From contig NC_018027.1 of assembly GCF_000266905.1 (NCBI RefSeq), positions 3,844,001 through 3,908,000 of the forward strand: a stretch of 64,000 nucleotides of DNA, in the 5' to 3' direction. Numbering within the stretch: position 1 is the stretch's first letter; every line of letters starts with the position of its first letter. This stretch comes from Mycolicibacterium chubuense NBB4 (GTDB lineage Bacteria; Actinomycetota; Actinomycetes; Mycobacteriales; Mycobacteriaceae). Under the pieces are notes generated by a model that did not search any database, was not told the origin of the DNA, and was given only the letters and a program-made list of their open reading frames with translations. The position numbers and the translations under genes were made by a program. Shown here in pieces: positions 1 through 64,000 of this stretch.

Positions 1-432
1 CTTGTGGGAGATCGGACCCCCCGGTCCGTAGCCGTCGATCTCGACCGGGATGACGTTCGGATGGCGTTCGGCGAGGTCGGACGGCGCAATGCCGAGGCGG
101 GACGTGGCGCCCGGGGCGAGGTTCGACACGAACGCGTCGGCGTGGTCGAGCAGGCGATGCAGCAGGTCGAGACCGGCGGCGGACTTGGTGTTCAGGGTCA
201 CCGATTCCTTACCGCGGTTGCACCACACGAAATGCGCGGCCAACCCGCCGGGTCCGTTGACGACGTCGTCGTAGTGCCGGGCGAAGTCACCTCCGGTGGG
301 ATTCTCGACCTTGATGATGCGTGCGCCGAAGTCGGCGAGCACGCGCGTGCACATCGGGGCGGCTACCGCCTGCTCCATCGCGACGACGGTGACGCCTGCG
401 AGCGGAGCGGCGTTCGGTTGTGGTTCTGTCAC
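1..432 (-). CDS. CaiB/BaiF family CoA-transferase, C-terminus outside window
   Basis: This gene has a GTG start at 432 and runs off the left edge, so only the first 144 codons are visible. The start of the protein is typical of class III (CaiB/BaiF) CoA-transferases: LAGVTVVAME near residue 11, then CTRVLADFGARIIKVENP, then CNRGKESVTLN, the usual order of the N-terminal Rossmann part. The catalytic Asp of the family lies beyond the edge, so activity cannot be judged. It follows an acyl-CoA dehydrogenase on the same strand, suggesting activation of an acid by CoA transfer before beta-oxidation. The substrate is unknown. Confidence 0.85.
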   Translation of the reverse strand, partial: MTEPQPNAAPLAGVTVVAMEQAVAAPMCTRVLADFGARIIKVENPTGGDFARHYDDVVNGPGGLAAHFVWCNRGKESVTLNTKSAAGLDLLHRLLDHADAFVSNLAPGATSRLGIAPSDLAERHPNVIPVEIDGYGPGGPISHK

Positions 433-436
433 CTGT

Positions 437-463
437 TCAGATCACCATGCCGCCGTCGACCGG
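437..463 (-). pseudogene. possible remnant of an SDR C-terminus
   Basis: Between the CoA-transferase start and the acyl-CoA dehydrogenase stop, one minus-strand frame reads PVDGGMVI followed by a stop, with a stop codon directly in front. (L)PVDGG plus a few residues is the usual C-terminus of classical short-chain dehydrogenases. No other part of such a gene is present. It could be the scar of a deletion that removed an SDR gene, or chance; eight residues are too few to be certain. Confidence 0.3.
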
Positions 464-481
464 TCAGGCCGAGGTGGCCCA

Positions 482-1660
482 TCAGTAACTCCGCGGCAGG
501 CCGAGCACGTGCTCGCCGAGGAAGTTCAGGATCATCTCCTGACTGACCGGCGCGATCTTCATCAGGCGGGACTCCCGGAAGTAGCGGGAGACGTGATACT
601 CCTCGGAGTAGCCCATGCCGCCGTGCAGTTGCAGGGCGCGGTCTGCGGCGCCGAATCCCGCGTCGGCGCAGAGGTATTTGGCGGTGTTGGCCTCGCGTCC
701 GCACGGCTTGCCGTTGTCGTAGAGCCACGTTGCTTTGCGCAGCACGAGTTCGGCGGCGTCGAGGCGGGCCAGCGAATCGGCCAGCGGGAACTGCAGGCCC
801 TGGTTCATGCCGATCGGGCGGTTGAACACGTGGCGCTCGTTGCCGTATTTGACCGCCTTCTCGAGTGCGACCCGCCCGATGCCGAGCGCCTCGGCGGCGA
901 TCAGCATCCGTTCCGGGTTGAGGCCGTCGAGGATGTACTTGAAGCCCTTGCCTTCTTCGCCCACGCGGTCTTCGACGGGCACCATCAAGTCGTCGATGAA
1001 CAGTTCGTTGGAGCTGACGGCGTTGCGGCCCATCTTATTGATCGGCCGGATGTCGACGTGGTCGCGATCGAGGTCGGTGAGGAACAGCGTCATGCCGTCG
1101 GTCTTCTTCGTGACCTCGTCGTAGGGCGTCGTCCGGGTCAGCAGCAGGATCTTCTCGGACTCCAGCGCCTTCGAGATCCACACCTTGCGACCATTCACGC
1201 GGTAGTGGTCACCCTCGCGCTTGGCCGATGTGGTGATGCGCGAGGTGTCCAGTCCCGCACCGGGTTCGGTGACACCGAAGCAGACATGCAGGTCGCCGTC
1301 GACGATGCGGGGCAGCGTGCGCGCCTTGAGCTCGTCGGAGCCGTGCTTGACCACCGGCTGCATGCCGAAGATGGACAGATGGATGGCGCTCGCGCCGTTC
1401 ATCGCCGCACCGGAGCGGGACACCTCTTCGAGCAGCAGCGTCGCCTCGGTGATGCCCAGCCCGTGACCGCCGTACTCCTCCGGGATCGTCATGCCGAGCC
1501 AGCCGCCGCCGGCGATGGCGTCGTAGAACTCCCGCGGGAATTCGTGAGCCTGGTCTTTTTCCATCCAGTAGTGATCGTCGAATCGGGACGCCAGTTCCGC
1601 GACGGACTTGCGGATCAGCTCCTGGTCTTCGGTCAGCTCGAAACTCATGCCGCCCGGCAT
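482..1660 (-). CDS. acyl-CoA dehydrogenase (FadE family)
   Basis: Full-length acyl-CoA dehydrogenase of 392 residues, which introduces the alpha,beta double bond of an acyl-CoA and passes electrons to ETF through FAD. Visible family signatures are CFGVTEPGAGLDTSRI in the middle domain, WISKALESEKILLLTR, and C-terminal LQLHGGMGYSEEYHVSRYFRES, where the Glu after GYS is at the place of the catalytic base in short-chain members. The start is the ATG at 1660, preceded by AAGGAG six bases upstream; an ATG at 1681 has no such site. It sits upstream of the CoA-transferase and downstream of an 18-bp hairpin separating it from the amidohydrolase gene. Confidence 0.92.
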   Translation of the reverse strand: MPGGMSFELTEDQELIRKSVAELASRFDDHYWMEKDQAHEFPREFYDAIAGGGWLGMTIPEEYGGHGLGITEATLLLEEVSRSGAAMNGASAIHLSIFGMQPVVKHGSDELKARTLPRIVDGDLHVCFGVTEPGAGLDTSRITTSAKREGDHYRVNGRKVWISKALESEKILLLTRTTPYDEVTKKTDGMTLFLTDLDRDHVDIRPINKMGRNAVSSNELFIDDLMVPVEDRVGEEGKGFKYILDGLNPERMLIAAEALGIGRVALEKAVKYGNERHVFNRPIGMNQGLQFPLADSLARLDAAELVLRKATWLYDNGKPCGREANTAKYLCADAGFGAADRALQLHGGMGYSEEYHVSRYFRESRLMKIAPVSQEMILNFLGEHVLGLPRSY

Positions 1661-1683
1661 AGCCTGCTCCTTGATTCTCATGG

Positions 1684-1748
1684 CCGCCGAACTTGCATTC
1701 CACGCGCGCCTCTCTCGATCTTTTACACGCGGAATGCAAGTTCGGCGG
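1684..1748. terminator. 18-bp perfect inverted repeat, probable terminator or REP-like hairpin
   Basis: The arms CCGCCGAACTTGCATTCC (1684-1701) and GGAATGCAAGTTCGGCGG (1731-1748) are exact reverse complements with a 29-base loop. It lies between two minus-strand genes. No U-tract follows, which is usual for actinobacterial terminators. The outer part GCCGCCGAACT and the ATTCC of the arm recur in the hairpin at 51791-51852, so the two belong to one repeat family. Confidence 0.65.
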
Positions 1749-1757
1749 AGGTGTCGC

Positions 1758-3053
1758 TCAGTCTTTGTTGCCGGTCAATTGCTTTGCGTTGGCGGCGAAG
1801 TCGGCGAACGTCGCGCCGGTCTTCTCCTTGTGGGAGAGCGCCTGGATGGAGACGTCGTGTCCCTCGGCGGCCTTGCGCAGCGCCCCGACGGTGGCCTGCT
1901 CCTTCGAGATGTGCGCGAAGGGATCCCAGTGGTACCAGCGCATCGCGTTCTCGAAGGTCATCTTGTTGATCTCGTCGTCGGGCACGTCGTTGGCCTTGAG
2001 CACCTCGTCGAGTTGCTCGGGAGCGCCGGGCCACATCGAGTCGCTGTGCGGGTAGTCGGCTTCCCAGCAGATGTTGTCGACGCCGATCTGGTGGCGGGTG
2101 GTCACACCCACCGGGTCGGCGATGAAGCACGTCAGGAAGTGGTCCCGGAAGACCTCCGAGGGCAGCTTGCCCTTGAAGTCCTGGCCGGTCCAGGTCGAAT
2201 GCATCTCGTAGGTTCGGTCGACCCGCTCCAGGAAGTACGGAATCCACCCGGTGCCGCCCTCACTCAACGCGATCTTCAGGTCCGGATACTCCTTGATCGG
2301 CCGCGACCACAGCAGATCCGCCGCCGCCTGAACGATGTTCATCGGCTGCAGCGTGATCATCACGTCCATCGGCGCGTCCGGCGCGGTGATCGCGAGCCGG
2401 CCGGACGATCCGATGTGCACGTTGAGCACGGTGTCGGTGTCGACCAGCGCATCCCACATCGGCTTCCAGTGATCGAAGTCGTGGAAGCTCGGATATCCCA
2501 TCGCCGACGGATTCTCGGTGAAGGTCAACGAGTGCACACCACGCGCGGCATTACGGCGGATCTCGGCCGCGCACGCCTCGGGATCCCAGATCACCGGCAG
2601 CGTCATCGGAATGAACCGCGCCGGGTACGCCCCGCACCACTCCTCGACGTGCCAGTCGTTGTAGGCCTGCACCAGCGCCAGCGAGAACTCCGCATCCTCG
2701 GTGGCGAACAGCCGGCCGGCGAAACCCGGGAACGAGGGAAAGCACATCGAGCCGAGGATCCCGCCGGCGTTCATGTCCTTGACCCGCTCGTCGACCTGCC
2801 AGCAGCCCGGGCGGATCTCGTCGAGGCCCTGCGGCTCCAGCCCGTACTCCTCCTTGGGCCTGCCCGCCACCGCGTTGAGCGCGACGTTGGGGATCACGAC
2901 GTCGCGGAACTGCCAGGTGTCACTGCCGTCGGGATTGTGCACCAGCCGCGGCGCCTCATCGAGGTACTTCTTCGCCAGATGGTTCTTGAACATGTCCGGC
3001 GGCTCGACGATGTGGTCGTCGACGCTGATCAGGATCATGTCGTTTTTGTTCAC
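1758..3053 (-). CDS. amidohydrolase-2 family metal-dependent hydrolase/decarboxylase
   Basis: Protein of 431 residues of the amidohydrolase-2 (ACMSD-like) superfamily, TIM-barrel enzymes that hydrolyse or decarboxylate carboxylated ring-cleavage-type products using one metal ion. Visible features are the N-terminal metal motif VDDHIVEPPDMF (His-x-x-Glu variant), NVHIGSSG mid-protein (metal His) and CWEADYPHSDSMWPG near the C-terminus (metal Asp). The GTG start at 3053 is chosen because AGAGGAG lies seven bases upstream; the longer reading to 3149 has no good site. A paralogue is at 32106. It is transcribed away from the Rieske operon, with a GAGAAT palindrome in the shared intergenic region. 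Substrate unknown. Confidence 0.88.
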   Translation of the reverse strand: MNKNDMILISVDDHIVEPPDMFKNHLAKKYLDEAPRLVHNPDGSDTWQFRDVVIPNVALNAVAGRPKEEYGLEPQGLDEIRPGCWQVDERVKDMNAGGILGSMCFPSFPGFAGRLFATEDAEFSLALVQAYNDWHVEEWCGAYPARFIPMTLPVIWDPEACAAEIRRNAARGVHSLTFTENPSAMGYPSFHDFDHWKPMWDALVDTDTVLNVHIGSSGRLAITAPDAPMDVMITLQPMNIVQAAADLLWSRPIKEYPDLKIALSEGGTGWIPYFLERVDRTYEMHSTWTGQDFKGKLPSEVFRDHFLTCFIADPVGVTTRHQIGVDNICWEADYPHSDSMWPGAPEQLDEVLKANDVPDDEINKMTFENAMRWYHWDPFAHISKEQATVGALRKAAEGHDVSIQALSHKEKTGATFADFAANAKQLTGNKD

Positions 3054-3274
3054 GGCGACACTCCTCTCGTCGTCCCGCCCGGCGGGGCGTACGAATCGGG
3101 CTGCTGTTCTCCTTCTTAGGAAACTAGCTTCTCCATCAGCGAGAATCAACGTGCTGGTGCGAGCGTAAGCCGTTCAAACTGCGAAGTTGCCGCCGGACCG
3201 CCATCCCGCTGACCGGCGGATCCACACTCCGCCGTTGACGCCCGGGAGGAAAGGTGGAAACCTATTGGCGAAAT

Positions 3275-3293
3275 ATGAGAATCTGATTCTCAT
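3275..3293. promoter_or_regulatory. GAGAAT-N3-ATTCTC operator, site 1
   Basis: ATGAGAATCTGATTCTCAT is a perfect 19-bp palindrome located 20 bases before the first gene of the Rieske operon and about 220 bases before the divergent amidohydrolase gene. The same core with a three-base spacer recurs at four other divergent promoters in this window. A TetR-type operator is the likely reading; the binding protein is inferred, not shown. Confidence 0.75.
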
Positions 3294-3313
3294 CGACGAG
3301 AGGAGGAACGGCG

Positions 3314-3862
3314 GTGCGAGTGCCCCCGCTGCCGGCGGACGAATGGGATGACGCCGTCGACGACGCCCTGTCCGCGATGCTGCCGCCGGAACGCCGCAAT
3401 CCCGAGAAGGCCGGCAACCTGCTGGCCACGCTGGTCCGTCATCCCAAGCTCACCCGCGCCTTCCTGCGCTTCAACCGCCACCTGCTGTTCACCTCGACCC
3501 TTCCGGCACGGTTGCGGGAGGTGGCCGTCCTGCGCATGGCGTACCGCAGCGATTGTGAATACGAGTGGCGTCACCACGTCCACATGGGGCACGACGTAGG
3601 TCTGACCGACGCGGACATCGACGGGATCCGCCGCGGCGAGGCCGGCGATGAACTGGACCGTGCGGTCATCGTGGCCGTCGACGAACTCGACGACAAGTCG
3701 GTGGTTTCCGACGCCACCTGGGCGACGTTGTCCGCCCACCTCGACGAGCGCCAGTTGATGGACCTCGTCTTCACCATCGGCTGCTATGGCTCGCTGGCCA
3801 TGGCCATCAACACGTTCGGCGTAGAACCCGACCCCGACTCCGACACCGACCCAGAGAGGTAG
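3314..3862 (+). CDS. carboxymuconolactone decarboxylase (CMD/AhpD-like) family protein
   Basis: Protein of 182 residues of the CMD family. The signature LPARLREVAVLRMAYRSDCEYEWRHHVHMG (residues about 57-87) is typical of the alkylhydroperoxidase-like branch found in actinobacterial catabolic operons. A single Cys in place of CxxC makes a peroxidase role doubtful; a lactone decarboxylase-like or hydrolytic role is more usual for this subgroup but unproven. The GTG start is preceded by GAGGAGG. It is the first gene of an operon with the Rieske oxygenase, which starts five bases after its stop, and lies directly behind operator site 1. Confidence 0.82.
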   Translation: MRVPPLPADEWDDAVDDALSAMLPPERRNPEKAGNLLATLVRHPKLTRAFLRFNRHLLFTSTLPARLREVAVLRMAYRSDCEYEWRHHVHMGHDVGLTDADIDGIRRGEAGDELDRAVIVAVDELDDKSVVSDATWATLSAHLDERQLMDLVFTIGCYGSLAMAINTFGVEPDPDSDTDPER

Positions 3863-3867
3863 ACACC

Positions 3868-5211
3868 GTGGCATTCTTTCCGAAACCCGCCGAGGGCAGC
3901 TGGACCGAGCACTGGCCCGACCTCGGGACCGAACCCGTGGACTACACGGATTCGATCGATCCCGAGCAGTGGCGACTCGAGCAGCAGGCGATCTTCCGGA
4001 AGTGCTGGCTGAACGTGGGACGGGTGGAGAAGCTCCCCAAGAAGGGCAGCTACTTCACTCGCGAGATGCCGTCGGCAGGCGTCGGCACCTCCGTGATCAT
4101 CGTCAGGGACACCGACAACGAGGTCCGCGCGTTCTACAACATGTGCCGCCACCGCGGAAACAAGCTGGTGTGGAACGACTATCCCGGTGAAGAAGTCTCA
4201 GGAACCTGCCGTCAGTTCACCTGCAAGTACCACGCGTGGCGCTACAGCCTCAAGGGCGATCTGACGTTCGTGCAGCAGGAGGGCGAGTTCTTCGATCTCG
4301 ACAAGGCCGACTACGGTCTGGTGCCGGTGCGATGCGAGGTCTGGGAGGGCTTCATCTTCATCAACTTCGACGACGCCGCCGAGCCCCTGATCGACTATCT
4401 CGGCGACTTCGCGAAGGGCCTCGAGGGCTACCCGTTCCACGAGATGACCGAAACCTATTCCTACCGTGCCGAAGTCAACTCCAACTGGAAGCTGTTCATC
4501 GACGCGTTCGTCGAGTTCTACCACGCGCCGATCCTGCACATGAAGCAGGCGGTCAAGGAGGAGGCCGACAAGCTGGCCGGCTACGGCTTCGAAGCGCTGG
4601 CCTACGACATCAAGGGGCGCCACTCGATGGTGTCCTCCTGGGGCGGCATGAGCCCGCCCAAGGATCCGAACATGGTCAAGCCCATCGAGCGCGTCCTGCA
4701 CAGCGGCCTCTTCGGCCCGTGGGACCGGCCCAAGATCAAAGGCATTCTGCCCGAGGAACTTCCGCCGGCGGTGAACCCGTCGCGCCACCACGCCTGGGGC
4801 CAGGACTCGTTCGAGTTCTTCCCCAACTTCACCTTGCTGCTCTGGGCGCCGGGCTGGTACCTGACCTACCACTACTGGCCCACCGGCGTGGACACGCACA
4901 TCTTCGAGTGCACACTGTACTTCGTGCCCGCGACCAACACCCGCGAGCGGCTCGCTCACGAGATGGCCGCGGTGACCTTCAAGGAGTACGCGTTCCAGGA
5001 CGCCAACACGCTCGAGGCCACGCAGACCATGATCAACACCCGTGTGGTCAAGGACTTCCCACTGTGCGACCAGGAGATCCTGCTGCGCCACCTGCACAAG
5101 ACGGCGTGGGACTACGTCAACGCGTACAAGAAGGAAAAGGGCCTGACCAACGGCTCGGACAATGGGAAAGCCAGCACGACGGCCAGCGAGAAGGACGCCA
5201 TCAATGTCTAA
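3868..5211 (+). CDS. Rieske non-heme iron oxygenase, alpha subunit
   Basis: Terminal oxygenase component of 447 residues. The Rieske [2Fe-2S] ligands are C93-x-H95 and C119-x2-H122. The mononuclear iron site is seen as D212, H219 and H224 (VEFYHAPILH), with a third ligand probably the Asp in FQDANTLE further on. Such enzymes hydroxylate, dihydroxylate or demethylate ring compounds with electrons from a reductase. No reductase gene occurs in the window; the nearest ferredoxins are at 34547 and 56069, so electrons must come from elsewhere. The GTG start has AGAGAGG upstream. The 3' end overlaps the next gene. Substrate unknown. Confidence 0.92.
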   Translation: MAFFPKPAEGSWTEHWPDLGTEPVDYTDSIDPEQWRLEQQAIFRKCWLNVGRVEKLPKKGSYFTREMPSAGVGTSVIIVRDTDNEVRAFYNMCRHRGNKLVWNDYPGEEVSGTCRQFTCKYHAWRYSLKGDLTFVQQEGEFFDLDKADYGLVPVRCEVWEGFIFINFDDAAEPLIDYLGDFAKGLEGYPFHEMTETYSYRAEVNSNWKLFIDAFVEFYHAPILHMKQAVKEEADKLAGYGFEALAYDIKGRHSMVSSWGGMSPPKDPNMVKPIERVLHSGLFGPWDRPKIKGILPEELPPAVNPSRHHAWGQDSFEFFPNFTLLLWAPGWYLTYHYWPTGVDTHIFECTLYFVPATNTRERLAHEMAAVTFKEYAFQDANTLEATQTMINTRVVKDFPLCDQEILLRHLHKTAWDYVNAYKKEKGLTNGSDNGKASTTASEKDAINV

Positions 5212-5533
5212 GTTGCCAGAAGAATTCGCCGATCTCGAGCGGTTCACCGACTGGTGCCTGCCCCACGAGGAGGACCGCTACCAGAAGCGGCTGTCCTCGA
5301 CGATGCAGGAGATGCAGGAGTTCTACGACGCCGCGATGCCCCGTCTCGAAGCGGTCATGGAGTACTGCGACGCCCGGTTCCCCCTCAACGGGATGCCCGA
5401 TGACGCCAAGGCTCTGATCCACATGATGCAGTCCCTGGTCAACGTGTCGTTCCCGGTCGAGGTGTGGAAGCAGCCACGGGTGCTCGACAGCGGCGCGGCC
5501 TATATCACCTGCATCAAGGAGCCGGTGGTCTAG
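5204..5533 (+). CDS. small conserved protein next to Rieske oxygenase
   Basis: Protein of 109 residues, acidic, with no family that I recognise. It overlaps the Rieske gene by eight bases and has AAGGA before its ATG, so it is translationally linked to the oxygenase. The middle is mostly helical-looking (MQEMQEFYDAAMPRLEAVMEYCDARF) with no transmembrane segment or signal peptide. A structural or accessory role for the oxygenase is an inference from position only. Confidence 0.75.
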   Translation: MSKLPEEFADLERFTDWCLPHEEDRYQKRLSSTMQEMQEFYDAAMPRLEAVMEYCDARFPLNGMPDDAKALIHMMQSLVNVSFPVEVWKQPRVLDSGAAYITCIKEPVV

Positions 5534-5535
5534 CG

Positions 5536-6756
5536 GTGCTGACCCTCAAGGCCGCGGGCCTCCTCGACGTCGACGCCGGAGAGATCGTCCGGCCGGGCAC
5601 CGTCACCGTCGACGAGGGCCGGATCGTCTCCGTCGGAGGAGCGCCCGACGGGGAGGTGATCGACCTCGGCGATTCGGTCCTGCTGCCCGGCCTGATGGAC
5701 ATGGAGGTCAACCTGCTGATGGGTGGCCGCGGGGAGAACCCGGGCCTCTCACAGGTGCAGGACGACCCGCCCACCCGGGTGCTCCGCGCGGTGGGCAACG
5801 CGCGGCGCACCCTGCGCGCGGGGTTCACCACGGTGCGCAACCTCGGGTTGTTCGTCAAGACTGGCGGCTACCTGCTCGACGTCGCCCTCGCCAAGGCGAT
5901 CGACGCGGGCTGGATCGAGGGTCCCCGCGTCATTCCGGCGGGGCACGCGATCACCCCCACGGGGGGCCACCTCGACCCCACGATGTTCGCGGCGTTCATG
6001 CCGGGAGTCCTCGAGTTGACGATCGAGGAGGGTATCGCCAACGGCGTCGACGAGATCCGCAAGGCGGTGCGCTACCAGATCAAGCACGGCGCGCAGCTGA
6101 TCAAGGTGTGCTGCTCGGGCGGCGTGATGTCACTGACCGGAGAGGCGGGCGCACAACACTATTCGGATGAAGAGCTGCGCGTCATCGTCGACGAGGCGCA
6201 TCGGCGTGGCCTGCGGGTCGCCGCGCACACCCACGGCGCCGAGGCGGTCAAACACGCGGTGGCGTGCGGCATCGATTGCATCGAGCACGGCTTCCTGATG
6301 GACGACGAAGCCATTCACATGCTCAGGGACAACGACCGCTTCCTGGTGACCACCCGCCGCCTCGCGGAGGCGATGGACGTCTCCCGCGCTCCGAAGGAGT
6401 TGCAGGACAAGGCTGCCGAGATGTTCCCCAAAGCGCGCACGTCCATCAAGGCGGCCTACGAGGCGGGGGTGAAGATCGCCGTCGGCACCGATGCACCCGC
6501 GATCCCCCACGGCAAGAACGCCGACGAACTGGTCACCCTCGTGGACTGGGGCATGCCGCCGGCGGCGGTGCTGCGGGCGGCCACCGTCGTCGCCGCGGAT
6601 CTGATCAACCGTCGCGACCTGGGCCGCCTGGCCGAGGGCTATCTCGCCGACATCATCGCCGTGCCGGGCGACCCACTCGCGGACATCAGCGTTACACGAA
6701 GTGTCAATTTCGTAATGAAGGGCGGTAAGGTCTTCAAGAATGACTGCGCCAACTAA
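5536..6756 (+). CDS. imidazolonepropionase-like amidohydrolase with altered HxH motif
   Basis: Protein of 406 residues with the full layout of the binuclear amidohydrolase superfamily: N-terminal beta domain, LLPGLMDM, Lys in GAQLIKVCCSGG (the position of the carboxylated lysine), His in VAAHTHG, His in CIEHGF, and Asp in AVGTDAP. The N-terminal HxH that binds the alpha metal, expected after PGLMD, reads E-V-N instead. It may therefore bind one metal or use different ligands. The GTG start follows the preceding stop directly. As part of the Rieske operon it probably acts on a ring-derived lactone, amide or cyclic intermediate, but that is inference. Confidence 0.82.
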   Translation: MLTLKAAGLLDVDAGEIVRPGTVTVDEGRIVSVGGAPDGEVIDLGDSVLLPGLMDMEVNLLMGGRGENPGLSQVQDDPPTRVLRAVGNARRTLRAGFTTVRNLGLFVKTGGYLLDVALAKAIDAGWIEGPRVIPAGHAITPTGGHLDPTMFAAFMPGVLELTIEEGIANGVDEIRKAVRYQIKHGAQLIKVCCSGGVMSLTGEAGAQHYSDEELRVIVDEAHRRGLRVAAHTHGAEAVKHAVACGIDCIEHGFLMDDEAIHMLRDNDRFLVTTRRLAEAMDVSRAPKELQDKAAEMFPKARTSIKAAYEAGVKIAVGTDAPAIPHGKNADELVTLVDWGMPPAAVLRAATVVAADLINRRDLGRLAEGYLADIIAVPGDPLADISVTRSVNFVMKGGKVFKNDCAN

Positions 6757-7186
6757 TCCGTCTCGGACCGACGACCTGGTCGAGATCCAGCAGCTGCTCG
6801 CCAAATACGCCGTCACCATCACCCAGGGCGACATCGAGGGTCTGATGTCGGTGTTCACGCCGGACGGCACCTACAGCGCGTTCGGGTCCACCTACACGCT
6901 GGCTCGCTTTCCCGAACTCGTCGAGGCGGCCCCGAAGGGCCTGTTCATGACGGGGACGTCGCTGGTGCACCTGGACGCCGATGACTCCGACAAGGCGACG
7001 GGCACTCAACCGCTGTGCTTCATCGAGCACAGCAAGCACGACATGCGCATCGGGTACTACAACGACACCTACGTCCGCACCGAGGACGGCTGGCGGCTCA
7101 AAACCCGTGCCATGACCTTCATCCGGCGCAGCGGCGAACACGACTCCGGACGTCCGCATGCGATCGGGAGGCCCGAAGCAGGATGA
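6740..7186 (+). CDS. SnoaL/NTF2-like fold protein
   Basis: Protein of 148 residues. The start DDLVEIQQLLAKYAVTITQGDIEGLMSVFTPDG is the standard opening of the SnoaL-like polyketide cyclase/NTF2 superfamily, whose members act as small isomerases, dehydratases or lyases (compare scytalone dehydratase and ketosteroid isomerase). The body DTYVRTEDGWRLKTRAMTFIRR is also typical. It overlaps the amidohydrolase by 17 bases and the next gene by ATGA. The true reaction is unknown. Confidence 0.85.
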   Translation: MTAPTNPSRTDDLVEIQQLLAKYAVTITQGDIEGLMSVFTPDGTYSAFGSTYTLARFPELVEAAPKGLFMTGTSLVHLDADDSDKATGTQPLCFIEHSKHDMRIGYYNDTYVRTEDGWRLKTRAMTFIRRSGEHDSGRPHAIGRPEAG

Positions 7187-8307
7187 CCGATCCGCTCGAG
7201 CCCGCGCAGTTCCGGTCCCGACTGGTGGCCTGGCTGGGCGAGAACGACCTGACCCCGTCCGCCGACGACCACTCGCTCCAAGGCCATCTCCGTCAGTTCG
7301 CCCGCGTGCAGCGGGCGCTCTACGACGCCGGCTGGAGTCGGTACGGGTGGCCGGAGGCCGCCGGCGGGCTCGGTGGTCCGGACATCCTGCGCGCCATCGT
7401 CGGCGAGGAGGTGGTCGGCCGGCGGCTGGTCGAGCCGGGACCGTACTCGATGCTCGAGGTGCTCGCGCCGACGATGATCGACTACGCCTCGCCGGCACTG
7501 GCGGCCGAGATGGTGCCGAAACTGCTCAGCGGTGAAGAGCAATGGTGCCAAGGCTTTTCAGAGCCGGGCTCGGGCAGCGATCTGGCATCGCTGACCACCC
7601 GCGCAACGCCGCGCGGCGACACCTGGGTCGTCAACGGCCAGAAGGTGTGGACCAGTTTCGCCCAGTTCTCGCATCGGTGCATCCTGCTGACCCGCACAGG
7701 TGATGCGGACACCCCGAACCACGAGGCGATCACGGCGTTCTTCGTCGACCTCGACACCCCGGGGATCACCGTGCGGCCGCTGCGCACCATGCACGGTGTC
7801 GACGAGTTCTGCGAGGTGTACTTCGACGACGTGGTGATCGGCGCGGACCGGATGCTGGGCCGGCCGGGTGACGGGTGGCGGCTGGCGATGGATCTCCTCC
7901 CCTATGAGCGCTCGACCTGTTTCTGGCAGCGGATCGCCTATCTGTACTCCCGATTCGACGCGTTGATCGGCGAGGTGAAGAACGTCGGTCAGGCCGTCGA
8001 CTCCGACATGGGCGAGGCCTATCTGGCTTTGCACACGCTGCGGTGCCGGTCCCGGGCCACCCAGCACCGACTCGCCGAGGGGCACAAGCTCGGTCCGGAC
8101 ACGTCGATCGACAAGGTGCTGCTGGCCGGTGCCGAGCAGCGTCTGTACGACACCGCCCGCGATCTGCTGCCCGGCGTCATCGAACTCGATGACACCGAAT
8201 GGCGTACCGAGTACCTGTACTCGCGCGCGGCTACCATCTACGGCGGCACTGCCGAGGTGCAGCGCAACATCATCGCCCGCCGGCTGCTGGATCTCGGGAA
8301 GGAGTGA
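7183..8307 (+). CDS. acyl-CoA dehydrogenase, catalytic-type subunit of a FadE pair
   Basis: Acyl-CoA dehydrogenase of 374 residues. FSEPGSGSDLASL and VVNGQKVWTSFAQFSHRCILLTR mark the middle domain; LLPYERSTCFW holds a Glu at the place used as catalytic base in mycobacterial alpha2beta2 dehydrogenases; YGGTAEVQRNIIARRLLDL ends the protein. It is followed three bases later by a shorter, divergent dehydrogenase-like gene, the arrangement of FadE26-27 type heterotetramers, which oxidise bulky side chains such as those of steroids. The ATG overlaps the previous stop (ATGA). Confidence 0.9.
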   Translation: MTDPLEPAQFRSRLVAWLGENDLTPSADDHSLQGHLRQFARVQRALYDAGWSRYGWPEAAGGLGGPDILRAIVGEEVVGRRLVEPGPYSMLEVLAPTMIDYASPALAAEMVPKLLSGEEQWCQGFSEPGSGSDLASLTTRATPRGDTWVVNGQKVWTSFAQFSHRCILLTRTGDADTPNHEAITAFFVDLDTPGITVRPLRTMHGVDEFCEVYFDDVVIGADRMLGRPGDGWRLAMDLLPYERSTCFWQRIAYLYSRFDALIGEVKNVGQAVDSDMGEAYLALHTLRCRSRATQHRLAEGHKLGPDTSIDKVLLAGAEQRLYDTARDLLPGVIELDDTEWRTEYLYSRAATIYGGTAEVQRNIIARRLLDLGKE

Positions 8308-8309
8308 CG

Positions 8310-9107
8310 GTGGACGACCACTCACTCGACATGCTCGAAGACGCGCTGCGCAAGACGATGCTCGCGAAGTCCGGGCCCGCCCTCGACGCGGCGCTGACCG
8401 AACTGGGCTGGGGCGAAATGCTCTCGGACATGCCCGACGTGGCGGTGCCCATGGTGTTCCGCCTCTTGGGCGAAACCGGTTCGCACGCATCGATTCTCGT
8501 CGACGTGGTGCTCCATGCGACGGGTAACGACGTCGGCGGCACGCTGGAACTGCCGCTGCCGTACGCCGGCAACACCTGGGTGGTGTGGGACCGCACCACC
8601 ACCAGCGTGGAGACGACCCTGGGCGGCCTACCACTGCGGCGCGAGGAAGAGGGTTACCCGATCCGGGTGGCTGAGGCCCGTCTGGCGGTGGGCTGGTGGC
8701 TGGTCGGCGCGGCGCGGGCGATGCTGACGCTGGCTCGTCAGCACGCCATGGACCGCGTGCAGTTCGGCCGGCCGATCGCCGGGTTCCAGGCCGTGCGGCA
8801 CCGGCTGGCCGAGACGCTGGTCGCGATCGAGGGCGCCGAGGCGACGCTCAGCCTGCCCGGTGTGGACAACCCCGACCTGACCGCGCTGCTGGCCAAGGCG
8901 GCGGCGGGCAAGGCAGCGCTCACGGCGGCGAAGAACTGCCAGCAGGTGCTCGGCGGCATCGGGTTCACCGCCGAACACGACCTGCACCATCACGTGAAGC
9001 GGGCCCTTGTGCTCGACGGATTGCTCGGCAGCTCAAGGGAACTCACCCGCCGGGCCGGCGCAGGACTGCGCGCTCGCGGCTCGGCGCCCCGCCTCGCCCA
9101 GCTCTGA
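8310..9107 (+). CDS. acyl-CoA dehydrogenase, short partner subunit
   Basis: Protein of 265 residues matching mainly the C-terminal half of acyl-CoA dehydrogenases: RQHAMDRVQFGRPIAGFQAVRHRLAE (FAD-contacting stretch) and CQQVLGGIGFTAEHDLHHHVKRAL. The first 100 residues are poorly conserved. It probably forms the non-catalytic subunit of an alpha2beta2 complex with the gene before it. The GTG at 8310 is preferred because GGAAGGAG lies five bases upstream; a GTG at 8304 would sit on top of that site. It is the last gene of the Rieske operon, followed by the hairpin/IS region. Confidence 0.88.
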   Translation: MDDHSLDMLEDALRKTMLAKSGPALDAALTELGWGEMLSDMPDVAVPMVFRLLGETGSHASILVDVVLHATGNDVGGTLELPLPYAGNTWVVWDRTTTSVETTLGGLPLRREEEGYPIRVAEARLAVGWWLVGAARAMLTLARQHAMDRVQFGRPIAGFQAVRHRLAETLVAIEGAEATLSLPGVDNPDLTALLAKAAAGKAALTAAKNCQQVLGGIGFTAEHDLHHHVKRALVLDGLLGSSRELTRRAGAGLRARGSAPRLAQL

Positions 9108-9123
9108 CCGCACCCCCTTTGGC

Positions 9124-9154
9124 CGAGCGTGCGGGTCTGCGGCCGACACGCCGG
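9124..9154. repeat. 31-bp inverted repeat, left arm
   Basis: This arm begins CGAGCGTGCGGGTCTGCGGC and is the exact reverse complement of 10689-10719. Pyrimidine-rich flanks (CCCCCTT) outside both arms also match. Parts of the motif recur between arm and IS (CGCACGCTC at 9172-9180, CGAGCGTGCG at 9211-9220). Since the genes on both sides converge, the ancestral structure was probably a bidirectional terminator hairpin, now split by the insertion element. Confidence 0.7.
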
Positions 9155-9245
9155 CTTCTTGCAGGAGTTCTCGCACGCTCACCAACGCAGTGCCCAAACG
9201 CGCGCGTCGCCGAGCGTGCGCGGAATCGCGTAATTCTGCGGGGCA

Positions 9246-10685
9246 GGCTCAATCGGTCGCTGCGACACCTGATTGGTTGAGGGGTGTTGAGCGATGGGTT
9301 GTCGGGGTCCTGGTCGGGCGCGGTTGCCGGAGTCAGTGCGCGAGCGGTTCTGGGCGGCGGTGGCAGCAGGTCTGTCGCCGACGGCGGCGGCCACGGTGGC
9401 CGGCGTGCACGGCGCGACAGGGCGTCATTGGGCCCAACAGGCTGGTTATCGAGGTGAGTCGAAGCATTTCGGAATCCGGTACACAGCACAGCAGCGGGCG
9501 GTGTTCTGGACCGCGGTGAGATCGGCGGTGCCGCCGGCACAGGCCGCGGTGGTCGCTGGCGTGTCGGAGGCCGCGGCCCGACGCTGGCTGCAACAGGCTG
9601 ACCACGTGCCCAGAACCCCGTTTCCCGCTGAGGCTGATCTCGTTGCAGAAAGTGAGCTGACCTCTCGGGTTCGTGCACCGTTGCGCTTCGTGGAGCGGTG
9701 TCGGCTTGAGCAGCTGCTCGAACACGGCTACCCACCAGCACAGGCGGCAGCCTTGATGGGCCGTCATAAGGACACCATCAACCGGGAGATCGCCCGGGGA
9801 CAGACCCGCTCGGTGTATCGAGCCAGCATGGGCCAAGACGTGGCCGATGCCGCCCGTAAGCGCCCCAAAGTGCGCAAGCTTGAGGCCAACCCTGGGCTGC
9901 GGGCCGAGGTTCTGCAACGCTTGGAGACACGCAACAGTCCCGAACAGATCGCGGGCCGGCTGCGTCAAGACTTCCCTGACGATCCGGAGATGTGGGTGTC
10001 ACACGAGACGATCTACCAAGCCGTCTACGTTCAACCCCGCGGCGAGTTGGCCAAAGAGTTGAAGTCGGCACTACGCACCGGCCGGATCAAGAGAAAACCG
10101 CAGGGCCGCAATGAAATAGCCGATCGTAACCGGTTCAAGGCGGGCATGGTCGGCATCTCCGAGCGGCCCGCCGAAGCCGACGATCGCGCTATCCCCGGCC
10201 ACTGGGAGGGGGACCTGATCATGGGCGCGGGCAACACCAGCGCGATCGGCACCCTGGTCGAGCGCACCACGGGGTTCGTGATGCTGCTACACCTGCCCGG
10301 TGATCACACCGCCACCACCGTCGCCGCAGCGATGACCGCCAAAGTCCCCGAGATACCCGCAATCCTGCGCCGTTCACTGACCTGGGACCAGGGCACCGAG
10401 ATGGCGATGCACACCAACATCACCGAAGCCACCGGGCTACCGATCTACTTCTGCGACCCCCATAGTCCCTGGCAACGCGGCACCAACGAAAACACCAACG
10501 GACTGCTACGCCAGTACTTCCCCAAAGGCACTGACCTTGCGTTCTGGGGACCGGGATTCCTCGACCAAGTCGCCGCCGAACTCAACGCCCGACCCCGCAA
10601 ACGACACAACTGGCGCACACCCGCCGAAGAACTCGACCGACTACTCTCAGATCCGTCCACGTACGTTGCAGCGACAGCTTGAATC
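9246..10685 (+). mobile_element. IS30-family insertion sequence, apparently complete
   Basis: Element of about 1.44 kb with one transposase gene. The terminal inverted repeats are imperfect: GGCTCAATCGGTCGCTGC at 9246-9263 against the reverse complement of 10668-10685 (13 of 18 bases match). The transposase stop lies within the right repeat. No clear target duplication longer than two or three bases is visible. IS30 family elements are known to prefer palindromic targets, and this one lies against the right arm of a long inverted repeat. No passenger genes. Confidence 0.85.
9294..10682 (+). CDS. IS30-family transposase
   Basis: Intact DDE transposase of 462 residues. Two helix-turn-helix-like regions lie in the first 170 residues (AAATVAGVHGATGRHWAQ and AAALMGRHKDTINREIARG, the latter typical of IS30). 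The catalytic residues sit in GHWEGDLIMG (first Asp), LTWDQGTEMA (second Asp) and GTNENTNGLLRQYFPKG (Glu). No frameshift or internal stop is seen, so the element may be active. The ATG has GAGGGG about ten bases upstream. Confidence 0.95.
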   Translation: MGCRGPGRARLPESVRERFWAAVAAGLSPTAAATVAGVHGATGRHWAQQAGYRGESKHFGIRYTAQQRAVFWTAVRSAVPPAQAAVVAGVSEAAARRWLQQADHVPRTPFPAEADLVAESELTSRVRAPLRFVERCRLEQLLEHGYPPAQAAALMGRHKDTINREIARGQTRSVYRASMGQDVADAARKRPKVRKLEANPGLRAEVLQRLETRNSPEQIAGRLRQDFPDDPEMWVSHETIYQAVYVQPRGELAKELKSALRTGRIKRKPQGRNEIADRNRFKAGMVGISERPAEADDRAIPGHWEGDLIMGAGNTSAIGTLVERTTGFVMLLHLPGDHTATTVAAAMTAKVPEIPAILRRSLTWDQGTEMAMHTNITEATGLPIYFCDPHSPWQRGTNENTNGLLRQYFPKGTDLAFWGPGFLDQVAAELNARPRKRHNWRTPAEELDRLLSDPSTYVAATA

Positions 10686-10688
10686 CGC

Positions 10689-10719
10689 CCGGCGTGTCGG
10701 CCGCAGACCCGCACGCTCG
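10689..10719. repeat. 31-bp inverted repeat, right arm
   Basis: Exact reverse complement of 9124-9154; it begins only three bases after the right end of the IS. The following G-rich stretch mirrors the C-rich flank of the left arm. Confidence 0.7.
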
Positions 10720-10760
10720 CGGGAAGGGGGGCCCGTGCCGCTGGACGGCGGGGTGCCGGC

Positions 10761-11543
10761 CTATTTGATGTTCGCCTTCATCTGGTCGAGGTCCACCAGG
10801 ACCGGCCATCCGCCCACACTCAACGCATTGCCGTGACCGGTTTGGTGCACGTCGAACACCGACTGGATCGCGGCGTAGAAGCCCTGCACGTCCAGGGTCT
10901 GGTTCACCGCGCGTTTGGCCTGCCGCAGCGCGAACGACGGCATCGTGGCGATGTGCTCGGCGAGCGCCCGGGTCTCGGCGTCGAGCTGGTCGCGAGGCAC
11001 GACCTTGTTCACCATGCCGGTGCTGTGTACCTCTTCGGCGGTCATCGCCCTGCCGGTGAACAGGATCTCCTTGGCTTTGCGCGGGCCGAGTTCCCAGGTG
11101 TGTCCGTGGTATTCGACGCCACCGATGCCCATGAGCACCACCGGGTCGGAGAACTGGGCGTCGTCGGCGGCGATGATCAGATCGCAGGGCCAGCACAGCA
11201 GCAGACCACCTGAGATGCAGCGACCCTGCACGGCGGCGATCGAGGGCTTCGGCACGTTGCGCCAGCGCAAGGTGTACTCGAGGTAGCGCCTCGCCTCGTG
11301 CTCGATGATGAACTCCAGCGTGATCTTGTCCGGGACGGGCCCGCCGCCGCGGAGGTCGTGACCGGCCGAGAAGTGCTTGCCGTTGGCCCGCAGCACGATG
11401 ACCGCGACGTCGCGATCCTCTGCCGCCCGCGTCCATGCCGCGTCGAGTTCGTCGAGCAACTCCGGATTCTGCGCGTTGGCGGCCTCCGGCCGGTTCAGGG
11501 TGATCGTCGCGATCCGGTCGGTGACGTCATAGTCGATGTACAC
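10761..11543 (-). CDS. enoyl-CoA hydratase/isomerase (EchA family)
   Basis: Crotonase-fold protein of 260 residues. Visible are ATITLNRPEAANAQN, the oxyanion-hole segment HFSAGHDLRGGG, and CISGGLLLCWPCDLIIAADDAQF. In VLMGIGGVEYHGHTWELG the usual catalytic Glu positions are not clearly both kept, so hydratase, isomerase or hydrolase activity cannot be told apart. The start is the GTG at 11543 with GAGGA six bases upstream; reading further to 11633 lacks support. It is divergent from a TetR gene and shares operator site 2 with it. Confidence 0.88.
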   Translation of the reverse strand: MYIDYDVTDRIATITLNRPEAANAQNPELLDELDAAWTRAAEDRDVAVIVLRANGKHFSAGHDLRGGGPVPDKITLEFIIEHEARRYLEYTLRWRNVPKPSIAAVQGRCISGGLLLCWPCDLIIAADDAQFSDPVVLMGIGGVEYHGHTWELGPRKAKEILFTGRAMTAEEVHSTGMVNKVVPRDQLDAETRALAEHIATMPSFALRQAKRAVNQTLDVQGFYAAIQSVFDVHQTGHGNALSVGGWPVLVDLDQMKANIK

Positions 11544-11673
11544 AGCGCGTCCTCGGGTTTCGGCGGGTCGGGCGGGGGTACTGGGCGGCGGTGCGGCGCG
11601 GACGGGGGTTGCGGACCTGGCGTTCTGTCGCAAGTTTCCCGAGCCGCTTCGTGGCCCTTCTGTTATTCCGAAA

Positions 11674-11692
11674 ATGAGAATACTATTCTCGT
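11674..11692. promoter_or_regulatory. GAGAAT-N3-ATTCTC operator, site 2
   Basis: ATGAGAATACTATTCTCGT lies between the enoyl-CoA hydratase gene (130 bases away) and the TetR gene (54 bases away). TACTAT inside the palindrome fits a mycobacterial -10 element (TANNNT), so a bound repressor would block the promoter. This is the site next to a TetR gene, which makes that regulator the best candidate for the whole set. Confidence 0.75.
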
Positions 11693-11746
11693 GATGAGGA
11701 AGTTACAATCTCTGACACGTTGGCCGAGAGGGGGTCGAGGACCGTT

Positions 11747-12466
11747 ATGGCAAGGCGTTCTCCGGTACAGTCGGTTCATGTTCTCCCCAGTCGGTCTCCA
11801 GCTGAGCCTCCGGTGACCACCGCCAGCGAGGAGCCTGCCTGGAAGCAGCGCGCGGTCGAACGGTCGATCAAGACCGCCAAGCTGCGGGCCGCTCAACGGG
11901 TTCAGCGTTTCCTCGATGCCGCGCAGGCCATCATCATCGAGAAGGGCAGCACGGATTTCACCGTGCAGGAGGTCGTCGACCGTTCTCGTCAGTCGCTGCG
12001 CAGCTTCTACCTGCAGTTCGACGGAAAGCACGAGCTGCTGCTGGCCCTGTTCGAGGACGCACTGAGCCGATCGGCAGACCAGATTCGTGCCGCCACGTCC
12101 GGCCAGGAAGAACCGCTCGAGCGGCTCAAAGTCGCCGTCCAACTCCTGTTCGAATCCTCGCGGCCGGACCCGGCGGCCAAGCGGCCGCTGTTCACCGACT
12201 TCGCGCCGCGCCTGCTGGTGTCGCACCCGTCCGAGGTCAAGGTGGCGCACGCCCCCTTGTTGGCCCTGCTCACCGAGTTGATGGAAGAGGCCAGCGCCGC
12301 CGGCCAACTCCGCGAGGGCATCAACCCCAAGCGGATGGCGGCGATGACCATGCAGACGGTGATGTTCGTGGCGCAGTCCAGCGGCGACGCCGGCGACGGC
12401 ACCGCTCACCCCATCACCGCCGACGAGGTCTGGGACTTCTGCGCACACGGCTTCGCCGCCCTCTGA
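11747..12466 (+). CDS. TetR family transcriptional regulator, candidate master repressor
   Basis: Regulator of 239 residues. A flexible N-terminal tail of about 45 residues precedes the TetR DNA-binding domain: RFLDAAQAIIIEKGSTDFTVQEVVDRSRQS followed by LRSFYLQFDGKHELLLALFEDAL. The rest is an all-helical ligand domain. The ATG at 11747 has GAGG six bases upstream; a GTG at 11813 is a shorter alternative. An operator lies in its own promoter, so autoregulation is likely. The same operator recurs at other divergent promoters, which suggests it controls much of the window. Ligand unknown, possibly a CoA thioester as for many mycobacterial TetR repressors of lipid genes. Confidence 0.88.
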   Translation: MARRSPVQSVHVLPSRSPAEPPVTTASEEPAWKQRAVERSIKTAKLRAAQRVQRFLDAAQAIIIEKGSTDFTVQEVVDRSRQSLRSFYLQFDGKHELLLALFEDALSRSADQIRAATSGQEEPLERLKVAVQLLFESSRPDPAAKRPLFTDFAPRLLVSHPSEVKVAHAPLLALLTELMEEASAAGQLREGINPKRMAAMTMQTVMFVAQSSGDAGDGTAHPITADEVWDFCAHGFAAL

Positions 12467-12561
12467 TCCGAGAACCACACTCTCCGCGCTTCGAAACCCG
12501 GTGTGTGCGCTTCTGCGTGCCTCCAGCGTGCCCGTCGGTCCGTCCGCGCCGAATGAGAGGC

Positions 12562-12600
12562 TCGTTCTTCTTCAGCGAGAAGAAGAATCGCCGTAAAAGA
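12562..12600. promoter_or_regulatory. possible promoter region of the P450 operon
   Basis: TTCTTCTTC and GAAGAAGAA form a nine-base inverted repeat with a five-base spacer upstream of the P450 gene, and TTGACA at 12609-12614 resembles a -35 element. A degenerate relative of the GAGAAT palindrome may start near 12553. None of these is strong enough alone. Confidence 0.35.
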
Positions 12601-12692
12601 GTCGGCCATTGACACTCGTGTGTCCGCGATGCCAGAGTGAGACAAACAGCAGCCCGATGTCTTACCAGGACTGGTCATAGCGAGAGGACACC

Positions 12693-13904
12693 GTGACGAT
12701 CAGCGCTGACAACCCTTCTGCCCCCGACGCCGCCACCGCGGCTGAGCTGTACTACGACCCGTACAGCGTCGAACTGAACATGAACCCGTATCCGGTGTTC
12801 GCCCGCATCCGCGAGGAAGCGCCGCTGTACTACAACGACAAGCACGACTTCTATGCGCTGAGCCGCTTCGACGACGTCAACAAGGCGCTGATCGACCACG
12901 AGACCTTCATCTCCGGTCGCGGCGCGCTGCTCGAGATCATCAAGTCCGGCATGGAGATCCCGCCCGGCACACTGATTTTCGAGGACCCGCCGATCCACAA
13001 CATCCACCGCAACCTGCTGTCGCGGATGTTCACACCGCGCAAGGTGCTCGCTCTCGAGCCCCAGATTCGCGAGTTCACCGCCCGCTGCCTGGACCCGCTG
13101 GTGGGCACGGGCCGCTTCGACTTCGTCAACGACCTCGGCGAGCAGATGCCGATGCGGGTCATCGGCATGCTGCTGGGCATACCCGAGGAGCATCAGCGCC
13201 GGGTGACCGACCACGGCGAGGCCACCCTGCAGAGCACGCAGGTCGACCTGCTGGCCACGGGCGAGGTGTTCGCCGAGTTCATCGACTATCGCACCGAGCA
13301 CCCCTCGAACGACATCATGACCGATCTGCTCACCGTCGAGTTCGAGGATGAGACCGGCACCGTGCGCCGGTTGAGCCGCGACGAGCTGTTGATGTACCTG
13401 ACGGTGGTGGCGACCGCGGGCGCGGAAACCACCACCCGGCTGATCGGTTGGGCCGGCAAAACGCTGGCCGAACATCCCGATCAGCGCCGCGAACTGGCGG
13501 AGAACCCGGCGCTGATCCCGCAGGCGATCGAGGAGATCCTGCGCTGGGAACCACCGGCGCTGCAGATCGCCCGGTACGTCGCCAAGGACGTGGAGTACTA
13601 CGGCCGTACTGTCCCGGCGGGTTCGGCGATGCTCATGCTCGTGGGCGCCGCCAACCGTGACCATCGCCGCTTCCCGCCCGACGGCGACGTGTTCGACATC
13701 CACCGGGAACTGCGCTCGCACATGACCTTCGGGGCGGGGACCCATTTCTGCATGGGCAACGCGCTGGCCCGCCTGGAGGGCCGGATCGCACTCGAGGAGA
13801 TCCTCAAGAGGTTCCCGACGTGGGAGGTCGACTGGGCCAACGCGGTACCCTCGCCGACCACCGCGGTCCGCGGCTGGGAAGCCATGCCCACCTTCGTTTC
13901 TTGA
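12693..13904 (+). CDS. cytochrome P450
   Basis: Soluble bacterial P450 of 403 residues. The heme-binding loop FGAGTHFCMGNALAR (Cys thiolate), I-helix AGAETT, and EEILR (ExxR of the K helix) are all intact. No ferredoxin gene adjoins it, unlike the P450 at 33318. It starts at a GTG and is followed after 40 bases by a mycofactocin-type SDR, a pairing that would hydroxylate a substrate and then oxidise the alcohol. CYP family cannot be assigned without comparison. Confidence 0.93.
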   Translation: MTISADNPSAPDAATAAELYYDPYSVELNMNPYPVFARIREEAPLYYNDKHDFYALSRFDDVNKALIDHETFISGRGALLEIIKSGMEIPPGTLIFEDPPIHNIHRNLLSRMFTPRKVLALEPQIREFTARCLDPLVGTGRFDFVNDLGEQMPMRVIGMLLGIPEEHQRRVTDHGEATLQSTQVDLLATGEVFAEFIDYRTEHPSNDIMTDLLTVEFEDETGTVRRLSRDELLMYLTVVATAGAETTTRLIGWAGKTLAEHPDQRRELAENPALIPQAIEEILRWEPPALQIARYVAKDVEYYGRTVPAGSAMLMLVGAANRDHRRFPPDGDVFDIHRELRSHMTFGAGTHFCMGNALARLEGRIALEEILKRFPTWEVDWANAVPSPTTAVRGWEAMPTFVS

Positions 13905-13944
13905 GCAACCTGAACACCCACGACTACGAAAAGGATTGACAGAC

Positions 13945-14784
13945 ATGGCAGGACGCGTTGAAGGCAAGGTCGCTTTCGTCACCGGCGCAGCACGCGGCCA
14001 GGGGCGGGCGCACGCCGTGCGCCTGGCGCAGGAGGGCGCCGACATCATCGCCGTCGACATCTGCAAGAAGATCGACACGGTGGACCTGATCGCGGCGTCC
14101 ACGCCGGAAGATCTCGCGGAGACCGCGGATCTGGTCAAGGGCTACAACCGCCGCATCTACACCGCGGAGGTCGACGTCCGCGACTACGACGCGCTCAAGT
14201 CAGCCGTGGACACGGGCGTCGAGCAGCTGGGCCGCCTCGACATCATCGTGGCCAACGCCGGCATCGGCAACGGCGGCCAAACGCTGGACAAGACCAGCGA
14301 GACCGACTGGACGGCCATGATCGACATCAACCTCGGTGGCGTGTGGAAGACGGTCAAGGCCGGCGTCCCGCACATCCTCGAAGGCGGCCGCGGCGGTTCC
14401 ATCATCCTCACCAGCTCCGTGGGCGGCTTGAAGGCCTACCCGCACACCGGTCACTATGTCGCCGCGAAGCACGGCGTCGTCGGGCTGATGCGCACGTTCG
14501 CCGTCGAGCTCGGCGCGCAGAACATCCGCGTGAACTCGGTGCACCCGACCAACGTGAACACCCCGCTGTTCATGAACGAGGGAACCATGAAGCTGTTCCG
14601 CCCCGACCTCGAGAACCCGGGCCCCGACGACATGAAGGTCGTCGGCCAGCTGATGCACACCCTGCCGATCGGCTGGGTGGAGCCGGAGGACATCGCCAAC
14701 GCGGTCCTGTTCCTGGCCTCCGACGAGGCACGTTTCATCACCGGCGTCACCCTTCCTGTCGACGGCGGTAGCTGCCTGAAGTGA
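13945..14784 (+). CDS. mycofactocin-type short-chain dehydrogenase
   Basis: SDR of 279 residues of the subgroup expected to carry non-exchangeable NAD reoxidised through mycofactocin (TIGR03971-like). The opening GRVEGKVAFVTGAARGQGRAHAVRLAQEGADIIAVDIC and the insert after it (IAASTPEDLAET) are characteristic. The catalytic set is seen as S in LTSSVGG, Y and K in GHYVAAKHG. It ends PVDGGSCLK. The ATG at 13945 fits AAGGA upstream; an in-frame TTG at 13936 would be too close. Probably oxidises the alcohol made by the preceding P450 (inference). Confidence 0.9.
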   Translation: MAGRVEGKVAFVTGAARGQGRAHAVRLAQEGADIIAVDICKKIDTVDLIAASTPEDLAETADLVKGYNRRIYTAEVDVRDYDALKSAVDTGVEQLGRLDIIVANAGIGNGGQTLDKTSETDWTAMIDINLGGVWKTVKAGVPHILEGGRGGSIILTSSVGGLKAYPHTGHYVAAKHGVVGLMRTFAVELGAQNIRVNSVHPTNVNTPLFMNEGTMKLFRPDLENPGPDDMKVVGQLMHTLPIGWVEPEDIANAVLFLASDEARFITGVTLPVDGGSCLK

Positions 14785-15857
14785 GTACTGCGCCGGGACT
14801 GTCCATTCCGCGGAGCTGGGATGAAATAAGCCCTGAGTGGATGACTTCGGTTCTGGCACAACATTTTCCGGGGGCCGAGGTCGCGGACGTGAGCGTCGCG
14901 CTCCGCGACGACGGCACCAACCGCCGGGCCCGCCTCGCGCTGAGCTATTCCACCGGGGCGGGGCCTGCGACGGTGTTCGCCAAGGCCGTCGACCCGGAGC
15001 ACGCCGACCTCGTCGCGCTGACCAGCGGGCTCTACCACGAACCGCGGCTGTTCTCCTGCGGTGTGACGCTGCCGCTCGATCACCCCGCCGTCTACGCGGC
15101 GATGATCGACGAGCAGCGCCGCGACTTCCTGATGATCATGGAGGACGTGGTGGCGCGCGGCGCCGATCCGCGCGACTCGACCCGTCCGATGACCGCCGAT
15201 CAGGTCGCCGACGGCGTGCGCGGCCTGGCGGAGTTGCACAGCGCGTTCTGGGGTGCGGGTGTCACCGGCGAGCCGGCACTGGAATGGGTGGAGCCGTTCG
15301 TCGCGTTCGCCGGCCTGGAGTACGCGCCGCTGGACATCGCCCACGAGCGCCTGGGCGACACGGTGCCGGCGGAGATCCTCGAGCTCTCGGGCACCGAGCT
15401 CTTCGTCGACATCTGGGCCCGCTTCATCGGTTCGCTCACCACCACGGCACCGACACTGCTGCACGGCGATCCGCACATCGGCAACACCTACGTGCTGCCC
15501 GGCGACCGAGTCGGCTTCCTGGACTGGCAGATGGTCCGTCGCGGCAACTTCTCGCTGGATCTCGGCTATTTCCTGCAGGGTGCCCTCACCATCACCGACC
15601 GCCGCCGCTGCGAACGCGAACTGCTCGACGAGTATCGGGACGCGCTGCGGTTGCCCGAGGCGCAGAAGCCGACCCGGCATGATGTCTGGCTGCGCTACCG
15701 CGCGTCGGTCGCCCATGGACTGGCCATCTGGATGGCCACGCTGTCGGGCGGAGACGCCTGGCAGCGGGCCGACATCTGCCTGGCGTTCGCCCAACGGTAT
15801 GCGGCCGCGTTCACCGACCTGGACACCCCGGCCGCGCTCGACGACCTCTGCGGCTGA
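14781..15857 (+). CDS. phosphotransferase-family protein (APH/choline kinase fold)
   Basis: Protein of 358 residues with the kinase-like fold of aminoglycoside phosphotransferases. The catalytic loop LLHGDPHIGNTYV (Brenner motif HGDxxxxN) and the metal-binding GFLDWQ are present, and MIMEDV lies where the hinge is expected. Its GTG overlaps the SDR stop. In mycobacterial catabolic clusters this family often accompanies P450s and acyl-CoA dehydrogenases; a role in phosphorylating a hydroxylated substrate is possible, antibiotic resistance unlikely. Function unproven. Confidence 0.82.
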   Translation: MSTAPGLSIPRSWDEISPEWMTSVLAQHFPGAEVADVSVALRDDGTNRRARLALSYSTGAGPATVFAKAVDPEHADLVALTSGLYHEPRLFSCGVTLPLDHPAVYAAMIDEQRRDFLMIMEDVVARGADPRDSTRPMTADQVADGVRGLAELHSAFWGAGVTGEPALEWVEPFVAFAGLEYAPLDIAHERLGDTVPAEILELSGTELFVDIWARFIGSLTTTAPTLLHGDPHIGNTYVLPGDRVGFLDWQMVRRGNFSLDLGYFLQGALTITDRRRCERELLDEYRDALRLPEAQKPTRHDVWLRYRASVAHGLAIWMATLSGGDAWQRADICLAFAQRYAAAFTDLDTPAALDDLCG

Positions 15858-15910
15858 CGCATTCGACGAATCGCACCTGATCATGACAACCGAGTGGTTG
15901 CATGGTGCTC

Positions 15911-17347
15911 ATGAAGCGACTCAACGGCATGGACGCCATGCTGTTGTACAGCGAGACGCCCAACCTGCACACCCACACGCTGAAGGTCGCGGTGATCAAC
16001 GCCGCCGGCTATGACGGCGAGTACGGGTTCGATGCGTTCCGCCAGACCGTGGCGCGGCGCCTGCACCTCCTCGATCCGTTGCGCTACCGGCTCGTGGACA
16101 TCCCGTGGCGGCTGCACCACCCGATGTGGCTCCAGGATTGTCCGGTCGATCTGGACTACCACCTGCGCCGCGTCCGGGTGCCCGAGCCGGGCGGGCGCCG
16201 CGAACTCGACCAGGTGATCGGTGAGATCGCGAGCACACCGCTGGACCGCGCGAAGCCCCTGTGGGAATTCCACTTCGCCGAGGGGATGGCCGACCAGCGC
16301 TTCGCGCTGATCGGCAAGGTTCACCACACCCTGGCCGACGGAGTGGCCTCGGCGAATCTGCTTGCGCGGCTGATGGATCTGGCCGGACCGGTCCAGGACG
16401 AACGCGACGAACCGCCGCAGAGCTGTGAGGCCCCGTCTTCCGGGCAGCTCCTGTGGGAGGCTCAAGCCGATCACTTCCACAACATGGCCGAGTTGCCCGG
16501 GCTGTGCGCCGACGCCGCCCGCGGCATCGTCCGGTTGCGCAAGCGTTCCCGCCAGCGACGCGACGACCCCGACCTCGCCAAGCCGTTCAACGCGCCGCCC
16601 ACCTTCCTCAACCACGTGGTGTCCCCTGTTCGTACGTTCGCGACCGCGACCCTGTCGCTGGCGGAGGTCAAGGAGACCGCCAAGACGCTGGGGGTGACGT
16701 TCAACGACGTCGTGCTGGCCGTCGCCTCGGGCGGTCTGCGGGAACTGTTGCTGCGCTACGACGGCCGCGCTGATCGTCCGATCATGGCGACGGTGCCGGT
16801 CGCGACCGACAAATCCACCGAGCGGATCACCGGCAACGAGATCGGCGGGATGATGGTGTCCCTGCCGGTGCACGTCGACGATCCGCTGCGTCGCGTCGAG
16901 CTGACCTCGGTGGCGAGCAGACGCGCCAAGGAGGTCAACGAACTGCTCGGGCCGACGCTGCAGGGCCGCATGCTCGAGTACCTGCCACCTCCGTTGGCGC
17001 CGGCGCTGTTCCGGGCGCAATCACAGCGCGCCGATCACAACCGGTTGATGAACGTCGCCATCTCGAACGTGCCGGGCCCGCGGGAGCGCGGGCATATCGG
17101 TGGCGCCCCCGTCAGCGAGATCTATTCCGTCGGTGTGCTTTCGGCGGGCAGCGCATTCAACATGACGGTGTGGAGCTACGTCGACCAGGTCGACATCGCG
17201 GTGCTCTCCGACGACCGCACCTTCGACGACACGCACGAGGCGACCGACGCCATGGTGCACGCGTTCGGCGAATTACGGCAGGCATGCGGGCTGGCCGCGC
17301 CGAGCACTGTCGACACGGCGATGGACCCGGCGCCCGCAGGCACCTGA
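15911..17347 (+). CDS. WS/DGAT-type O-acyltransferase
   Basis: Protein of 478 residues of the wax ester synthase/diacylglycerol acyltransferase family, which make triacylglycerol or wax esters from acyl-CoA. The active-site motif is VHHTLADG (HHxxxDG), and NVAISNVPGP is the conserved C-terminal block. MKRLNGMDAM is the usual N-terminus, so the ATG at 15911 is preferred over that at 15902. Position and orientation relative to fadD12 and the next acyltransferase match Rv1425 of M. tuberculosis. Confidence 0.92.
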   Translation: MKRLNGMDAMLLYSETPNLHTHTLKVAVINAAGYDGEYGFDAFRQTVARRLHLLDPLRYRLVDIPWRLHHPMWLQDCPVDLDYHLRRVRVPEPGGRRELDQVIGEIASTPLDRAKPLWEFHFAEGMADQRFALIGKVHHTLADGVASANLLARLMDLAGPVQDERDEPPQSCEAPSSGQLLWEAQADHFHNMAELPGLCADAARGIVRLRKRSRQRRDDPDLAKPFNAPPTFLNHVVSPVRTFATATLSLAEVKETAKTLGVTFNDVVLAVASGGLRELLLRYDGRADRPIMATVPVATDKSTERITGNEIGGMMVSLPVHVDDPLRRVELTSVASRRAKEVNELLGPTLQGRMLEYLPPPLAPALFRAQSQRADHNRLMNVAISNVPGPRERGHIGGAPVSEIYSVGVLSAGSAFNMTVWSYVDQVDIAVLSDDRTFDDTHEATDAMVHAFGELRQACGLAAPSTVDTAMDPAPAGT

Positions 17348-17348
17348 T

Positions 17349-18971
17349 TCAGCGGAGTTCGTTGCGCAGGATCTTGCCGGTACTGCCGCGCGGCAGCTCC
17401 GGCAGGATCGTGATGTCGCGGGGCACTTTGTAATTCGCGAGGTTCTCGCGCACGTGCTGCTTGAGGTCGTCGACCGTGGTCGCGCCGCCGTCGTCGAGCA
17501 CGACGAAAGCCGCCAGCCGCTGGCCGTACTGCTCGTCGTCGACACCGAGGACCGCGGCCTCGGCCACCCCCGGGTGCGACGTCAGGATTTTCTCCACCTC
17601 GATCGGATAGACGTTCTCTCCTCCGGAGACGATCATCTCGTCGTCGCGCCCCACCACGAACAGCCGGCCGGCGTCATCGAGATAGCCCATGTCGCCGGAC
17701 GCCATGAAGCCGTCGTGGAAGGCTTTGGTGGTGCCCGAGGTGTATCCGTCGAAAAGCGTTCCGCTGCGGACGAATATCTGCCCGACCTCACCCGTGGGCA
17801 CCTCACGGTGATCGGCGTCGAGGATGCGGATCTCGGTGCCGTCGGCGGGCCGTCCCGCCGTGTCGGGCGCGGCACGTAGGTCCGCCGGCGTCGCGGTGGC
17901 GATCATGCCCGCCTCGGTGGCGTTGTAGTTGTTGTAGATGACATCGCCGAACTGGTCCATGAACGCGGTGACCACGTCGGGCCGCATCCGGGAGCCCGAC
18001 GCGGTGGCGAACCGCAGCGACTTCCCGCTGTAGCGGCTGCGCACGTCCGCGGGCAGCTCCATGATGCGGTCGAACATCACCGGCACCACGGCCAGACCGG
18101 TGGCGTGGTACCGGTCGATCAGCTCGAGGGTCGCCTCGGGGTCGAACTTGCGCCGGGTGACGATCGTGCAGGCGAGCAATCCCGCGAACAGCAGCTGGGA
18201 GAACCCCCAGGCGTGGAACATCGGGGCGGCGATGACGATGGGCTCCTCGGCCCGCCACGGCGTGCGGTCCAGCACGGCCTTGAGGTCACCGGCACCGCCA
18301 CTGCCCGCGGAACGCTTGGCGCCCTTGGGTGTTCCGGTGGTGCCGGACGTGAGCAGGATGATGTCGCTCTTGCGCTGGCTCGCCGCGGGCCGCTGCCCCA
18401 GATGCGAATCGATCAGCGCATCGAGGGTCGGAGTGCCGTCCGGGCCGTCGACCCAGCCGAGAATCCTGGTGGCATCCGGCGTGTCCGCGAGGGCACGGTC
18501 GACGGTGGCGGTGAACTCCTGGTCGTAGATGACGGTGACCGGCCTGCCGGCGCTTTCGCGTTCGATCACCTCGGCCATCGCAGGGCCGGCGAACGAGGTG
18601 TTCAGCAGCAGCACATCGGCGCCGATGCGGTTGGCGCCGACGAGCGCCTCGATGAAACCTCGATGGTTGCGACACATCACCGCGACGGTCGCGGGCGACC
18701 CGGCGCGCGACTCCGTCGCCTGTTGCAGAGCGGCACCCAGCGCGTCGCAGCGGTCGTCGAGCTGTTTCCAGCTCAACGTGCCGCGCTCGTCGACGAGTGC
18801 CGGCCGGTCGGGGCAGCGCTGCGCCGCGGCGGCGAAGCCGACGGTTGCGGTGAGGCCCGCCCTGCGCATCGCCGCGCCCATGCGCAGGTACTTGTCGGGA
18901 CGCATCGGCGCGATGAGCCGGGCCCGCCACAGGGTGGCCAGGAGTCCGAGCTGATCCTCCACGGCGCTCAA
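17349..18971 (-). CDS. fadD12: fatty-acyl-CoA ligase/AMP-binding protein, FadD12-like
   Basis: Adenylate-forming ligase of 540 residues. LLTSGTTGTPKGAKRS is the P-loop-like A3 motif, NNYNATEAG the A5 motif, SGDMGYLDDAGRLFVVGRDDEMIVSGGENVYPIEVE covers A7-A8, and PRGSTGKILRNEL contains the A10 catalytic Lys. The symbol rests on gene order (Rv1425-like, fadD12-like, Rv1428c-like) and overall sequence type. The lipO gene that lies between the first two in M. tuberculosis is absent; only one base separates the genes here. The TTG start at 18971 overlaps the previous stop; a GTG at 18962 is the alternative. Confidence 0.85.
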   Translation of the reverse strand: MSAVEDQLGLLATLWRARLIAPMRPDKYLRMGAAMRRAGLTATVGFAAAAQRCPDRPALVDERGTLSWKQLDDRCDALGAALQQATESRAGSPATVAVMCRNHRGFIEALVGANRIGADVLLLNTSFAGPAMAEVIERESAGRPVTVIYDQEFTATVDRALADTPDATRILGWVDGPDGTPTLDALIDSHLGQRPAASQRKSDIILLTSGTTGTPKGAKRSAGSGGAGDLKAVLDRTPWRAEEPIVIAAPMFHAWGFSQLLFAGLLACTIVTRRKFDPEATLELIDRYHATGLAVVPVMFDRIMELPADVRSRYSGKSLRFATASGSRMRPDVVTAFMDQFGDVIYNNYNATEAGMIATATPADLRAAPDTAGRPADGTEIRILDADHREVPTGEVGQIFVRSGTLFDGYTSGTTKAFHDGFMASGDMGYLDDAGRLFVVGRDDEMIVSGGENVYPIEVEKILTSHPGVAEAAVLGVDDEQYGQRLAAFVVLDDGGATTVDDLKQHVRENLANYKVPRDITILPELPRGSTGKILRNELR

Positions 18972-19777
18972 CCCAGCACCGGGAATCGGCGCTCGCGGGC
19001 CAGCTCGTCCAGCGCTTTCTGCATCACGGCCCGCACGTGCAGATCGACTTCATCGACGTCGGGGTCCTCGCCGAACTCCGCGGTGATGTCGATGGGGTCC
19101 AGTACCCGGGTGACGATCTTCGACGGCAACGGAATGTTCGGGGGGAAGATCACCGACAGACCGAACGGGAACCCGATGCTCAGCGGCAGGATCTCCATCC
19201 TGGCTCGGGTCAGCCCGATCTTGCGGGCGATCGAATCGCCACGGGCGAGGAAGATCTGGGTCTCCTGCGCTCCGATCGACACCATCGGCACGATGGGGAC
19301 ACCGGCTTCGATCGCCGTGCGCACGTACCCGGTCCGCCCGGCGAAGTCGACGACGTTCGCGGTCATGGTCGGCCGGTAGGAGTCGTAGTCGCCGCCCGGG
19401 AACACCAGCACGACGGCGCCGGAACGCAGCGCCTGGGCCGCATTCTCGCGGCTGGCTTCGATGACGCCGGCACGGCGCAGCAAGTCACCGAGCGGTCCGA
19501 GGAACACCCCGTAGTGAGCCAGGGTGTACAGCGGCCGGTCGAAGCCGAAGTGCTTGTAGAACTCCGGGGCGAAGACCAGCACGTCGGGGGTGAGCATCCC
19601 GCCCGAGTGGTTGGACACCACCAGTGCGCCGCCCGCTGCGGGCATCGAATCCAGTCCGCGGACCTGCGCACGGAAGTATCGTTTGATCACTGGTCCCACC
19701 CAGCCCGTGATCTGCCGGGTGAATCCGGGGTCCCACTTGGCCGTCTCGGCCCGCTCCTCGGACATCGTGATGAGCAT
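18968..19777 (-). CDS. lysophospholipid acyltransferase-family protein (Rv1428c-like)
   Basis: Protein of 269 residues of the PlsC/LPLAT superfamily, membrane-associated glycerolipid acyltransferases. The block VVSNHSGGMLTPDVLVF replaces the common HxxxxD and is typical of the DGAT/MGAT-like branch; VLVFPGGDYDSYRP is the second conserved block. GGAGAG four bases upstream fixes the ATG at 19777. It overlaps fadD12, and both are divergent from the epimerase gene with a degenerate GAGAAT site between. Confidence 0.85.
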   Translation of the reverse strand: MLITMSEERAETAKWDPGFTRQITGWVGPVIKRYFRAQVRGLDSMPAAGGALVVSNHSGGMLTPDVLVFAPEFYKHFGFDRPLYTLAHYGVFLGPLGDLLRRAGVIEASRENAAQALRSGAVVLVFPGGDYDSYRPTMTANVVDFAGRTGYVRTAIEAGVPIVPMVSIGAQETQIFLARGDSIARKIGLTRARMEILPLSIGFPFGLSVIFPPNIPLPSKIVTRVLDPIDITAEFGEDPDVDEVDLHVRAVMQKALDELARERRFPVLG

Positions 19778-19792
19778 GCTACTCTCCGATAA

Positions 19793-19810
19793 CGAGAATG
19801 TCATATTCGC
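19793..19810. promoter_or_regulatory. degenerate GAGAAT-type operator
   Basis: CGAGAATGTCATATTCGC has one perfect half (GAGAAT) and one half with four of six bases kept, with the same three-base spacer as the perfect sites. It lies between divergent genes at 19777 and 19825, like the other members. Confidence 0.5.
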
Positions 19811-19824
19811 AGGTAGGGGGCGCA

Positions 19825-20886
19825 ATGGCGGGAACGGTGCTTGTCACCGGCGGGTTCGGACTGGTGGGGTCGGCCACCGTGCGGCGCCTGGCCGAACTCG
19901 GACGCACCGTCGTGGTCGCCGACCTCGACACACCCGGCAACCGCGAGGCGGCGACGAACCTGCCCGCAGGTGTCACCGTGAAGTGGACCGATCTCACCGA
20001 CGCCGAGCAGACCGCGCGCCTGGTGTCCGAGGTGGCGCCGGAGGCGATCATCCATCTCGCGGCCATCATCCCGCCGGGGATCTACAAGAACCGGGCGCTG
20101 GCGCGGAAGGTGAACGTCGAGGCGACCCGCACGCTCGTCGGCGTCGCCGAATCGCAGCCCACGCCCCCGCGGTTCGTGCAGGCCTCCAGCAACGCGGTGT
20201 TCGGCTCGCGCAACCCCCACCACGCGACCGGTCCGGTGACTGCGGACATGCCGATGAAGCACTCGGACCTCTACAGCGCCCACAAGGCCGAGGCCGAATC
20301 GATCGTGCGCGCCTCGTCGCTGGAATGGGTCGTGCTGCGCCTCGGCGGCGTGCTCAGCGCGGATCCGAAGGCGATCCCCTTCAGCACCGACGCCCTCTAC
20401 TTCGAGAGTGCGCTGCCCACCGACGGACGATTGCACACCGTCGACGTGCGCGATGTCGCATGGGCGTTCGCCGCGGCCACCACCGCCGAGGTGGCCCGGG
20501 AAATCCTGCTGATCGCCGGCGACGACTCCCACCGCAAGATCCAGGGTGACGTCGGGGCCGCACTGGCGTCGGCGCGCGGACTCTCAGGCGGGTTGCCGAT
20601 GGGTCGCAAGGGAAACCCCGACAGCGACGACGACTGGTTCGTCACCGACTGGATGGACACCACCCGTGCGCAGGAAGCCCTTGGCTTCCAGCACTATTCG
20701 TGGCAGGACATGCTCGACGAGGCTCATCGGCGGGCCGGCGTCGAGCGACACCTGCTGAGGGTGATCGCGCCGCTCGTCCGGATGGTCCTCGAGCGGCGCT
20801 CGGCCTACTGGAAACAGCCCGGCCAGTACGCCGACCCGTGGGGCGCGATCCGGCGCAGGATCGGCGACCCCTCACCCGATTCCTAG
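19825..20886 (+). CDS. NAD-dependent epimerase/dehydratase family (extended SDR)
   Basis: Extended SDR of 353 residues. GGFGLVG is the NAD-binding glycine motif at residue 9, VADLDTPGN suggests NAD preference, and SDLYSAHKAEAE contains the catalytic Tyr-x3-Lys. Family members oxidise or epimerise sugar-nucleotides or 3-beta-hydroxysteroids; the substrate here is open. The ATG at 19825 follows AGGTAGGGGG; an in-frame ATG at 19798 would lie inside the operator. Its 3' end overlaps the convergent SDR by four bases. Confidence 0.87.
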   Translation: MAGTVLVTGGFGLVGSATVRRLAELGRTVVVADLDTPGNREAATNLPAGVTVKWTDLTDAEQTARLVSEVAPEAIIHLAAIIPPGIYKNRALARKVNVEATRTLVGVAESQPTPPRFVQASSNAVFGSRNPHHATGPVTADMPMKHSDLYSAHKAEAESIVRASSLEWVVLRLGGVLSADPKAIPFSTDALYFESALPTDGRLHTVDVRDVAWAFAAATTAEVAREILLIAGDDSHRKIQGDVGAALASARGLSGGLPMGRKGNPDSDDDWFVTDWMDTTRAQEALGFQHYSWQDMLDEAHRRAGVERHLLRVIAPLVRMVLERRSAYWKQPGQYADPWGAIRRRIGDPSPDS

Positions 20887-21692
20887 TCCGGACCAGGCCC
20901 GAGCGTGGGCACGCCGGTGCGCGGGTGGAAGTACCAGCCGCCCGCCGCGTCGGTCCCGCCGTCGACGTGAATCGTCTGCCCAGTGATGTAGCTCGCCATG
21001 TCGGACGCCAGAAAAATTGCAGCAGAAGCCATTTCGTCGACGTGACCGGCACGGCGCATCGGGATCCCGGCGCCGGCGTCCGCACCGAGCGTGCCCGACG
21101 ACAGACCTCGCAGACCCTCGGTCATCGTCAGATCGGGGGCGAGCGCGTTGACCCGGATGCCGTGCGGCGCGAGTTCGAACGACGCCGTCTTGGTGTAGTT
21201 GATGACGCCGGCTTTGGCGGCGGCGTAGGCGGCGTAACCGGGGGCCGCACGCGCCCCTTCGATCGAGGTGACGTTGATGACGCTGCCCGGGGTACCGCTG
21301 TCGACCAGCCGCCGCGCTACGCGCTGCGTACAGAGCAGCACATGACGAAGGTTGCTGCGGTACAACGCATCCCACCCGTTCTCGGTGGTCGCCAGTAGCG
21401 GCGAGTGGAAGGTGCCGCCGGCGTTGTTGACGAGGATCGAGACCGTGCCCAGCTCACGCTCGGTACGGTCCAGTGCTGCGTCGACCGCGTCGGCGTCGCG
21501 GACGTCGGTCACCACCCCGAGTCCCGCCACGCTGTCGGCGACCGCCGCGCACGTCTCGGGATCACGTTCCCAGACGGCAACGGCGGCACCGAAAGCCGCG
21601 AACCCTTCGGCGATGGACCGGCCGATACCCGCTCCTCCCCCGGTCACGACGGCGACGCGACCCGTGAGCAGGATGTCCGACGGGTTGATCAT
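20883..21692 (-). CDS. short-chain dehydrogenase/reductase
   Basis: Classical SDR of 269 residues: TGGGAGIGRSIAEG (cofactor loop), NNAGG, S in NVTSIEG, Y and K in YAAYAAAKAG, HVDGGTDAAGG at the end. VWERDPE after beta-2 suggests NAD. The start overlaps the stop of the TetR gene upstream (ATGA), so the two form one transcript. Probably a hydroxyacyl-CoA or alcohol dehydrogenase; substrate unknown. Confidence 0.9.
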   Translation of the reverse strand: MINPSDILLTGRVAVVTGGGAGIGRSIAEGFAAFGAAVAVWERDPETCAAVADSVAGLGVVTDVRDADAVDAALDRTERELGTVSILVNNAGGTFHSPLLATTENGWDALYRSNLRHVLLCTQRVARRLVDSGTPGSVINVTSIEGARAAPGYAAYAAAKAGVINYTKTASFELAPHGIRVNALAPDLTMTEGLRGLSSGTLGADAGAGIPMRRAGHVDEMASAAIFLASDMASYITGQTIHVDGGTDAAGGWYFHPRTGVPTLGPGPD

Positions 21693-22324
21693 CGCCCACG
21701 CCGCTTCCCGGCCTCGACCGCCGGTGACGAGTCAGGACCTGCGGCCTCGTAGCCCTTGGTCAGCCAGTACACGGTGCGGTCCAGCGTCGGCAGGATGTCG
21801 GTGATGGCGATCTCCCCGATCGCGAACCGGCCGAGCAGGCCGTACACGACGCTCGAGACGATCGTGTCGAGATTGCCGATGAACTCGTCGTCGACGTCGG
21901 CGAGCAGTTGCAGACCGGCGGGCCCCACCAACTCCAGCCCGCGGTTCAACAATCGCTGCCCGCTGGGCGACGAGCGCACCCGGTAGTAGACGGCGAGCAT
22001 CCGCGGGTGGCGTTCCCACGGTTCGAAGATCTCGCGGAACAGCCCCATCAGTGCGTCGTACAGCGACTCGCCGGGCCTGCGGGCGTGCGGAACCACACCG
22101 GCATAACGGTTCTCGGCCATCCACGCTTCCAAGGCCGCCAGGATCAACTCGTCCCGTGTCGGATAACGCTTGTAGATGGTGGTGAGTGACGTGCGCGCAC
22201 GCCGGGCCACGGTGCGCAACTGCACGGCGTCGTAGCCGTCGGATTCGAGGATGTCCACGACGACGTCGAGCAGCGGATCGACACGGCCCTGATCTGCTGC
22301 GGTCGTTCGCGCAGTTCTCGCCAT
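21689..22324 (-). CDS. TetR family transcriptional regulator, local repressor
   Basis: Regulator of 211 residues. The HTH region is DAVQLRTVARRARTSLTTIYKRYPTRDELILAALEAW (residues about 33-69). The C-terminal domain is helical and ends with a basic tail. The ATG at 22324 is chosen; a GTG at 22336 is possible but close to the putative ribosome site. Two palindromes (AGTAAC-N3-GTTACT type) lie just upstream between it and the divergent SDR operon, so it most likely represses both directions. Its motif differs from the GAGAAT sites, making this a separate circuit. Confidence 0.9.
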   Translation of the reverse strand: MARTARTTAADQGRVDPLLDVVVDILESDGYDAVQLRTVARRARTSLTTIYKRYPTRDELILAALEAWMAENRYAGVVPHARRPGESLYDALMGLFREIFEPWERHPRMLAVYYRVRSSPSGQRLLNRGLELVGPAGLQLLADVDDEFIGNLDTIVSSVVYGLLGRFAIGEIAITDILPTLDRTVYWLTKGYEAAGPDSSPAVEAGKRRGR

Positions 22325-22350
22325 CGTCGAAAGCACCCTTGCCGCCGGTT

Positions 22351-22387
22351 AGTAACTTCGTTACTGTAGCTGGTGTAACACCGTTAC
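22351..22387. promoter_or_regulatory. two tandem TetR-type operators
   Basis: AGTAACTTCGTTACT (22351-22365) is a perfect palindrome with a three-base spacer, and GTAACACCGTTAC (22375-22387) is a second copy of the same design, centres 23 bases apart. They fill the space between divergent TetR and SDR genes. Co-repression by the adjacent TetR is inferred. Confidence 0.75.
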
Positions 22388-22435
22388 TCATATTCGTCTG
22401 CGCTGCGTCTGCGGCTGATCACAGCGAGGGGTGCC

Positions 22436-23266
22436 ATGTCTTCACTCGAGGGCAAAGTCGCTTTCATCACCGGTGTCGCCCGCGGGCAGGGTCGCAGCCA
22501 CGCCGTGCGTCTGGCCGCCGACGGCGCGTCCATCATCGGTGTCGACATCTGCGCCGACATCGAGTCCAACGGCTATCCGATGGCCCGCCGCGATGAGCTC
22601 GACGAGACCGTCGCCCTCGTCGAGGCGCAGGGCGGCACGATCGCCGCGTCGGTGGCCGACGTGCGCGACTTCCCCGCGCTGAACGCCGCACTCGATGCCG
22701 GCGTGTCCCGGTTCGGCCGGCTCGACATCGTGTGCGCGAACGCCGGTATCGCCACGATGGCGTTCCGCGAGTTGACCATCGACGAGGAACTGCAGATGTG
22801 GACCGACGTGGTCGACGTCAATCTGGTGGGCTCGTTCCACACCGCCAGGGCCGCCATCCCGCACCTGATCGCCGGCGGGCGCGGCGGCTCGATCGTCTTC
22901 ACCAGCTCGACTGCCGGTCTGCGCGGGTTCGGCGGCCTCCAAGGCGGCGGACTCGGCTATGCCGCATCCAAACACGGGATCGTCGGCTTGATGCGAACTC
23001 TCGCCAATGCGCTCGCGCCACACAGCATCCGGGTGAACACCGTTCATCCCACGGCTGTCAACACGATGATGGCGGTCAACCCGGCGATGACCGCGTTCCT
23101 GGAGCACTATCCCGACGGAGGGCCTCACCTGCAGAACCCGCTGCCGGTCGGACTGCTGGAGCCCGAAGACATCAGCGCAGCGATCGCCTATCTGGTCTCC
23201 GATGCGGCCCGCTACGTCACGGGAGTCACGTTCCCGGTCGACGCCGGCTTCTGCAACAAGCTGTGA
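22436..23266 (+). CDS. mycofactocin-type short-chain dehydrogenase
   Basis: SDR of 276 residues of the mycofactocin-associated subgroup: [36 protein letters not shown], an insert [10 protein letters not shown], catalytic S in TSSTAG, Y-x3-K in LGYAASKHG, and the end [16 protein letters not shown] precedes the ATG. It is first in an operon with a second SDR of the same type, a tandem CMD protein and an aldehyde dehydrogenase. Likely alcohol oxidation followed by aldehyde oxidation. Confidence 0.9.
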
Positions 23267-24075
23267 ACGCCGCCGACGGCCGTGTCGCCGGGAAGAGGGT
23301 CCTCGTCACCGGCGCCGCGCGCGGCATGGGCCGTAGCCACGCCGCCCGGCTCGCCGAGGAAGGCGCGGACCTCATCCTGGTCGACATCTGTGCGTCCCTA
23401 CCCGCGATCGAGTACCCGCTCGCCACCGCCGAAGAGCTCGAGGAAACCGCGCGGATCGTCGAGAGCCACGGCCGCCGCGCGATCACCCGCATCGTTGACG
23501 TCCGCGACGCCGAAACCCTGCGCGACGCAGTGGACGACGGGGTGACTCGACTGGGCGGCCTCGACGCGGCCGTGGCCAACGCCGGCGTGCTGACCGCGGG
23601 CACCTGGAATTCGACCACATCCGATCAGTGGCGCACCGTGGTCGACGTGAATCTGATCGGGACGTGGAACACCTGCCGCGCGGCGATTCCGCACCTCCTC
23701 GACCGCGGCGGCAGCCTGGTCAACATCAGCTCTGCGGCCGGCGTCAAAGGTTCACCCCTGCACCTGCCCTACACCGCGTCCAAACACGGTGTCGTCGGGC
23801 TGAGCCGTGCGCTCGCCAACGAACTCGCGGCGGTCGGTATCCGGGTCAACACGGTGCATCCCACGGGTGTGGAGACGGGCATGCAGCCCGCCTCGCTGCA
23901 CGGACTGCTGCGGCACGAACGCCCGGACCTGGCGCCGATCTTCGGCAACGCGCTGCCGGTCGTGATGGCCGAAGCGATCGACATCAGCAACGCGGTGCTG
24001 TTCCTGATCTCCGACGAATCCCGTTACGTCACCGGGCTGGAGTTCAAGGTCGACGCCGGCGTCACGCTGCGATGA
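23263..24075 (+). CDS. mycofactocin-type short-chain dehydrogenase, second copy
   Basis: SDR of 270 residues: [34 protein letters not shown], insert [11 protein letters not shown] in NISSAAG, Y-x3-K in [10 protein letters not shown], end KVDAGVTLR. It starts at a GTG overlapping the previous stop (GTGA). Clearly a paralogue of the preceding gene; the pair may act on different alcohols, stereoisomers or as a hetero-oligomer. Confidence 0.9.
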
Positions 24076-24094
24076 ACGCGGACAAGGACCTGAA

Positions 24095-24907
24095 GTGACG
24101 ACATCCGGAAGCCCTCCGACCGGACGCGGACGCCAGGCTTTCGCCGAGATCATGACGTTCCCCGCCGCTGCCGACGCCACACCCGCCGCCGAGCACCTTC
24201 TCGACTTCGTGTTCGCCGACGTGTGGCAACGCCCGGAACTCACCCGCCGCGATCGCCGGTTCATCACGCTGCCCTGCGTCGCCGACGCCGACGCCGACGA
24301 GCCGCTGCGCGACCATGTCTACGCCGCGTTGAACAGCGGCGATGTCAGCATCACCGAAATGCGGGAAACAGTACTGCATTTCGCGGTGTACGGCGGCTGG
24401 CCCAAAGCGTCGCGGTTCAACATGGTCGTCGATCAGGAATGGGAACGGATCCACCAGCAGCGGGGAACGCCCATGCCCGCCCCCGAGCCGCTGCTGCCGC
24501 TGACCACGCCCAGCGACCCCGAGGAGCGACTGACGGTGGGCGAGCGGTCCTTCCGGGACATCAACTGCCTGCCTTTCGCCCCGGCCCGCGACGATCCGTT
24601 CCAGGGCGCGGGCATCCTGAACTTCGTTTTCGGCGAGATGTGGATGCGCCCGGGACTGGGAATGCGGGAACGTCGCCTGATCACCGTGGCCTGCGTGGCT
24701 TTTCAGGACGCGCCCTACCCGATCCTCAGTCATGTCTACGCCGCGCTGAAGAGCCGCGATGTGTCCTTCGGCGAAATGGACGAGCTGATACTGCATTTCG
24801 CGGCGCACTACGGCTGGCCCAAGGCGTCGCACCTGGACCGGGTGGCGGCCGAGCAGAAACAGCGTGTGAGTGCGGAATGGGCCGCCGAGGCTACGGCGGC
24901 CTCATGA
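24095..24907 (+). CDS. tandem-domain CMD-like protein
   Basis: Protein of 270 residues made of two carboxymuconolactone decarboxylase-like domains. The halves align well: LLDFVFADVWQRPEL with ILNFVFGEMWMRPGL, DHVYAALNSGDVS with SHVYAALKSRDVS, and LHFAVYGGWPKAS with LHFAAHYGWPKAS. Neither domain has CxxC, so peroxidase activity is unlikely. Internal duplication in one chain suggests a pseudo-oligomeric enzyme. GTG start, AAGGA upstream. Its product overlaps the aldehyde dehydrogenase (ATGA). Reaction unknown. Confidence 0.85.
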   Translation: MTTSGSPPTGRGRQAFAEIMTFPAAADATPAAEHLLDFVFADVWQRPELTRRDRRFITLPCVADADADEPLRDHVYAALNSGDVSITEMRETVLHFAVYGGWPKASRFNMVVDQEWERIHQQRGTPMPAPEPLLPLTTPSDPEERLTVGERSFRDINCLPFAPARDDPFQGAGILNFVFGEMWMRPGLGMRERRLITVACVAFQDAPYPILSHVYAALKSRDVSFGEMDELILHFAAHYGWPKASHLDRVAAEQKQRVSAEWAAEATAAS

Positions 24908-26352
24908 GACCATCCGAGGACGCCGTCGGCCTGCTCGTCGGCGACGAGCGGATCACCGGCACCGGGCTCAGTCACCAGCACGTCTACCCGGCCACCGGCC
25001 AGCCCAACGCCACCGTCGCGCTGGCCGGCGCCCCCGAGATCGACCGTGCAGTCACCGCAGCGCGGGCGGCGCAGCGCGAATGGGCGGCGATGACGGTCGA
25101 CCGCCGCCGGGATCTGCTGGTCGATCTCGCCGACGTGCTGCACGAGCATCTCGACGAGCTCGCCCTGCTCAACGTGCACGACTACGCCGTGCCGATCTCC
25201 TTCGCAGGCACTGCGGTCCTGCTCGAACACTTCGTGCGTCATTTCGCGGGGTATGTCGACAAGCCGCAAGGGATCAGCTCGCCGGTGAGCGACTCGTTCG
25301 ACGTGAACCTCATCGAACGCGAACCGTACGGCGTCGTCGGCGTCATCGCGCCGTGGAACGGGTCGCTCGTGGTGGCCGGGTCGTGCGTGGCGCCGGCACT
25401 GGCCGCTGGCAACGCCGTGATCTTCAAACCCTCGGAACTGGCTCCGCTGGCGGCGTTGCGCTTCGGGGAGCTGTGCCTCGACGCCGGACTCCCGCCCGGA
25501 CTCGTCAACATCGTGCCCGCCGCTGCCCACGGCGCAGAACTGCTCGTCCGCCATCCGGGCGTCCGCAAGATTCATTTCACGGGCGGTGGCGCGACGGCGC
25601 GAACGGTGGTGGCCGCGGCCGCCGAGAACCTCACTCCCGTGGTCACCGAACTCGGTGGCAAGTCCGCCAACATCGTGTTCTCCGACGCAGACCTCGATGC
25701 CGCGGCCCAGATGTCCGCCCACCAGGGCCCGTTGATGCAATCCGGGCAGAGTTGCGCCTGCGCCAGCCGCATCCTCGTCCACACCTCCGTCTACGACGCG
25801 TTCGCCGAGAGATTCCTCGCCGTCGTCGCGGCGGCCCGAGTGGGCGATCCCCTCGACCCGGCCGTCGCCGTCGGACCGGTCATCAGCGCTGCGGCGGCCG
25901 ACCGCATCCTCGCCGACATCGATCAGGCGGTCCGCGTCGCGGCGGGTGAGCTGCTCGTCGGCGGCGAGCGCCTCGGCGGCGAGCTGGCGCAGGGGTACTA
26001 CATCGCGCCGACGGTGTTCGGCGATGTCGACAACGCGTCGCAGCTGGCGCAAGTGGAGACCTTCGGACCCGTCGTCTCGCTGATGCGATTCGACGACGAC
26101 ACCGACGCGGTGTGCATGGCCAACGACACCCCCTACGGCCTGAACGCCTTCCTGCACACTCGCGATCTCGGTCGCGCCCACACCGTCGCCCGGCGACTCG
26201 AGGCGGGCTCGGTGTGGATCAACCAGTTCAGTCAGATCGCGCCGCAGGGACCGTACGGCGGATACAAGCAGAGTGGCTTCGGCCGCACCGGCGGACTCGA
26301 CGGACTGCACGAGTTCCAACAGGTCAAGAACATCCGGATCGGGATGGGCTGA
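24904..26352 (+). CDS. NAD(P)-dependent aldehyde dehydrogenase
   Basis: Aldehyde dehydrogenase of 482 residues. PWNGSLVVAGSCVAPALAAGNAVIFKPSELAP is the cofactor region, FTGGGATAR the nucleotide loop, VTELGGKSANIVF carries the general-base Glu, GQSCACASRILVH carries the catalytic Cys, and ETFGPVVSLMRF is also conserved. It should oxidise the aldehyde made by the upstream alcohol dehydrogenases to an acid. It ends four bases before the stop of the convergent fused CoA-transferase gene, with no room for a separate terminator. Confidence 0.93.
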   Translation: MRPSEDAVGLLVGDERITGTGLSHQHVYPATGQPNATVALAGAPEIDRAVTAARAAQREWAAMTVDRRRDLLVDLADVLHEHLDELALLNVHDYAVPISFAGTAVLLEHFVRHFAGYVDKPQGISSPVSDSFDVNLIEREPYGVVGVIAPWNGSLVVAGSCVAPALAAGNAVIFKPSELAPLAALRFGELCLDAGLPPGLVNIVPAAAHGAELLVRHPGVRKIHFTGGGATARTVVAAAAENLTPVVTELGGKSANIVFSDADLDAAAQMSAHQGPLMQSGQSCACASRILVHTSVYDAFAERFLAVVAAARVGDPLDPAVAVGPVISAAAADRILADIDQAVRVAAGELLVGGERLGGELAQGYYIAPTVFGDVDNASQLAQVETFGPVVSLMRFDDDTDAVCMANDTPYGLNAFLHTRDLGRAHTVARRLEAGSVWINQFSQIAPQGPYGGYKQSGFGRTGGLDGLHEFQQVKNIRIGMG

Positions 26353-26356
26353 CCGA

Positions 26357-28741
26357 TCAGCGTGCGATCGTCGTGCCGATGACTCCGTCGGCCTCGAGGC
26401 GGCCGATCTCCTCATCGGTGAGTCCGAGCTCCCGAAGCACGTCGTGGTTGTGCTGGCCGAGCAGCGGCGCCGGACTGGTGTGCACCCGCTGCGGCCCCCG
26501 GGTGGACCGGTACGGCAGCGTGCTGTGCGGAGTCGGCGGATTGACGGGGTGCTCCACCGATTCGAAGAAGCCACGCCCGGTCAGCTGGGGCAGCTCCGTC
26601 TGCCGATGGGGCTGCATGACCTTGGCCACCGGAACGCCGTGGCCCCACAGTGCGTTCACGATCTCGTCGCCCGTGCGGCCGGCACACCACTGCGCGAGGT
26701 GTTCGTCGATCAGGTCGTGGTGCGCGCGTCGGCCCGCCGCAGTGACGAGTTCGGCGGCCTGCGCCCACTGCGGACGGCCCAACGCGTCGCGCAGACCTTC
26801 CCACTGCGTGTCGGTGGCCACCGCCACCGCCACCCAGCAGTCGCGCCGGCCGAATTCGTCGATCTCGTCGGTGAGGTACAGGTTCTGCGGCGCGGCGGTG
26901 GGTCCGCGGTTGCCGCTTCGCTGCAGCAGCGCACCGTAGGCGGAGTATTCGATCACCTGCTCGGCGGCGATGTTGAGGGCGGCGTCGACCATCGCGGCCT
27001 CGACCATCGACCCTTCCCCGGTGCGGCGGCGGTGCTCGACGGCCAGCAGGGTGGCGTTCAGCGCGTGGATCCCGGCGTTGGGGTCACCCACCGAATACGG
27101 CTCGAACGGGTTGAGGTCGGGATAGCCGGTGAGCCAGCTGATGCCGGCGGCGGCCTCGATGACGTAGGCGAAGGCCGGGTTGTCCCGCCACGGGCCGTCG
27201 AGCCCGAAACCGGGCATGCGGACCATGATCACGTCGGGTCGGACTTCTCTGACCGCGTCGTAGGTCAGGCCCATGCTCTCGAGAACGCGCGGAGTGAAGT
27301 TCTCCACGACGATGTCGGCTGTCGCGATCAGTCGGCGGAGCAGGTCCCGGCCGGTCGGGCTCTGCAGGTCGAGCGTGACGCCGCGCTTGTTGGTGTTCAG
27401 GCCCGAGAAGATCGGCGACCGTTCCCACCACTGCGCCTCGGTGGCGGGGATACCGGCGATCAGCCGGGTGCCGTCGGGGTGGCGGGTCGACTCGACGTGG
27501 ATGACGTCCGCGCCGAGCATCGCCAGCAGATGCGTACAGCTCGGCCCCGCCCAGAACGTCGTCATGTCGACGACCCGCAGGCCCTCGAACGGCAGGCTGT
27601 CGCGCCGTGGCAGCGGCTCAGGTGTGCGATCCCAGGAGCGGTAGGCCTCGGTGTGCTCGCCGAGCCGCGGCGCGGGCGCGGGCGGGCGCAGCGTGTCCGG
27701 CGCCATCCGGTACGGATGGGTCGGCTGGGTGAAGCCGTCGCGCGGGTTGACCACGAACGAGGCGCGCTCCACGAAGTGGTCGAGTTTCTCGATGTTGGCG
27801 CCGTTGGCCACCGGGGCGTTCGGAATGCGGAAAGCGCCGGCCAGGTCGCGGACCTCGTCGACCGTCTGCTCGGCGACCCAGGCGTAGAGGTCGGCGGAGT
27901 GTTCGTTGGCCTGCTGGGTGATCGTCAGCGGCGAGTTCTCGTCGATCCATTCGGCGTGGCCCGTCATCGCGCACAGATCGAACCACTGCTGCGCGGTGCC
28001 GCACCCGATGTCGACCAGACCGTCCTCGGCCCGGGCGATCCCCGGCACGGTCAGGCGGCGGGCGTCGCGCCACGGTCTGCCCAGCATCTCGAAATACGTG
28101 ACGGGGTAATACGTCAGACCCAGAACGCTGGTCTCCAACATCGACAGGTCGATCAGCTCGGCTCCACCGCGCATCCGCGACGCGAGCGTGAACGCGCTGG
28201 CGTAGGCACCCGCCACGTACTCCCCGACCTGGCCGCCGACGCAGACCGGGGCACGGTCGGGAGCGCCGCGGCCGAGGCCGACGATCCCGCCCGACCACGC
28301 CTGAAGCGTGAATTCCGTTGCGGGCCGGTCACACCAGGGTCCCTCGAGGCCGAACGGCGTGATCGCCGTGACCGTCAGATGCGGATTGGCACGGTGGATC
28401 CCCGCGGGGCCGAAGTCCCGGTGTTGCGTCAGGTCGGAGCCCGGCGTCCAGACCACCGCGTCCGCGCCGGCGAGCAGGGTGTCGAGAAACTCTGCGTCCG
28501 TCCGGGGGTCGGCAACCACGCTGCGCTTGGAGCAGGCGAGGAACGAGAACAGCGCGCCGTCGGCGCCCTCGACGATGTCGGACCCCGAGGCCGACCAGCC
28601 GCGCAGCGGATCACCCTGCGGCGGCTCGACTTTGACGACCTCGGCGCCGCCGTCGGCGAGCAGCTTCGTGCAGTAGGCGCCGGCGATTCCGGTCGAGAGG
28701 TCGACGACGACGTAGCCCGCCAACGGCGGTTCCGACGTCAT
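26357..28741 (-). CDS. double-domain (fused) CaiB/BaiF CoA-transferase
   Basis: Protein of 794 residues with two class III CoA-transferase domains, about residues 1-385 and 400-794; the usual single protein is about 400. Domain 1 starts LAGYVVVDLSTGIAGAYCTKLLADGGAEVVKVEPP. Domain 2 starts LPFEGLRVVDMTTFWAGPSCTHLLAMLGADVIHVE. At the place of the catalytic Asp, domain 2 has the expected GDPNAG, while domain 1 reads GQVGEYVAG with Glu. So one half may be structural or altered. The ATG overlaps the stop of the upstream enoyl-CoA hydratase (ATGA). Last gene of the long minus-strand array. Confidence 0.9.
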   Translation of the reverse strand: MTSEPPLAGYVVVDLSTGIAGAYCTKLLADGGAEVVKVEPPQGDPLRGWSASGSDIVEGADGALFSFLACSKRSVVADPRTDAEFLDTLLAGADAVVWTPGSDLTQHRDFGPAGIHRANPHLTVTAITPFGLEGPWCDRPATEFTLQAWSGGIVGLGRGAPDRAPVCVGGQVGEYVAGAYASAFTLASRMRGGAELIDLSMLETSVLGLTYYPVTYFEMLGRPWRDARRLTVPGIARAEDGLVDIGCGTAQQWFDLCAMTGHAEWIDENSPLTITQQANEHSADLYAWVAEQTVDEVRDLAGAFRIPNAPVANGANIEKLDHFVERASFVVNPRDGFTQPTHPYRMAPDTLRPPAPAPRLGEHTEAYRSWDRTPEPLPRRDSLPFEGLRVVDMTTFWAGPSCTHLLAMLGADVIHVESTRHPDGTRLIAGIPATEAQWWERSPIFSGLNTNKRGVTLDLQSPTGRDLLRRLIATADIVVENFTPRVLESMGLTYDAVREVRPDVIMVRMPGFGLDGPWRDNPAFAYVIEAAAGISWLTGYPDLNPFEPYSVGDPNAGIHALNATLLAVEHRRRTGEGSMVEAAMVDAALNIAAEQVIEYSAYGALLQRSGNRGPTAAPQNLYLTDEIDEFGRRDCWVAVAVATDTQWEGLRDALGRPQWAQAAELVTAAGRRAHHDLIDEHLAQWCAGRTGDEIVNALWGHGVPVAKVMQPHRQTELPQLTGRGFFESVEHPVNPPTPHSTLPYRSTRGPQRVHTSPAPLLGQHNHDVLRELGLTDEEIGRLEADGVIGTTIAR

Positions 28742-29709
28742 GATCCGCCCTCGGCTGCGCGCCGATTCGACTTGCTGAGCCGGAAGTCCGGCGGGAACCG
28801 GTTGTCGTTGTCGTTGACCGCGTCGGCGAGACCGCTGTCGATCGCCTCGTTCATGTCGAGGTCGTCTCCGTCGCTGACCGCGCCCCCGCCCATCGACTCG
28901 AAGAACGCCGACAGCAGGCTGCCCATGTACTCGCCCTGGTGCTGTTTGAAGATCTCGAAGAACATCTTCTGCTGGAACACGGTGTCCACGGGGCGGTTCC
29001 GCGCGCAGGACCGGGCGTACTTGTCGACCTCGGCTTCGAGGCGGTCCCGCGGCACCACCTTGTTGAGGAAGTTGCAGTCGTACATCTCCGCGGCGGTGAA
29101 CGGGCGCCCGGTGAAGACCATCTCCTGAAACTTGCGCAGGCCCATCATCTGCACCCAGGTCCACATCCGCGGGCCCCACCCGTAATACCGGAACGACGGG
29201 TGACCGAACAGCGCATCGTCGGAGGAGATGACCAGATCGGCGTCCGCACACTGGTAGAAGTGCCAGCCGTAGCAGTACCCCTTCGCCTCGACGATGGTGA
29301 TCTTCTTGCACTCCTGCAACGGCCGGTTGCCGGCCGCGACGTTGGCGTACCAGGCGCTGATCGTCGCGCCGTTGCGGAACGTGCCCTTCGGCGGGTAGGT
29401 GACCTCCCCTACCCCGTCATCCTCGAGACGCAGCTCGGCCAGCCGTGCCGCGGGGTCGTCACGGCCCTCCATGAACTCGGGGAGGTCCGCACCGCTGCCC
29501 AGATTGTCGCCGACGCCGCGGATGACGACGACTTTGACGTCGTTGTCGACGGTGGCCGCCCGCAGCAGGTCCGCGTATCGCAGCCGCGCCGCCGACGTGG
29601 GGGCGTTCAGATACTCCGGGCGGTTGAACGTGACCGTGGCGATCTTGGTCTGCGGGTCCTTCCGGTAGAGGATGATCTCCTCCGGAGAGGGCCGTTGCAC
29701 ATCCGGCAT
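28738..29709 (-). CDS. enoyl-CoA hydratase/isomerase family protein
   Basis: Crotonase-superfamily protein of 323 residues, longer than the usual 260. ATVTFNRPEYLNAP, a GSGADLPEFMEG oxyanion region, EAKGYCYGWHFYQCADADLVISSDDALFGHPSF and GRPFTAAEMYDCNFLNKVVPRDRL identify it. An insert of about 40 residues (LEDDGVGEVTYPPKGTF) and a charged C-terminal tail set it apart. It overlaps the fused CoA-transferase by four bases. Hydration or C-C bond hydrolysis of a ring-derived acyl-CoA is possible. Confidence 0.87.
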   Translation of the reverse strand: MPDVQRPSPEEIILYRKDPQTKIATVTFNRPEYLNAPTSAARLRYADLLRAATVDNDVKVVVIRGVGDNLGSGADLPEFMEGRDDPAARLAELRLEDDGVGEVTYPPKGTFRNGATISAWYANVAAGNRPLQECKKITIVEAKGYCYGWHFYQCADADLVISSDDALFGHPSFRYYGWGPRMWTWVQMMGLRKFQEMVFTGRPFTAAEMYDCNFLNKVVPRDRLEAEVDKYARSCARNRPVDTVFQQKMFFEIFKQHQGEYMGSLLSAFFESMGGGAVSDGDDLDMNEAIDSGLADAVNDNDNRFPPDFRLSKSNRRAAEGGS

Positions 29710-29719
29710 GTGTTCGGAC

Positions 29720-30856
29720 TCAACCGATTCCGGCCGTTGCCTGCGCAGGCAGGGGGCTCGTGGTGAGCACCTCGGGCCCGTCGCCGCCGATCAGCACGGC
29801 GTCGCGCCGGAACACCGCCCCCACCCCCGGCTCCCAGACGTAGCCGGTCACGGCCAGCACGGTGCCGGGGTCGAGACGTTCGTCGGCCGACGTCTGCGCC
29901 AGATCCGGCGAGATGACCGGCGGGTCGAACCCGAGGCCGAGCCCGTGAGCGACCGGCATCGGCGGCAGCGACTCCCCTGCGGCCTCGTAGGCGGTGAACA
30001 GATCCGCCGCAGAAGCTCCCGGCCGGCACGCGGCAACGAGCCTGTCCCACAGCGCGTTCGACCGCGCGTACAACTCGTCAGCGCCCTTCACGTCGCCGAC
30101 CGGCCAGGTGCGCCCGACTTCGCCGACGTAACCCCCCGCCAGGGCGCCGGAGGCGAACGCCACCAGGTCGCCGTCGGCGACGCGGCGGTCACGGCGGCCG
30201 ACGCGCCATGAGTGCTCACGGGACGTGATCCAGGCGCCGTCCTGGGTGGCCGACGTGCTCACTCCGCCGGCGGCCATCGCCTCGAGCATGACCCCGGTGA
30301 GGGCCTGCTCGGTGGTTCCCGGCGCGAGTTCGGCCACCGCGGCCGCCAGCCCGTCCTCGGCGACGCCGAGCGCACCGCGCAGCGCGGCGATCTCGTCGGG
30401 CGTCTTGACCCGGCGCGCGGCCCGCATCGCGACCTCCCCGTCGACCAGTTCGGCGTTCGGGAAGGCCATCGGCAACAGCTGAGCGAAAGTCGGTGACAGC
30501 GCGTCTGTTCCGACGCGCTTCGCGCCCGCCGCGCCGTCGATGTTCTTCAGCACCTCGATGAGCGTCATCGGGTTCCAGGCCAATCCGTAGAGGTGGTCGT
30601 GCCCGATCTCGTCGGGCATGCCCTCGTCCCAGCTGCTGTTCAGGTGGATCTCACCGGTGGCTCGGACCACCACGCAAATCGGGGCGAACGGGCGGGTGCC
30701 CGCCACCCACAGCTGCGGCGCCCCGGTGACATACCGGACGTTGGCCTGCCGGCCGAGCACGAGGATGTCGAGGTCGTTCGCCTCCATCTGCGCCAGCGCA
30801 CGTTCGCGGCGCCCGATGCGCAACGCGGGAGGGTCGGGAAGAACTTCATCGGTCAT
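29720..30856 (-). CDS. M24 (aminopeptidase P/creatinase-like) protein, metal site degenerate
   Basis: Pita-bread-fold protein of 378 residues: creatinase-like N-terminal domain (RANVRYVTG type segment) and M24 C-terminal domain. Compared with its neighbour at 30853, four of five metal ligands are changed: first Asp to Ala (VAFASGALAGGY), second Asp to Glu (VGEVGRTW), Glu to Thr (AVTGYVWEPG) and Glu to Asp (FRRDAVLI); only His in AHGLGLGF is kept. It is probably not a peptidase. It may be a non-catalytic partner of the adjacent protein or a metal-free enzyme like creatinase. Start overlaps the previous stop (ATGA). Confidence 0.85.
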   Translation of the reverse strand: MTDEVLPDPPALRIGRRERALAQMEANDLDILVLGRQANVRYVTGAPQLWVAGTRPFAPICVVVRATGEIHLNSSWDEGMPDEIGHDHLYGLAWNPMTLIEVLKNIDGAAGAKRVGTDALSPTFAQLLPMAFPNAELVDGEVAMRAARRVKTPDEIAALRGALGVAEDGLAAAVAELAPGTTEQALTGVMLEAMAAGGVSTSATQDGAWITSREHSWRVGRRDRRVADGDLVAFASGALAGGYVGEVGRTWPVGDVKGADELYARSNALWDRLVAACRPGASAADLFTAYEAAGESLPPMPVAHGLGLGFDPPVISPDLAQTSADERLDPGTVLAVTGYVWEPGVGAVFRRDAVLIGGDGPEVLTTSPLPAQATAGIG

Positions 30857-32109
30857 GCGCGCGCGCCCTCTCCGTACGGTGCGTAGGGGTAGTCGGTGAT
30901 CGGCACATAGCCGTCCTCGGTGACCACGACGATCTCCTCGCTGCGGTAGCCGCCTGTTCCGTCTTCCCACACGACCGGTTCGAGCACGAGCGCCATCCCG
31001 GCCGGGATGACGAAGTTGTCGTCGAAGTCCTCGCCGAGATCGGTCCCGATCAACGGTGTTTCGGCGGCGTTGGTGCCGATGCCGTGCCCGAGGTAGAAAT
31101 GCGGGAGCCAGGGTTTGGCGCCGCCGTTGGCCGCGATCGCCGCTCGGGCGAGATCCCCGCACGTGGTGCCCCCCCGCAGCACGGCCAGGACGGCGTCGAG
31201 GATCGCGCGCCACTGATCGAACTGCGCCTGCTGGCGAGCCGACGGTTCCTCGCCCACCAACCAGGTGCGGCCGAAGTCCGAGCAGTACCCCTCGTAGGTG
31301 ATGCTCACATCCGTCCACAGCACGTCACCCTTGGCCAGCGCGCGCTCGGTGGTCAGCAGCGGCAGCGCCAGGTCACCTGTCGTGGTCCACGTGCCCGCGG
31401 CTTTGGAGGTGGGCATCACCTGCCAGATCGCCTCGAGCATGTTGGCGGTCGCGCCGAGCTCGAAGGCGCGCCGGACGAAGGCTGCGGACAGGTCGATCTG
31501 CCGCACGCCCGGTGCCAGTGACTTCTGCACGTCGACGGCCGCTTCCTCGGTGATGCGGCAGGCCTTGCGGATGGCCGCGACCTGGTCGACGGTCTTGACC
31601 AGTTTGGCCGGCCCGATCACCAGCGCGGCGTCCGTCGGCGCACCCGCCGGGAAGAGCCGGCCGGCGCTGCGGCGCATCGCTCCGGTCAGCTCGTCGACCG
31701 CGATGCTGGATCCCGCCGGGATGAGGCCGGCCAGGATCGACGCGAAATGCTCTACCCCTTCGTCGAATTCGAGATACAGCGGCCCGTGCACGTGGTCGTC
31801 GGGCAGTTCCGACTCGAACGAGCTGCCTTCCCGGAACGGCATGTAGAGGTGGGGGTGCTCGTCGTCGGCGAGCACGACGGCGACGGGTCGCTCGACATGA
31901 GACAGGCCGGCGTCGAGCAGCGGCCAGCTGGCGCCCGTCGCGTACACCACATTGCCGTTGCCGAGCAGGACCAGCGCGTCGACGCCCCTGTCCCTCATCG
32001 ACGCGCGCAGCCGCGCACCGCACTCGCGGTACATCCGACCGCGGTCGGGCAGCTCGGGGATGTCGCGGGCGGTGGTGCCGGCGCCCCAGGCGGTCGCGAA
32101 GGTGGTCAT
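30853..32109 (-). CDS. M24 metallohydrolase (Xaa-Pro peptidase-like), intact metal site
   Basis: Protein of 418 residues with creatinase N-terminal domain and M24 domain. All five metal ligands are visible: Asp in LWTDVSITYEGYC, Asp in CSDFGRTW, His in LGHGIGTN, Glu in VLEPVVW and Glu in YRSEEIVVV. Family members cleave Xaa-Pro bonds or other C-N bonds. Its position between an amidohydrolase and the degenerate paralogue, all overlapping by ATGA, argues for a catabolic C-N hydrolase rather than housekeeping peptidase. The ATG at 32109 is used; longer readings to 32247 are inside the upstream gene. Confidence 0.88.
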   Translation of the reverse strand: MTTFATAWGAGTTARDIPELPDRGRMYRECGARLRASMRDRGVDALVLLGNGNVVYATGASWPLLDAGLSHVERPVAVVLADDEHPHLYMPFREGSSFESELPDDHVHGPLYLEFDEGVEHFASILAGLIPAGSSIAVDELTGAMRRSAGRLFPAGAPTDAALVIGPAKLVKTVDQVAAIRKACRITEEAAVDVQKSLAPGVRQIDLSAAFVRRAFELGATANMLEAIWQVMPTSKAAGTWTTTGDLALPLLTTERALAKGDVLWTDVSITYEGYCSDFGRTWLVGEEPSARQQAQFDQWRAILDAVLAVLRGGTTCGDLARAAIAANGGAKPWLPHFYLGHGIGTNAAETPLIGTDLGEDFDDNFVIPAGMALVLEPVVWEDGTGGYRSEEIVVVTEDGYVPITDYPYAPYGEGARA

Positions 32110-33278
32110 GACAGGCCCAGGAAGTGCTGCACGTTGGTGCTGACGATCTTGACCGCGGCCTCGCTGCCGACCGCCTCCACGACCGAGGCCAGCGACTTCT
32201 CGGAGTAGCCGAAGGTGCTCTCGTTGTGCGGGTAGTCCGAGGACCACATGACGTTGTCCACTCCGATGCGGTCGATCAGCGCCAGACCGAGCGGGTCGAT
32301 CATGAACGAGGCGCTCATGTGGTTGTCCCAGTAGTGGCGCACGGGATGCTCGAGCTCGTGGTTGAACATGTGCCGGTAGGAGGCCAGCATGTGTTCGGCG
32401 TCCTGCAGGGCGGTGGGCACCCAGGCGATCCCGCCCTCGAACCAGCCGATCTTCAGGGCCGGGTGGCGATCCAGGATGCCGGAGAACACGTACTTGGCGA
32501 ACTGCTCACGGAACGAGTCGACGTTGACCATCATGCCGACGACCACGCTGTTGTTCTGGCAGGGCGTCTTGGGCGGGGTCTCGCCGATGTGGTGGCTGAC
32601 CGGCAGGCCGGCCGCTTCAATCTCGTCCCACACGGCGTCCATCGTCGTGCTGCCGTAGTCGTAGACGTTGCCGTCGTCGTCCTTGCCGGGATTGAGCGGC
32701 AGCAGGAACGTCTTGAGCCCGAGCGACTTCAGTTCCGCCAGGGTGGACCGGGTCCCGGCAGGGTCCCACCAGTTGATCAGCCCGACGCCGTAGAAGTGCC
32801 CGTTGGACCGCTCCTGCAGATCGGCGATGTGCTCGTTGTAGATGCGGAAGACGCGCTCGCGCAGAGCCTTGTCCGGGTAGTGGAACAGCGCGAGCACGGC
32901 GTTGGGGAAGGCGAGCTCCTTGTCGATGCCGTCCTCTTTGAGCTCGCGGATGCGGGCCTCGATGTTGTTGGACGCCGCGCCGGCGAGGTCGTCGTACTGC
33001 ATCAGCACCCGGCCGAAGTCACCGCCGGTCCAGGCCTTGCCCTTCATGCCCACCATGTAGGCACCGTCCTCGTACCAGATTCGCGGGGCCGCGCCCTTGA
33101 GTTCCTCGGGGAAGCGCTCGTAGAAGATGTCGTCGGCCACGGAGATGTGATTGTCGGCCGAGAAGATCACGGTGTCGGCGGGCAGCCCGGTGACGGCGCC
33201 GGTCGAGTGACCGTGCCGGTTCTTCGGGGCGCCGAAACCTTCGGGCGGATAGAGGGTTACGTCGGTGAGGGTGGACAT
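32106..33278 (-). CDS. amidohydrolase-2 family metal-dependent hydrolase, second copy
   Basis: Protein of 390 residues, ACMSD-like TIM barrel. IFSADNHISVADDIFYERFP holds the N-terminal metal His, VSHHIGETP the second His, and WSSDYPHNESTFGYS the metal Asp. Distant from but clearly related to the protein at 1758. The ATG at 33278 has GGAG six bases upstream; an in-frame TTG at 33290 does not. It follows the P450 gene with a 40-base gap. Likely hydrolysis or decarboxylation of a ring-cleavage product; substrate unknown. Confidence 0.88.
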   Translation of the reverse strand: MSTLTDVTLYPPEGFGAPKNRHGHSTGAVTGLPADTVIFSADNHISVADDIFYERFPEELKGAAPRIWYEDGAYMVGMKGKAWTGGDFGRVLMQYDDLAGAASNNIEARIRELKEDGIDKELAFPNAVLALFHYPDKALRERVFRIYNEHIADLQERSNGHFYGVGLINWWDPAGTRSTLAELKSLGLKTFLLPLNPGKDDDGNVYDYGSTTMDAVWDEIEAAGLPVSHHIGETPPKTPCQNNSVVVGMMVNVDSFREQFAKYVFSGILDRHPALKIGWFEGGIAWVPTALQDAEHMLASYRHMFNHELEHPVRHYWDNHMSASFMIDPLGLALIDRIGVDNVMWSSDYPHNESTFGYSEKSLASVVEAVGSEAAVKIVSTNVQHFLGLS

Positions 33279-33317
33279 CGTGGGCTCCAATCGAGCTGTA
33301 GGACTGGTTTTCGGGCC

Positions 33318-34550
33318 TTACCAGGTCACCGGAAGTTCGTAGACGCCGTAGGCGAGCCGGTCGTGCTTGAAGGGCACTTCTTCGAACGGGATCGCCAGGC
33401 GCATCGTCGGCATGCGGCGCAGCAGCGTGTGGAACACGATCTGCAGTTCGGCACGGGCCAACTGCTGGCCGACGCATTGATGCCTACCGTAGCCGAATCC
33501 GAGTTGGTTGCCGGCGTCACGGGTCAGGTCGAGCTCGTCGGGCTGCGGGTAGGTGCTCGCGTCCCAGTTCGCCGGTGCCAGGTCGATGATGATGCCCTCC
33601 CCGGCCCTGATGGTCTCCCCGGCGATCTCGATGTCCTCGATCGCGACGCGCCGCTGGCCGTTCTGGATGATCGACAGATAGCGCATCAGTTCTTCGACGG
33701 CATTGGCGATGAACTTGGGATCGTCGGAATCACGCAGCAGCGCAGCCTGTTCCGGGTGTTCGAGCAGCGCGAGGATGCCGATGCCGATCATGTTTGCGGT
33801 GGTCTCGTGTCCGGCGATGAGCAACCCGGTGCCCAGCTGCGCGGCTTCTTTGACGCTGATCTCCCCGGCGGTCACCCGCTCGGCGAGGTCGGACACCGCG
33901 TCTTCCGAGGGGTTGGCCTGCTTTTCCTCGACGAGGTTGATCAGGTACTGGTGCAGGCTCATCGCGCCCTTCTGCATGGCGTCCGCAGCCGCATAGCGCG
34001 CCAGTCCGGCGTTGGCGTGCTCCTGGAAGAACTCGTGATCGGCGTAGGGCACCCCGAGCATGTCGCTGATCACCCGCGTCGGTACCGGCAGAGCGAGTTT
34101 GGCGATCATGTCGGCGGGTTGCGGGCCCGCTAGGACGTCGTCGATGCACTCGTTGGTGACCTCTTGGATCACCGGCCGCAAAGCTTCGACCCGACGGAAT
34201 GTGAAGGGCTTGGACAGCATTCGGCGGAACCGGGTGTGCTCCTCGGCATCGGAGGTGAACACCGAGCGGGGCCGCTTGTTCACCGTGGAGAGCATGTGCT
34301 CGTTCCAGTGCGGGAAGCCGGACCGCCTGTCGTCGACGCTGACGCGGGAGTCGGCGAACAGGGTCCGCGCCGCCTCGTGCCCGGTGATCAGCCACGGCGT
34401 GCTGCCATCCCAGATCCTCACCCGGGACAGCGGTGCGACCTGATTCATCGCGAGCATCCGCTCCGGCGGAGCGAACGGGCAGCCGGCCGACCGCTCCATC
34501 GGATACTCGGGGATCGCGGACACTGCTTCCTCGGTCAGCGTGTCTGTCAT
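33318..34550 (-). CDS. cytochrome P450 with adjacent ferredoxin
   Basis: P450 of 410 residues. Heme loop FGYGRHQCVGQQLAR, I-helix AGHETT, EELMR (ExxR) and the ERSAGCPFAPP N-terminal segment are typical of CYP105/CYP107-like actinobacterial monooxygenases. GAGGAG precedes the ATG, which overlaps the ferredoxin stop by four bases, so electron donor and P450 are made together. It lies downstream of a TetR gene in the same strand. Confidence 0.93.
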   Translation of the reverse strand: MTDTLTEEAVSAIPEYPMERSAGCPFAPPERMLAMNQVAPLSRVRIWDGSTPWLITGHEAARTLFADSRVSVDDRRSGFPHWNEHMLSTVNKRPRSVFTSDAEEHTRFRRMLSKPFTFRRVEALRPVIQEVTNECIDDVLAGPQPADMIAKLALPVPTRVISDMLGVPYADHEFFQEHANAGLARYAAADAMQKGAMSLHQYLINLVEEKQANPSEDAVSDLAERVTAGEISVKEAAQLGTGLLIAGHETTANMIGIGILALLEHPEQAALLRDSDDPKFIANAVEELMRYLSIIQNGQRRVAIEDIEIAGETIRAGEGIIIDLAPANWDASTYPQPDELDLTRDAGNQLGFGYGRHQCVGQQLARAELQIVFHTLLRRMPTMRLAIPFEEVPFKHDRLAYGVYELPVTW

Positions 34551-34747
34551 ATCTGCTCCTCGATGTGAATGGCGAGAGCCGGGCATGCGGCCGCGGCCCT
34601 GCGTGTCTGGTCGGCGTGTTCGGGTCCGGGCTCGGGGATCAGCAGTTGCACCACGCCGTCGTCGTCGCGCTGGTCGAAGACCTCGCCGGCGTTGAGCACG
34701 CACTGCCCCGACGAGACGCACTTGTCCTGATCGACGGTGACCTTCAT
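34547..34747 (-). CDS. [3Fe-4S] ferredoxin, electron donor to P450
   Basis: Ferredoxin of 66 residues with the motif C-V-S-S-G-Q-C and a distant C-P, i.e. CxxXxxC(n)CP with Ser in the variable position; three Cys point to a [3Fe-4S] cluster as in mycobacterial P450 ferredoxins. It lies between TetR and P450 with overlaps on the P450 side. A reductase gene is not in the window. Confidence 0.92.
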   Translation of the reverse strand: MKVTVDQDKCVSSGQCVLNAGEVFDQRDDDGVVQLLIPEPGPEHADQTRRAAAACPALAIHIEEQI

Positions 34748-34748
34748 G

Positions 34749-35423
34749 TCAGGGCAGCTCCGTGACGGGCGCGTGCCAGAGTCCGACGATCGCGTCGATC
34801 AAGCCGGACGCCGCGGCCTGCCACGAGGACCGGGCGACCGGGGCCCCCTGAGCCAGCAGGCGCTCACGTTCGGCGCAGCTGTGCATCAGCAGGTTGCGGC
34901 CCATGATGTTGCGTTCGACGCGAACGTCGACCGGGAGATCGGGCAGGCATCCGTTGATCCCGTCGAGCACCCGCACCAGCGACGGGGACGACAGGGCGTC
35001 CTTGACGATCATGTTGTGGTACGCGGGATCGGTCATCACCTGGGCGGCGAACCGCGCGTACCACGTCGGGTTCCCCAGCGCGGCAAGGTGATCAGTCAAC
35101 GGGCAGACCAGCGCGGCCACCCATTGCCGCATGTCGGTGGTGTCCGAGATCTCGGCGATGCGTTGCTCGCGGAGCTCCTCGATCGGGCCGCGGTGCTTGT
35201 GCTCGATCGCGCGGACGAGATCGGCCTTGGTGCCGAAGTGGTAACCCACCGCGGCGTTGTTGCCCTGCCCGGCCGCCTCGCTCACCTGCCGGTTCGACAC
35301 GGCGAACACCCCGTGCTCGGCGTACAGGCGCTCAGCGGCCTTCAGGATCGCCTCTTGCGTGCTGCTCGCACGATCGGCACGGACAGTCCGGGCAGTCGTC
35401 ACCCACCCAGTGAACCGCGTCAC
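34749..35423 (-). CDS. TetR family transcriptional regulator in the long array
   Basis: Regulator of about 224 residues. HTH segment: GVFAVSNRQVSEAAGQGNNAAVGYHFGTKADLVRAIEHKHRG, the variant seen in CamR/RutR-like regulators of catabolic P450s. Starts at 35423 (GTG) or 35402 (GTG) are both possible; reading further to 35459 would cover the palindrome at 35430. It directly precedes ferredoxin and P450 (one base to the ferredoxin start), so it likely controls these and the genes after them. Confidence 0.87.
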   Translation of the reverse strand: MTRFTGWVTTARTVRADRASSTQEAILKAAERLYAEHGVFAVSNRQVSEAAGQGNNAAVGYHFGTKADLVRAIEHKHRGPIEELREQRIAEISDTTDMRQWVAALVCPLTDHLAALGNPTWYARFAAQVMTDPAYHNMIVKDALSSPSLVRVLDGINGCLPDLPVDVRVERNIMGRNLLMHSCAERERLLAQGAPVARSSWQAAASGLIDAIVGLWHAPVTELP

Positions 35424-35429
35424 ACTGAC

Positions 35430-35449
35430 TAAGTCAAGCGACTGATTTA
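35430..35449. promoter_or_regulatory. imperfect palindrome upstream of TetR-ferredoxin-P450
   Basis: TAAGTCAAGCGACTGATTTA pairs at seven of ten positions around its centre and fills the 32-base gap between the SDR stop and the TetR start. It could be the autoregulatory operator of that TetR gene and the start of an internal promoter in the long array. Confidence 0.45.
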
Positions 35450-35455
35450 AAGACG

Positions 35456-36289
35456 TCACGACGATGACTCGTCCGCCGCCGGCTTGCGGACGATCACCTT
35501 GCCTGCCACTGTTCCGCCGTCGATCGGCAGCACGGTGCCGGTCACGTAGCGGGAGCGGTCGGTCGCGAGGTACAGCGCCGCCTCGGCGACGTCACCGACG
35601 GTTCCCTCCCTCTTGAGCGGGCGGTCGTCGCGCATCTGCTGCCGGATCTTGGCCTCGAAACGCTCGAGCCGGGCCCGGTCCTCGTCGGTGGCCGCCGATG
35701 CGAGGATCGGGGTCGGGATGTTGCCCGGGGCCAGGCAGTTGACCCGGATCTCGTAGTGCGCGAGATCGATCGCCGCGCATTTGGTGAAGTGGATGATGGC
35801 GGCCTTGGAAGCGCGATACGTCGATACGCCGCCGCCGGCCTGGATGCCACCGATCGAGCCGAGGTTGATGATCGAGCCGCCGCCGTGCTCGGCCATGTGA
35901 CGCGCGGCGTCGCGGGTTCCGGCCATGACACCGAGGAGGTTGATGCGCATCACCCGATCGAACTCGTCGAAGTCCTCGTGGAGCAGGCCCTTTCGCAGGG
36001 GGCTCGAGATGCCCGCATTGTTGACCATCACGTGCAGCGCACCGAAGGTCTCGACCGCGGTCTGCACCAGCGCACCCACCTGCGCTTGGTCGCCGACGTC
36101 GACTTTGACGAACTTGGTGGTGCCGCCCTCTGAATTCAACTCGGCGGCAACGGCTTCCCCGAGATCATCCCGGACGTCGGCGATGACGACGCTGGCGCCC
36201 TCGGCGGCGAAGCGCTCGGCGATGCCGCGACCGATCCCCGACGACGCGCCGGTGACGATCGCGACCTTGCCTGCCAGTTCGGTCGTCAT
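35456..36289 (-). CDS. short-chain dehydrogenase/reductase
   Basis: Classical SDR of 277 residues: TGASSGIGRGIAERFAAEG, NNAGIS, S in NLGSIGG, Y-x3-K in STYRASKAAI, end LPIDGGTVAGKVIV plus a 12-residue tail. IADVRDD after beta-2 favours NAD. The start overlaps the hydrolase stop by ATGA. Substrate unknown. Confidence 0.9.
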   Translation of the reverse strand: MTTELAGKVAIVTGASSGIGRGIAERFAAEGASVVIADVRDDLGEAVAAELNSEGGTTKFVKVDVGDQAQVGALVQTAVETFGALHVMVNNAGISSPLRKGLLHEDFDEFDRVMRINLLGVMAGTRDAARHMAEHGGGSIINLGSIGGIQAGGGVSTYRASKAAIIHFTKCAAIDLAHYEIRVNCLAPGNIPTPILASAATDEDRARLERFEAKIRQQMRDDRPLKREGTVGDVAEAALYLATDRSRYVTGTVLPIDGGTVAGKVIVRKPAADESSS

Positions 36290-37110
36290 TGCGCGTTCCT
36301 CTCGAAGAATTGCAGGAGCAGGGTGTTCACGGCGGCGGGTTGTTCGATCTGCGGACAGTGGCCGGCATCGTCGACGACGGCGGAGTCGCCCTGAGTGATC
36401 TGCCCGGCGATCTCGGCCGCCCAGCCGGCGGGCAACAGCTTGTCGGCCCCACCTTCCACGATGAGCGCCGGTACGCTGACGCGGTCGTAGGCGCGCGCGC
36501 TGCTCGGCGTGGCCGGCGCCTCCAGCCCCGGTCGACGAAAGCGGGCGGCCGCCAACGATTCCCAGGCGCCGGGGACGATGCTCGATTCATAGCGCCGCCG
36601 CACGTACTCCTCGTCCGCCGGGTACGACGGGTCGCTGAACAGCGCCTCGACGATCCGTCTCATCGCCTCGAACGTCGCGTCGTAGTCGTACAGGGCTGCG
36701 ACGTGGTCGTTGCGCTGGATCTCCCCGCCGCCGCACAGCGCGGTGAGGCTGCGGACGGGCAGTGCCGGAGCGTCGGACGTGGTGTCGACGAGCAGGTTGA
36801 CGGCGCCCATCGAGTTCCCGACGAAATGCGCCGATTCGACGCCCACCACCTCGCAGAACCGCGCGATGTGGCGGATTCGCATGCCCCGGCCGTCGGTGAA
36901 GTCCACGACCTTGGCCGAGCCGCCGAAGCCGAGCATGTCGGGTGCCAGCACGCGATGGCGCTCGGCCAGCGCGCCGATGGTGTGCTCCCAGCCGATCGCT
37001 GCGCTCGCCCCGAACTCGCCCCCGTGCAGCAGCACCACCGGATCGCCCTGACCGGCCTCCAGATAAGTGGTGCGCAGGCCGTCGACCAACACGGTGTGCT
37101 GGTCGGTCAC
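36286..37110 (-). CDS. alpha/beta hydrolase (MhpC/meta-cleavage product hydrolase-like)
   Basis: Alpha/beta-hydrolase of 274 residues. HGGEFGAS oxyanion region, nucleophile Ser in VGNSMGA, Asp in VEGGADKLLP, His in DAGHCPQIE. This pattern fits C-C bond hydrolases of aromatic meta-cleavage or esterases/lactonases. GTG start overlaps the previous stop (GTGA). A closer MhpC homologue is at 45252, so this one may act later in the path. Confidence 0.87.
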   Translation of the reverse strand: MTDQHTVLVDGLRTTYLEAGQGDPVVLLHGGEFGASAAIGWEHTIGALAERHRVLAPDMLGFGGSAKVVDFTDGRGMRIRHIARFCEVVGVESAHFVGNSMGAVNLLVDTTSDAPALPVRSLTALCGGGEIQRNDHVAALYDYDATFEAMRRIVEALFSDPSYPADEEYVRRRYESSIVPGAWESLAAARFRRPGLEAPATPSSARAYDRVSVPALIVEGGADKLLPAGWAAEIAGQITQGDSAVVDDAGHCPQIEQPAAVNTLLLQFFERNAQ

Positions 37111-37706
37111 GCCGTCTCCCTCGCCGACTGCGCGAAGGCCAGGACCTGGGTGGCCAGCAGCTCGAGCTGGTTGGCCACGACCTTGCCCTGGTCGGTGTCG
37201 GCGAGCTCGCCGGAGGAGTCCCAGATCGGGTCGGCGGAATTGATCGCGACGCCGAGCGGAGTCGGCCACGCACGCAACGCATGCCCGATGCTGCGCAGCT
37301 GCGTCAGCGTGCCGACCGCTGCCTGCCAGCCGTACGCGCAGCTGATGCAACCCCACGGGGTGTTGTCGAGGTAGACGCGCGGGTCTTCGCGGAGGTCCTC
37401 GATGTAGTCGAGCGCGTTCTTGACCAAGCCCGACACCGCGCCGTGGTAGCCCGGCGAACCCACGACCACCGCGTCGGCGTCGCGCAGGGTCTTGACCAAC
37501 TCGAGGGCGCGCGGCGTGCGTTCGAGTTCGTGCGGGGCGTACATCGGCAGGTCGAGATCTTCGGCGCTGAACAGACGCGTTCGCCCGCCCTGGCGCTCCA
37601 CCGCCGCCAGGCAGTATCGCAGCGCGCGTTCGGTCGACGAATTGGCGCGCAGCGTTCCGCCGAGGCCGACGATGAACGGTGGTCTGGTTTCGGTCACTTC
37701 ACTCAC
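37107..37706 (-). CDS. NADPH-dependent FMN reductase family flavoprotein
   Basis: Protein of 199 residues with flavodoxin-like fold: GLGGTLRANSSTERALRYCLA (FMN phosphate loop) and VVVGSPGYHGAVSGLVKNALDYIEDL (second FMN loop). Such proteins supply reduced flavin to two-component monooxygenases. A luciferase-like monooxygenase three genes upstream (39543) is the obvious partner. GTG start with GTGA overlap. Confidence 0.9.
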   Translation of the reverse strand: MSEVTETRPPFIVGLGGTLRANSSTERALRYCLAAVERQGGRTRLFSAEDLDLPMYAPHELERTPRALELVKTLRDADAVVVGSPGYHGAVSGLVKNALDYIEDLREDPRVYLDNTPWGCISCAYGWQAAVGTLTQLRSIGHALRAWPTPLGVAINSADPIWDSSGELADTDQGKVVANQLELLATQVLAFAQSARETA

Positions 37707-38701
37707 TTGATCGCAATCGGGCTGACAGGAGCACCCACCGCACCGACCACCTTCAACGGCGGTGCGACGAGCTGGAATTCGTAGACCCCGTCGGCGGCAC
37801 AGTCGGCCGCCAAAGGTCCGAGGTCCCAGTACTCGCCGAGCATCAATCCCATGTCACGCAGACACAGCATGTGCATCGGCAGGAACGTGCCTTCGACACC
37901 TTGGGCCGGGTCGGGGTCCTCCACCATCAGGTTGTCGGCGGCGACGGCCGCCACCTCACGCTCGTGCAGCCACGCCGCGCAGGTCCAGTCCAGGCCGGAG
38001 CCCGGCTCCCCGCCGTCACCGGTGGCAAGGAAGCGTGTCCACCACCCGGTGTGCACGACGACGACGTCACCCGACCGGATCTCGACGTTCTGTGCGGCGA
38101 CGACCTCGTCGAGTTCGGCGGGCGTGATGGGTTGTCCGGGAGGACAGAACACGTCGGCGCCGCGGTGGGCCACGACGTCGAGCAGGACTCCGCGCGACGT
38201 AATGCCCTTGGCGTCGACCTTCTCAATGCCGCAGTGGAACGCGCCGAAGCTGGTGACCGAGCCGGCGGGGAAGCCGTTGTAGAGCTTGTCCTCGTAGTAG
38301 ACGTGCGACAGCGCGTCCCACTGCGTCGCGGCCTGCAACGGCATCACGATGATGTCGTCGTTGAAGCGGAAGGGGTTGTCGGCGAAGAAGGCGCTCATGT
38401 CGGCGGCCACCGCGTTGCGCAACCATTGCGGGCCGTACTCGACCAGGGTCGAGGCGTCGCCGCCGTCGACGGTCATGACGTGCACGGGGTTCTGCCGGAA
38501 CTTGAACGCGCCCTGCGGACCCGACGACCCGAAGTCACCACCTAGGGAGATGACGCTGCCCTTCTTGACCGTCGCCGCCGCTTCGGCGACCTTCTCGGCG
38601 GTGATGAAGTTGAGCGTGCCGATCTCGTCGGCCGCGCCCCACCGGCCCCAGTTGCGCACCTGGTCCGCCATTCGGCGGAAGTCGCTCATGCTGCCCGCCA
38701 C
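37703..38701 (-). CDS. cyclase family metal-dependent hydrolase (kynurenine formamidase-like)
   Basis: Protein of about 332 residues of the cyclase superfamily. RNWGRWGAADEIGTLNFITAEKV and WDALSHVYYEDKLYNG (the D/H-containing motif of this branch) are diagnostic; VVVHTGWWTRF and HMLCLRDMGLMLGEYWDL follow. Members hydrolyse lactones or amides with a bound metal. GGGAGG six bases upstream supports GTG 38701; an ATG at 38689 is the alternative. It sits between an SDR and the FMN reductase. A ring-opening hydrolase role is inferred. Confidence 0.87.
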   Translation of the reverse strand: MAGSMSDFRRMADQVRNWGRWGAADEIGTLNFITAEKVAEAAATVKKGSVISLGGDFGSSGPQGAFKFRQNPVHVMTVDGGDASTLVEYGPQWLRNAVAADMSAFFADNPFRFNDDIIVMPLQAATQWDALSHVYYEDKLYNGFPAGSVTSFGAFHCGIEKVDAKGITSRGVLLDVVAHRGADVFCPPGQPITPAELDEVVAAQNVEIRSGDVVVVHTGWWTRFLATGDGGEPGSGLDWTCAAWLHEREVAAVAADNLMVEDPDPAQGVEGTFLPMHMLCLRDMGLMLGEYWDLGPLAADCAADGVYEFQLVAPPLKVVGAVGAPVSPIAIK

Positions 38702-38703
38702 GG

Positions 38704-39540
38704 TCAGCCTCCCTGCGTCGTGTGAACGTCGGACACCTGCGCGATGAACCGCTGTGCGGAGATCCCGCCGTCGGTCGACACCACCTGGCCGGTGAGATAG
38801 CTCGCAGCCTGGCTGCCGAGGAACACCACCACCGAAGCCTGCTCCTCGGCGTCCGACACCCGGCCCAGCGGCGCGGTGAACGAATCGAGGTACTGCTGCC
38901 CGTAGGCCGAGCGCAACTGGTCCAGGATCGGGGTCAGCGTGACCCCGGGTGCGGTGCAGTTGATCCTGATACCGCGGGCGCCGAGGTCCACCGCGCGGCT
39001 CATGCCGTAGAGGATGATCGCCTCCTTGGCGAGCCGGTAGCCGCCGTCGGACAGGGCACCCGGATTCGCGGCACACCAGCGCAACCCGTCGTCGACCGAC
39101 GAAGTGCCGACCAGACCCATTGTGGTGCCGGCGTTTTCGCGGTAGTCCCAGGCGGCCAGCGAAGAGACACTGGTGATGGACGCACCGGGTGGCATCCTGC
39201 CGATCAACGCCTCGGTCAGCTGTCGCATCCCGAGGAAGTCGATGCGGACGACCAACAGCGGGTCACCGATCCCCGAGGACACACCGGCCACGTTGAACAG
39301 CGCGTCGACCTCACCGTCGATCGCGGCGGCCGCGGTGTCGACGGAGTCGGGGTCGGCCAGGTCGACCTCGACGAACTCGGCGAGCGCGGAACCGTCACCG
39401 GGAGCGCGGAGGTCCAGACCTGTCACCCGGGCACCGAGGTGACCGAGCTGCTGCGCCACGCAGGCGCCGATGCCGGAGGCGCAGCCGGTGACCACGACGT
39501 GCTTGCCGTCGTAGCGCACCAACTCGTCGAGGGCGGCCAC
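38704..39540 (-). CDS. short-chain dehydrogenase/reductase (3-alpha-HSD-like layout)
   Basis: SDR of 278 residues: TGCASGIGACVAQQLGHLGARVTGLDLRAP, short loops and NVAGV instead of NNAG, S in SVSSLAAW, Y-x3-K in GYRLAKEAIILY, end STDGGISAQR. The compact N-terminal half and the long stretch between Ser and Tyr resemble 3-alpha-hydroxysteroid dehydrogenase/carbonyl reductases. GTG start two bases after the luciferase-like gene. Substrate unknown. Confidence 0.87.
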   Translation of the reverse strand: MAALDELVRYDGKHVVVTGCASGIGACVAQQLGHLGARVTGLDLRAPGDGSALAEFVEVDLADPDSVDTAAAAIDGEVDALFNVAGVSSGIGDPLLVVRIDFLGMRQLTEALIGRMPPGASITSVSSLAAWDYRENAGTTMGLVGTSSVDDGLRWCAANPGALSDGGYRLAKEAIILYGMSRAVDLGARGIRINCTAPGVTLTPILDQLRSAYGQQYLDSFTAPLGRVSDAEEQASVVVFLGSQAASYLTGQVVSTDGGISAQRFIAQVSDVHTTQGG

Positions 39541-39542
39541 GC

Positions 39543-40853
39543 TCAGCTCGCGGCTTCCTTCGCGGCCTTCTCCGCCTGCGCCGCTTTGACCCGACCCTCG
39601 TTGATCTCGGCCATCGCCTCCGGGATCTCCCCGGCGGTGAACTTTCCGCCCCGGCCGGTGGGCAGACCGCCGAACGCGTATGTCTCGTCGAACATCGGTG
39701 CGTCCGAGGGCTGCCGGCGCGCCTCGACCTTCTCGATCACCGGCTCGAGACGCTTGGCCTTGTCCTTCACCGCTTTTTCGTCGCGCTCGATGAACTCGGG
39801 CAGGATCTCGCGGCCCATGATCTCGATCGACTCCATGGTGCCCTCATGGCTGCGCGGGTTGAGCAGCAGGATGATCTCGTCGACGCCGCTGGCTTCGTAA
39901 CCGCGCAGGAACTCCCGTACCGTTTCGGGCGAGCCGATGGCGCCGCGGCCGGGGCCGTACGCCAATGTCGGATCCTCCTTGACCGCCTGCTCGTAGAGCT
40001 CCCACACACCGGTCCGGCCCGGCGTGTGCATGCCGTTGACGTAGTAGTGCATGATGCCGAACGAGAAGAACCCGCCGCCGATGCCCAGCCGCTCGAGCGC
40101 CTCCTCGTCGGTCTTGGCCACCATCATCGACAGGTCGCCGCCGATGGCCAGCAGGTTCGGGTTGATCGCCGGCGTGACCGGAGTGCCCTGCTCCTCGAAC
40201 TCCTTGTAGTAGCCGTCGACGCGGGTCTTGAGCGCTTCCGGTCCGGTGTAGGCGAAACTCAGTGCGCCGATGGCCTTCTGGGCGGCCATCTGCACCGACG
40301 ACGGACGGGTACAGGCCACCCACACCGGGGGATGCGGGCTCTGCAGCGGCTTGGGAATCACGTTGCGGGCGGCCATTTCGACGTGCTCGCCCTTGAACCC
40401 GGTGAACGGCGCCTCGGTCATGCAGCGGATGGAGACCTCCAGGGCCTCTTCCCACATGGTGCGCTTGTCGGCCGGGTCGATGTTGAAGCCGCCGAGCTCG
40501 GCGACCGAAGACCCTTCGCCGGTGCCGAACTCGACGCGGCCGTTGGACAGATGGTCGAGCGTCGCGACGCGCTCGGCGATGCGCGCCGGGTGGTTGATCG
40601 GCGGCGGAAGGTGCATGACGCCGAAGCCCAGCCGGATGTTCTTCGTCCGCTGGCTCGCCGCGGCCAGGAACATCTCGGGGGCCGTCGAGTGGCAGTACTC
40701 CTCGAGGAAGTGGTGCTCGGTGAGCCACACGGTGGAGAAGCCCGCCTTGTCGGCGAGTTCGACCTCGTCGAGGCCGTGCTGGAACAGCTGGTGCTCGTCG
40801 CCGTCGGACCAGGGCCGGGGCAGGGGGAATTCGTAGAACAGGGAAATCTTCAC
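39543..40853 (-). CDS. luciferase-like (LLM class) flavin-dependent monooxygenase
   Basis: Protein of 436 residues of the bacterial luciferase superfamily: STVWLTEHHFLEEYCHSTAPEMFLAAASQRT, LGFGVMHLPPPINHPARIAERVATLDHLSNGRVEFGTGEG are classic. The C-terminal 80 residues form a charged extension not needed for the fold (KAAQAEKAAKEAAS end). It probably uses FMNH2 from the reductase at 37107. GTG start overlaps the flavoprotein stop. Oxygenation or Baeyer-Villiger type reaction is possible. Confidence 0.88.
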   Translation of the reverse strand: MKISLFYEFPLPRPWSDGDEHQLFQHGLDEVELADKAGFSTVWLTEHHFLEEYCHSTAPEMFLAAASQRTKNIRLGFGVMHLPPPINHPARIAERVATLDHLSNGRVEFGTGEGSSVAELGGFNIDPADKRTMWEEALEVSIRCMTEAPFTGFKGEHVEMAARNVIPKPLQSPHPPVWVACTRPSSVQMAAQKAIGALSFAYTGPEALKTRVDGYYKEFEEQGTPVTPAINPNLLAIGGDLSMMVAKTDEEALERLGIGGGFFSFGIMHYYVNGMHTPGRTGVWELYEQAVKEDPTLAYGPGRGAIGSPETVREFLRGYEASGVDEIILLLNPRSHEGTMESIEIMGREILPEFIERDEKAVKDKAKRLEPVIEKVEARRQPSDAPMFDETYAFGGLPTGRGGKFTAGEIPEAMAEINEGRVKAAQAEKAAKEAAS

Positions 40854-42643
40854 TTCTGGTTACCTCCTTGAAGTTCGGGTGACTGGGACGTAAGGGAGTT
40901 GTCGGCGATGTGGCGCGCGGCCACGTAGCCGAACGTCATGGCCGGCCCGATGGTGGCGCCGGCACCGGCGTAGCTGCGGCCCATCACCGCGGCCGAAGCG
41001 TTGCCCACCGCGTAGAGACCGCTGATCACGCTGTCGTCTGCGCGCAGCACCCGGGCGTGCTCATCGGTGCGTAAGCCGCCCGAGGTGCCGAGGTCGCCGA
41101 GGATGATCTGGAACGCGAGGTACGGCGGCTTGCCGAGGGGATACAGGTTCGGGTTGGGCAGCGTCGGGTCGCCGTAGTAGTTGTCGTAGGAACTGTCGCC
41201 GCGGTTGAAGTCGTCGTCGTGACCCGAGAGCGCCAGGGTGTTGAACCGCTCGGCGGTGTCGCGCAACCGGGTCGGCGGTACCCCGATCTGGCGGGCGAGT
41301 TCCTCCCACGTGTCGCCTTGTTTCACCACCCCGGACTCGAGCCACGCCGCAGGCACCGTCCGGCCGGTCGGCACGGGTGCGAACGGCACCTTGGGGATGG
41401 GGAGGTGTCCGGCCACGACGTAACGGTGGAACGAGCGGATGTCGGTGATGAGCCAGCACGGGATGTGGGTCACCCCCGAACGCTGGCCCTCGATCATCGC
41501 GTGAGCGAAGTCCATGTAGGGCGCCGCCTCGTTGATGAACCGCTTGCCGTCACCGTTGACGACGAACTGCGACGGCATCATGCGTTCGTTGAGCATGAAC
41601 TGCAACCGGCCGTCCGGCCAGCAGATCGCCGGGAACCACCAGGCTTCGTCCAGCAGCTCCGTCGACGCACCGACCTTCTCCCCCGCCCGGATGCCGTCGC
41701 CCATCGCGGCGGGATTGCCGAAGCTCCAGTCTTTCTCGGCTCCGGCGAGCTCATGGACGCGGGCGAGCTCGGGCAGATGCTCGCGGCGCCAGGCCATGTC
41801 GTGGTCGAAGCCACCGCTGGCCAGGATGACCCCGTGTCGGGCGTTGACGCGAACCGCGCGTCCGTCCTTCTCGACGACCGCCCCGACGACCGCCCCGTCG
41901 ACGTCGGTGATCAGCTCCACCATGGGTGCACTGAGCCACAGCGGGATGTCGTGCTGCTTCATCGCCAGCCGGAGTCGCGCCGCGAGCGACTGCCCGATGG
42001 CGGCCATCCGGTCACCGAACACCCGTGCCCGGACCATCCGCCAGATCAGTTTCAGCAGAACGGCTTTACCGCGCCACGATTGGCGCACCTGATAGAAGAG
42101 CCGTAAGTCCTTGGGTGCGAACCAGATGCCCTTGGGCGCCAACGCCAACGGAGCGAGCAGGTTCTGCTCCTCGTCACCGAGCGCGCGCAGATCGATGGCG
42201 GGCACGTTGATGGTGCTCCCCAGCGCCGAGCCGCCAGGGGCTTCGGGATAGTAGTCGGCATAGCCGGGCTTCCACACGAATTCCAGCCACGTGCTGCTGT
42301 TCTCGAGGAACTTCATCATCTCCGGCGCCGCGTCGACATAGGCGCGCAACCGCGCGTCGCTGACCAGTCCCCCGGTGATGTGCTTCAGGTAGGTCATCAC
42401 GGCGTCGGGATCGGGCACGTGACCCTCGCGACGCTGCGACGGTGCTCCCGGCACCCAGATGCCGCCCCCCGACAGCGCCGTGGAACCGCCGAACCGCGGC
42501 GACTTCTCGACCACCAGCGTGTCCAGCCCGGCGGCCTCGGCGGCCAGGGCAGCGGTCATCCCCCCGCCGCCCGAACCGACGACCAGAACGTCGACGGTGT
42601 GGTCGTAACGCTGATCCGTCATGCCGTCCTCGTGGATGTTCAT
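40850..42643 (-). CDS. FAD-dependent 3-ketosteroid dehydrogenase-like flavoprotein
   Basis: Protein of 597 residues of the fumarate reductase/3-ketosteroid delta-1-dehydrogenase family. [32 protein letters not shown] is the FAD motif, [16 protein letters not shown] the next block, and [34 protein letters not shown] the C-terminal FAD block. Length fits KstD-type enzymes rather than fumarate reductases. ATGA overlap at 42643 or an ATG at 42622 behind GAGGA are both plausible starts. It suggests desaturation of a cyclic ketone. A second member lies at 47041. Confidence 0.9.
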
Positions 42644-43602
42644 GGGGCGCTCACCGCCGTTCTGATGGCGAAGCCTGCGATGAGTTCCGGTGCGGCGCGG
42701 TAGAACCGGTTACCCGTCTGATAGCCGCCCTGGGCCGCCAGTGCAGCGAACGCCGCCACCCAGGTCCTCACCTCGTGCGCGGAGTTGCCCGCCTGCTCGG
42801 CGATCCAGGAGTTGTCCCATTCGTCGACTTCGGAGAGGCGCTGCGTGTCGAGCAGGTCGAGGAAAGCATGGTCCCACTCCGGGTTCAACGGAGCCAGAGC
42901 GCCCCGACCCGAGGCGAATTCGCGCGCCGCGTCGATCACTGCGACCTGGCGGGCCTGCCGCTGTTCGGCCGTCATCGGCACCCCGTGCACGATCCTGTCG
43001 AGGGCCGCCGGCGGGGCGGTGGCCAGCGTGGGCACCGGTGGGTCGTGCGAGAGCCCGCCGGATCCGATGATCAGCACCCGCTGACCCAGCGAGGCGAGGT
43101 ACCGGCCGACGGCGGCCCCCAGCGCACGAACCCGCCGGATCGGACCGAGCGGCGTGGCGACCGAATTGACGAACACGGGGATGACCGGCTTGGCCGTGGC
43201 GTCACCGAAAAGCTTCTGCAACGGCTGCACCGTCCCGTGGTCGACCTGCATGGCCGCCGAGATCGCCACGTCGACATCGTCGTCGAGAACCGCTCGCGCG
43301 CAATCGGTTGCGAGATCCGCCGGCACGTCCAGGCGGCCCCGATACGTGCCGTAGTCGCCGACACCCTCGGCGGCGGTACCGATGCAGAACGGCGGCATCG
43401 CCCTGTAGAAGAAGCCGTTGTAGTGGTCGGGCGAGAAGATGACCACGAGCTCCGGGTCGAAGGCGGTGACGAACTCGCGAGCGGTGGCGATCGCCGCTTC
43501 GATGTCGTCAAGCAGTTCCCGTGACGGTCCCGGAAGGTTCAGCAGTGGGCTGTGCGACATGCAGCACAGCGCTGTCTGACTTGCCGTCGAGGTTGGAGCC
43601 AT
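42640..43602 (-). CDS. mhpB: class III extradiol dioxygenase, MhpB-like
   Basis: Protein of 320 residues close in layout to E. coli 2,3-dihydroxyphenylpropionate 1,2-dioxygenase (MhpB). [34 protein letters not shown] (His ligand/base), [17 protein letters not shown] (catalytic His), [11 protein letters not shown] and [19 protein letters not shown] near the end all fit. It cleaves a catechol with a propionate-type side chain next to the two hydroxyls using Fe(II). AAGGAGG lies 11 bases before the ATG. The first 95 bases overlap the 3' end of the mhpA-like gene. Exact substrate uncertain. Confidence 0.9.
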
Positions 43603-45223
43603 CAGAACCGGAGCCTCCTTTCTGGGGCAGCGGGGACAGGTGCAGCACGCAGAACAGCGCCTCCGAGACCTCCGCGGCGCGTTGGGCGATGCACGCGCCC
43701 GCGATGCAGCGGTCGGGGCGCAGGAACAGGACGGAGTCGGTCGAGGCGTCGAACCACGATTTCAGCGCACCCGTGCGGTCGCCGACGACCACCACGTCGC
43801 CGTCGTCGTGTCCCGGCCAGTGCAACTGTGTCATCGGCCGAGCCTCGATGAATCTCGCGCCCAGGGCTTTCCAGCGATCGAACGCGTGATCGCCGAGGAC
43901 GGCCCGCATGTTGTTGCTCCAGCACAGCACGGCGAATCCGGAACCGAGGACATCGTCGAGCAGCACGTTCTGCGCGTCGCGCGTGTCGACGCGGGGCTGG
44001 ATGAACAGGGTGCCGGTCGGTGAGTTCGGTGACGGTGTCGGGTCGTGATGGACCGCGCCCTGCAGATAGCGCGGCATCGGCTTGAACCGCATCTCGAGCA
44101 CATAGCGCTTGAGGGTGGGGACCACGGAGGCGGCGTGGATGACACGGTCCCGCATCGCGGCGACCCGCTTGTTGGTCGGAGAGATGACACGGCCGACCAT
44201 CGTCGACAGGTCGATCATCGCGCGGGCGTGCTTGCGGCGTTCGGCGTCGTAGGTGTCGAGCAGCGCGTCGCCGGCCTGTCCGGTCACCACGGCGGCGAGC
44301 TTCCAGCCGAGGTTGACGGCGTCGCGGATGCCGCTGTTGTAACCCTGGCCCTGCCAGACCGGCATGAGGTGGGCCGCGTCGCCGGCGAGCAGCAGCCGCC
44401 CTTTGCGGAACGAGCCGGCGATGCGCGAGTGATGGGTGTAGACGCGGTGCCGGATCATGTCGACGCGCTCCGGGTAGGGCACCCGGCTGGCGAGCATGCG
44501 CCGGACGAAGGCCGGATCGTCGGCCTGCTCGTCGGACTCGTCGGGGTGGATCAGGAATTCGAAACGGCGGATGCCGTGAGCGATCGCGATCGACACATAG
44601 GGACGTGCGGGGTCGGCTCCGACCTCGCTGTTCGGATGTCCCAGTGGATCGTTCGCGCAGTCGACGACCAGCCAGCGGGTGGGCGACGTCGTGCCGTCGA
44701 ACGGCACGCCCATGAGCCGGCGCGTGGCGCTGCGGCCGCCGTCGCACCCCACGACGTAGCGCGCGCGCACCGGCGGCCGGCCGTCGGCGAACTCGACGGT
44801 CACGCCGTCCTCGGCTTCGACGCACGTCTGCATGCAGTGCCCGAAGCGGACCGCTACGTGGTCGAAACGTCGCAGCCCGCCGAACAGTTCGGCGTCGACC
44901 ATCGGCTGGACGAAGCCGTTGCGCTTGGGCCAGCCGAAGCGCGCGTCCGGCGGTGCCATCTCTGCCAGCAGGTTCCGCTTGGCGTCGAAGAACCGCAGGA
45001 TCTGATTCGGCACGGTGTGCGGCAGCACCTGCTCGACCAGGCCGATGGACTGGAAGGTGCGCAGCGCCTCGTCGTCGAGGCCGACTCCTCGGGGGTAGTC
45101 GATGAGGGTGTCGCGCTCCTCCACCACGAGCGTCGAAACACCCTGCAGACCCAGGATGTTCGCCAGCGTCAGGCCGGACGGCCCGGCCCCGACGATCACG
45201 ACGTCGAACTGCTCGGCGCTCAT
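43508..45223 (-). CDS. mhpA: FAD-dependent aromatic hydroxylase, MhpA-like
   Basis: Flavoprotein hydroxylase of 571 residues resembling 3-(3-hydroxyphenyl)propionate hydroxylase. [14 protein letters not shown] (FAD), [78 protein letters not shown] and [14 protein letters not shown] all match that family. It would add the second hydroxyl to a phenol before ring cleavage by the next enzyme. The last 40 residues are low-complexity and overlap mhpB. It starts just after an intercistronic repeat. Confidence 0.9.
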
Positions 45224-45235
45224 CGTGTCCCGTTT

Positions 45236-45256
45236 CTCTTCGCGCAAGCGCTCATC
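45236..45256 (-). repeat. intercistronic repeat, copy 1
   Basis: Minus strand GATGAGCGCTTGCGCGAAGAG. Its TGA is the stop codon of the mhpC-like gene and the element ends 12 bases before the mhpA-like ATG. Same element at 54549, 57433 and 58908. Confidence 0.7.
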
Positions 45257-46118
45257 GCCTACCCAGGAGAAAGTCCACATGGAGCCTGTCGAACGTCTTG
45301 GCGTCCTCGTACTGCGGCCAGTGGCCGCAGCCGGGCATGACCTCGAACCGCGCCCCCGGGATCATCGACGCGATGCGCCGGCCTTCCTCGACGTCCGCGG
45401 TCGGGTCGTCACTGGTCCACACCACCAGTGTGGGCGCGCTGATGGCCCCGTACTCCTTCGGGCCGAGCAGGTTTCGGGCCCGGATCTCGGGGTCCTGCAG
45501 CGCCATGATGTCGCGCATCGCGTCGACGAACCCGGGTTGACGGTAGACCCGCTGCCGACTCGCCACGATGTCGTCGTAGTCCTTCGACTTGTCCGCCATG
45601 AGCCACTTGATGCGCGCCTGCACGGTTTCCCAGGTGGGGTTCTCGGCCGCCGCCATCGACAGCGTGATGATGCGTCTCATCACTTCGGGGTCGGCCTGTG
45701 AACCGCCGGCCGTGTTCAGCACCAGGCGGTCGATGCGGTCGGGATGGTCGGCGGCCGCGCGCGCCGCGACCCAGCCGCCAAGGGACTCACCGCTGATGTG
45801 CGCCCGGTCTGCGCCGATCGCGGTCAGAAAGGCCAGCAGGTGGTCGACATAGTGCGGAATCTCGAGGGGGTGCCCCGGCTTGTCGGTGTAGCCGTGACCG
45901 AGCATGTCGATCGACCAGGTCGAGAAGTGCTCGGCGTGTGCCTCGAGGTTGCGGACGTACGCCTCGGCGTGGCCGCCCGATCCGTGCAGGAAAACCAGGC
46001 ACGGCTCGGCGGGGTCACCGGCGTGCAGGTACCGCGTCCGCACGCCGCCGGCGTCGAGATAGCCCTGCGAGAATGCGACGCCCTGCAGGTCGCTCCACAC
46101 GCTCTCGAACTCCGACAC
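45252..46118 (-). CDS. mhpC: meta-cleavage product C-C hydrolase, MhpC-like
   Basis: Alpha/beta-hydrolase of 288 residues. [21 protein letters not shown], nucleophile Ser in [14 protein letters not shown], Asp in SDDPTADV, His in GCGHWPQYE. The pattern and position before mhpA/mhpB homologues point to hydrolysis of the ring-cleavage product. GTG start with GAGAGGAG four bases upstream. First gene of a 20-kb minus-strand array, transcribed from the region with operator site 4. MhpD, MhpE and MhpF homologues are not in the window. Confidence 0.88.
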
Positions 46119-46150
46119 TGGGCTCCTCTCCGAGCTTCCGGACCTTGACG

Positions 46151-46169
46151 ACGAGAATGTGATTCTCGT
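46151..46169. promoter_or_regulatory. GAGAAT-N3-ATTCTC operator, site 4
   Basis: ACGAGAATGTGATTCTCGT is a perfect 19-bp palindrome, 32 bases upstream of the mhpC-like GTG and 92 bases before the divergent IclR gene. It may control the whole minus-strand array. Confidence 0.75.
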
Positions 46170-46196
46170 ATTTTGTAAGCAGTCTGCTCATTTATC

Positions 46197-46210
46197 GCAC
46201 ATATACGTGC
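46197..46210. promoter_or_regulatory. possible IclR operator
   Basis: GCACATATACGTGC (GCAC-N6-GTGC) is an AT-rich-centred palindrome 51 bases before the IclR gene, in the only markedly AT-rich patch of the region. A site for the IclR protein is a guess from position. Confidence 0.35.
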
Positions 46211-46261
46211 ACTATAGTCAGAGCATCACTCTCCCGACAGAGTCTGTCAAGGAAGGTCCGC

Positions 46262-47026
46262 ATGAACCGACCGTCCGGCGCCGCAAGCCGAGTGCTCGCC
46301 TCCGGTGAGCGGAGCGACCCGCCTGCGCCCCCGCCCGCGAACGCCGTTGCCGCAGGCGGTGTCCCGGGTTCCCAGACACTGGCCCGGGGACTCAACGCCC
46401 TGCAGCTGGTCGCCAGTTCACCGACGGGGATGACGGTCAACCAGGTCGCCGACGACATCGGGGTTCACCGCACCATCGCTTACCGGTTGCTCAGCACCCT
46501 GGCCCAATACCGGTTCGTCGCCAAAGGAGAGGACGGCCGCTACCGCTCCGCCGCCGCGCTGGCGGTGCTCGGGGCGTCCTTCGACAACAACGTCCGTCAA
46601 CTGTGCGTGCCCACGCTGCGCAACCTCGCCGACGAACTGGGCACCACCGTCTCGCTGCTGGTCGCCGAAGGTGATCAGCAGGTGGCCGTCGCCGTGATGG
46701 TCCCCACGAACGTTTACTACCAGTTGGCTTTTCACGAGGGCAGCCGGTATCCGCTCGAGCGCGGCGCCGCGGGCATCGCGCTGCTGGCGAGCATGCCGCC
46801 CCGGCCGGGCGAGCGCGACCTGGTCCCCCAGACCCGCCAGCGCGGCTGGGTGATCACCCACGGCGAGATCGAGCCCAACACCTACGGTCTGGCGGTGCCG
46901 GTGCGGCGCAGACCCCCCTCGCCGCCGACATGCCTCAATCTCATCTCCCACCGCGAAGACGTCGTGCTGGGCGGGCGCGGATCGGTCATCAAGGCCGCCG
47001 ATGAACTCTCGGCGATCTTGAGCTAG
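46262..47026 (+). CDS. IclR family transcriptional regulator
   Basis: Regulator of 254 residues. A Pro/Ala-rich tail of about 35 residues precedes the winged HTH: LARGLNALQLVASSPTGMTVNQVADDIGVHRTIAYRLLSTLAQYRFV. The effector domain (LADELGTTVSLLVAEGDQQVAV) is complete, though shortened near the end. AAGGAAGG precedes the ATG. It is divergent from the mhp-like genes; the E. coli mhp regulator MhpR is also IclR-type, so it is the natural specific activator here, on top of the GAGAAT system. Followed by a flavoprotein gene after 14 bases. Confidence 0.9.
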   Translation: MNRPSGAASRVLASGERSDPPAPPPANAVAAGGVPGSQTLARGLNALQLVASSPTGMTVNQVADDIGVHRTIAYRLLSTLAQYRFVAKGEDGRYRSAAALAVLGASFDNNVRQLCVPTLRNLADELGTTVSLLVAEGDQQVAVAVMVPTNVYYQLAFHEGSRYPLERGAAGIALLASMPPRPGERDLVPQTRQRGWVITHGEIEPNTYGLAVPVRRRPPSPPTCLNLISHREDVVLGGRGSVIKAADELSAILS

Positions 47027-47040
47027 GGAAGGAGACAACC

Positions 47041-48654
47041 GTGACCGACTGGGATCACGACGTCGACGTCGTCGTACTGGGAAGCGGCGGCGCGGGTCTG
47101 ACCGCCGCGCTCACCGCCGCGGCCCACGGCGCCTCGGTCGAGGTGTACGAGAAGGCGCCGACGGTCGGCGGCACCACGGCCGTGTCGGGCGGGATCCTGT
47201 GGATTCCCGCGCACGACCGCGCCCCCGACGGGGAACTGACCGCCGAGGACGCGATGGCCTACCTGCGGGCGCAGTCGCTGGGCGTCATGGACGACGACCT
47301 CGTCGAGACGTTCGTGCAGACCGGCGCCTCGATGCTCGACTTCGTCGAGGCGCACAGTGAGCTCGAATTCGAGGTGGCGGCAGGGTTTCCCGATTACAAA
47401 CCCGAACTTCCCGGGGGCAAGCCCGCGGGTGGCCGTTCGCTGAACGCCCGACCGTTCGATCTGGCCCGGCTGGGCGACTGGCGCGATCGCATCACCTCCT
47501 TCCCCGCCGATTTCAGCAATGTCGGGATCGACGCCGAGACCCGCGCGCGCATCCACGCGTCCGTCGACAGCGAATCCGGCGACTACTGCGTGGCGGGCAC
47601 CGCGCTGATCGCCGGCCTGCTCAAGGGGCTGCTCGACCTCGGTGTGTCGCCCCGCACCGAAGCGCGCGCAGTCGAGCTCATCTCCGACCCCCTCGGCATC
47701 ACAGGGGTTCGGATAGAGCAGGGCGGCAACGAGTTCCGGGTGCGCGCGCGCCGAGGCGTCATCCTCGGCACGGGTGGCTTCGAGTGGGACCGTCGTCTGG
47801 TCGAGGCGTATCTGCGCGGGCCGATGCGCGGCGCCGTGTCCCCGCCCAACAACACGGGCGACGGGCTGCGCATGGCCATGGCGCACGGCGCCGACCTGGC
47901 CAACATGGGCGAAGCCTGGTGGGTGCCGATCGTGCAGATCCCCGGCGACATCTTCGGCGGGCATCCGCGCAGCCGCAGTGTCCGGCTCGAGCGCACGCGA
48001 CCCCGCAGCATCATCGTCAACAGTGCGGGCAAGCGGTTCCTCAACGAAGCGGGTGAATACAACTCGATGGCGGGGCCGTTTCACTTCCTCGATCCGAAGC
48101 TCGGATACGCCAACGACCCGGCGTGGATCGTCTTCGACTCCCTTCACCTCAAGCACTACGGCTTCCTGGGTGTCGAACCCGACGGGCCGATCCCGGACTG
48201 GTTCTGCCGGTCCGGCGACCTCGAGGAGCTGAGCGAGAAGACCGGCATCGACGCCCAGGGACTGGCACGCACTCTCGAAGCGTGGAACGCCAACGCCGTC
48301 GACGGGCGTGATCCGGAATTCGACCGCGGGGCAAGCGCTTACGACGGGTACTGGGGTGACGACAAAGCCGCCACCAACGCGGCCAAGACCTTGGGACCGA
48401 TCGACACGGCTCCGTTCTTCGCGGTTCCCGTCTCCATCGGCGCCATGGGAACCAAGGGCGGTCCGCGCACCGATCGGGACGGCCGGGTGCTGCACGTGAC
48501 GGGAACGGCCATCACGGGGCTGTACGCCGCGGGCAACGCCATGGCGGGTGCGACCGGGAAGGCCTACGGCGGCGCGGGCGGGACGATCGGTCCGGCGATG
48601 GTGTTCGGCTACCGCGCCGGACATGCGGCGGCCACCGGGAAGCCGGTGTCCTGA
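47041..48654 (+). CDS. FAD-dependent 3-ketosteroid dehydrogenase-like flavoprotein, second copy
   Basis: Protein of 537 residues: VDVVVLGSGGAGLTAALTAAAHGASVEVYEKAPTVGGTTAVSGGILWIP (FAD and substrate loop), GVILGTGGFEWD, and AGNAMAGATGKAYGGAGGTIGPAMVFGYRAGHAAATG at the C-terminus. Related to the protein at 40850 but shorter by 60 residues. GGGAAGGAG is a strong ribosome site before the GTG. Co-transcribed with the IclR gene. A desaturase or reductase for a cyclic ketone is likely. Confidence 0.9.
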   Translation: MTDWDHDVDVVVLGSGGAGLTAALTAAAHGASVEVYEKAPTVGGTTAVSGGILWIPAHDRAPDGELTAEDAMAYLRAQSLGVMDDDLVETFVQTGASMLDFVEAHSELEFEVAAGFPDYKPELPGGKPAGGRSLNARPFDLARLGDWRDRITSFPADFSNVGIDAETRARIHASVDSESGDYCVAGTALIAGLLKGLLDLGVSPRTEARAVELISDPLGITGVRIEQGGNEFRVRARRGVILGTGGFEWDRRLVEAYLRGPMRGAVSPPNNTGDGLRMAMAHGADLANMGEAWWVPIVQIPGDIFGGHPRSRSVRLERTRPRSIIVNSAGKRFLNEAGEYNSMAGPFHFLDPKLGYANDPAWIVFDSLHLKHYGFLGVEPDGPIPDWFCRSGDLEELSEKTGIDAQGLARTLEAWNANAVDGRDPEFDRGASAYDGYWGDDKAATNAAKTLGPIDTAPFFAVPVSIGAMGTKGGPRTDRDGRVLHVTGTAITGLYAAGNAMAGATGKAYGGAGGTIGPAMVFGYRAGHAAATGKPVS

Positions 48655-48696
48655 CGCCACGGGCACGGGGTCAGCCGGTCGGCTAGCCTCGTCGCT

Positions 48697-49272
48697 GTGA
48701 CATCGGCAAGTGTCCGGTTCAGCGCGATCCAGCGGACCGCCGCGCAGACGCGCGTCCTCGATGCGGCGCTCAGCCTGATCTCCGAGCACGGCGTCAGCGG
48801 GACCTCGCTGCAGATGATCGCCGATGCGATGGGTGTGACGAAGGCAGCGGTCTACCGCCAGTTCAAGACCAAGGACGAGATCGTCATCGCGCTGACCGAG
48901 CGCGAACTCGCCGGACTCGAAGAGTCATTGGAAGCCGCCGAGGCCGAGGAGTCGGCGCCGCGCGCCCGCGAGCTTCTGCTGGCCAGCGTGATCGACGAGG
49001 CCATCCGGCGCCGGCGCGCCGTCGCGACGCTGCAGTTCGACCCGGTGATCGTGCGATTTCTCGCCAGTCACCAACCTTTTCAGCAGTTCGTCAGCAGGCT
49101 CTACGCAGTACTCGTCGGTGGCTCGGGCCGGGAGGGCCGCCTGCCAGCGGCCATGCTGTCCGGCGCCATCGCCGTCGGTGTGATGCACCCGCTGGTCGCC
49201 GACATCGACGACGAGACACTGCGACGTGAATTGCTGATCTACACAAAGCGATTGGTGGATCTGCCCGGCTGA
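48697..49272 (+). CDS. TetR family transcriptional regulator
   Basis: Regulator of 191 residues with HTH GVSGTSLQMIADAMGVTKAAVYRQFKTKDEIVIALTERELAGL (residues about 32-74). It follows the flavoprotein gene by 42 bases on the same strand and converges on meaB, with only nine bases between the stops. No operator is obvious near it. Target genes unknown. Confidence 0.88.
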   Translation: MTSASVRFSAIQRTAAQTRVLDAALSLISEHGVSGTSLQMIADAMGVTKAAVYRQFKTKDEIVIALTERELAGLEESLEAAEAEESAPRARELLLASVIDEAIRRRRAVATLQFDPVIVRFLASHQPFQQFVSRLYAVLVGGSGREGRLPAAMLSGAIAVGVMHPLVADIDDETLRRELLIYTKRLVDLPG

Positions 49273-49281
49273 GTCACGCGT

Positions 49282-50166
49282 TCATTCTCCGACGATCAGC
49301 TGCGCCGCCGCGGCGTAGGGGTCGCACACACCGTCGGCGACCGCCTCAGCGAGTCGACCCAGCTGCGGATGCTGACGCAACAGGGTCGAGGCCAAGGACA
49401 GTATCTGCGAGCGGGCCCGCGCCGCCCGCCGCGCGGGATTGTCGGAGCGGCGGTGCGCGTCGATGGCGTCGAGCAGCTCGGCGATGCCCTCGTTCTGCGC
49501 GGCGACGAGTTTCAGGATCGGCGCGTCGGTCTCTCCGCGCAGATCCCGCACCGTCTGATCGGCACCCTCCCGGTCGGCCTTGTTCACCGCGACGATGTCG
49601 GCGACCTCGAGCAGCCCTGCCTTGGCGGCCTGGACCGCGTCTCCGGCGCCGGGGTTGAGGATGACGACGGTCGGGTCCGCCACCGCCGCGATCTCGATCT
49701 CCGATTGCCCGACGCCCACTGTTTCGATCACGACGACGTCGAAGGCCAACGCCGAGACCAACCGGATGGCCGCGGGCACCGAGGCGGCCAGGCCCCCGAG
49801 GTGGCCCCGCGTCGCCACCGACCGGATCAGCACATCGGGATCGTTGATGTGGGCCGCCATCCGGATCCGGTCCCCCAGCAGCGCGCCGCCGCTGTACGGC
49901 GAGGACGGATCGACCGCGAGCACGGCCACGCGCTTCCCGGCGGCGCGATAGGCGCCGACCAGGGCCCCGACCGTGGTGGACTTCCCCGCGCCCGGAGGGC
50001 CCGTGATGCCGACGACCGGTGCGGAAACGACGCCCTCGAGCGCTGCGAGCGCCGAGAGCACCTCGTCGCGTCTGGGGCTCTCCACGAAGCTGAGCAACCT
50101 GCCCGCGGCACGGGGTGAACCCGCGCGGGCCGCGGCGATGAGCTCGTCGATGGTCACGTCACGCAC
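49282..50166 (-). CDS. meaB: MeaB/ArgK-type G3E GTPase, mutase chaperone
   Basis: P-loop GTPase of 294 residues. Walker A GPPGAGKST (residues 56-64), Walker B region VVVIETVGVGQSE, and NKAD base-recognition motif are intact; DPSSPYSGGALLGDRIRM is a MeaB hallmark. MeaB loads and protects B12-dependent acyl-CoA mutases. The mutase subunits lie at 58494-60516, 9 kb away, but meaB shares operator site 5 with the divergent SDR. GTG at 50166 is used, 50157 is possible. On the minus strand TAACAT within the palindrome could be its -10. Confidence 0.92.
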   Translation of the reverse strand: MRDVTIDELIAAARAGSPRAAGRLLSFVESPRRDEVLSALAALEGVVSAPVVGITGPPGAGKSTTVGALVGAYRAAGKRVAVLAVDPSSPYSGGALLGDRIRMAAHINDPDVLIRSVATRGHLGGLAASVPAAIRLVSALAFDVVVIETVGVGQSEIEIAAVADPTVVILNPGAGDAVQAAKAGLLEVADIVAVNKADREGADQTVRDLRGETDAPILKLVAAQNEGIAELLDAIDAHRRSDNPARRAARARSQILSLASTLLRQHPQLGRLAEAVADGVCDPYAAAAQLIVGE

Positions 50167-50210
50167 ACTACGCAGGCTGTTCCCTCCGTCTCGACAGTCC
50201 CGTTCCGCAG

Positions 50211-50229
50211 ACGAGAATGTTATTCTCGC
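50211..50229. promoter_or_regulatory. GAGAAT-N3-ATTCTC operator, site 5
   Basis: ACGAGAATGTTATTCTCGC lies 45 bases before meaB and 36 bases before the divergent SDR. The core is a perfect palindrome (50212-50228). Confidence 0.75.
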
Positions 50230-50264
50230 TGATCGAGAGTCATAGTTTCGAGGAGGACGCACGC

Positions 50265-51029
50265 ATGCAGATCACCGGTAGCTCCGCACTCGTCGTCGGC
50301 GGTGCAGGCGGCCTCGGCGAGGCGACGGTCCGGCGCCTGCACGGCGCCGGCGCCAAGGTCGTCGTCGCCGACATGGCCGACGACAAGGGCAAGGCGCTCG
50401 AGTCCGAGCTCGGTGTGCGCTACGTGCAGACCGATGCCACCTCCGAGGAGTCGGTCAATGCCGCGATCGCGGAGGCGCAAGCGCTTGGGCCGCTGCGGAT
50501 CTCGGTCGACACCCACGGCGGTCCGGCCAGTGGCGGCCGGCTGGTGGGCAAGGACGGCACGCCGCTGGACCTCGACGGCTTCAAGAAGACCATCGAGTTC
50601 TACCTCACCGCCGTGTTCAACGTCATGCGTCTGTCGGCCGCCGCGATCGCCAAGACCGAACCCCTCGAGGAGGGCGGCCGCGGCGTCATCATCAACACGG
50701 CGTCGATCGCCGGGTACGAGGGCCAGATCGGCCAGCTGCCGTACTCGGCGGCCAAGGGCGGTGTGCTCGGGATGACGCTCGTGGCGGCACGCGACCTGTC
50801 GCCGTTGGGGATTCGCGTCGTCACGATCGCCCCGGGGACGATCAACACCCCGGCGTACGGCAAGGCGGCCGACCAGCTCGAGCAGTACTGGGGCCCGCAG
50901 GTGCCGTTCCCCAAGCGCATGGGCCGCGCCGGGGAATACGCCCAGCTGGCCCAGAGCATCGTCGAGAACGACTACCTCAACGGCGAGATCATCCGCCTCG
51001 ACGGGGCGCTGCGATTCCCGCCGAAGTGA
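50265..51029 (+). CDS. HSD10-type short-chain dehydrogenase (3-hydroxyacyl-CoA dehydrogenase-like)
   Basis: SDR of 254 residues: SALVVGGAGGLGEATVRRL (cofactor loop), S in NTASIAGYEGQIGQ, Y-x3-K in LPYSAAKGGVLGMT, and a long active-site loop TINTPAYGKAADQLEQYWGPQVPFPKRMG. This layout fits HSD17B10-type 3-hydroxyacyl-CoA dehydrogenases acting on branched (2-methyl) substrates. GAGGAGGA precedes the ATG. Its stop overlaps the next SDR. It would take the third step of a beta-oxidation cycle with the FadE pair and EchA nearby. Confidence 0.88.
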   Translation: MQITGSSALVVGGAGGLGEATVRRLHGAGAKVVVADMADDKGKALESELGVRYVQTDATSEESVNAAIAEAQALGPLRISVDTHGGPASGGRLVGKDGTPLDLDGFKKTIEFYLTAVFNVMRLSAAAIAKTEPLEEGGRGVIINTASIAGYEGQIGQLPYSAAKGGVLGMTLVAARDLSPLGIRVVTIAPGTINTPAYGKAADQLEQYWGPQVPFPKRMGRAGEYAQLAQSIVENDYLNGEIIRLDGALRFPPK

Positions 51030-51778
51030 GTTCGGCGCGACCACTCGACGGCAAGGTCGCGTTCGTCGCCGGCGCCAGTCGCGGGATCGGCGCCACCGTC
51101 GCCGCCGCGCTGGCCCGAGCAGGGGCGTCGGTGGCCGTGGCGGCCCGCTCGGAGACCGAGGGCAGGCTACCGGGCACCATCGGCGCTGTCGCACAACGGA
51201 TCACCGACGCGGGAGGACGGGCGGCGCCGGTCCCGTGCGACGTCACCAGCGAGGAGTCCGTCGAGCAGGCCGTCGCCGCGACCGTCGCCGAATTCGGCGG
51301 CATCGACATCCTGGTCGCCAACGCCGGCGTGCTGTGGCTGGGACCCGTCGAGACCACACCGCTGCGCCGGTGGCAGCGGTGCCTCGATGTCAACACCACC
51401 GGCGTCTTCCTGGTGACCAAGGCGGTGATTCCCCATGTGCGCGCCCGCGGCGGAGGCTCGCTGATCGCGGTGACGACCACCGGGGTCACGATGACCGACC
51501 GCGGCGCCAACGCATACTGGGTGTCCAAGGCGGCCGTCGAACGGCTCTACCTCGGCCTTGCCGCCGACCTGAAGCCGGACAACATCGCGGTCAACTGCCT
51601 GAGCCCGTCGCGCGTTGTGCTCACCGAAGGCTGGCACGCCGGCGGGGCAGGAGTGCGGATCCCGCCGGAGATGATCGAACCGCCGGAGGCCATGGCCGAC
51701 GCCGCGGTGTTCCTCGCACAGCAGACCGCAGCCGGGATCACCGGCACGATCCAGCGCTCCGAGGCACTCACCCTCTAG
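51026..51778 (+). CDS. short-chain dehydrogenase, catalytic Ser replaced by Thr
   Basis: SDR of 250 residues. AGASRGIGATVAAALARAG and ANAGVLWLG are standard; AYWVSKAAVE gives Tyr-x3-Lys, but the segment normally holding Ser reads AVTTTGVTM. The C-terminus ends TGTIQRSEALTL without the usual DGG. So it may be HSDL2-like, or a weak oxidoreductase. GTG start within a GTGA overlap. Substrate unknown. Confidence 0.85.
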   Translation: MSSARPLDGKVAFVAGASRGIGATVAAALARAGASVAVAARSETEGRLPGTIGAVAQRITDAGGRAAPVPCDVTSEESVEQAVAATVAEFGGIDILVANAGVLWLGPVETTPLRRWQRCLDVNTTGVFLVTKAVIPHVRARGGGSLIAVTTTGVTMTDRGANAYWVSKAAVERLYLGLAADLKPDNIAVNCLSPSRVVLTEGWHAGGAGVRIPPEMIEPPEAMADAAVFLAQQTAAGITGTIQRSEALTL

Positions 51779-51790
51779 CGCGCCGTTGCC

Positions 51791-51852
51791 GCCGAACTGA
51801 GATTCCCGGCTGTTGAATCGGTCCCATCAACGACCGGGAACCTCAGTTCGGC
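51791..51852. terminator. bidirectional terminator hairpin
   Basis: GCCGAACTGAGATTCCCGG (51791-51809) pairs with CCGGGAACCTCAGTTCGGC (51834-51852) at 18 of 19 positions. It lies between convergent genes ending at 51778 and 51875. The arm shares GCCGCCGAACT and ATTCC with the hairpin at 1684. Confidence 0.75.
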
Positions 51853-51874
51853 GAAAGGGGGACGGGCGCCAGAC

Positions 51875-52639
51875 TCAGCCTTTGGCGATCAGGCCGTCGA
51901 CGATCTTGTTGAAGTCGGCCGTCCCGAACGACACGTACTCTGCGAGGTTGGCGTAGTCGAGCGAGGCCATCACCGACCGCTCGAGTTGGATGTTCATCAA
52001 CCGCTTGGTGCTCTCGACCGCCTGCTGCGGCAGCGCCATGATCTTCTCGGCGCACGCGATCGCCTCGGCCACCGGATCGGCCACGACGTGGTTGGCCAGA
52101 CCGAGTTCCAGTGCGCGCGGTGCCTTGATCCGCACGCCCGTCAGCGCGAACTCCTTGGCCTGCAGCAGGCTGATCTGCGATCCCCAGACCAACGGGCCGC
52201 CGTCGGCCGCCACCAGGCCGATCTGCACGTGGGGGTCGGCGAAATGCGCAGACTCGGCCATGTAGACGATGTCGGACAGCGCCGCCAGGCTGCACCCCAG
52301 GCCGACGGCAGGTCCGTTGACCGCGGCGATCACCGGGATGCGGCAGCGCACCATGCCGATGACGAGGTCGCGTCCGTGCTTGATGGTCTTCGTCCGCAGA
52401 GCTTCGTCGCGCCGCAGCTCGTCGAGGTAGTTGAAGTCGCCGCCTGCCGAAAAGGCCCGGCCCGCACCGGTGATGACGGCCGCGCGGGCGTCGGCGTCCT
52501 CGTTGAGCTCGTCCCAGATCTTGGCCAGCCCGACGTGCAGCGCGTCGTTCACGGCGTTGAGCGCATCAGGGCGGTTCAGCGTGATGACGCGCAGGCCGCC
52601 CTCGGCGCGGACATCGATTTCGTCTGGCATTCCGTACAT
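51875..52639 (-). CDS. enoyl-CoA hydratase/isomerase (EchA family)
   Basis: Crotonase of 254 residues: VITLNRPDALNAVND, GRAFSAGGDFNYLDEL (oxyanion hole), AAVNGPAVGLGCSLAALSDIVYMAESAHFADPHVQIGLVAADGG. Asp/Gly in place of the two catalytic Glu suggests isomerase- or hydratase-like variation. AGGA five bases before the ATG. Separated by seven bases from the FadE pair upstream on the same strand, so it should act on their product. Confidence 0.9.
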   Translation of the reverse strand: MYGMPDEIDVRAEGGLRVITLNRPDALNAVNDALHVGLAKIWDELNEDADARAAVITGAGRAFSAGGDFNYLDELRRDEALRTKTIKHGRDLVIGMVRCRIPVIAAVNGPAVGLGCSLAALSDIVYMAESAHFADPHVQIGLVAADGGPLVWGSQISLLQAKEFALTGVRIKAPRALELGLANHVVADPVAEAIACAEKIMALPQQAVESTKRLMNIQLERSVMASLDYANLAEYVSFGTADFNKIVDGLIAKG

Positions 52640-52646
52640 GTATGTC

Positions 52647-53735
52647 CTAGCCTCCCAGTCCGAGAATTCTCGACGCGATGATGTTCTTCTGGATCTGCGA
52701 CGTCCCGCCCATCACGCTCTGCGCGCGGCTGTACATGTAGGCGCCGAACAATTCGTCGTCGCCGGTGCCCACCGTCCTGAGCGCTGCATGCCCGACAGAC
52801 TGCTCGACCCACGTCATCAGCAGTTTGTCGAGCGAGCCCTGCGGACCGTGAGTGAGCCCGTCGAGTTGCTCGGAGAGCCGCCGGCGCACGTGCAGCCGCA
52901 GCATCTCCGTCTGCACCCACGCCCACTGCAGTTCCTCGGGCGGGGCGCCGTCGACGCGAGACGCCATCTGGCGCACCGTCTTTCCGTACCGCGCCGAGAA
53001 ACCCAGCGTGGAGGGCTCCCGCTCATGGCTGACGACCGTCATCGCCAGCTTCCAGCCCTCCCCCGGCGCACCCACCATGTTCTCGGCGGGGACCCGCGCG
53101 CCGTCGAAACCGACCTGCCCGAATTCCTTGGTGACACCGCTGATCATCTTCAGCGGGCGTTGCTCGATCCCGGGCTGGTGCATGTTGACGATGAACGCCG
53201 AGATGCCCTTGTGCTTCGGCACGTCCTTTTCGGTGCGGGCCAGCACCAGGCACCAGTCCGCGACGTCGGAGTAGCTCGTCCAGATCTTGTGCCCGTGAAT
53301 GACGTACTCGTCACCGTCCCGGACTGCCGTCGTGGTCAACGACGCCAGGTCGGATCCGGCCCCGGGTTCGGAGAAGCCCTGGCACCACCGCTCGGTGCCG
53401 TTGATCATTCCGGGCAGGAACCGTTGCCGGAGTTCCTCGCTGCCATGGTGACTCAAGCCGACGACGAGGTAGCCCAGGCTCGGCCGCGCCGGCGCGCCGG
53501 CCTTGGCGATCTCCTCGTCGACGATGACGTCGTAGACCGGAGGCAGATCCTGGCCTCCGTACTCTTTCGGCCACGAGGTGCCGAAGAAGCCTGCGCCGAA
53601 GAGCGCCTGATGCCACTCGCCCGCCTTGGCCCAGTATTCGTCGCCGGAGGTCGGGAATCTGCCCTTCTGCTCGGTCAGCCAGGCCCTCAGCCGCTCCCGG
53701 AAGGCGGCCTCATCGGGGGAATCACGAAAGTCCAA
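52647..53735 (-). CDS. acyl-CoA dehydrogenase, catalytic-type subunit of a FadE pair
   Basis: Protein of 362 residues: WCQGFSEPGAGSDLASLTTTAV, YVIHGHKIWTSYSDVADWCLVLART, VVSHEREPSTLGFSARYG with a Glu at the expected base position, and GGTSQIQKNIIASRILGLGG at the end. It overlaps the smaller partner gene by 14 bases, so the two are made in equal amounts, as in alpha2beta2 FadE complexes. Same arrangement as 7183/8310. Confidence 0.92.
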   Translation of the reverse strand: MDFRDSPDEAAFRERLRAWLTEQKGRFPTSGDEYWAKAGEWHQALFGAGFFGTSWPKEYGGQDLPPVYDVIVDEEIAKAGAPARPSLGYLVVGLSHHGSEELRQRFLPGMINGTERWCQGFSEPGAGSDLASLTTTAVRDGDEYVIHGHKIWTSYSDVADWCLVLARTEKDVPKHKGISAFIVNMHQPGIEQRPLKMISGVTKEFGQVGFDGARVPAENMVGAPGEGWKLAMTVVSHEREPSTLGFSARYGKTVRQMASRVDGAPPEELQWAWVQTEMLRLHVRRRLSEQLDGLTHGPQGSLDKLLMTWVEQSVGHAALRTVGTGDDELFGAYMYSRAQSVMGGTSQIQKNIIASRILGLGG

Positions 53736-54537
53736 TGGTCAGCTCCTCCAGCTTCGCCGGCCACGTCTCGGTGGCGGCCAGCACTCGACGCAGATAGACA
53801 TGGGCCAGGCACTCCCAGGTGTTGCCGATGCCGCCGTGGACCTGGATCGACGTCTCGCACACCGTCATCGCGGCCCGCGCACAGTAGATCTTCGCGATGC
53901 GCCCCGCCTCGACCGCCTCGCGCACAGGCAGTTCGTCGACGGCCCAGGCGGCATGGCGCGCGACGCTGATCGATCCCTCGATCAGCGCCAGGCTCTCGGC
54001 GAGCAGATGCGCGACGGCCTGATACGAGCCGATCGTCGACCCGTACTGCTCGCGCACCTTGGCGTACTCGGTGGCCAGCGCGTGCGTGCCCCGCGCGGCG
54101 CCGACGATGTCGGCGGTCGTCGCGGCGAGCGCCAGCGCGTACCAGCGGCCCGAGTCCTCGTCGGAGAGCTCTCCCAGCTCGGACGGCGATTCGACCATTC
54201 CGGCAAGGCTTTTCGTCAGATCCACCGACACCGCCGCCTCGCCCGGCAGCTCCGCCCGGCGGCCGAGGCGGCGGTGCAGGTCGTCGGCCAGTACCGGTCC
54301 GAGGAACGGTACATCCACCAGGCGTCGGCCGAACTCCTCGGCGACGATGGCCACCTCGACCGCGGAGGCGCCGTCGGAGCGCAGGCTGCGGAACCCCGTG
54401 GCGTCGACGGCTTTCTCGAGCCGGGCGATGCGCGTCGCGTCGTCGAGGTCGGCGACCGACCCCGGACCCAGGTCCGCGGCCAGTTCCGCGGCGGCGTCGC
54501 GCAACTGTCGTTGTTCACTGGTCAGACGGACGTCCAC
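53722..54537 (-). CDS. acyl-CoA dehydrogenase, short partner subunit
   Basis: Protein of 271 residues: LTSEQRQLRDAAAELAADL at the N-terminus, EYAKVREQYGSTIGSYQAVAHLLAESLALIEG (flavin-contact region) and CETSIQVHGGIGNTWECLAHVYLRRVL at the end. Partner of the preceding-described dehydrogenase. The GTG has GGAGG five bases upstream, provided by the end of an intercistronic repeat inside the ligase gene. Confidence 0.9.
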   Translation of the reverse strand: MDVRLTSEQRQLRDAAAELAADLGPGSVADLDDATRIARLEKAVDATGFRSLRSDGASAVEVAIVAEEFGRRLVDVPFLGPVLADDLHRRLGRRAELPGEAAVSVDLTKSLAGMVESPSELGELSDEDSGRWYALALAATTADIVGAARGTHALATEYAKVREQYGSTIGSYQAVAHLLAESLALIEGSISVARHAAWAVDELPVREAVEAGRIAKIYCARAAMTVCETSIQVHGGIGNTWECLAHVYLRRVLAATETWPAKLEELTIGLS

Positions 54538-55957
54538 AGTTTCCTCCGCTCTTCGCGCAGGCGCTCAGCGCCCGCTCCCGTAACACTCGGCGAAGCACCT
54601 TGCCCGAGGGCAGGCGCGGGATCTCGTCGACGACGACGACCCGGCTCAGTCGCTTGTAGGACGCGAGCCGGTCGGCCACCAAGGCGGCGAGTTCGTCGGC
54701 GTCGACGGCGCCTCCGGCCTTGACCGCGGCGATGACGGCCTCGCCGTCGGCGGACGGCACACCGAAGACCGCACAGTCCTCCACGGCGGGATGTCCGTGC
54801 AGCACCGCCTCGATCTCGGCGGGCGCCACCTGGAAGCCGCGCACCTTGATCATCTCCTTGGCGCGGTCGGTGATCCGCAGCCACCCGTCGGTGTCGAGGG
54901 TGCCGACGTCCCCGGTGCGGTACCAGCCCTGCACGAACGCGCCCTCGGTGGAACTCTCCGGCAGATAGCCGGCCATCGCGGCTTCCGAGTGCACCTGGAT
55001 CTCGCCTTCGGCGCCGGGGCCCAGCACCTCCCCGGTGTCCAGCGACGCGATGCGCACGCTGACCCCGGGCACCGGCCGGCCGACCGTGTCCAACCGCGGA
55101 CGGTCGAGGTCGTTACAGGAGATGACGGGCAGTTCGCTGGCGCCGTAGGCCGTCACCCAGCGCACACCGGTGCGCCGGGAGACCGCCTCGGCCACACTGC
55201 CGGTGACCGGAGTGGCGCACCACATGATGTACCGCAACGAGGACAGGTCGTGGTCCTCCAGCCGAGGGTGTGCCGAGAGCGCCAAAGCGATGGGCGCGAC
55301 GGCCATTTCGACGGTGATGCGGTCGGACTCGATGTGGCGCAACATCGTGTCGATGTCGAACCGGCGATGCAGCCGGATCCATGCGCCGGTGTCGAGGGCC
55401 GTCGCGATGTTGAGCAGACCGAGGATGTGCGACGGCGGCGTCATCACCTGGATGCGGTCCGCCGATGTCAGGCCCAGCGCGCCGCGCCACTGACGTACCG
55501 CCGCCGACAGCGACGCGTGCGTGTGGCGCACCGCCTTGGGCATCCCCGTGGTTCCCGAGCTGAAGACGAAGACGGCGTCGGCGGCGGGCTTCACGGCCTC
55601 GGCCGACTCGGCCGCCCGCGGAGCCGGCGCCGGCGACTCGTCGAGATGCAGCATCGGCATGAGCTCGCCCAGCACGGGGTGGTCACCGACCGCGTGCGTG
55701 GGCTCGGTCAACGAGATCCCGTGGCGCACCTCGGCGGTCTTCCACGCCGGGCTCAGCAAGACCGCCGCCGCACCCAGGCGCCAGATCGCCTGCACCGCAA
55801 CGACGAACTCGGGGCGATTCGACGACATCAGCGCGACGCGCGAGCCGGGGGCCACTCCGCGCCGGTGCAACTCGACCGCCATCGCGCTTGCGAGAGCGTC
55901 GAGTTCGGCGACGCTGTGCTGCCGCTCCTCGAAGGCGAGCGCCATCCGCTCACTCAC
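54515..55957 (-). CDS. AMP-dependent acyl-CoA ligase, N-terminus apparently cut by a 2-bp frameshift
   Basis: Ligase of 480 residues: VFSSGTTGMPKAVRHTH (A3), AYGASELP (A5), GWYRTGDVGTLDTDGWLRITDRAKEMIKVRGFQVAPAEIE (A7-A8), PRLPSGKVLRRVLRERAL (A10 Lys). It activates an acid to its CoA thioester. Just upstream, another frame encodes VNIIHAIGEGAR, the typical beginning of such ligases; one extra GC in a GC repeat shifts the frame. Translation may start at GTG 55957, whose GTGA overlaps the stop of the short upstream frame. The last 15 residues come from an intercistronic repeat. Confidence 0.87.
   Translation of the reverse strand: MSERMALAFEERQHSVAELDALASAMAVELHRRGVAPGSRVALMSSNRPEFVVAVQAIWRLGAAAVLLSPAWKTAEVRHGISLTEPTHAVGDHPVLGELMPMLHLDESPAPAPRAAESAEAVKPAADAVFVFSSGTTGMPKAVRHTHASLSAAVRQWRGALGLTSADRIQVMTPPSHILGLLNIATALDTGAWIRLHRRFDIDTMLRHIESDRITVEMAVAPIALALSAHPRLEDHDLSSLRYIMWCATPVTGSVAEAVSRRTGVRWVTAYGASELPVISCNDLDRPRLDTVGRPVPGVSVRIASLDTGEVLGPGAEGEIQVHSEAAMAGYLPESSTEGAFVQGWYRTGDVGTLDTDGWLRITDRAKEMIKVRGFQVAPAEIEAVLHGHPAVEDCAVFGVPSADGEAVIAAVKAGGAVDADELAALVADRLASYKRLSRVVVVDEIPRLPSGKVLRRVLRERALSACAKSGGNCGRPSDQ
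54549..54569 (-). repeat. intercistronic repeat, copy 2 (read through)
   Basis: Minus strand GCTGAGCGCCTGCGCGAAGAG. Here the TGA of the other copies is out of use because the frame reads CTG AGC, so the ligase continues through the element. It ends 11 bases before the GTG of the next gene. Confidence 0.65.
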
Positions 55958-55998
55958 GTCGCGCGCGCCCCTTCACCGATAGCGTGGATGATGTTCAC
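55954..55998 (-). pseudogene. displaced N-terminus of the ligase / 14-codon leader frame
   Basis: GTG at 55998 opens VNIIHAIGEGARAT and stops at a TGA overlapping the ligase GTG. Removing one GC from the (GC) run at about 55961-55970 would join it in frame as GEGARDVSERMALAFEER, which reads like a normal ligase N-terminus. Either a real frameshift, a slippery tract, or a sequencing error. Confidence 0.55.
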
Positions 55999-56019
55999 GA
56001 GAGGACTACCGTTAGTCTA

Positions 56020-56036
56020 GGAGAATAGTATTCTCC
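56020..56036. promoter_or_regulatory. GAGAAT-N3-ATTCTC operator, site 6
   Basis: GGAGAATAGTATTCTCC is a perfect 17-bp palindrome between the ligase gene and the divergent ferredoxin gene. TAGTAT inside fits a -10 element. On the minus strand TAGACT at 56014-56019 is another possible -10 giving a nearly leaderless ligase transcript. Confidence 0.75.
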
Positions 56037-56068
56037 AATTACCAGAATGACAATGTCGAGAGAGGGTC

Positions 56069-56356
56069 ATGAGCGACGCTGAGGGCACCATCACCATCAC
56101 GCTGGACGGCAGCACCGCGTCGGTCTCGGGGAAGCCCGGCGAGACGCTGCTCGAAAGCGCCCGGCGTGCGGGCATGGGTCCGCCGTTCTCCTGCGAGGCA
56201 GGCAACTGCGGTACGTGCATGGCCATGTTGACGGACGGTAAGGCCACGATGCGGGTCAACGACGCGTTGACCGAGGACGAGGTCGCCGAGGGGTATGTGC
56301 TCACCTGCCAGGCGATTCCCGACACCGCGTCGGTGGCGGTCAGCTACGACGAGTGA
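56069..56356 (+). CDS. [2Fe-2S] plant-type ferredoxin
   Basis: Protein of 95 residues with CEAGNCGTC (C-x4-C-x2-C) and a distant LTCQ Cys, the ligands of a plant-type [2Fe-2S] cluster. GETLLESARRAGMGPPFSC is the usual lead-in. It is alone on its strand and converges on the CoA-transferase with a 13-base overlap. It could feed the Rieske oxygenase or a P450; no reductase is linked. Confidence 0.92.
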   Translation: MSDAEGTITITLDGSTASVSGKPGETLLESARRAGMGPPFSCEAGNCGTCMAMLTDGKATMRVNDALTEDEVAEGYVLTCQAIPDTASVAVSYDE

Positions 56357-57420
56357 ACCGACCGAGCCCCTGTTCCGGGGGCGTCGGCATGCTCGTCGAG
56401 CCGTGGCGGTGGCCGGTAGCCGGGCTCATAGCCTGCGATCCGGATCGGGCTTCCCACCAGTCGGAACCCTCCCGCGGTGATCAGCGCCTCGGGCGTCGCC
56501 GCGAGCGCCTCCGGCAGGGTGCGGACTGCGGAGACGGGGATGCCCAGCGGCCGTAACCGCGTCTCCCAGTTCGCGGCGGTGTCGGTCGCCAGCGCCGCAC
56601 CGACCACCGCCAGGACCTCGTCCCGCCGGGCCGCCCGTTCGGCCATCGTCGGGAACCCCTCGATCCCCGCCTCCGCGGCGAACGCGGCCCAGAACGCGTC
56701 ATGGGTGATGAACAGCGCCAGATAGCCGTCGGCGGTCGGGAACAACTGCGCGGGAACGTAATACGAGTGCGCACCATATGGGTGGCGGCGGGGCTCGACG
56801 CCGTCGTTGAGGTAAGCCGCGGCGCGATAGTTCAGCTGGGAGAGCATCACGTCACGCAGCGACACATCCACCTGTCCGCCCCGGCCGGACACGATCTGGG
56901 CCAGCAGGCCGAGCGCGGCGGTCAGTCCCGTCGAGTTGTCGGCCGACGAGTAACCGGGCAGGGTGGGCGGCCCGTCCGGGTCGCCGGTCATCGCCGCCAC
57001 CCCGGTCGCGGCCTGGATCACGTAGTCGAACGCCGGATCGTCGCCGCCGTCGAGGCCGAATCCCGTCATCGCCACGCAGACGATGCCCTCGTTGAACTCC
57101 TTGAGCGAGTCGTAGGTCAGGCCGAGACGGCGGATCGCCGACGGCTTCATGTTGACCAGCAGCGCATGCGAATTCGCGACGAGCTCGCCGAGCCTGCGCC
57201 GGCCTTCCGCTGAGCGCAGATCCAGGCACACGCTCTGCTTGTTGCGGTTGAGGCTCGCGAAATAACTGTCGCTGACCTGGCGCGAGATCTCGCCGCCCGG
57301 GGGCTCGATCTTGATCACCTCGGCGCCGAGATCGGCCAGCAGCATGGTGGCGTACGGCCCGGCGAGCATGACCCCGACCTCGAGGACGCGAATCCCGGCC
57401 AACGGGCCCACGGATGTCAT
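56344..57420 (-). CDS. CaiB/BaiF family CoA-transferase
   Basis: Class III CoA-transferase of 358 residues: LAGIRVLEVGVMLAGPYATMLLADLGAEVIKIEPPGG, LNRNKQSVCLDLRS, GFGLDGGDDPAFDYVIQAATGVAAMTGDPDGPP, and catalytic Asp in SSADNSTGLTAALG. The ATG at 57420 has GAGGG five bases upstream and lies just after an intercistronic repeat; an in-frame TTG at 57444 belongs to that repeat. Follows the luciferase-like gene. Confidence 0.92.
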   Translation of the reverse strand: MTSVGPLAGIRVLEVGVMLAGPYATMLLADLGAEVIKIEPPGGEISRQVSDSYFASLNRNKQSVCLDLRSAEGRRRLGELVANSHALLVNMKPSAIRRLGLTYDSLKEFNEGIVCVAMTGFGLDGGDDPAFDYVIQAATGVAAMTGDPDGPPTLPGYSSADNSTGLTAALGLLAQIVSGRGGQVDVSLRDVMLSQLNYRAAAYLNDGVEPRRHPYGAHSYYVPAQLFPTADGYLALFITHDAFWAAFAAEAGIEGFPTMAERAARRDEVLAVVGAALATDTAANWETRLRPLGIPVSAVRTLPEALAATPEALITAGGFRLVGSPIRIAGYEPGYRPPPRLDEHADAPGTGARSVHSS

Positions 57421-57432
57421 CGCTGCCCTCGG

Positions 57433-57453
57433 CTTTTCGCGCAAACGCTCATC
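57433..57453 (-). repeat. intercistronic repeat, copy 3
   Basis: Minus strand GATGAGCGTTTGCGCGAAAAG; its TGA is the stop of the luciferase-like gene, and the CoA-transferase ATG follows 12 bases later. Downstream CGAGGGC is shared with copy 4. Confidence 0.7.
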
Positions 57454-58405
57454 GGATTCGCTTCGCGAGCTCGGCGATCACCTCGCGCGTGCGATATTTC
57501 GACGCCACCAGCTCGTCGCGGGTCTCCCCGATCGGCAGCAGCCGCACGGACAGATCCGTCACCCCCGCATCCGCGAACTGCTGGAAGCGACGCAGGATCG
57601 ACTCCTCGTCGCCGGCGGCGCACAGATCGCCGACGTTGCGCGCGTCGCCGCGGTCCAGCAGCCGCTGATAGTTGGGCGACGTCTCGGCCTCAGCCAGGAT
57701 GCGGTTGGCCCGCTCCTTGGCCGCCTCGATCTCGGAGTTCGCGCAGAGGCACACCGGGATGCCCGCCACGATGCGGGGCGCGGGACGGCCGGCGTCGGCG
57801 GCGGCCTTCGTGATCTTGGGGGCGATGTGCTCGCCGATCGCCTTCTCGTCGGCCATCCACAGCACGGTGCCATCGGCATGCGCACCGGCGATCTGGAGCA
57901 TCACCGGCCCGAGTGCCGCGACGAGCACCGGCAGCGGCTGCTCTGCCCCGAGCACCGTCGGGTTGTGCACGGTGAAGTTGTCATTCTCGACGTCCACGTC
58001 ACCCGGCCCGGCGAGTGCGGTGTTCAGCACCTCGAGATAGTCACGGGTGTAGGCGGCCGGCTTCTCGTACGGAATCCCAAGCATGTCGCGCACGATCCAG
58101 TGGTGCGAGGGCCCGACGCCGAGCGCCAGTCGGCCGCCTGCCATCGCGTGTACCGACAGTGCCTGGCGGGCAAGGGCAATCGGATGCTGCGCCTGCAGCG
58201 GGACCACCGCGGTGCCGAGTTCGATCCGGGAGGTGTGGGCGGCCATCAACGCGACCATCGTCAGGCAGTCGAAGTCGTTGGGCACCTGGGGCATCCACGC
58301 GGTGTCCAGGCCGGCGGATTCCGCCCACTCGATGTCGGACACCAGCTTGCCGACCTTGCGCGACATGTCGCCGCGCTCGGCCCCGATCATCACGCCGAGT
58401 CTCAT
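57449..58405 (-). CDS. luciferase-like oxidoreductase, probably F420-dependent
   Basis: Protein of 318 residues: MRLGVMIGAERGDM, AGLDTAWMPQVPNDFDCLTMVALMAAHTSRIELGTAVVPLQAQHPIALARQALSVHAMAGGRLALGVGPSHHW. This N-terminal pattern and length fit the mycobacterial F420-dependent LLM families rather than FMN monooxygenases. It lies between the B12 subunit and the CoA-transferase genes. Possible hydride transfer to an unsaturated or keto acyl intermediate. Confidence 0.85.
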   Translation of the reverse strand: MRLGVMIGAERGDMSRKVGKLVSDIEWAESAGLDTAWMPQVPNDFDCLTMVALMAAHTSRIELGTAVVPLQAQHPIALARQALSVHAMAGGRLALGVGPSHHWIVRDMLGIPYEKPAAYTRDYLEVLNTALAGPGDVDVENDNFTVHNPTVLGAEQPLPVLVAALGPVMLQIAGAHADGTVLWMADEKAIGEHIAPKITKAAADAGRPAPRIVAGIPVCLCANSEIEAAKERANRILAEAETSPNYQRLLDRGDARNVGDLCAAGDEESILRRFQQFADAGVTDLSVRLLPIGETRDELVASKYRTREVIAELAKRIR

Positions 58406-58493
58406 GCCTCGTCCCTTTCCTTCGTCGAGTGTGCGGTCAGGGCCCGAAGACGACCGGAATGGCGCCCCGGGCGCACATTCGGCCGGACCGCCA

Positions 58494-58892
58494 TCATTCG
58501 GCCGCCTTCTCGGTCAACGCCCGCACGTCCCGCACCAGGTCCTCCAGCGACGTGCCGGTCGGAAAGACCGCCGCGGCGCCCGCGTCGAGGAGCTTCTGCA
58601 CGTCGCCCCCAGGGATGGTGCCGCCCACCACGACCGCGATGTCGCCTGCGTCAGCGGCCCGCAACGCGTCGACGGTGCGTTGCGTCAGCGCGACATGCGC
58701 GCCGGACAGGATCGAAAGCCCAACGAGTGCAACATCTTCCTGCAGCGCGATCGACACGATGTCTTCGATGCGCTGGCGGATGCCGGTGTAGATCACCTCG
58801 AACCCGGCGTCGCGCAGCGTGCGCGCCACGATCTTGGCCCCCCGGTCATGGCCGTCCAGTCCGGGCTTGGCCACCAATACGCGAACACCCAT
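58494..58892 (-). CDS. B12-binding small subunit of acyl-CoA mutase
   Basis: Protein of 132 residues that is one complete cobalamin-binding domain: GLDGHDRG (DxHxxG, H15 being the lower cobalt ligand), LSILSGAH (SxL) and VVVGGTIP (GG). Size and fold match the small subunits of split mutases such as isobutyryl-CoA mutase or archaeal methylmalonyl-CoA mutase. The ATG at 58892 is used; it follows the mutase large-subunit gene by 34 bases with an intercistronic repeat between. Confidence 0.93.
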   Translation of the reverse strand: MGVRVLVAKPGLDGHDRGAKIVARTLRDAGFEVIYTGIRQRIEDIVSIALQEDVALVGLSILSGAHVALTQRTVDALRAADAGDIAVVVGGTIPGGDVQKLLDAGAAAVFPTGTSLEDLVRDVRALTEKAAE

Positions 58893-58907
58893 CACTGCGG
58901 CCCTCGC

Positions 58908-58928
58908 TTCTTCGCGCAAGCGCTCATC
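58908..58928 (-). repeat. intercistronic repeat, copy 4
   Basis: Minus strand GATGAGCGCTTGCGCGAAGAA between mutase large and small subunit genes. The mutase stop precedes it by one codon, giving TGA TGA. GCGAGGGC follows and serves as ribosome site for the small subunit. Confidence 0.7.
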
Positions 58929-60516
58929 AGAACACCACCGGTTGCTGGAACTCCCCCCACACCGACTTCAGCGTGGAGACCATCTCACCCACCGTGCAGT
59001 AGGCATTGGCACAGTCGATCAGCTTGTGCATCAGATTTTCCTGCCCCTCGGCGGCTTCGGACAGCGCGGCAAGGGCCTCCTTCACCGCCAGCCCGTCACG
59101 GTCGGCCTTGACCTTCGCCAGCCGCTTGAGCTGGACGTCGCGGCCTTCGGCGTCGAGTTCGTAGGTCGCGATCTCCGGCGGCGGTTCGTCGGTGACGAAC
59201 CTGTTCACCCCGACGACGGGACGCTCCCCACTTTCTACGTCCTGGTGGATCTTGAACGCCTCGTCGGCGATCAGGCCCTGCAGGTAGCCGTCTTCGATAC
59301 AGCGCACCATGCCGCCGTGGGTTTCGAGATCGTGCATGATCTCGACGATCTTGGCCTCGGTGGCGTCGGTGAGCGCTTCGACGAAGTACGAGCCGCCCAG
59401 CGGATCGGCGACCTTCGTCACGCCCGTCTCGTAGGCCAGGATCTGCTGCGTGCGCAGGGCGAGCGTGGCCGATTCCTCCGACGGCAGCGCGAACGGCTCG
59501 TCCCAGGCCGCGGTGAACATCGACTGCACACCCCCGAGCACCGCCGCCATGGCCTCGTAGGCGACTCGCACCAGGTTGTTCTGCGCCTGCGGCGCATACA
59601 GAGACGCCCCGCCTGCCACACAGCCGAACCGGAACATCGATGCCTTGTCGGTGGTGGCGCCGTAGCGCTCCCGCACGATCGTGGCCCAACGGCGCCGTCC
59701 GGCACGGTATTTCGCGATCTCCTCGAAGAAATCGCCGTGGGTGTAGAAGAAGAACGAGATCTGCGGCGCGAACTTGTCGATCGTCATCCGGCCACGTTCG
59801 ACCACGGTGTCGCAGTAGGTGACGCCGTCGGCCAGCGTGAAGGCCATCTCCTGCACCGCGTTGGCGCCCGCGTCGCGGAAGTGCGCACCGGCCACCGAGA
59901 TCGCGTTGAACCTGGGGACCTCGGCGGCGCAGAACTCGATCGTGTCGGCGATCAGACGCAGCGACGGCTCGGGCGGCCAGATCCAGGTGCCGCGCGACGC
60001 GTACTCCTTGAGGATGTCGTTCTGGATCGTGCCGGTGAGCTTCTCCCGCGGAACGCCCTTCTTCTCGGCGGCGGCGACGTAGAACGCCAGCAGGATCGCG
60101 GCGGTGCCGTTGATCGTGAAGCTGGTGCTGATCTTGTCCAGCGGAATGCCGTCGAACAGAATCTCGGCGTCGGCGAGCGTGTCGACGGCCACGCCCACCC
60201 GGCCGACCTCCTCGCCGAATTCCGGGTCGTCGGAGTCGTAGCCGCACTGCGTCGGCAGATCCAGTGCCACCGAGAGCCCGGTGCCGCCCTGATCGAGCAG
60301 GTAGCGATAGCGCCGGTTGGACTCTTCGGCCGTGCCGAAGCCGGAGTACTGACGGAACGTCCACGTCTTGCCGCGGTAGCCCGAGGCGAAGTTGCCTCGC
60401 GTGAAGGGATAGGTGCCGGGCGGCGGTGGGTCACCGGCCCGATCGGCCGGTCCGTACACAGGTTCCAGCGGGATCCCGGAAGGGGTCTGAACTGGGTGAT
60501 CGGCTGGTGGGGTCAT
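58927..60516 (-). CDS. B12-dependent acyl-CoA mutase large subunit with methylmalonyl-CoA-mutase-type pocket
   Basis: Catalytic TIM-barrel subunit of 529 residues without a B12 domain. YPFTRGNFASGYRGKTWTFRQYSGF and GTIQNDILKEYASRGTWIWPP are typical. Y57, R175 and H212 fall on Tyr89, Arg207 and His244 of P. shermanii methylmalonyl-CoA mutase with identical spacing (118 and 37). Isobutyryl-CoA mutase has Phe and Gln at the first two. So the substrate probably carries a carboxylate. Split into two chains, unlike the usual bacterial enzyme. The ATG at 60516 lacks a ribosome site; TACGTT eight bases upstream suggests a leaderless transcript. Confidence 0.92.
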   Translation of the reverse strand: MTPPADHPVQTPSGIPLEPVYGPADRAGDPPPPGTYPFTRGNFASGYRGKTWTFRQYSGFGTAEESNRRYRYLLDQGGTGLSVALDLPTQCGYDSDDPEFGEEVGRVGVAVDTLADAEILFDGIPLDKISTSFTINGTAAILLAFYVAAAEKKGVPREKLTGTIQNDILKEYASRGTWIWPPEPSLRLIADTIEFCAAEVPRFNAISVAGAHFRDAGANAVQEMAFTLADGVTYCDTVVERGRMTIDKFAPQISFFFYTHGDFFEEIAKYRAGRRRWATIVRERYGATTDKASMFRFGCVAGGASLYAPQAQNNLVRVAYEAMAAVLGGVQSMFTAAWDEPFALPSEESATLALRTQQILAYETGVTKVADPLGGSYFVEALTDATEAKIVEIMHDLETHGGMVRCIEDGYLQGLIADEAFKIHQDVESGERPVVGVNRFVTDEPPPEIATYELDAEGRDVQLKRLAKVKADRDGLAVKEALAALSEAAEGQENLMHKLIDCANAYCTVGEMVSTLKSVWGEFQQPVVF

Positions 60517-60540
60517 CGATGGATAACGTACTTGCAAAAA

Positions 60541-60560
60541 ATGAGAATGCCAATACCGTC
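60541..60560. promoter_or_regulatory. degenerate GAGAAT half-site region
   Basis: ATGAGAATGCCAATACC keeps one full half-site; further GAGA half-sites occur at 60634 and 60651 (ATGAGATTC, TGAGAACG). They lie between the divergent mutase and SDR genes, like the perfect sites elsewhere. The assignment is tentative. Confidence 0.35.
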
Positions 60561-60687
60561 TAAGGGAAAGCCGCACGCAGATGTGGGTGCGGCACCCCGT
60601 CGCCGGGACCGGAAACCCCGGTACACAGCGATTATGAGATTCGCCTAAAATGAGAACGGCACTATCTCGTGCCGCGGAGGAGGCTTC

Positions 60688-61539
60688 ATGTCCAGCTCGC
60701 CGAGCGAGACGTCGTTCACCGACCGCACCGTCGTGGTCTCGGGCGGCAGCCGCGGCATCGGTCTGGCCATCGCGCTCGCGGCAGCCAGGCGGGGCGCCAA
60801 CGTCGTGCTGCTGGCCAAGACCGCCGAACCGCACCCGAAGCTGCCGGGCACCGTGCACACCGCCGTCGCAGAGGTCGAGGCCGCAGGCGGCAAGGGCGCG
60901 GCGGTGGTCGGCGACGTCCGTAAGGAAGAGGACGTGGCGCGCGCGGTCGACACCGCGGTCGATCGATTCGGCGGCGTCGACATCGTCGTCAACAACGCGA
61001 GTGCGATCGCCACCGAGCCGACCGAGCACTTGGCGGTCAAGAAGTTCGACCTGATGATGGACATCAACGTGCGCGGCACCTTCCTGCTGACCAAGGCCGC
61101 GCTGCCGCACCTGCGCAGGTCGGCGTCGGCGCACGTGCTGACCCTGGCACCGCCGCTGAACATGAACCCGCACTGGCTCGGCGCCCACCCGTCCTACACG
61201 CTGTCGAAGTACGGCATGACGCTGCTGTCGCTCGGCTGGGCCGGTGAATACGCCGAGGCGAACATCGGATTCAGCTGCCTGTGGCCGGAGACCTATATCG
61301 CGACGTCGGCGGTGACCAACCTCGCCGACGGCGACGCGCTGGCGAAAGCCTCCCGCAGCCCCGACATCATGGGCGATGCCGCCGCGGCGATCCTGGCCCG
61401 GCCCGCCGCGGACGTGAACGGACGGTGTTACATCGACTCTGACGTCCTCGCCGAGGACGGGGTCACCGACCTGTCGCGCTACGGTGGCGGCGACAGTCCG
61501 ATCCGCGACATCTTCGTCGACGCTCCGGAGGGATCATGA
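60688..61539 (+). CDS. HSDL2-like short-chain dehydrogenase
   Basis: SDR of 283 residues: VVSGGSRGIGLAIALAAARRGANVVLLAKT, an insert EPHPKLPGTVHTAVAEVEAAGG, NNASAI, and Y-x3-K in HPSYTLSKYGMTLLSLGWAGE. The insert and LWPETYIATSAV are features of HSDL2/acyl-CoA-linked SDRs. GGAGGAGG precedes the ATG. Its stop overlaps the ligase start (ATGA). Probably acts on a CoA-bound intermediate. Confidence 0.88.
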   Translation: MSSSPSETSFTDRTVVVSGGSRGIGLAIALAAARRGANVVLLAKTAEPHPKLPGTVHTAVAEVEAAGGKGAAVVGDVRKEEDVARAVDTAVDRFGGVDIVVNNASAIATEPTEHLAVKKFDLMMDINVRGTFLLTKAALPHLRRSASAHVLTLAPPLNMNPHWLGAHPSYTLSKYGMTLLSLGWAGEYAEANIGFSCLWPETYIATSAVTNLADGDALAKASRSPDIMGDAAAAILARPAADVNGRCYIDSDVLAEDGVTDLSRYGGGDSPIRDIFVDAPEGS

Positions 61540-63035
61540 GCATCTCGCTGCTACTGGAGATGGCCTCGTCGGCTGAGCCCGACAGGACCGCGGTCGTCTC
61601 CGACGACCTGCGGCTGACCACCGGCGAGCTGAGCACCCTGGCCGACGGGGGCGCCGGAGTCGTCGCGGCGTCCGGCGCGCAGCACGTCGCCTACGTCGGC
61701 ACCGGCGGGGCGATGCTGCCGCTTCTGCTGTTCTCCTCGGCCCGCGCCGCCATCCCGGTCACACCGCTGAACTACCGTCTCTCCGCCGAGGGTCTGCGCG
61801 CGCTGCTCGACCGTCTCCCCGATCCGCTCGTCGTGGTCGACGACGAGTACCGCGGCGCCGTCGGAGACGGCTACCGCACGATCGGGTCGGAGGCGTTTCT
61901 CGAGGCGGCCCGCGCCGCGGAGCCGGTCGCCGAGTTCGCCGACCCCGACGCCGTCGCCGTGGTGCTGTTCACCTCCGGCACGACATCGAAGCCCAAGGCC
62001 GTCGAGCTCACCCACAACAATCTGACCAGCTACATCACCGGCACGGTCGAGTTCGCGTCGGCCGAGCCCGGCGACGCCGCTCTGATCTGCGTTCCGCCTT
62101 ACCACATCGCCGGTGTCAGCGCCGCGCTGTCGAACCTCTACTCCGGCCGGAAGATGGTGTACCTGAGGCACTTCGACGCCGAGGCCTGGGTCCGGCTGGT
62201 CGCCGAGGAGGGTGTCACGGCAGCGACGGTGGTGCCCACGATGCTCGACCGCATCGTCACGGTGCTGGAGAAGGGCAACACCACGCTGCCGACGCTGCGC
62301 ACACTCGCCTATGGCGGCTCGAAGGTCCCCCTGCCCCTGGTGCGCAAGGCGCTGTCTCTGCTGCCCGACGTCGGTTTCGTCAACGCCTACGGCCTGACCG
62401 AAACCAGCTCCACCATCGCGGTGCTCACGCCCGACGACCACCGGGCCGCGCTCGGCGCCGCGGACGAGGCCGCCCTGCGCCGGCTGGGATCGGTGGGCCA
62501 ACCGGTGCCCGGCATCGAGGTCGAGATCCGCGCGGAGGATGGCACGGTGCTCGGCGCCGGGGAGCCGGGGGAGCTGTTCGTCCGCGGCGAGCAGGTGTCG
62601 GGCCGCTACACCGACATCGGATCGGTGCTCGACGAGCAGGGCTGGTTCCCCACCAGGGACGTCGCCTACCTCGACGCCGAGGGCTACCTGTTCATCGGTG
62701 GCCGTTCCGACGACACGATCATCCGCGGTGGCGAGAACATCGCGCCGGCCGAGATCGAGGACGTGCTCGTCGAACATCCCCACGTACGCGACTGCGCCGT
62801 CGTCGGCGCCGACGATCCCGAGTGGGGGCAGATCATCGTCGCGGTCGTCGTGCCCCACCCCGACACCGACCCCGACCCCGAGGGCCTGCGCGCGCACGTC
62901 CGCTCGCAGCTGCGCGGCTCACGCACGCCGGACCGGGTCGTGTTCCGTGACGAACTGCCCACCAACGCGACCGGCAAGGTACTGCGCCGTGAACTCGTCA
63001 ACGAACTCAACGCAACGTCGAAGGAGCCCGCATGA
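61536..63035 (+). CDS. AMP-dependent acyl-CoA ligase (FadD-like)
   Basis: Ligase of 499 residues: VLFTSGTTSKPKAVELTH (A3), NAYGLTETSSTIAVL (A5), GWFPTRDVAYLDAEGYLFIGGRSDDTIIRGGENIAPAEIE (A7-A8), and PTNATGKVLRRELVNEL with the A10 Lys. Shorter N-terminal region than many FadDs. Overlaps both neighbours by four bases (SDR upstream, small protein downstream), forming a three-gene operon divergent from the mutase. Confidence 0.92.
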   Translation: MSISLLLEMASSAEPDRTAVVSDDLRLTTGELSTLADGGAGVVAASGAQHVAYVGTGGAMLPLLLFSSARAAIPVTPLNYRLSAEGLRALLDRLPDPLVVVDDEYRGAVGDGYRTIGSEAFLEAARAAEPVAEFADPDAVAVVLFTSGTTSKPKAVELTHNNLTSYITGTVEFASAEPGDAALICVPPYHIAGVSAALSNLYSGRKMVYLRHFDAEAWVRLVAEEGVTAATVVPTMLDRIVTVLEKGNTTLPTLRTLAYGGSKVPLPLVRKALSLLPDVGFVNAYGLTETSSTIAVLTPDDHRAALGAADEAALRRLGSVGQPVPGIEVEIRAEDGTVLGAGEPGELFVRGEQVSGRYTDIGSVLDEQGWFPTRDVAYLDAEGYLFIGGRSDDTIIRGGENIAPAEIEDVLVEHPHVRDCAVVGADDPEWGQIIVAVVVPHPDTDPDPEGLRAHVRSQLRGSRTPDRVVFRDELPTNATGKVLRRELVNELNATSKEPA

Positions 63036-63334
63036 TCAAGACCGGCACCCGCCTGCAGAGCCAGGTCTGTGACACCCAGGTGATCGTGGTCCGCAGCGCG
63101 GACAGTCTCGACGACCTCCGCGCGGGCGGGGCGCCCATGGTGCCGATCGGCGACCAGGTCGATGCGAGCCTGTCGCTGGACGCCGAGCTCTCCGACGGCA
63201 ACCTGATGGGCAAGCGCTACGTCGACGACGGCGGCGCCGAGGTGCTCGTCACCAAGGCGGGCAAGGGCACGCTGAGCGTCGGGTCGACGCCGCTGGCGCT
63301 CAAAGAAGCCAAGCCGCTGCCCGCCAGCGACTGA
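63032..63334 (+). CDS. small conserved protein of unknown function
   Basis: Protein of 100 residues that I do not recognise. GTRLQSQVCDTQVIVVRSADSLDDLRAGGAPMVPIG and GKRYVDDGGAEVLVTKAGKGTLSVG look like two beta-rich halves; only one Cys, no signal peptide or membrane segment. Translationally coupled to the ligase by ATGA overlap, so a role with the acyl-CoA ligase or its product is likely but unproven. Confidence 0.75.
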   Translation: MIKTGTRLQSQVCDTQVIVVRSADSLDDLRAGGAPMVPIGDQVDASLSLDAELSDGNLMGKRYVDDGGAEVLVTKAGKGTLSVGSTPLALKEAKPLPASD

Positions 63335-63347
63335 TACCTTCGGCCGT

Positions 63348-64000
63348 GTGAGGCCACGCCGCCTGCTGACCAAGTACGCAGCGGGTCTGACCTCGGCCTA
63401 CGTGCTGACCCTCGCCGAGGTGGTGGCGATCATCGCGTCGCTGGGCGGACGCAGCGTCGTCACCGTCGGCAACCTCATCGCGCTCGCCGTCGTCGGTCTG
63501 GTCGGCACCGCCACCGTCGCCATCGGCGCGGTTCTGATCATCAGGCCGACGATGCGCTGGCTGAGCGCCGGCCAGTTGCCCACGCCTGCCCAGGTCCGGA
63601 CGGTGGCGAAGCTGACGCGACGACAGGGCGCCATCACCCTCGCTCCGTGGCTGCTGACTGCCGCGGTCCTGCTGCCGCTGAATCTCGATTCCGGCAGCGA
63701 CGTCATCGCCGTCATGGGGTCAGCGATCCTGTTCGGCATCATCGCCACGTCCAGCACCGGCTTCCTGTTCACCCTGCGGACGTTGCGCCCGGTGATGGCC
63801 GGTGTTCCCACCGATGCCGGACGACCGCCCGTACCCGGGATCCGGTCCCGGCTGTTCCTGATGTGGACGGTGTGCACCGCGCTACCCGGTCTGGGCATCG
63901 CCGTGCTGCTGGTGCTGCGGTACAGACACTGGCTACTCGCCCCGTCCACACCGATCGAACTCGCGCTTCTGGTCCTCGCGCTCGTCGCCGTCGTGCTCGG
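63348..64000 (+). CDS. multi-pass membrane protein, probably a membrane-anchored adenylate cyclase (N-terminus only)
   Basis: Open from GTG 63348 to the window end (217 codons). Six hydrophobic segments are visible, e.g. AYVLTLAEVVAIIA, LIALAVVGLVGTATVAIGAVLI, LAPWLLTAAVLL, AILFGIIATSSTGFLF, LPGLGIAVLLVLR and IELALLVLALVAVVL. The segment IIRPTMRWLSAGQLPTPAQV resembles the region between membrane helices in the Rv1318c-Rv1320c/Rv3645 adenylate cyclases. HAMP and cyclase domains would lie beyond the edge. A sensor kinase is the alternative. Confidence 0.6.
   Translation, partial: MRPRRLLTKYAAGLTSAYVLTLAEVVAIIASLGGRSVVTVGNLIALAVVGLVGTATVAIGAVLIIRPTMRWLSAGQLPTPAQVRTVAKLTRRQGAITLAPWLLTAAVLLPLNLDSGSDVIAVMGSAILFGIIATSSTGFLFTLRTLRPVMAGVPTDAGRPPVPGIRSRLFLMWTVCTALPGLGIAVLLVLRYRHWLLAPSTPIELALLVLALVAVVL

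Follow-up and report, generated by a model that had tools for sequence, protein, structure and literature searches.

A GAGAAT-N3-ATTCTC palindrome as the probable operator of a TetR-family regulator in a predicted catabolic island of Mycolicibacterium chubuense NBB4

The 64-kb stretch of DNA analysed here (the window) carries a recurrent palindrome, GAGAAT-N3-ATTCTC, which raises the question of which protein reads it and what that protein would control. A pattern scan of the window gives five perfect copies, where the preliminary description had placed them: S3 at 3277–3291 (GAGAATCTGATTCTC), S4 at 11676–11690 (GAGAATACTATTCTC), S5 at 46153–46167 (GAGAATGTGATTCTC), S6 at 50213–50227 (GAGAATGTTATTCTC) and S7 at 56021–56035 (GAGAATAGTATTCTC). 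Judged from sequence comparison, the palindrome very probably serves as operator for the TetR-family regulator of 11747–12466 (+), which would keep its own gene and the promoters of an island of about 133 kb repressed until released by a compound of the pathway. A description of the palindrome or its regulon was not found in the searched literature.

The window contains 54 perfect 6-3-6 palindromes, five of them with the GAGAAT half-site; 14 other half-sites among those listed occur once each. With up to three mismatches, 24 matches are present, compared with 8.6 on average and at most 16 in 100 shuffles. A scan of the complete genome and of relatives, proposed earlier as a check, favours a regulatory role: all seven perfect copies in the 6.34-Mb genome lie within 133 kb (C3:3767204–3900035), 9 of the 13 sites with at most one mismatch lie within C3:3764399–3900035, with zero reversed-pattern control matches for the former and a control of zero for the latter, and 110 of 111 perfect sites in 20 genomes fall outside called genes. 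The claim that every copy sits between divergent genes holds in the window (5/5 by our gene prediction, which leaves 5.4% non-coding) and fails in the genome, where the copy at 3767204 is flanked by tandem genes (one of seven). In 19 of 20 genomes, the palindrome lies 22–25 bp from the amidohydrolase homologous to 3765991–3767181. It is exceedingly improbable that the copies are chance occurrences or mobile-repeat ends without regulatory meaning. Short palindromes do arise by chance, and 25 TetR-negative genomes of other genera hold one or two copies, but such an origin is contradicted by the control counts and the other site counts, including the constant spacing to the amidohydrolase and to tetR.

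S4, the predicted autoregulatory site, lies between the leftward gene of an EchA-like enoyl-CoA hydratase (10761–11543, −) and tetR. The 217-aa version of the regulator starts at 11813, and a perfect palindrome precedes this start by 128–149 bp in all 80 named loci (the best 80 of 399 relatives), at exactly −137 in 71. Twenty more distant tetR genes were also considered, 19 of them belonging to eight other genera and one, a divergent gene, to the same genus: within 180 bp upstream, 14 carry a perfect copy, four a copy with one mismatch and two none. Among 646 sampled genomes, 297 from the genus and 349 from outside it, at least two copies occur in 238 of 245 genus genomes with a strong tetR match vs 1 of 52 without, and in 51 of 64 tetR-positive vs 2 of 285 tetR-negative genomes of other genera; as the genomes are related, the Fisher values are not independent tests. 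The exceptions include G148, with eight copies and no strong tetR match (700 contigs, 7% contamination), as well as 13 tetR-positive genomes outside the genus that have one copy or none. Copies are absent from G056, G089, G178 and G206 in the genus, and from G390, G493, G500, G628, G643 and G649 outside it.

Because the pathway travels together, co-occurrence alone cannot separate regulator from target. Conceivably, the palindrome is read by a regulator whose gene lies elsewhere in the genome, with TetR 11747–12466 as a regulated passenger. The regulators of the genome were tested only in part, and seven of the 245 tetR-positive genus genomes have no more than one copy. Such an arrangement nevertheless appears improbable given the constant place of the palindrome before all 80 close orthologs, its presence with at most one mismatch before 18 of the 20 distant ones, and its position immediately ahead of tetR where a single copy remains (G429 and G448).

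The IclR-family regulator at 46262–47026 (+), a predicted S5 target, adjoins mhp-like genes and in this resembles MhpR and other IclR regulators of aromatic pathways. Within 98 genus genomes it fits the motif more tightly than TetR, since all 76 genomes with two or more copies have it and the remaining 22 do not (manual tally), and S5 precedes its gene. That it binds the palindrome, with tetR as just one of its targets, is still very unlikely: relatives (E 1e-20) occur in 27 of 64 TetR-positive genomes of other genera, none above 50% identity among the matches listed; of the 51 that carry two copies or more, 26 have no such relative, including one with 14 copies; and the IclR gene flanks the palindrome at 1 of 79 sites (G020). 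By eye, the palindrome also fits neither IclR-family consensus given in the accessible part of PMC8222616 (GTNCG-N5-6-CGNAC and TGRAACA-N1-2-TGTTYCA). A second TetR, at 48697, is disfavoured as the binder, being missing from 16 of 76 motif-rich genomes of the genus (manual tally). The TetR at 11747–12466, the candidate originally put forward, thus gains support from the confinement of the copies to the island, the constant site before its gene, co-occurrence over 646 genomes and the evidence against these two other regulators of the window.

The TetR 11747–12466 protein has a TetR_N helix-turn-helix domain (PF00440, 31.2 bits, cut-off 24). Mean column identity is 93% over residues 27–81 vs 72% over 82–217, and no variation among 24 sequences is seen at Ser61, Leu62, Arg63, Phe65 and Tyr66, which lie in the predicted recognition helix. 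The structure model (mean pLDDT 72, pTM 0.58) falls below 50 at residues 62–71, in the recognition helix, and is therefore silent on DNA contacts. Membership of the ScbR family (NF041196) was rejected, with 43.5 bits against a curated cut-off of 150, and similarity to the related KstR is distant (E 0.003–0.004).

Rv0767c, whose gene presumably adjoins cyp123/cyp51, is another mycobacterial TetR to be compared. In a phytosterol-using Mycobacterium, a palindromic "motif X" was assigned by comparison to its ortholog G155_05115 (PMC6593523). Motif X likewise has a copy near the start of its own regulator gene and lies before P450, SDR and dehydrogenase genes. We give little credence to the idea that it is the palindrome described here and the regulon already known, since, in the portion of the source available, it precedes 14 operons including steroid delta-isomerase and alcohol and aldehyde dehydrogenases, unlike the targets here; the comparison made is one of target genes. 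KstR2, a TetR of mycobacteria and rhodococci, controls a 15-gene regulon for cholesterol rings C/D and is similar in being a repressor, also common to Rhodococcus, with a 14-bp palindrome close to the gene for KstR2 and ahead of divergently transcribed catabolic operons of a single cluster, at motif-to-start distances such as 22 bp (PMC3068626, in part). The operators differ (AnCAAGnnCTTGnT vs GAGAATNNNATTCTC here), and the present island is larger than the 15-gene regulon. Neither the KstR2 operator nor, as generally given, the 14-bp KstR palindrome is matched by a GAGAAT half-site with a 3-bp spacer, and the difference from KstR2 boxes claimed earlier is borne out against the motif as published in that part of the source. 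MftR of M. smegmatis, a TetR of the mycofactocin operon with long-chain acyl-CoA effectors, also has a palindromic operator, within TCCATTCTGGCACTCGATGCCATATAT, and a mycofactocin-coupled SDR is among the targets predicted here; by eye, the palindrome does not fit the MftR motif T-N2-GGCA-N5-TGCC-N2-A as given in the accessible text (PMC8728441).

New here are a weaker partner palindrome at 22 bp, operators over −10 boxes, and a −35-overlapping element, GGTATTGGCATTCTC. Two turns of DNA correspond to 22 bp. The partner emerged from 86 sites, many of them orthologs, and elevated scores also occur at 21, 23 and 28 bp. In the window, partners lie at +22 bp from S4 (11698–11712, 8/12 positions), S6 (50235–50249, 9/12) and S7 (56043–56057, 9/12). 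The sequence TANNNT is found on at least one strand in 66 of 79 sites and, as first noticed, within three of the five palindromes of the window: TACTAT at 11676, TAGTAT at 56021 and, on the minus strand, TAACAT at 50213. A dimer would occupy each perfect palindrome, joined at some promoters by a second dimer on the weaker palindrome 22 bp away. If, as predicted, the operators cover the −10 box or, for the second class (GGTATTGGCATTCTC), the −35 box, a bound repressor would keep RNA polymerase from the promoter.

As for the predicted targets, S3 separates an Amidohydro_2 protein homologous to DitZ (1758–3053, −; 8uyr, E 2e-112) from a rightward run that begins with a carboxymuconolactone decarboxylase (CMD) family protein (3314–3862, +; PF02627) and a Rieske oxygenase alpha-like protein (3868–5211, +); in all eight genomes examined from two other genera, a site precedes the CMD-family ortholog. 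Several predicted targets in the window have degenerate sites only. One such site (12470–12484, two mismatches) directly follows the tetR stop, ahead of a cytochrome P450 (12693–13904, +) and a mycofactocin-coupled SDR (13945–14784, +; TIGR03971, 389 bits, cut-off 300); the 120 bp at the tetR end hold a site with at most two mismatches in 65 of 80 named loci, as do 2.1% of random 120-bp stretches. Two further sites with two mismatches each are 22 bp apart, at 19772–19786 over a −10-like TAGCAT and at 19794–19808 (GAGAATGTCATATTC) over a −35-like ATGACA on the minus strand. Directly after the minus-strand gene 18968–19777, a FadD12-type acyl-CoA ligase is encoded on the same strand (17349–18962, −; NF009921, 1019 bits, cut-off 850). 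In the DNA ahead of the epimerase-like ortholog, 40 of 43 loci have a best site with three mismatches or fewer; it is GAGAATGTCATATTC or its -TCC version in 10 of 12 listed. Of two degenerate copies noted previously, the one at 19794–19808 is retained, its place being kept in relatives, while that near 60541 belongs to a different class of element.

S5 is predicted to serve, besides the IclR gene, a 17-gene minus-strand run led by an MhpC-like hydrolase (26357–46118), which includes an MhpA-like hydroxylase, KstD-like, LLM, cyclase, P450, M24 and amidohydrolase proteins among others; part of the 17 genes was searched, and one low-scoring plus-strand call lies inside (42775–43524). Predicted S6 targets are the MeaB GTPase (49282–50166, −; PF03308) and an SDR (50265–51029, +) whose ortholog adjoins the palindrome in several relatives. 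S7 would control a leftward unit (51875–55945, −) of an EchA-like protein, two acyl-CoA dehydrogenase-like proteins and a FadD ligase, and a 2Fe-2S ferredoxin (56069–56356, +). Beyond it lie genes for a CaiB-like CoA-transferase, an LLM-like oxidoreductase and the small and large subunits of a B12 mutase (56344–60516, −), the large subunit probably starting at ATG 60514–60516. The genes 51875–52639, 53722–54537 and 57449–58405 (LLM-like) were named by eye from the letters.

Ahead of the mutase, the element at 60543–60557 (−) has three mismatches to the palindrome, is strongly conserved as GGTATTGGCATTCTC, and is better read as a second class than as a worn copy. It comes with TTGGCA, 17 bp and TACGTT, overlaps the −35 box, and precedes both the B12-mutase operon and a FadD gene; an exact copy is also found in a sister genus. 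A degenerate version, GATAGTGCCGTTCTC, lies at 60652–60666 (−), the place of a second copy in 5 of 18 mutase loci. We infer that the same TetR reads this class, and the suggestion that the regulon perhaps includes the B12 mutase finds support through these conserved elements. It is plausible, though somewhat the less probable reading, that a second protein binds them or that they merely act as strong promoters. The element has a single half-site in common with the palindrome, its GGC spacer hardly varies, and part of the conservation is accounted for by a −35-like TTGGCA placed 17 bp from TANNNT. Four sister-genus genomes retain the exact element at the mutase despite a nearby perfect palindrome, so that the two are not interchangeable there. 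Reading by TetR is favoured by conservation beyond the −35 hexamer, in the terminal GGTA and TTCTC (exact at 17 of the 18 mutase loci), by presence of the element in 112 of 122 TetR-positive vs 0 of 26 TetR-negative genus genomes (manual tally), by GAGAAT- or GAGAGT-type halves at 22 bp in the FadD and 19772–19808 promoters, and by a perfect palindrome 28 bp from the element in G645.

The substrate is weakly suggested, by homologs of DitZ, AibH1H2 and the MeaB/B12 mutase, to be a bulky branched or polycyclic acid. Mutase 58927–60516 has 4r3u as best PDB match (E 1e-150). Its identity as 2-hydroxyisobutyryl-CoA mutase (HCM) was rejected: RQYSGFG and ASRGTW match Tyr and Arg of the human mutase, not Ile and Gln of HCM, and these we take to be the MCM active-site residues that are replaced in HCM. 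Outside the window, the S2 operon encodes two Amidohydro_2 proteins, a Rieske ferredoxin and a Nuo51-type FMN protein, a gene content resembling the three-component monooxygenase AibH1H2GF among amidohydrolase-fold dinuclear oxygenases, but with an alpha/beta hydrolase-like gene in between. The first subunit best matches 8sm7 (E 3e-41), one of the diiron relatives (PMC10811679, in part), followed by 6m2i and 6m1w (4e-30 to 3e-24), which are AibH1H2 (PMC7782822, in part). The releasing ligand would, from the target enzymes, be a CoA thioester or acid of the pathway.

A broader reading is tentative and, in our judgement, rather unlikely as a whole: an actinobacterial pathway, genus-wide and partly family-wide, that degrades a bulky branched or polycyclic plant acid under one TetR with two operator classes. 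Its enzymes would be Rieske and P450 oxygenases together with a dinuclear oxygenase of the amidohydrolase fold, a thioesterase resembling DitZ and a dedicated B12 mutase; its operators would be palindromes on the −10 box with a partner dimer at 22 bp, and a one-half-site element on the −35 box. Such a pathway is absent from the searched literature.

A candidate regulator and its predicted regulon can be named for this island. The tetR gene of the island occurs in 245 of the 297 genus genomes sampled and extends to eight further sampled genera. Precise operator predictions follow from the 22-bp partner rule and from the class-2 element, and since the compound that releases TetR is likely to belong to the pathway, the target set gives a direct route to the substrate.

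The palindrome GAGAAT-N3-ATTCTC occurs as seven perfect copies in the 6.34-Mb genome (three contigs), at C3:3767204, 3800807, 3847277, 3855676, 3890153, 3894213 and 3900021 (S1–S7; the window is C3:3844001–3908000). The last five are the copies that the preliminary description had reported in the window (S3–S7, window positions 3277, 11676, 46153, 50213 and 56021), and the pattern scan finds all of them. That description had also proposed a scan of the complete genome and of relatives, in which the motif recurs both in the genus and in other genera. The reversed pattern, used as a control, has no perfect match anywhere in this genome, and is above zero in a few other genomes, as single copies; chance or a mobile repeat as the origin of the palindromes was dismissed on these control counts. 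Allowing one mismatch raises the genomic total to 13 sites, nine of them in C3:3764399–3900035 and the remaining four scattered. The two one-mismatch sites thereby added to the island, a catabolic stretch of about 133 kb, lie 43 and 30 bp upstream of called genes. The second precedes a P450 gene, orthologs of which in two relatives (G101 and G086) have a perfect palindrome at 35 bp. The gene that begins 43 bp downstream of a one-mismatch palindrome (L246:588–1457, C3:3763486–3764355) encodes a protein of 289 residues whose start is rich in Ala and Glu, and which has no Pfam match at E 1e-6.

Placement relative to genes was assessed for 79 fetched sites, of at least 80 in 12 genus genomes, some of which hold further copies. 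All 79 are outside called genes, with 47 between divergent genes, 32 upstream of one gene only, and none between convergent genes. Of 32 further sites, from eight genomes belonging to two other genera, 31 are outside genes and one is inside. The Amidohydro_2 gene homologous to C3:3765991–3767181 has the palindrome 22–25 bp upstream in all eight of these genomes and in 11 of the 12 from the genus, the twelfth being G289, one of whose copies falls outside the matches listed. Other neighbours that recur across relatives include the CMD gene next to S3, the FadD gene next to S7, and tetR, the TetR-family gene at 11747–12466 (plus strand).

Since S4 precedes tetR, its product, TetR 11747 (PF00440), is the first candidate binder, and the protein that the preliminary description had put forward gains support from the comparison of 646 genomes. 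Its nearest named database relative is from Mycolicibacterium vaccae (95%), and the titles of the best 80 named tetR loci are nearly all Mycobacterium or Mycolicibacterium. In each of these 80 loci a perfect palindrome is found at −128 to −149 from the start of the 217-residue version (11813 in the window), and in 71 at exactly −137. A second set of 20 tetR genes comprised the divergent one of G178 and 19 found in eight other genera, where two genomes each contributed two copies; in this set the 180 bp upstream hold a perfect site in 14, a one-mismatch site in four, and neither in two (G369 and G384). By counts built on hand-copied lists, at least two palindromes are present in 238 of 245 genus genomes that match tetR strongly (E below 1e-80) vs 1 of 52 that do not (297 genomes), and in 51 of 64 tetR-positive vs 2 of 285 tetR-negative genomes of other genera (349 genomes); because related genomes are counted, these are strong correlations and not independent trials. 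The genus exceptions are G026, G056, G063, G089, G178, G206 and G286, with tetR and fewer than two copies, and G148, with at least two copies and no strong tetR match. In 24 sequences, TetR 11747 is more conserved in its DNA-binding part than in the remainder (93% vs 72%), and Ser61, Leu62, Arg63, Phe65 and Tyr66 are invariant, which is expected if the operator stays constant while ligands may vary. A predicted structure, sought for relatives of the ligand pocket, was of low confidence. Searching plasmids with the tetR–P450 stretch returned partial matches only, in four records.

The region also has TetR genes at 48697, 21689, 34749 and beyond the window; the comparison of TetR 11747 with other regulators covered TetR 48697 and the IclR-family protein encoded at 46262–47026 (plus strand). 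Tallied by hand within the genus, the IclR gene fits the motif more tightly than tetR does, being present in all 76 genomes with at least two copies and in none of the 22 others. Outside the genus, an IclR relative at E 1e-20 is absent from 37 of 64 TetR-positive genomes, including 26 of the 51 that are motif-rich, one of which has 14 palindromes. The IclR protein was dropped as the binder on this absence, despite its perfect fit in the genus; published IclR consensus sequences also do not match the palindrome. TetR 48697 was rejected as the binder, since a hand tally at E 1e-40 shows it missing in 16 of the 76 genus genomes that are motif-rich.

As for the anatomy of the predicted operator, 66 of the 79 sites contain a TANNNT box on one or both strands, so that binding would cover the −10 region. 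When the palindrome was scored at each offset of 15–45 bp around 86 sites, the highest peak fell at 22 bp, with on average 4.28 matches out of 12 (vs 2.81); at this offset 12 of 172 positions have at least nine matches vs 0.02% elsewhere. A partner with at least eight matches at this distance accompanies 22 of the 86 sites; many of the 86 are orthologs, so that the peak counts some events repeatedly, from which the four partners among the seven sites of this genome are exempt. Minor rises at 21, 23 and 28 bp include no position with at least nine matches. The degenerate pair at 19772/19794 is also spaced by 22 bp. In the 120 bp at the 3′ end of tetR, a site with at most two mismatches is present in 65 of 80 loci vs 2.1% of random stretches, and on this enrichment 12470–12484 probably represents a degenerated operator serving the P450–SDR genes.

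The site near 60541, upstream of the large subunit of the B12 mutase, had been described as a degenerate palindrome. The sequence, GGTATTGGCATTCTC on the minus strand, is better read as one of a related, asymmetric class that shares one half-site with the palindrome and would lie over the −35 box (class-2 element). What stands is a conserved element upstream of the mutase, as exact GGTATTGNCATTCTC is found within 1.5 kb upstream of the mutase match in 17 of 18 loci, this genome included (two copies in five), and a one-base variant in the remaining locus, L281. GGTATTGGCATTCTC has two exact genomic copies, both in the island, upstream of the mutase and of a FadD gene (C3:3767220–3768833); a search tolerating two mismatches gives 27 genomic matches, mostly scattered, vs 4 for the control. 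At the FadD gene and at 19772–19808, there is a GAGAAT- or GAGAGT-type half at a distance of 22 bp. The element contains a −35-like TTGGCA placed 17 bp from a TANNNT, and the predicted mutase promoter (60514–60557, minus strand) consists of TTGGCA, 17 bp, TACGTT, and an ATG 8 bp later. This short distance predicts a leaderless mRNA, and the mutase probably starts at 60514–60516, 19 codons upstream of the gene caller's choice.

On the simplest interpretation, class-2 elements would be asymmetric operator sites for TetR 11747. That they are instead sites of a second protein, or plain promoter, is a sizeable possibility, though short of an even chance. It is opposed by the hand-tallied distribution in the genus, where the element is present in 112 of 148 genomes, comprising 112 of 122 TetR-positive and none of 26 TetR-negative ones, and is favoured by the mutase orthologs of a sister genus (89–91% identical). 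Four of eight other-genus genomes have a perfect palindrome in the mutase-ortholog intergenic region, and all four retain the exact class-2 element at an equal distance to the coding sequence; replacement of one element by the other is thereby refuted. In G645 (L377:8619) the two are 28 bp apart, a spacing that coincides with the minor 28-bp peak of the offset scan. In the other three the palindrome is 129–131 bp from the class-2 element and 32 bp from a divergent gene, which it may serve.

No description of the palindrome appeared among the open-licence PMC matches listed for the motif, Mycolicibacterium TetR regulons, DitZ, diterpenoid degradation, and cholate or terpenoid regulators. Its letters differ from the operators of MftR and of KstR2, the latter as the preliminary description had held. 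Other published cases are SRTF1, another steroid TetR (PMC7807495), mycobacterial TetR motifs given as figures (PMC4482099), and a motif X whose letters are given as a logo figure (PMC6593523). A TetR regulon is of a known kind, and by comparison of letters with KstR2 and MftR this member appears new.

The predicted targets, a few identified by eye, comprise a DitZ homolog (PDB 8uyr, E 2e-112); a CMD-family gene, a Rieske oxygenase gene, EchA and tetR; a P450 and a mycofactocin-coupled SDR; a run of 17 genes on the minus strand, among them MhpA-, MhpC- and KstD-like ones; IclR, MeaB, SDRs, ferredoxin and the mutase operon; and a FadD–acyl-CoA dehydrogenase–EchA set. DitZ is part of resin-acid degradation. 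The 17-gene run includes a creatinase/M24 peptidase-family gene (29720–30856), odd for a ring-degradation cluster, and a low-scoring gene call (9756–10682), flanked by the gene sets of S3 and S4, has a start that by its letters resembles an IS30-type transposase. S2, outside the window, has acyl-CoA dehydrogenases among its predicted targets, together with a run comprising a pair of neighbouring Amidohydro_2 genes plus genes for a Rieske ferredoxin and for a Nuo51-type FMN oxidoreductase (L010:17052–19713 and L011:1148–2440, C3:3801052–3806440), which, judged by its genes, resembles the make-up of the Mn/Fe monooxygenase AibH1H2GF. The Rieske alpha genes at L011:13245–14867 and window 3868–5533 have similar starts by eye, each adjoining a gene of about 110 residues, for which the window copy gave no Pfam match. 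The nearest solved relative of the mutase is 2-hydroxyisobutyryl-CoA mutase; the Tyr and Arg of methylmalonyl-CoA mutase are retained, which makes a carboxylate-bearing substrate likelier. The island targets weakly suggest that a bulky, branched or ring-bearing acid is degraded in successive CoA-dependent steps. Taken jointly, the observations might, as a tentative and on balance unlikely reading, reflect a pathway spread across the genus and part of the family for a bulky branched or polycyclic plant acid, in which a dinuclear oxygenase and a B12 mutase would be controlled by one TetR through two operator classes.
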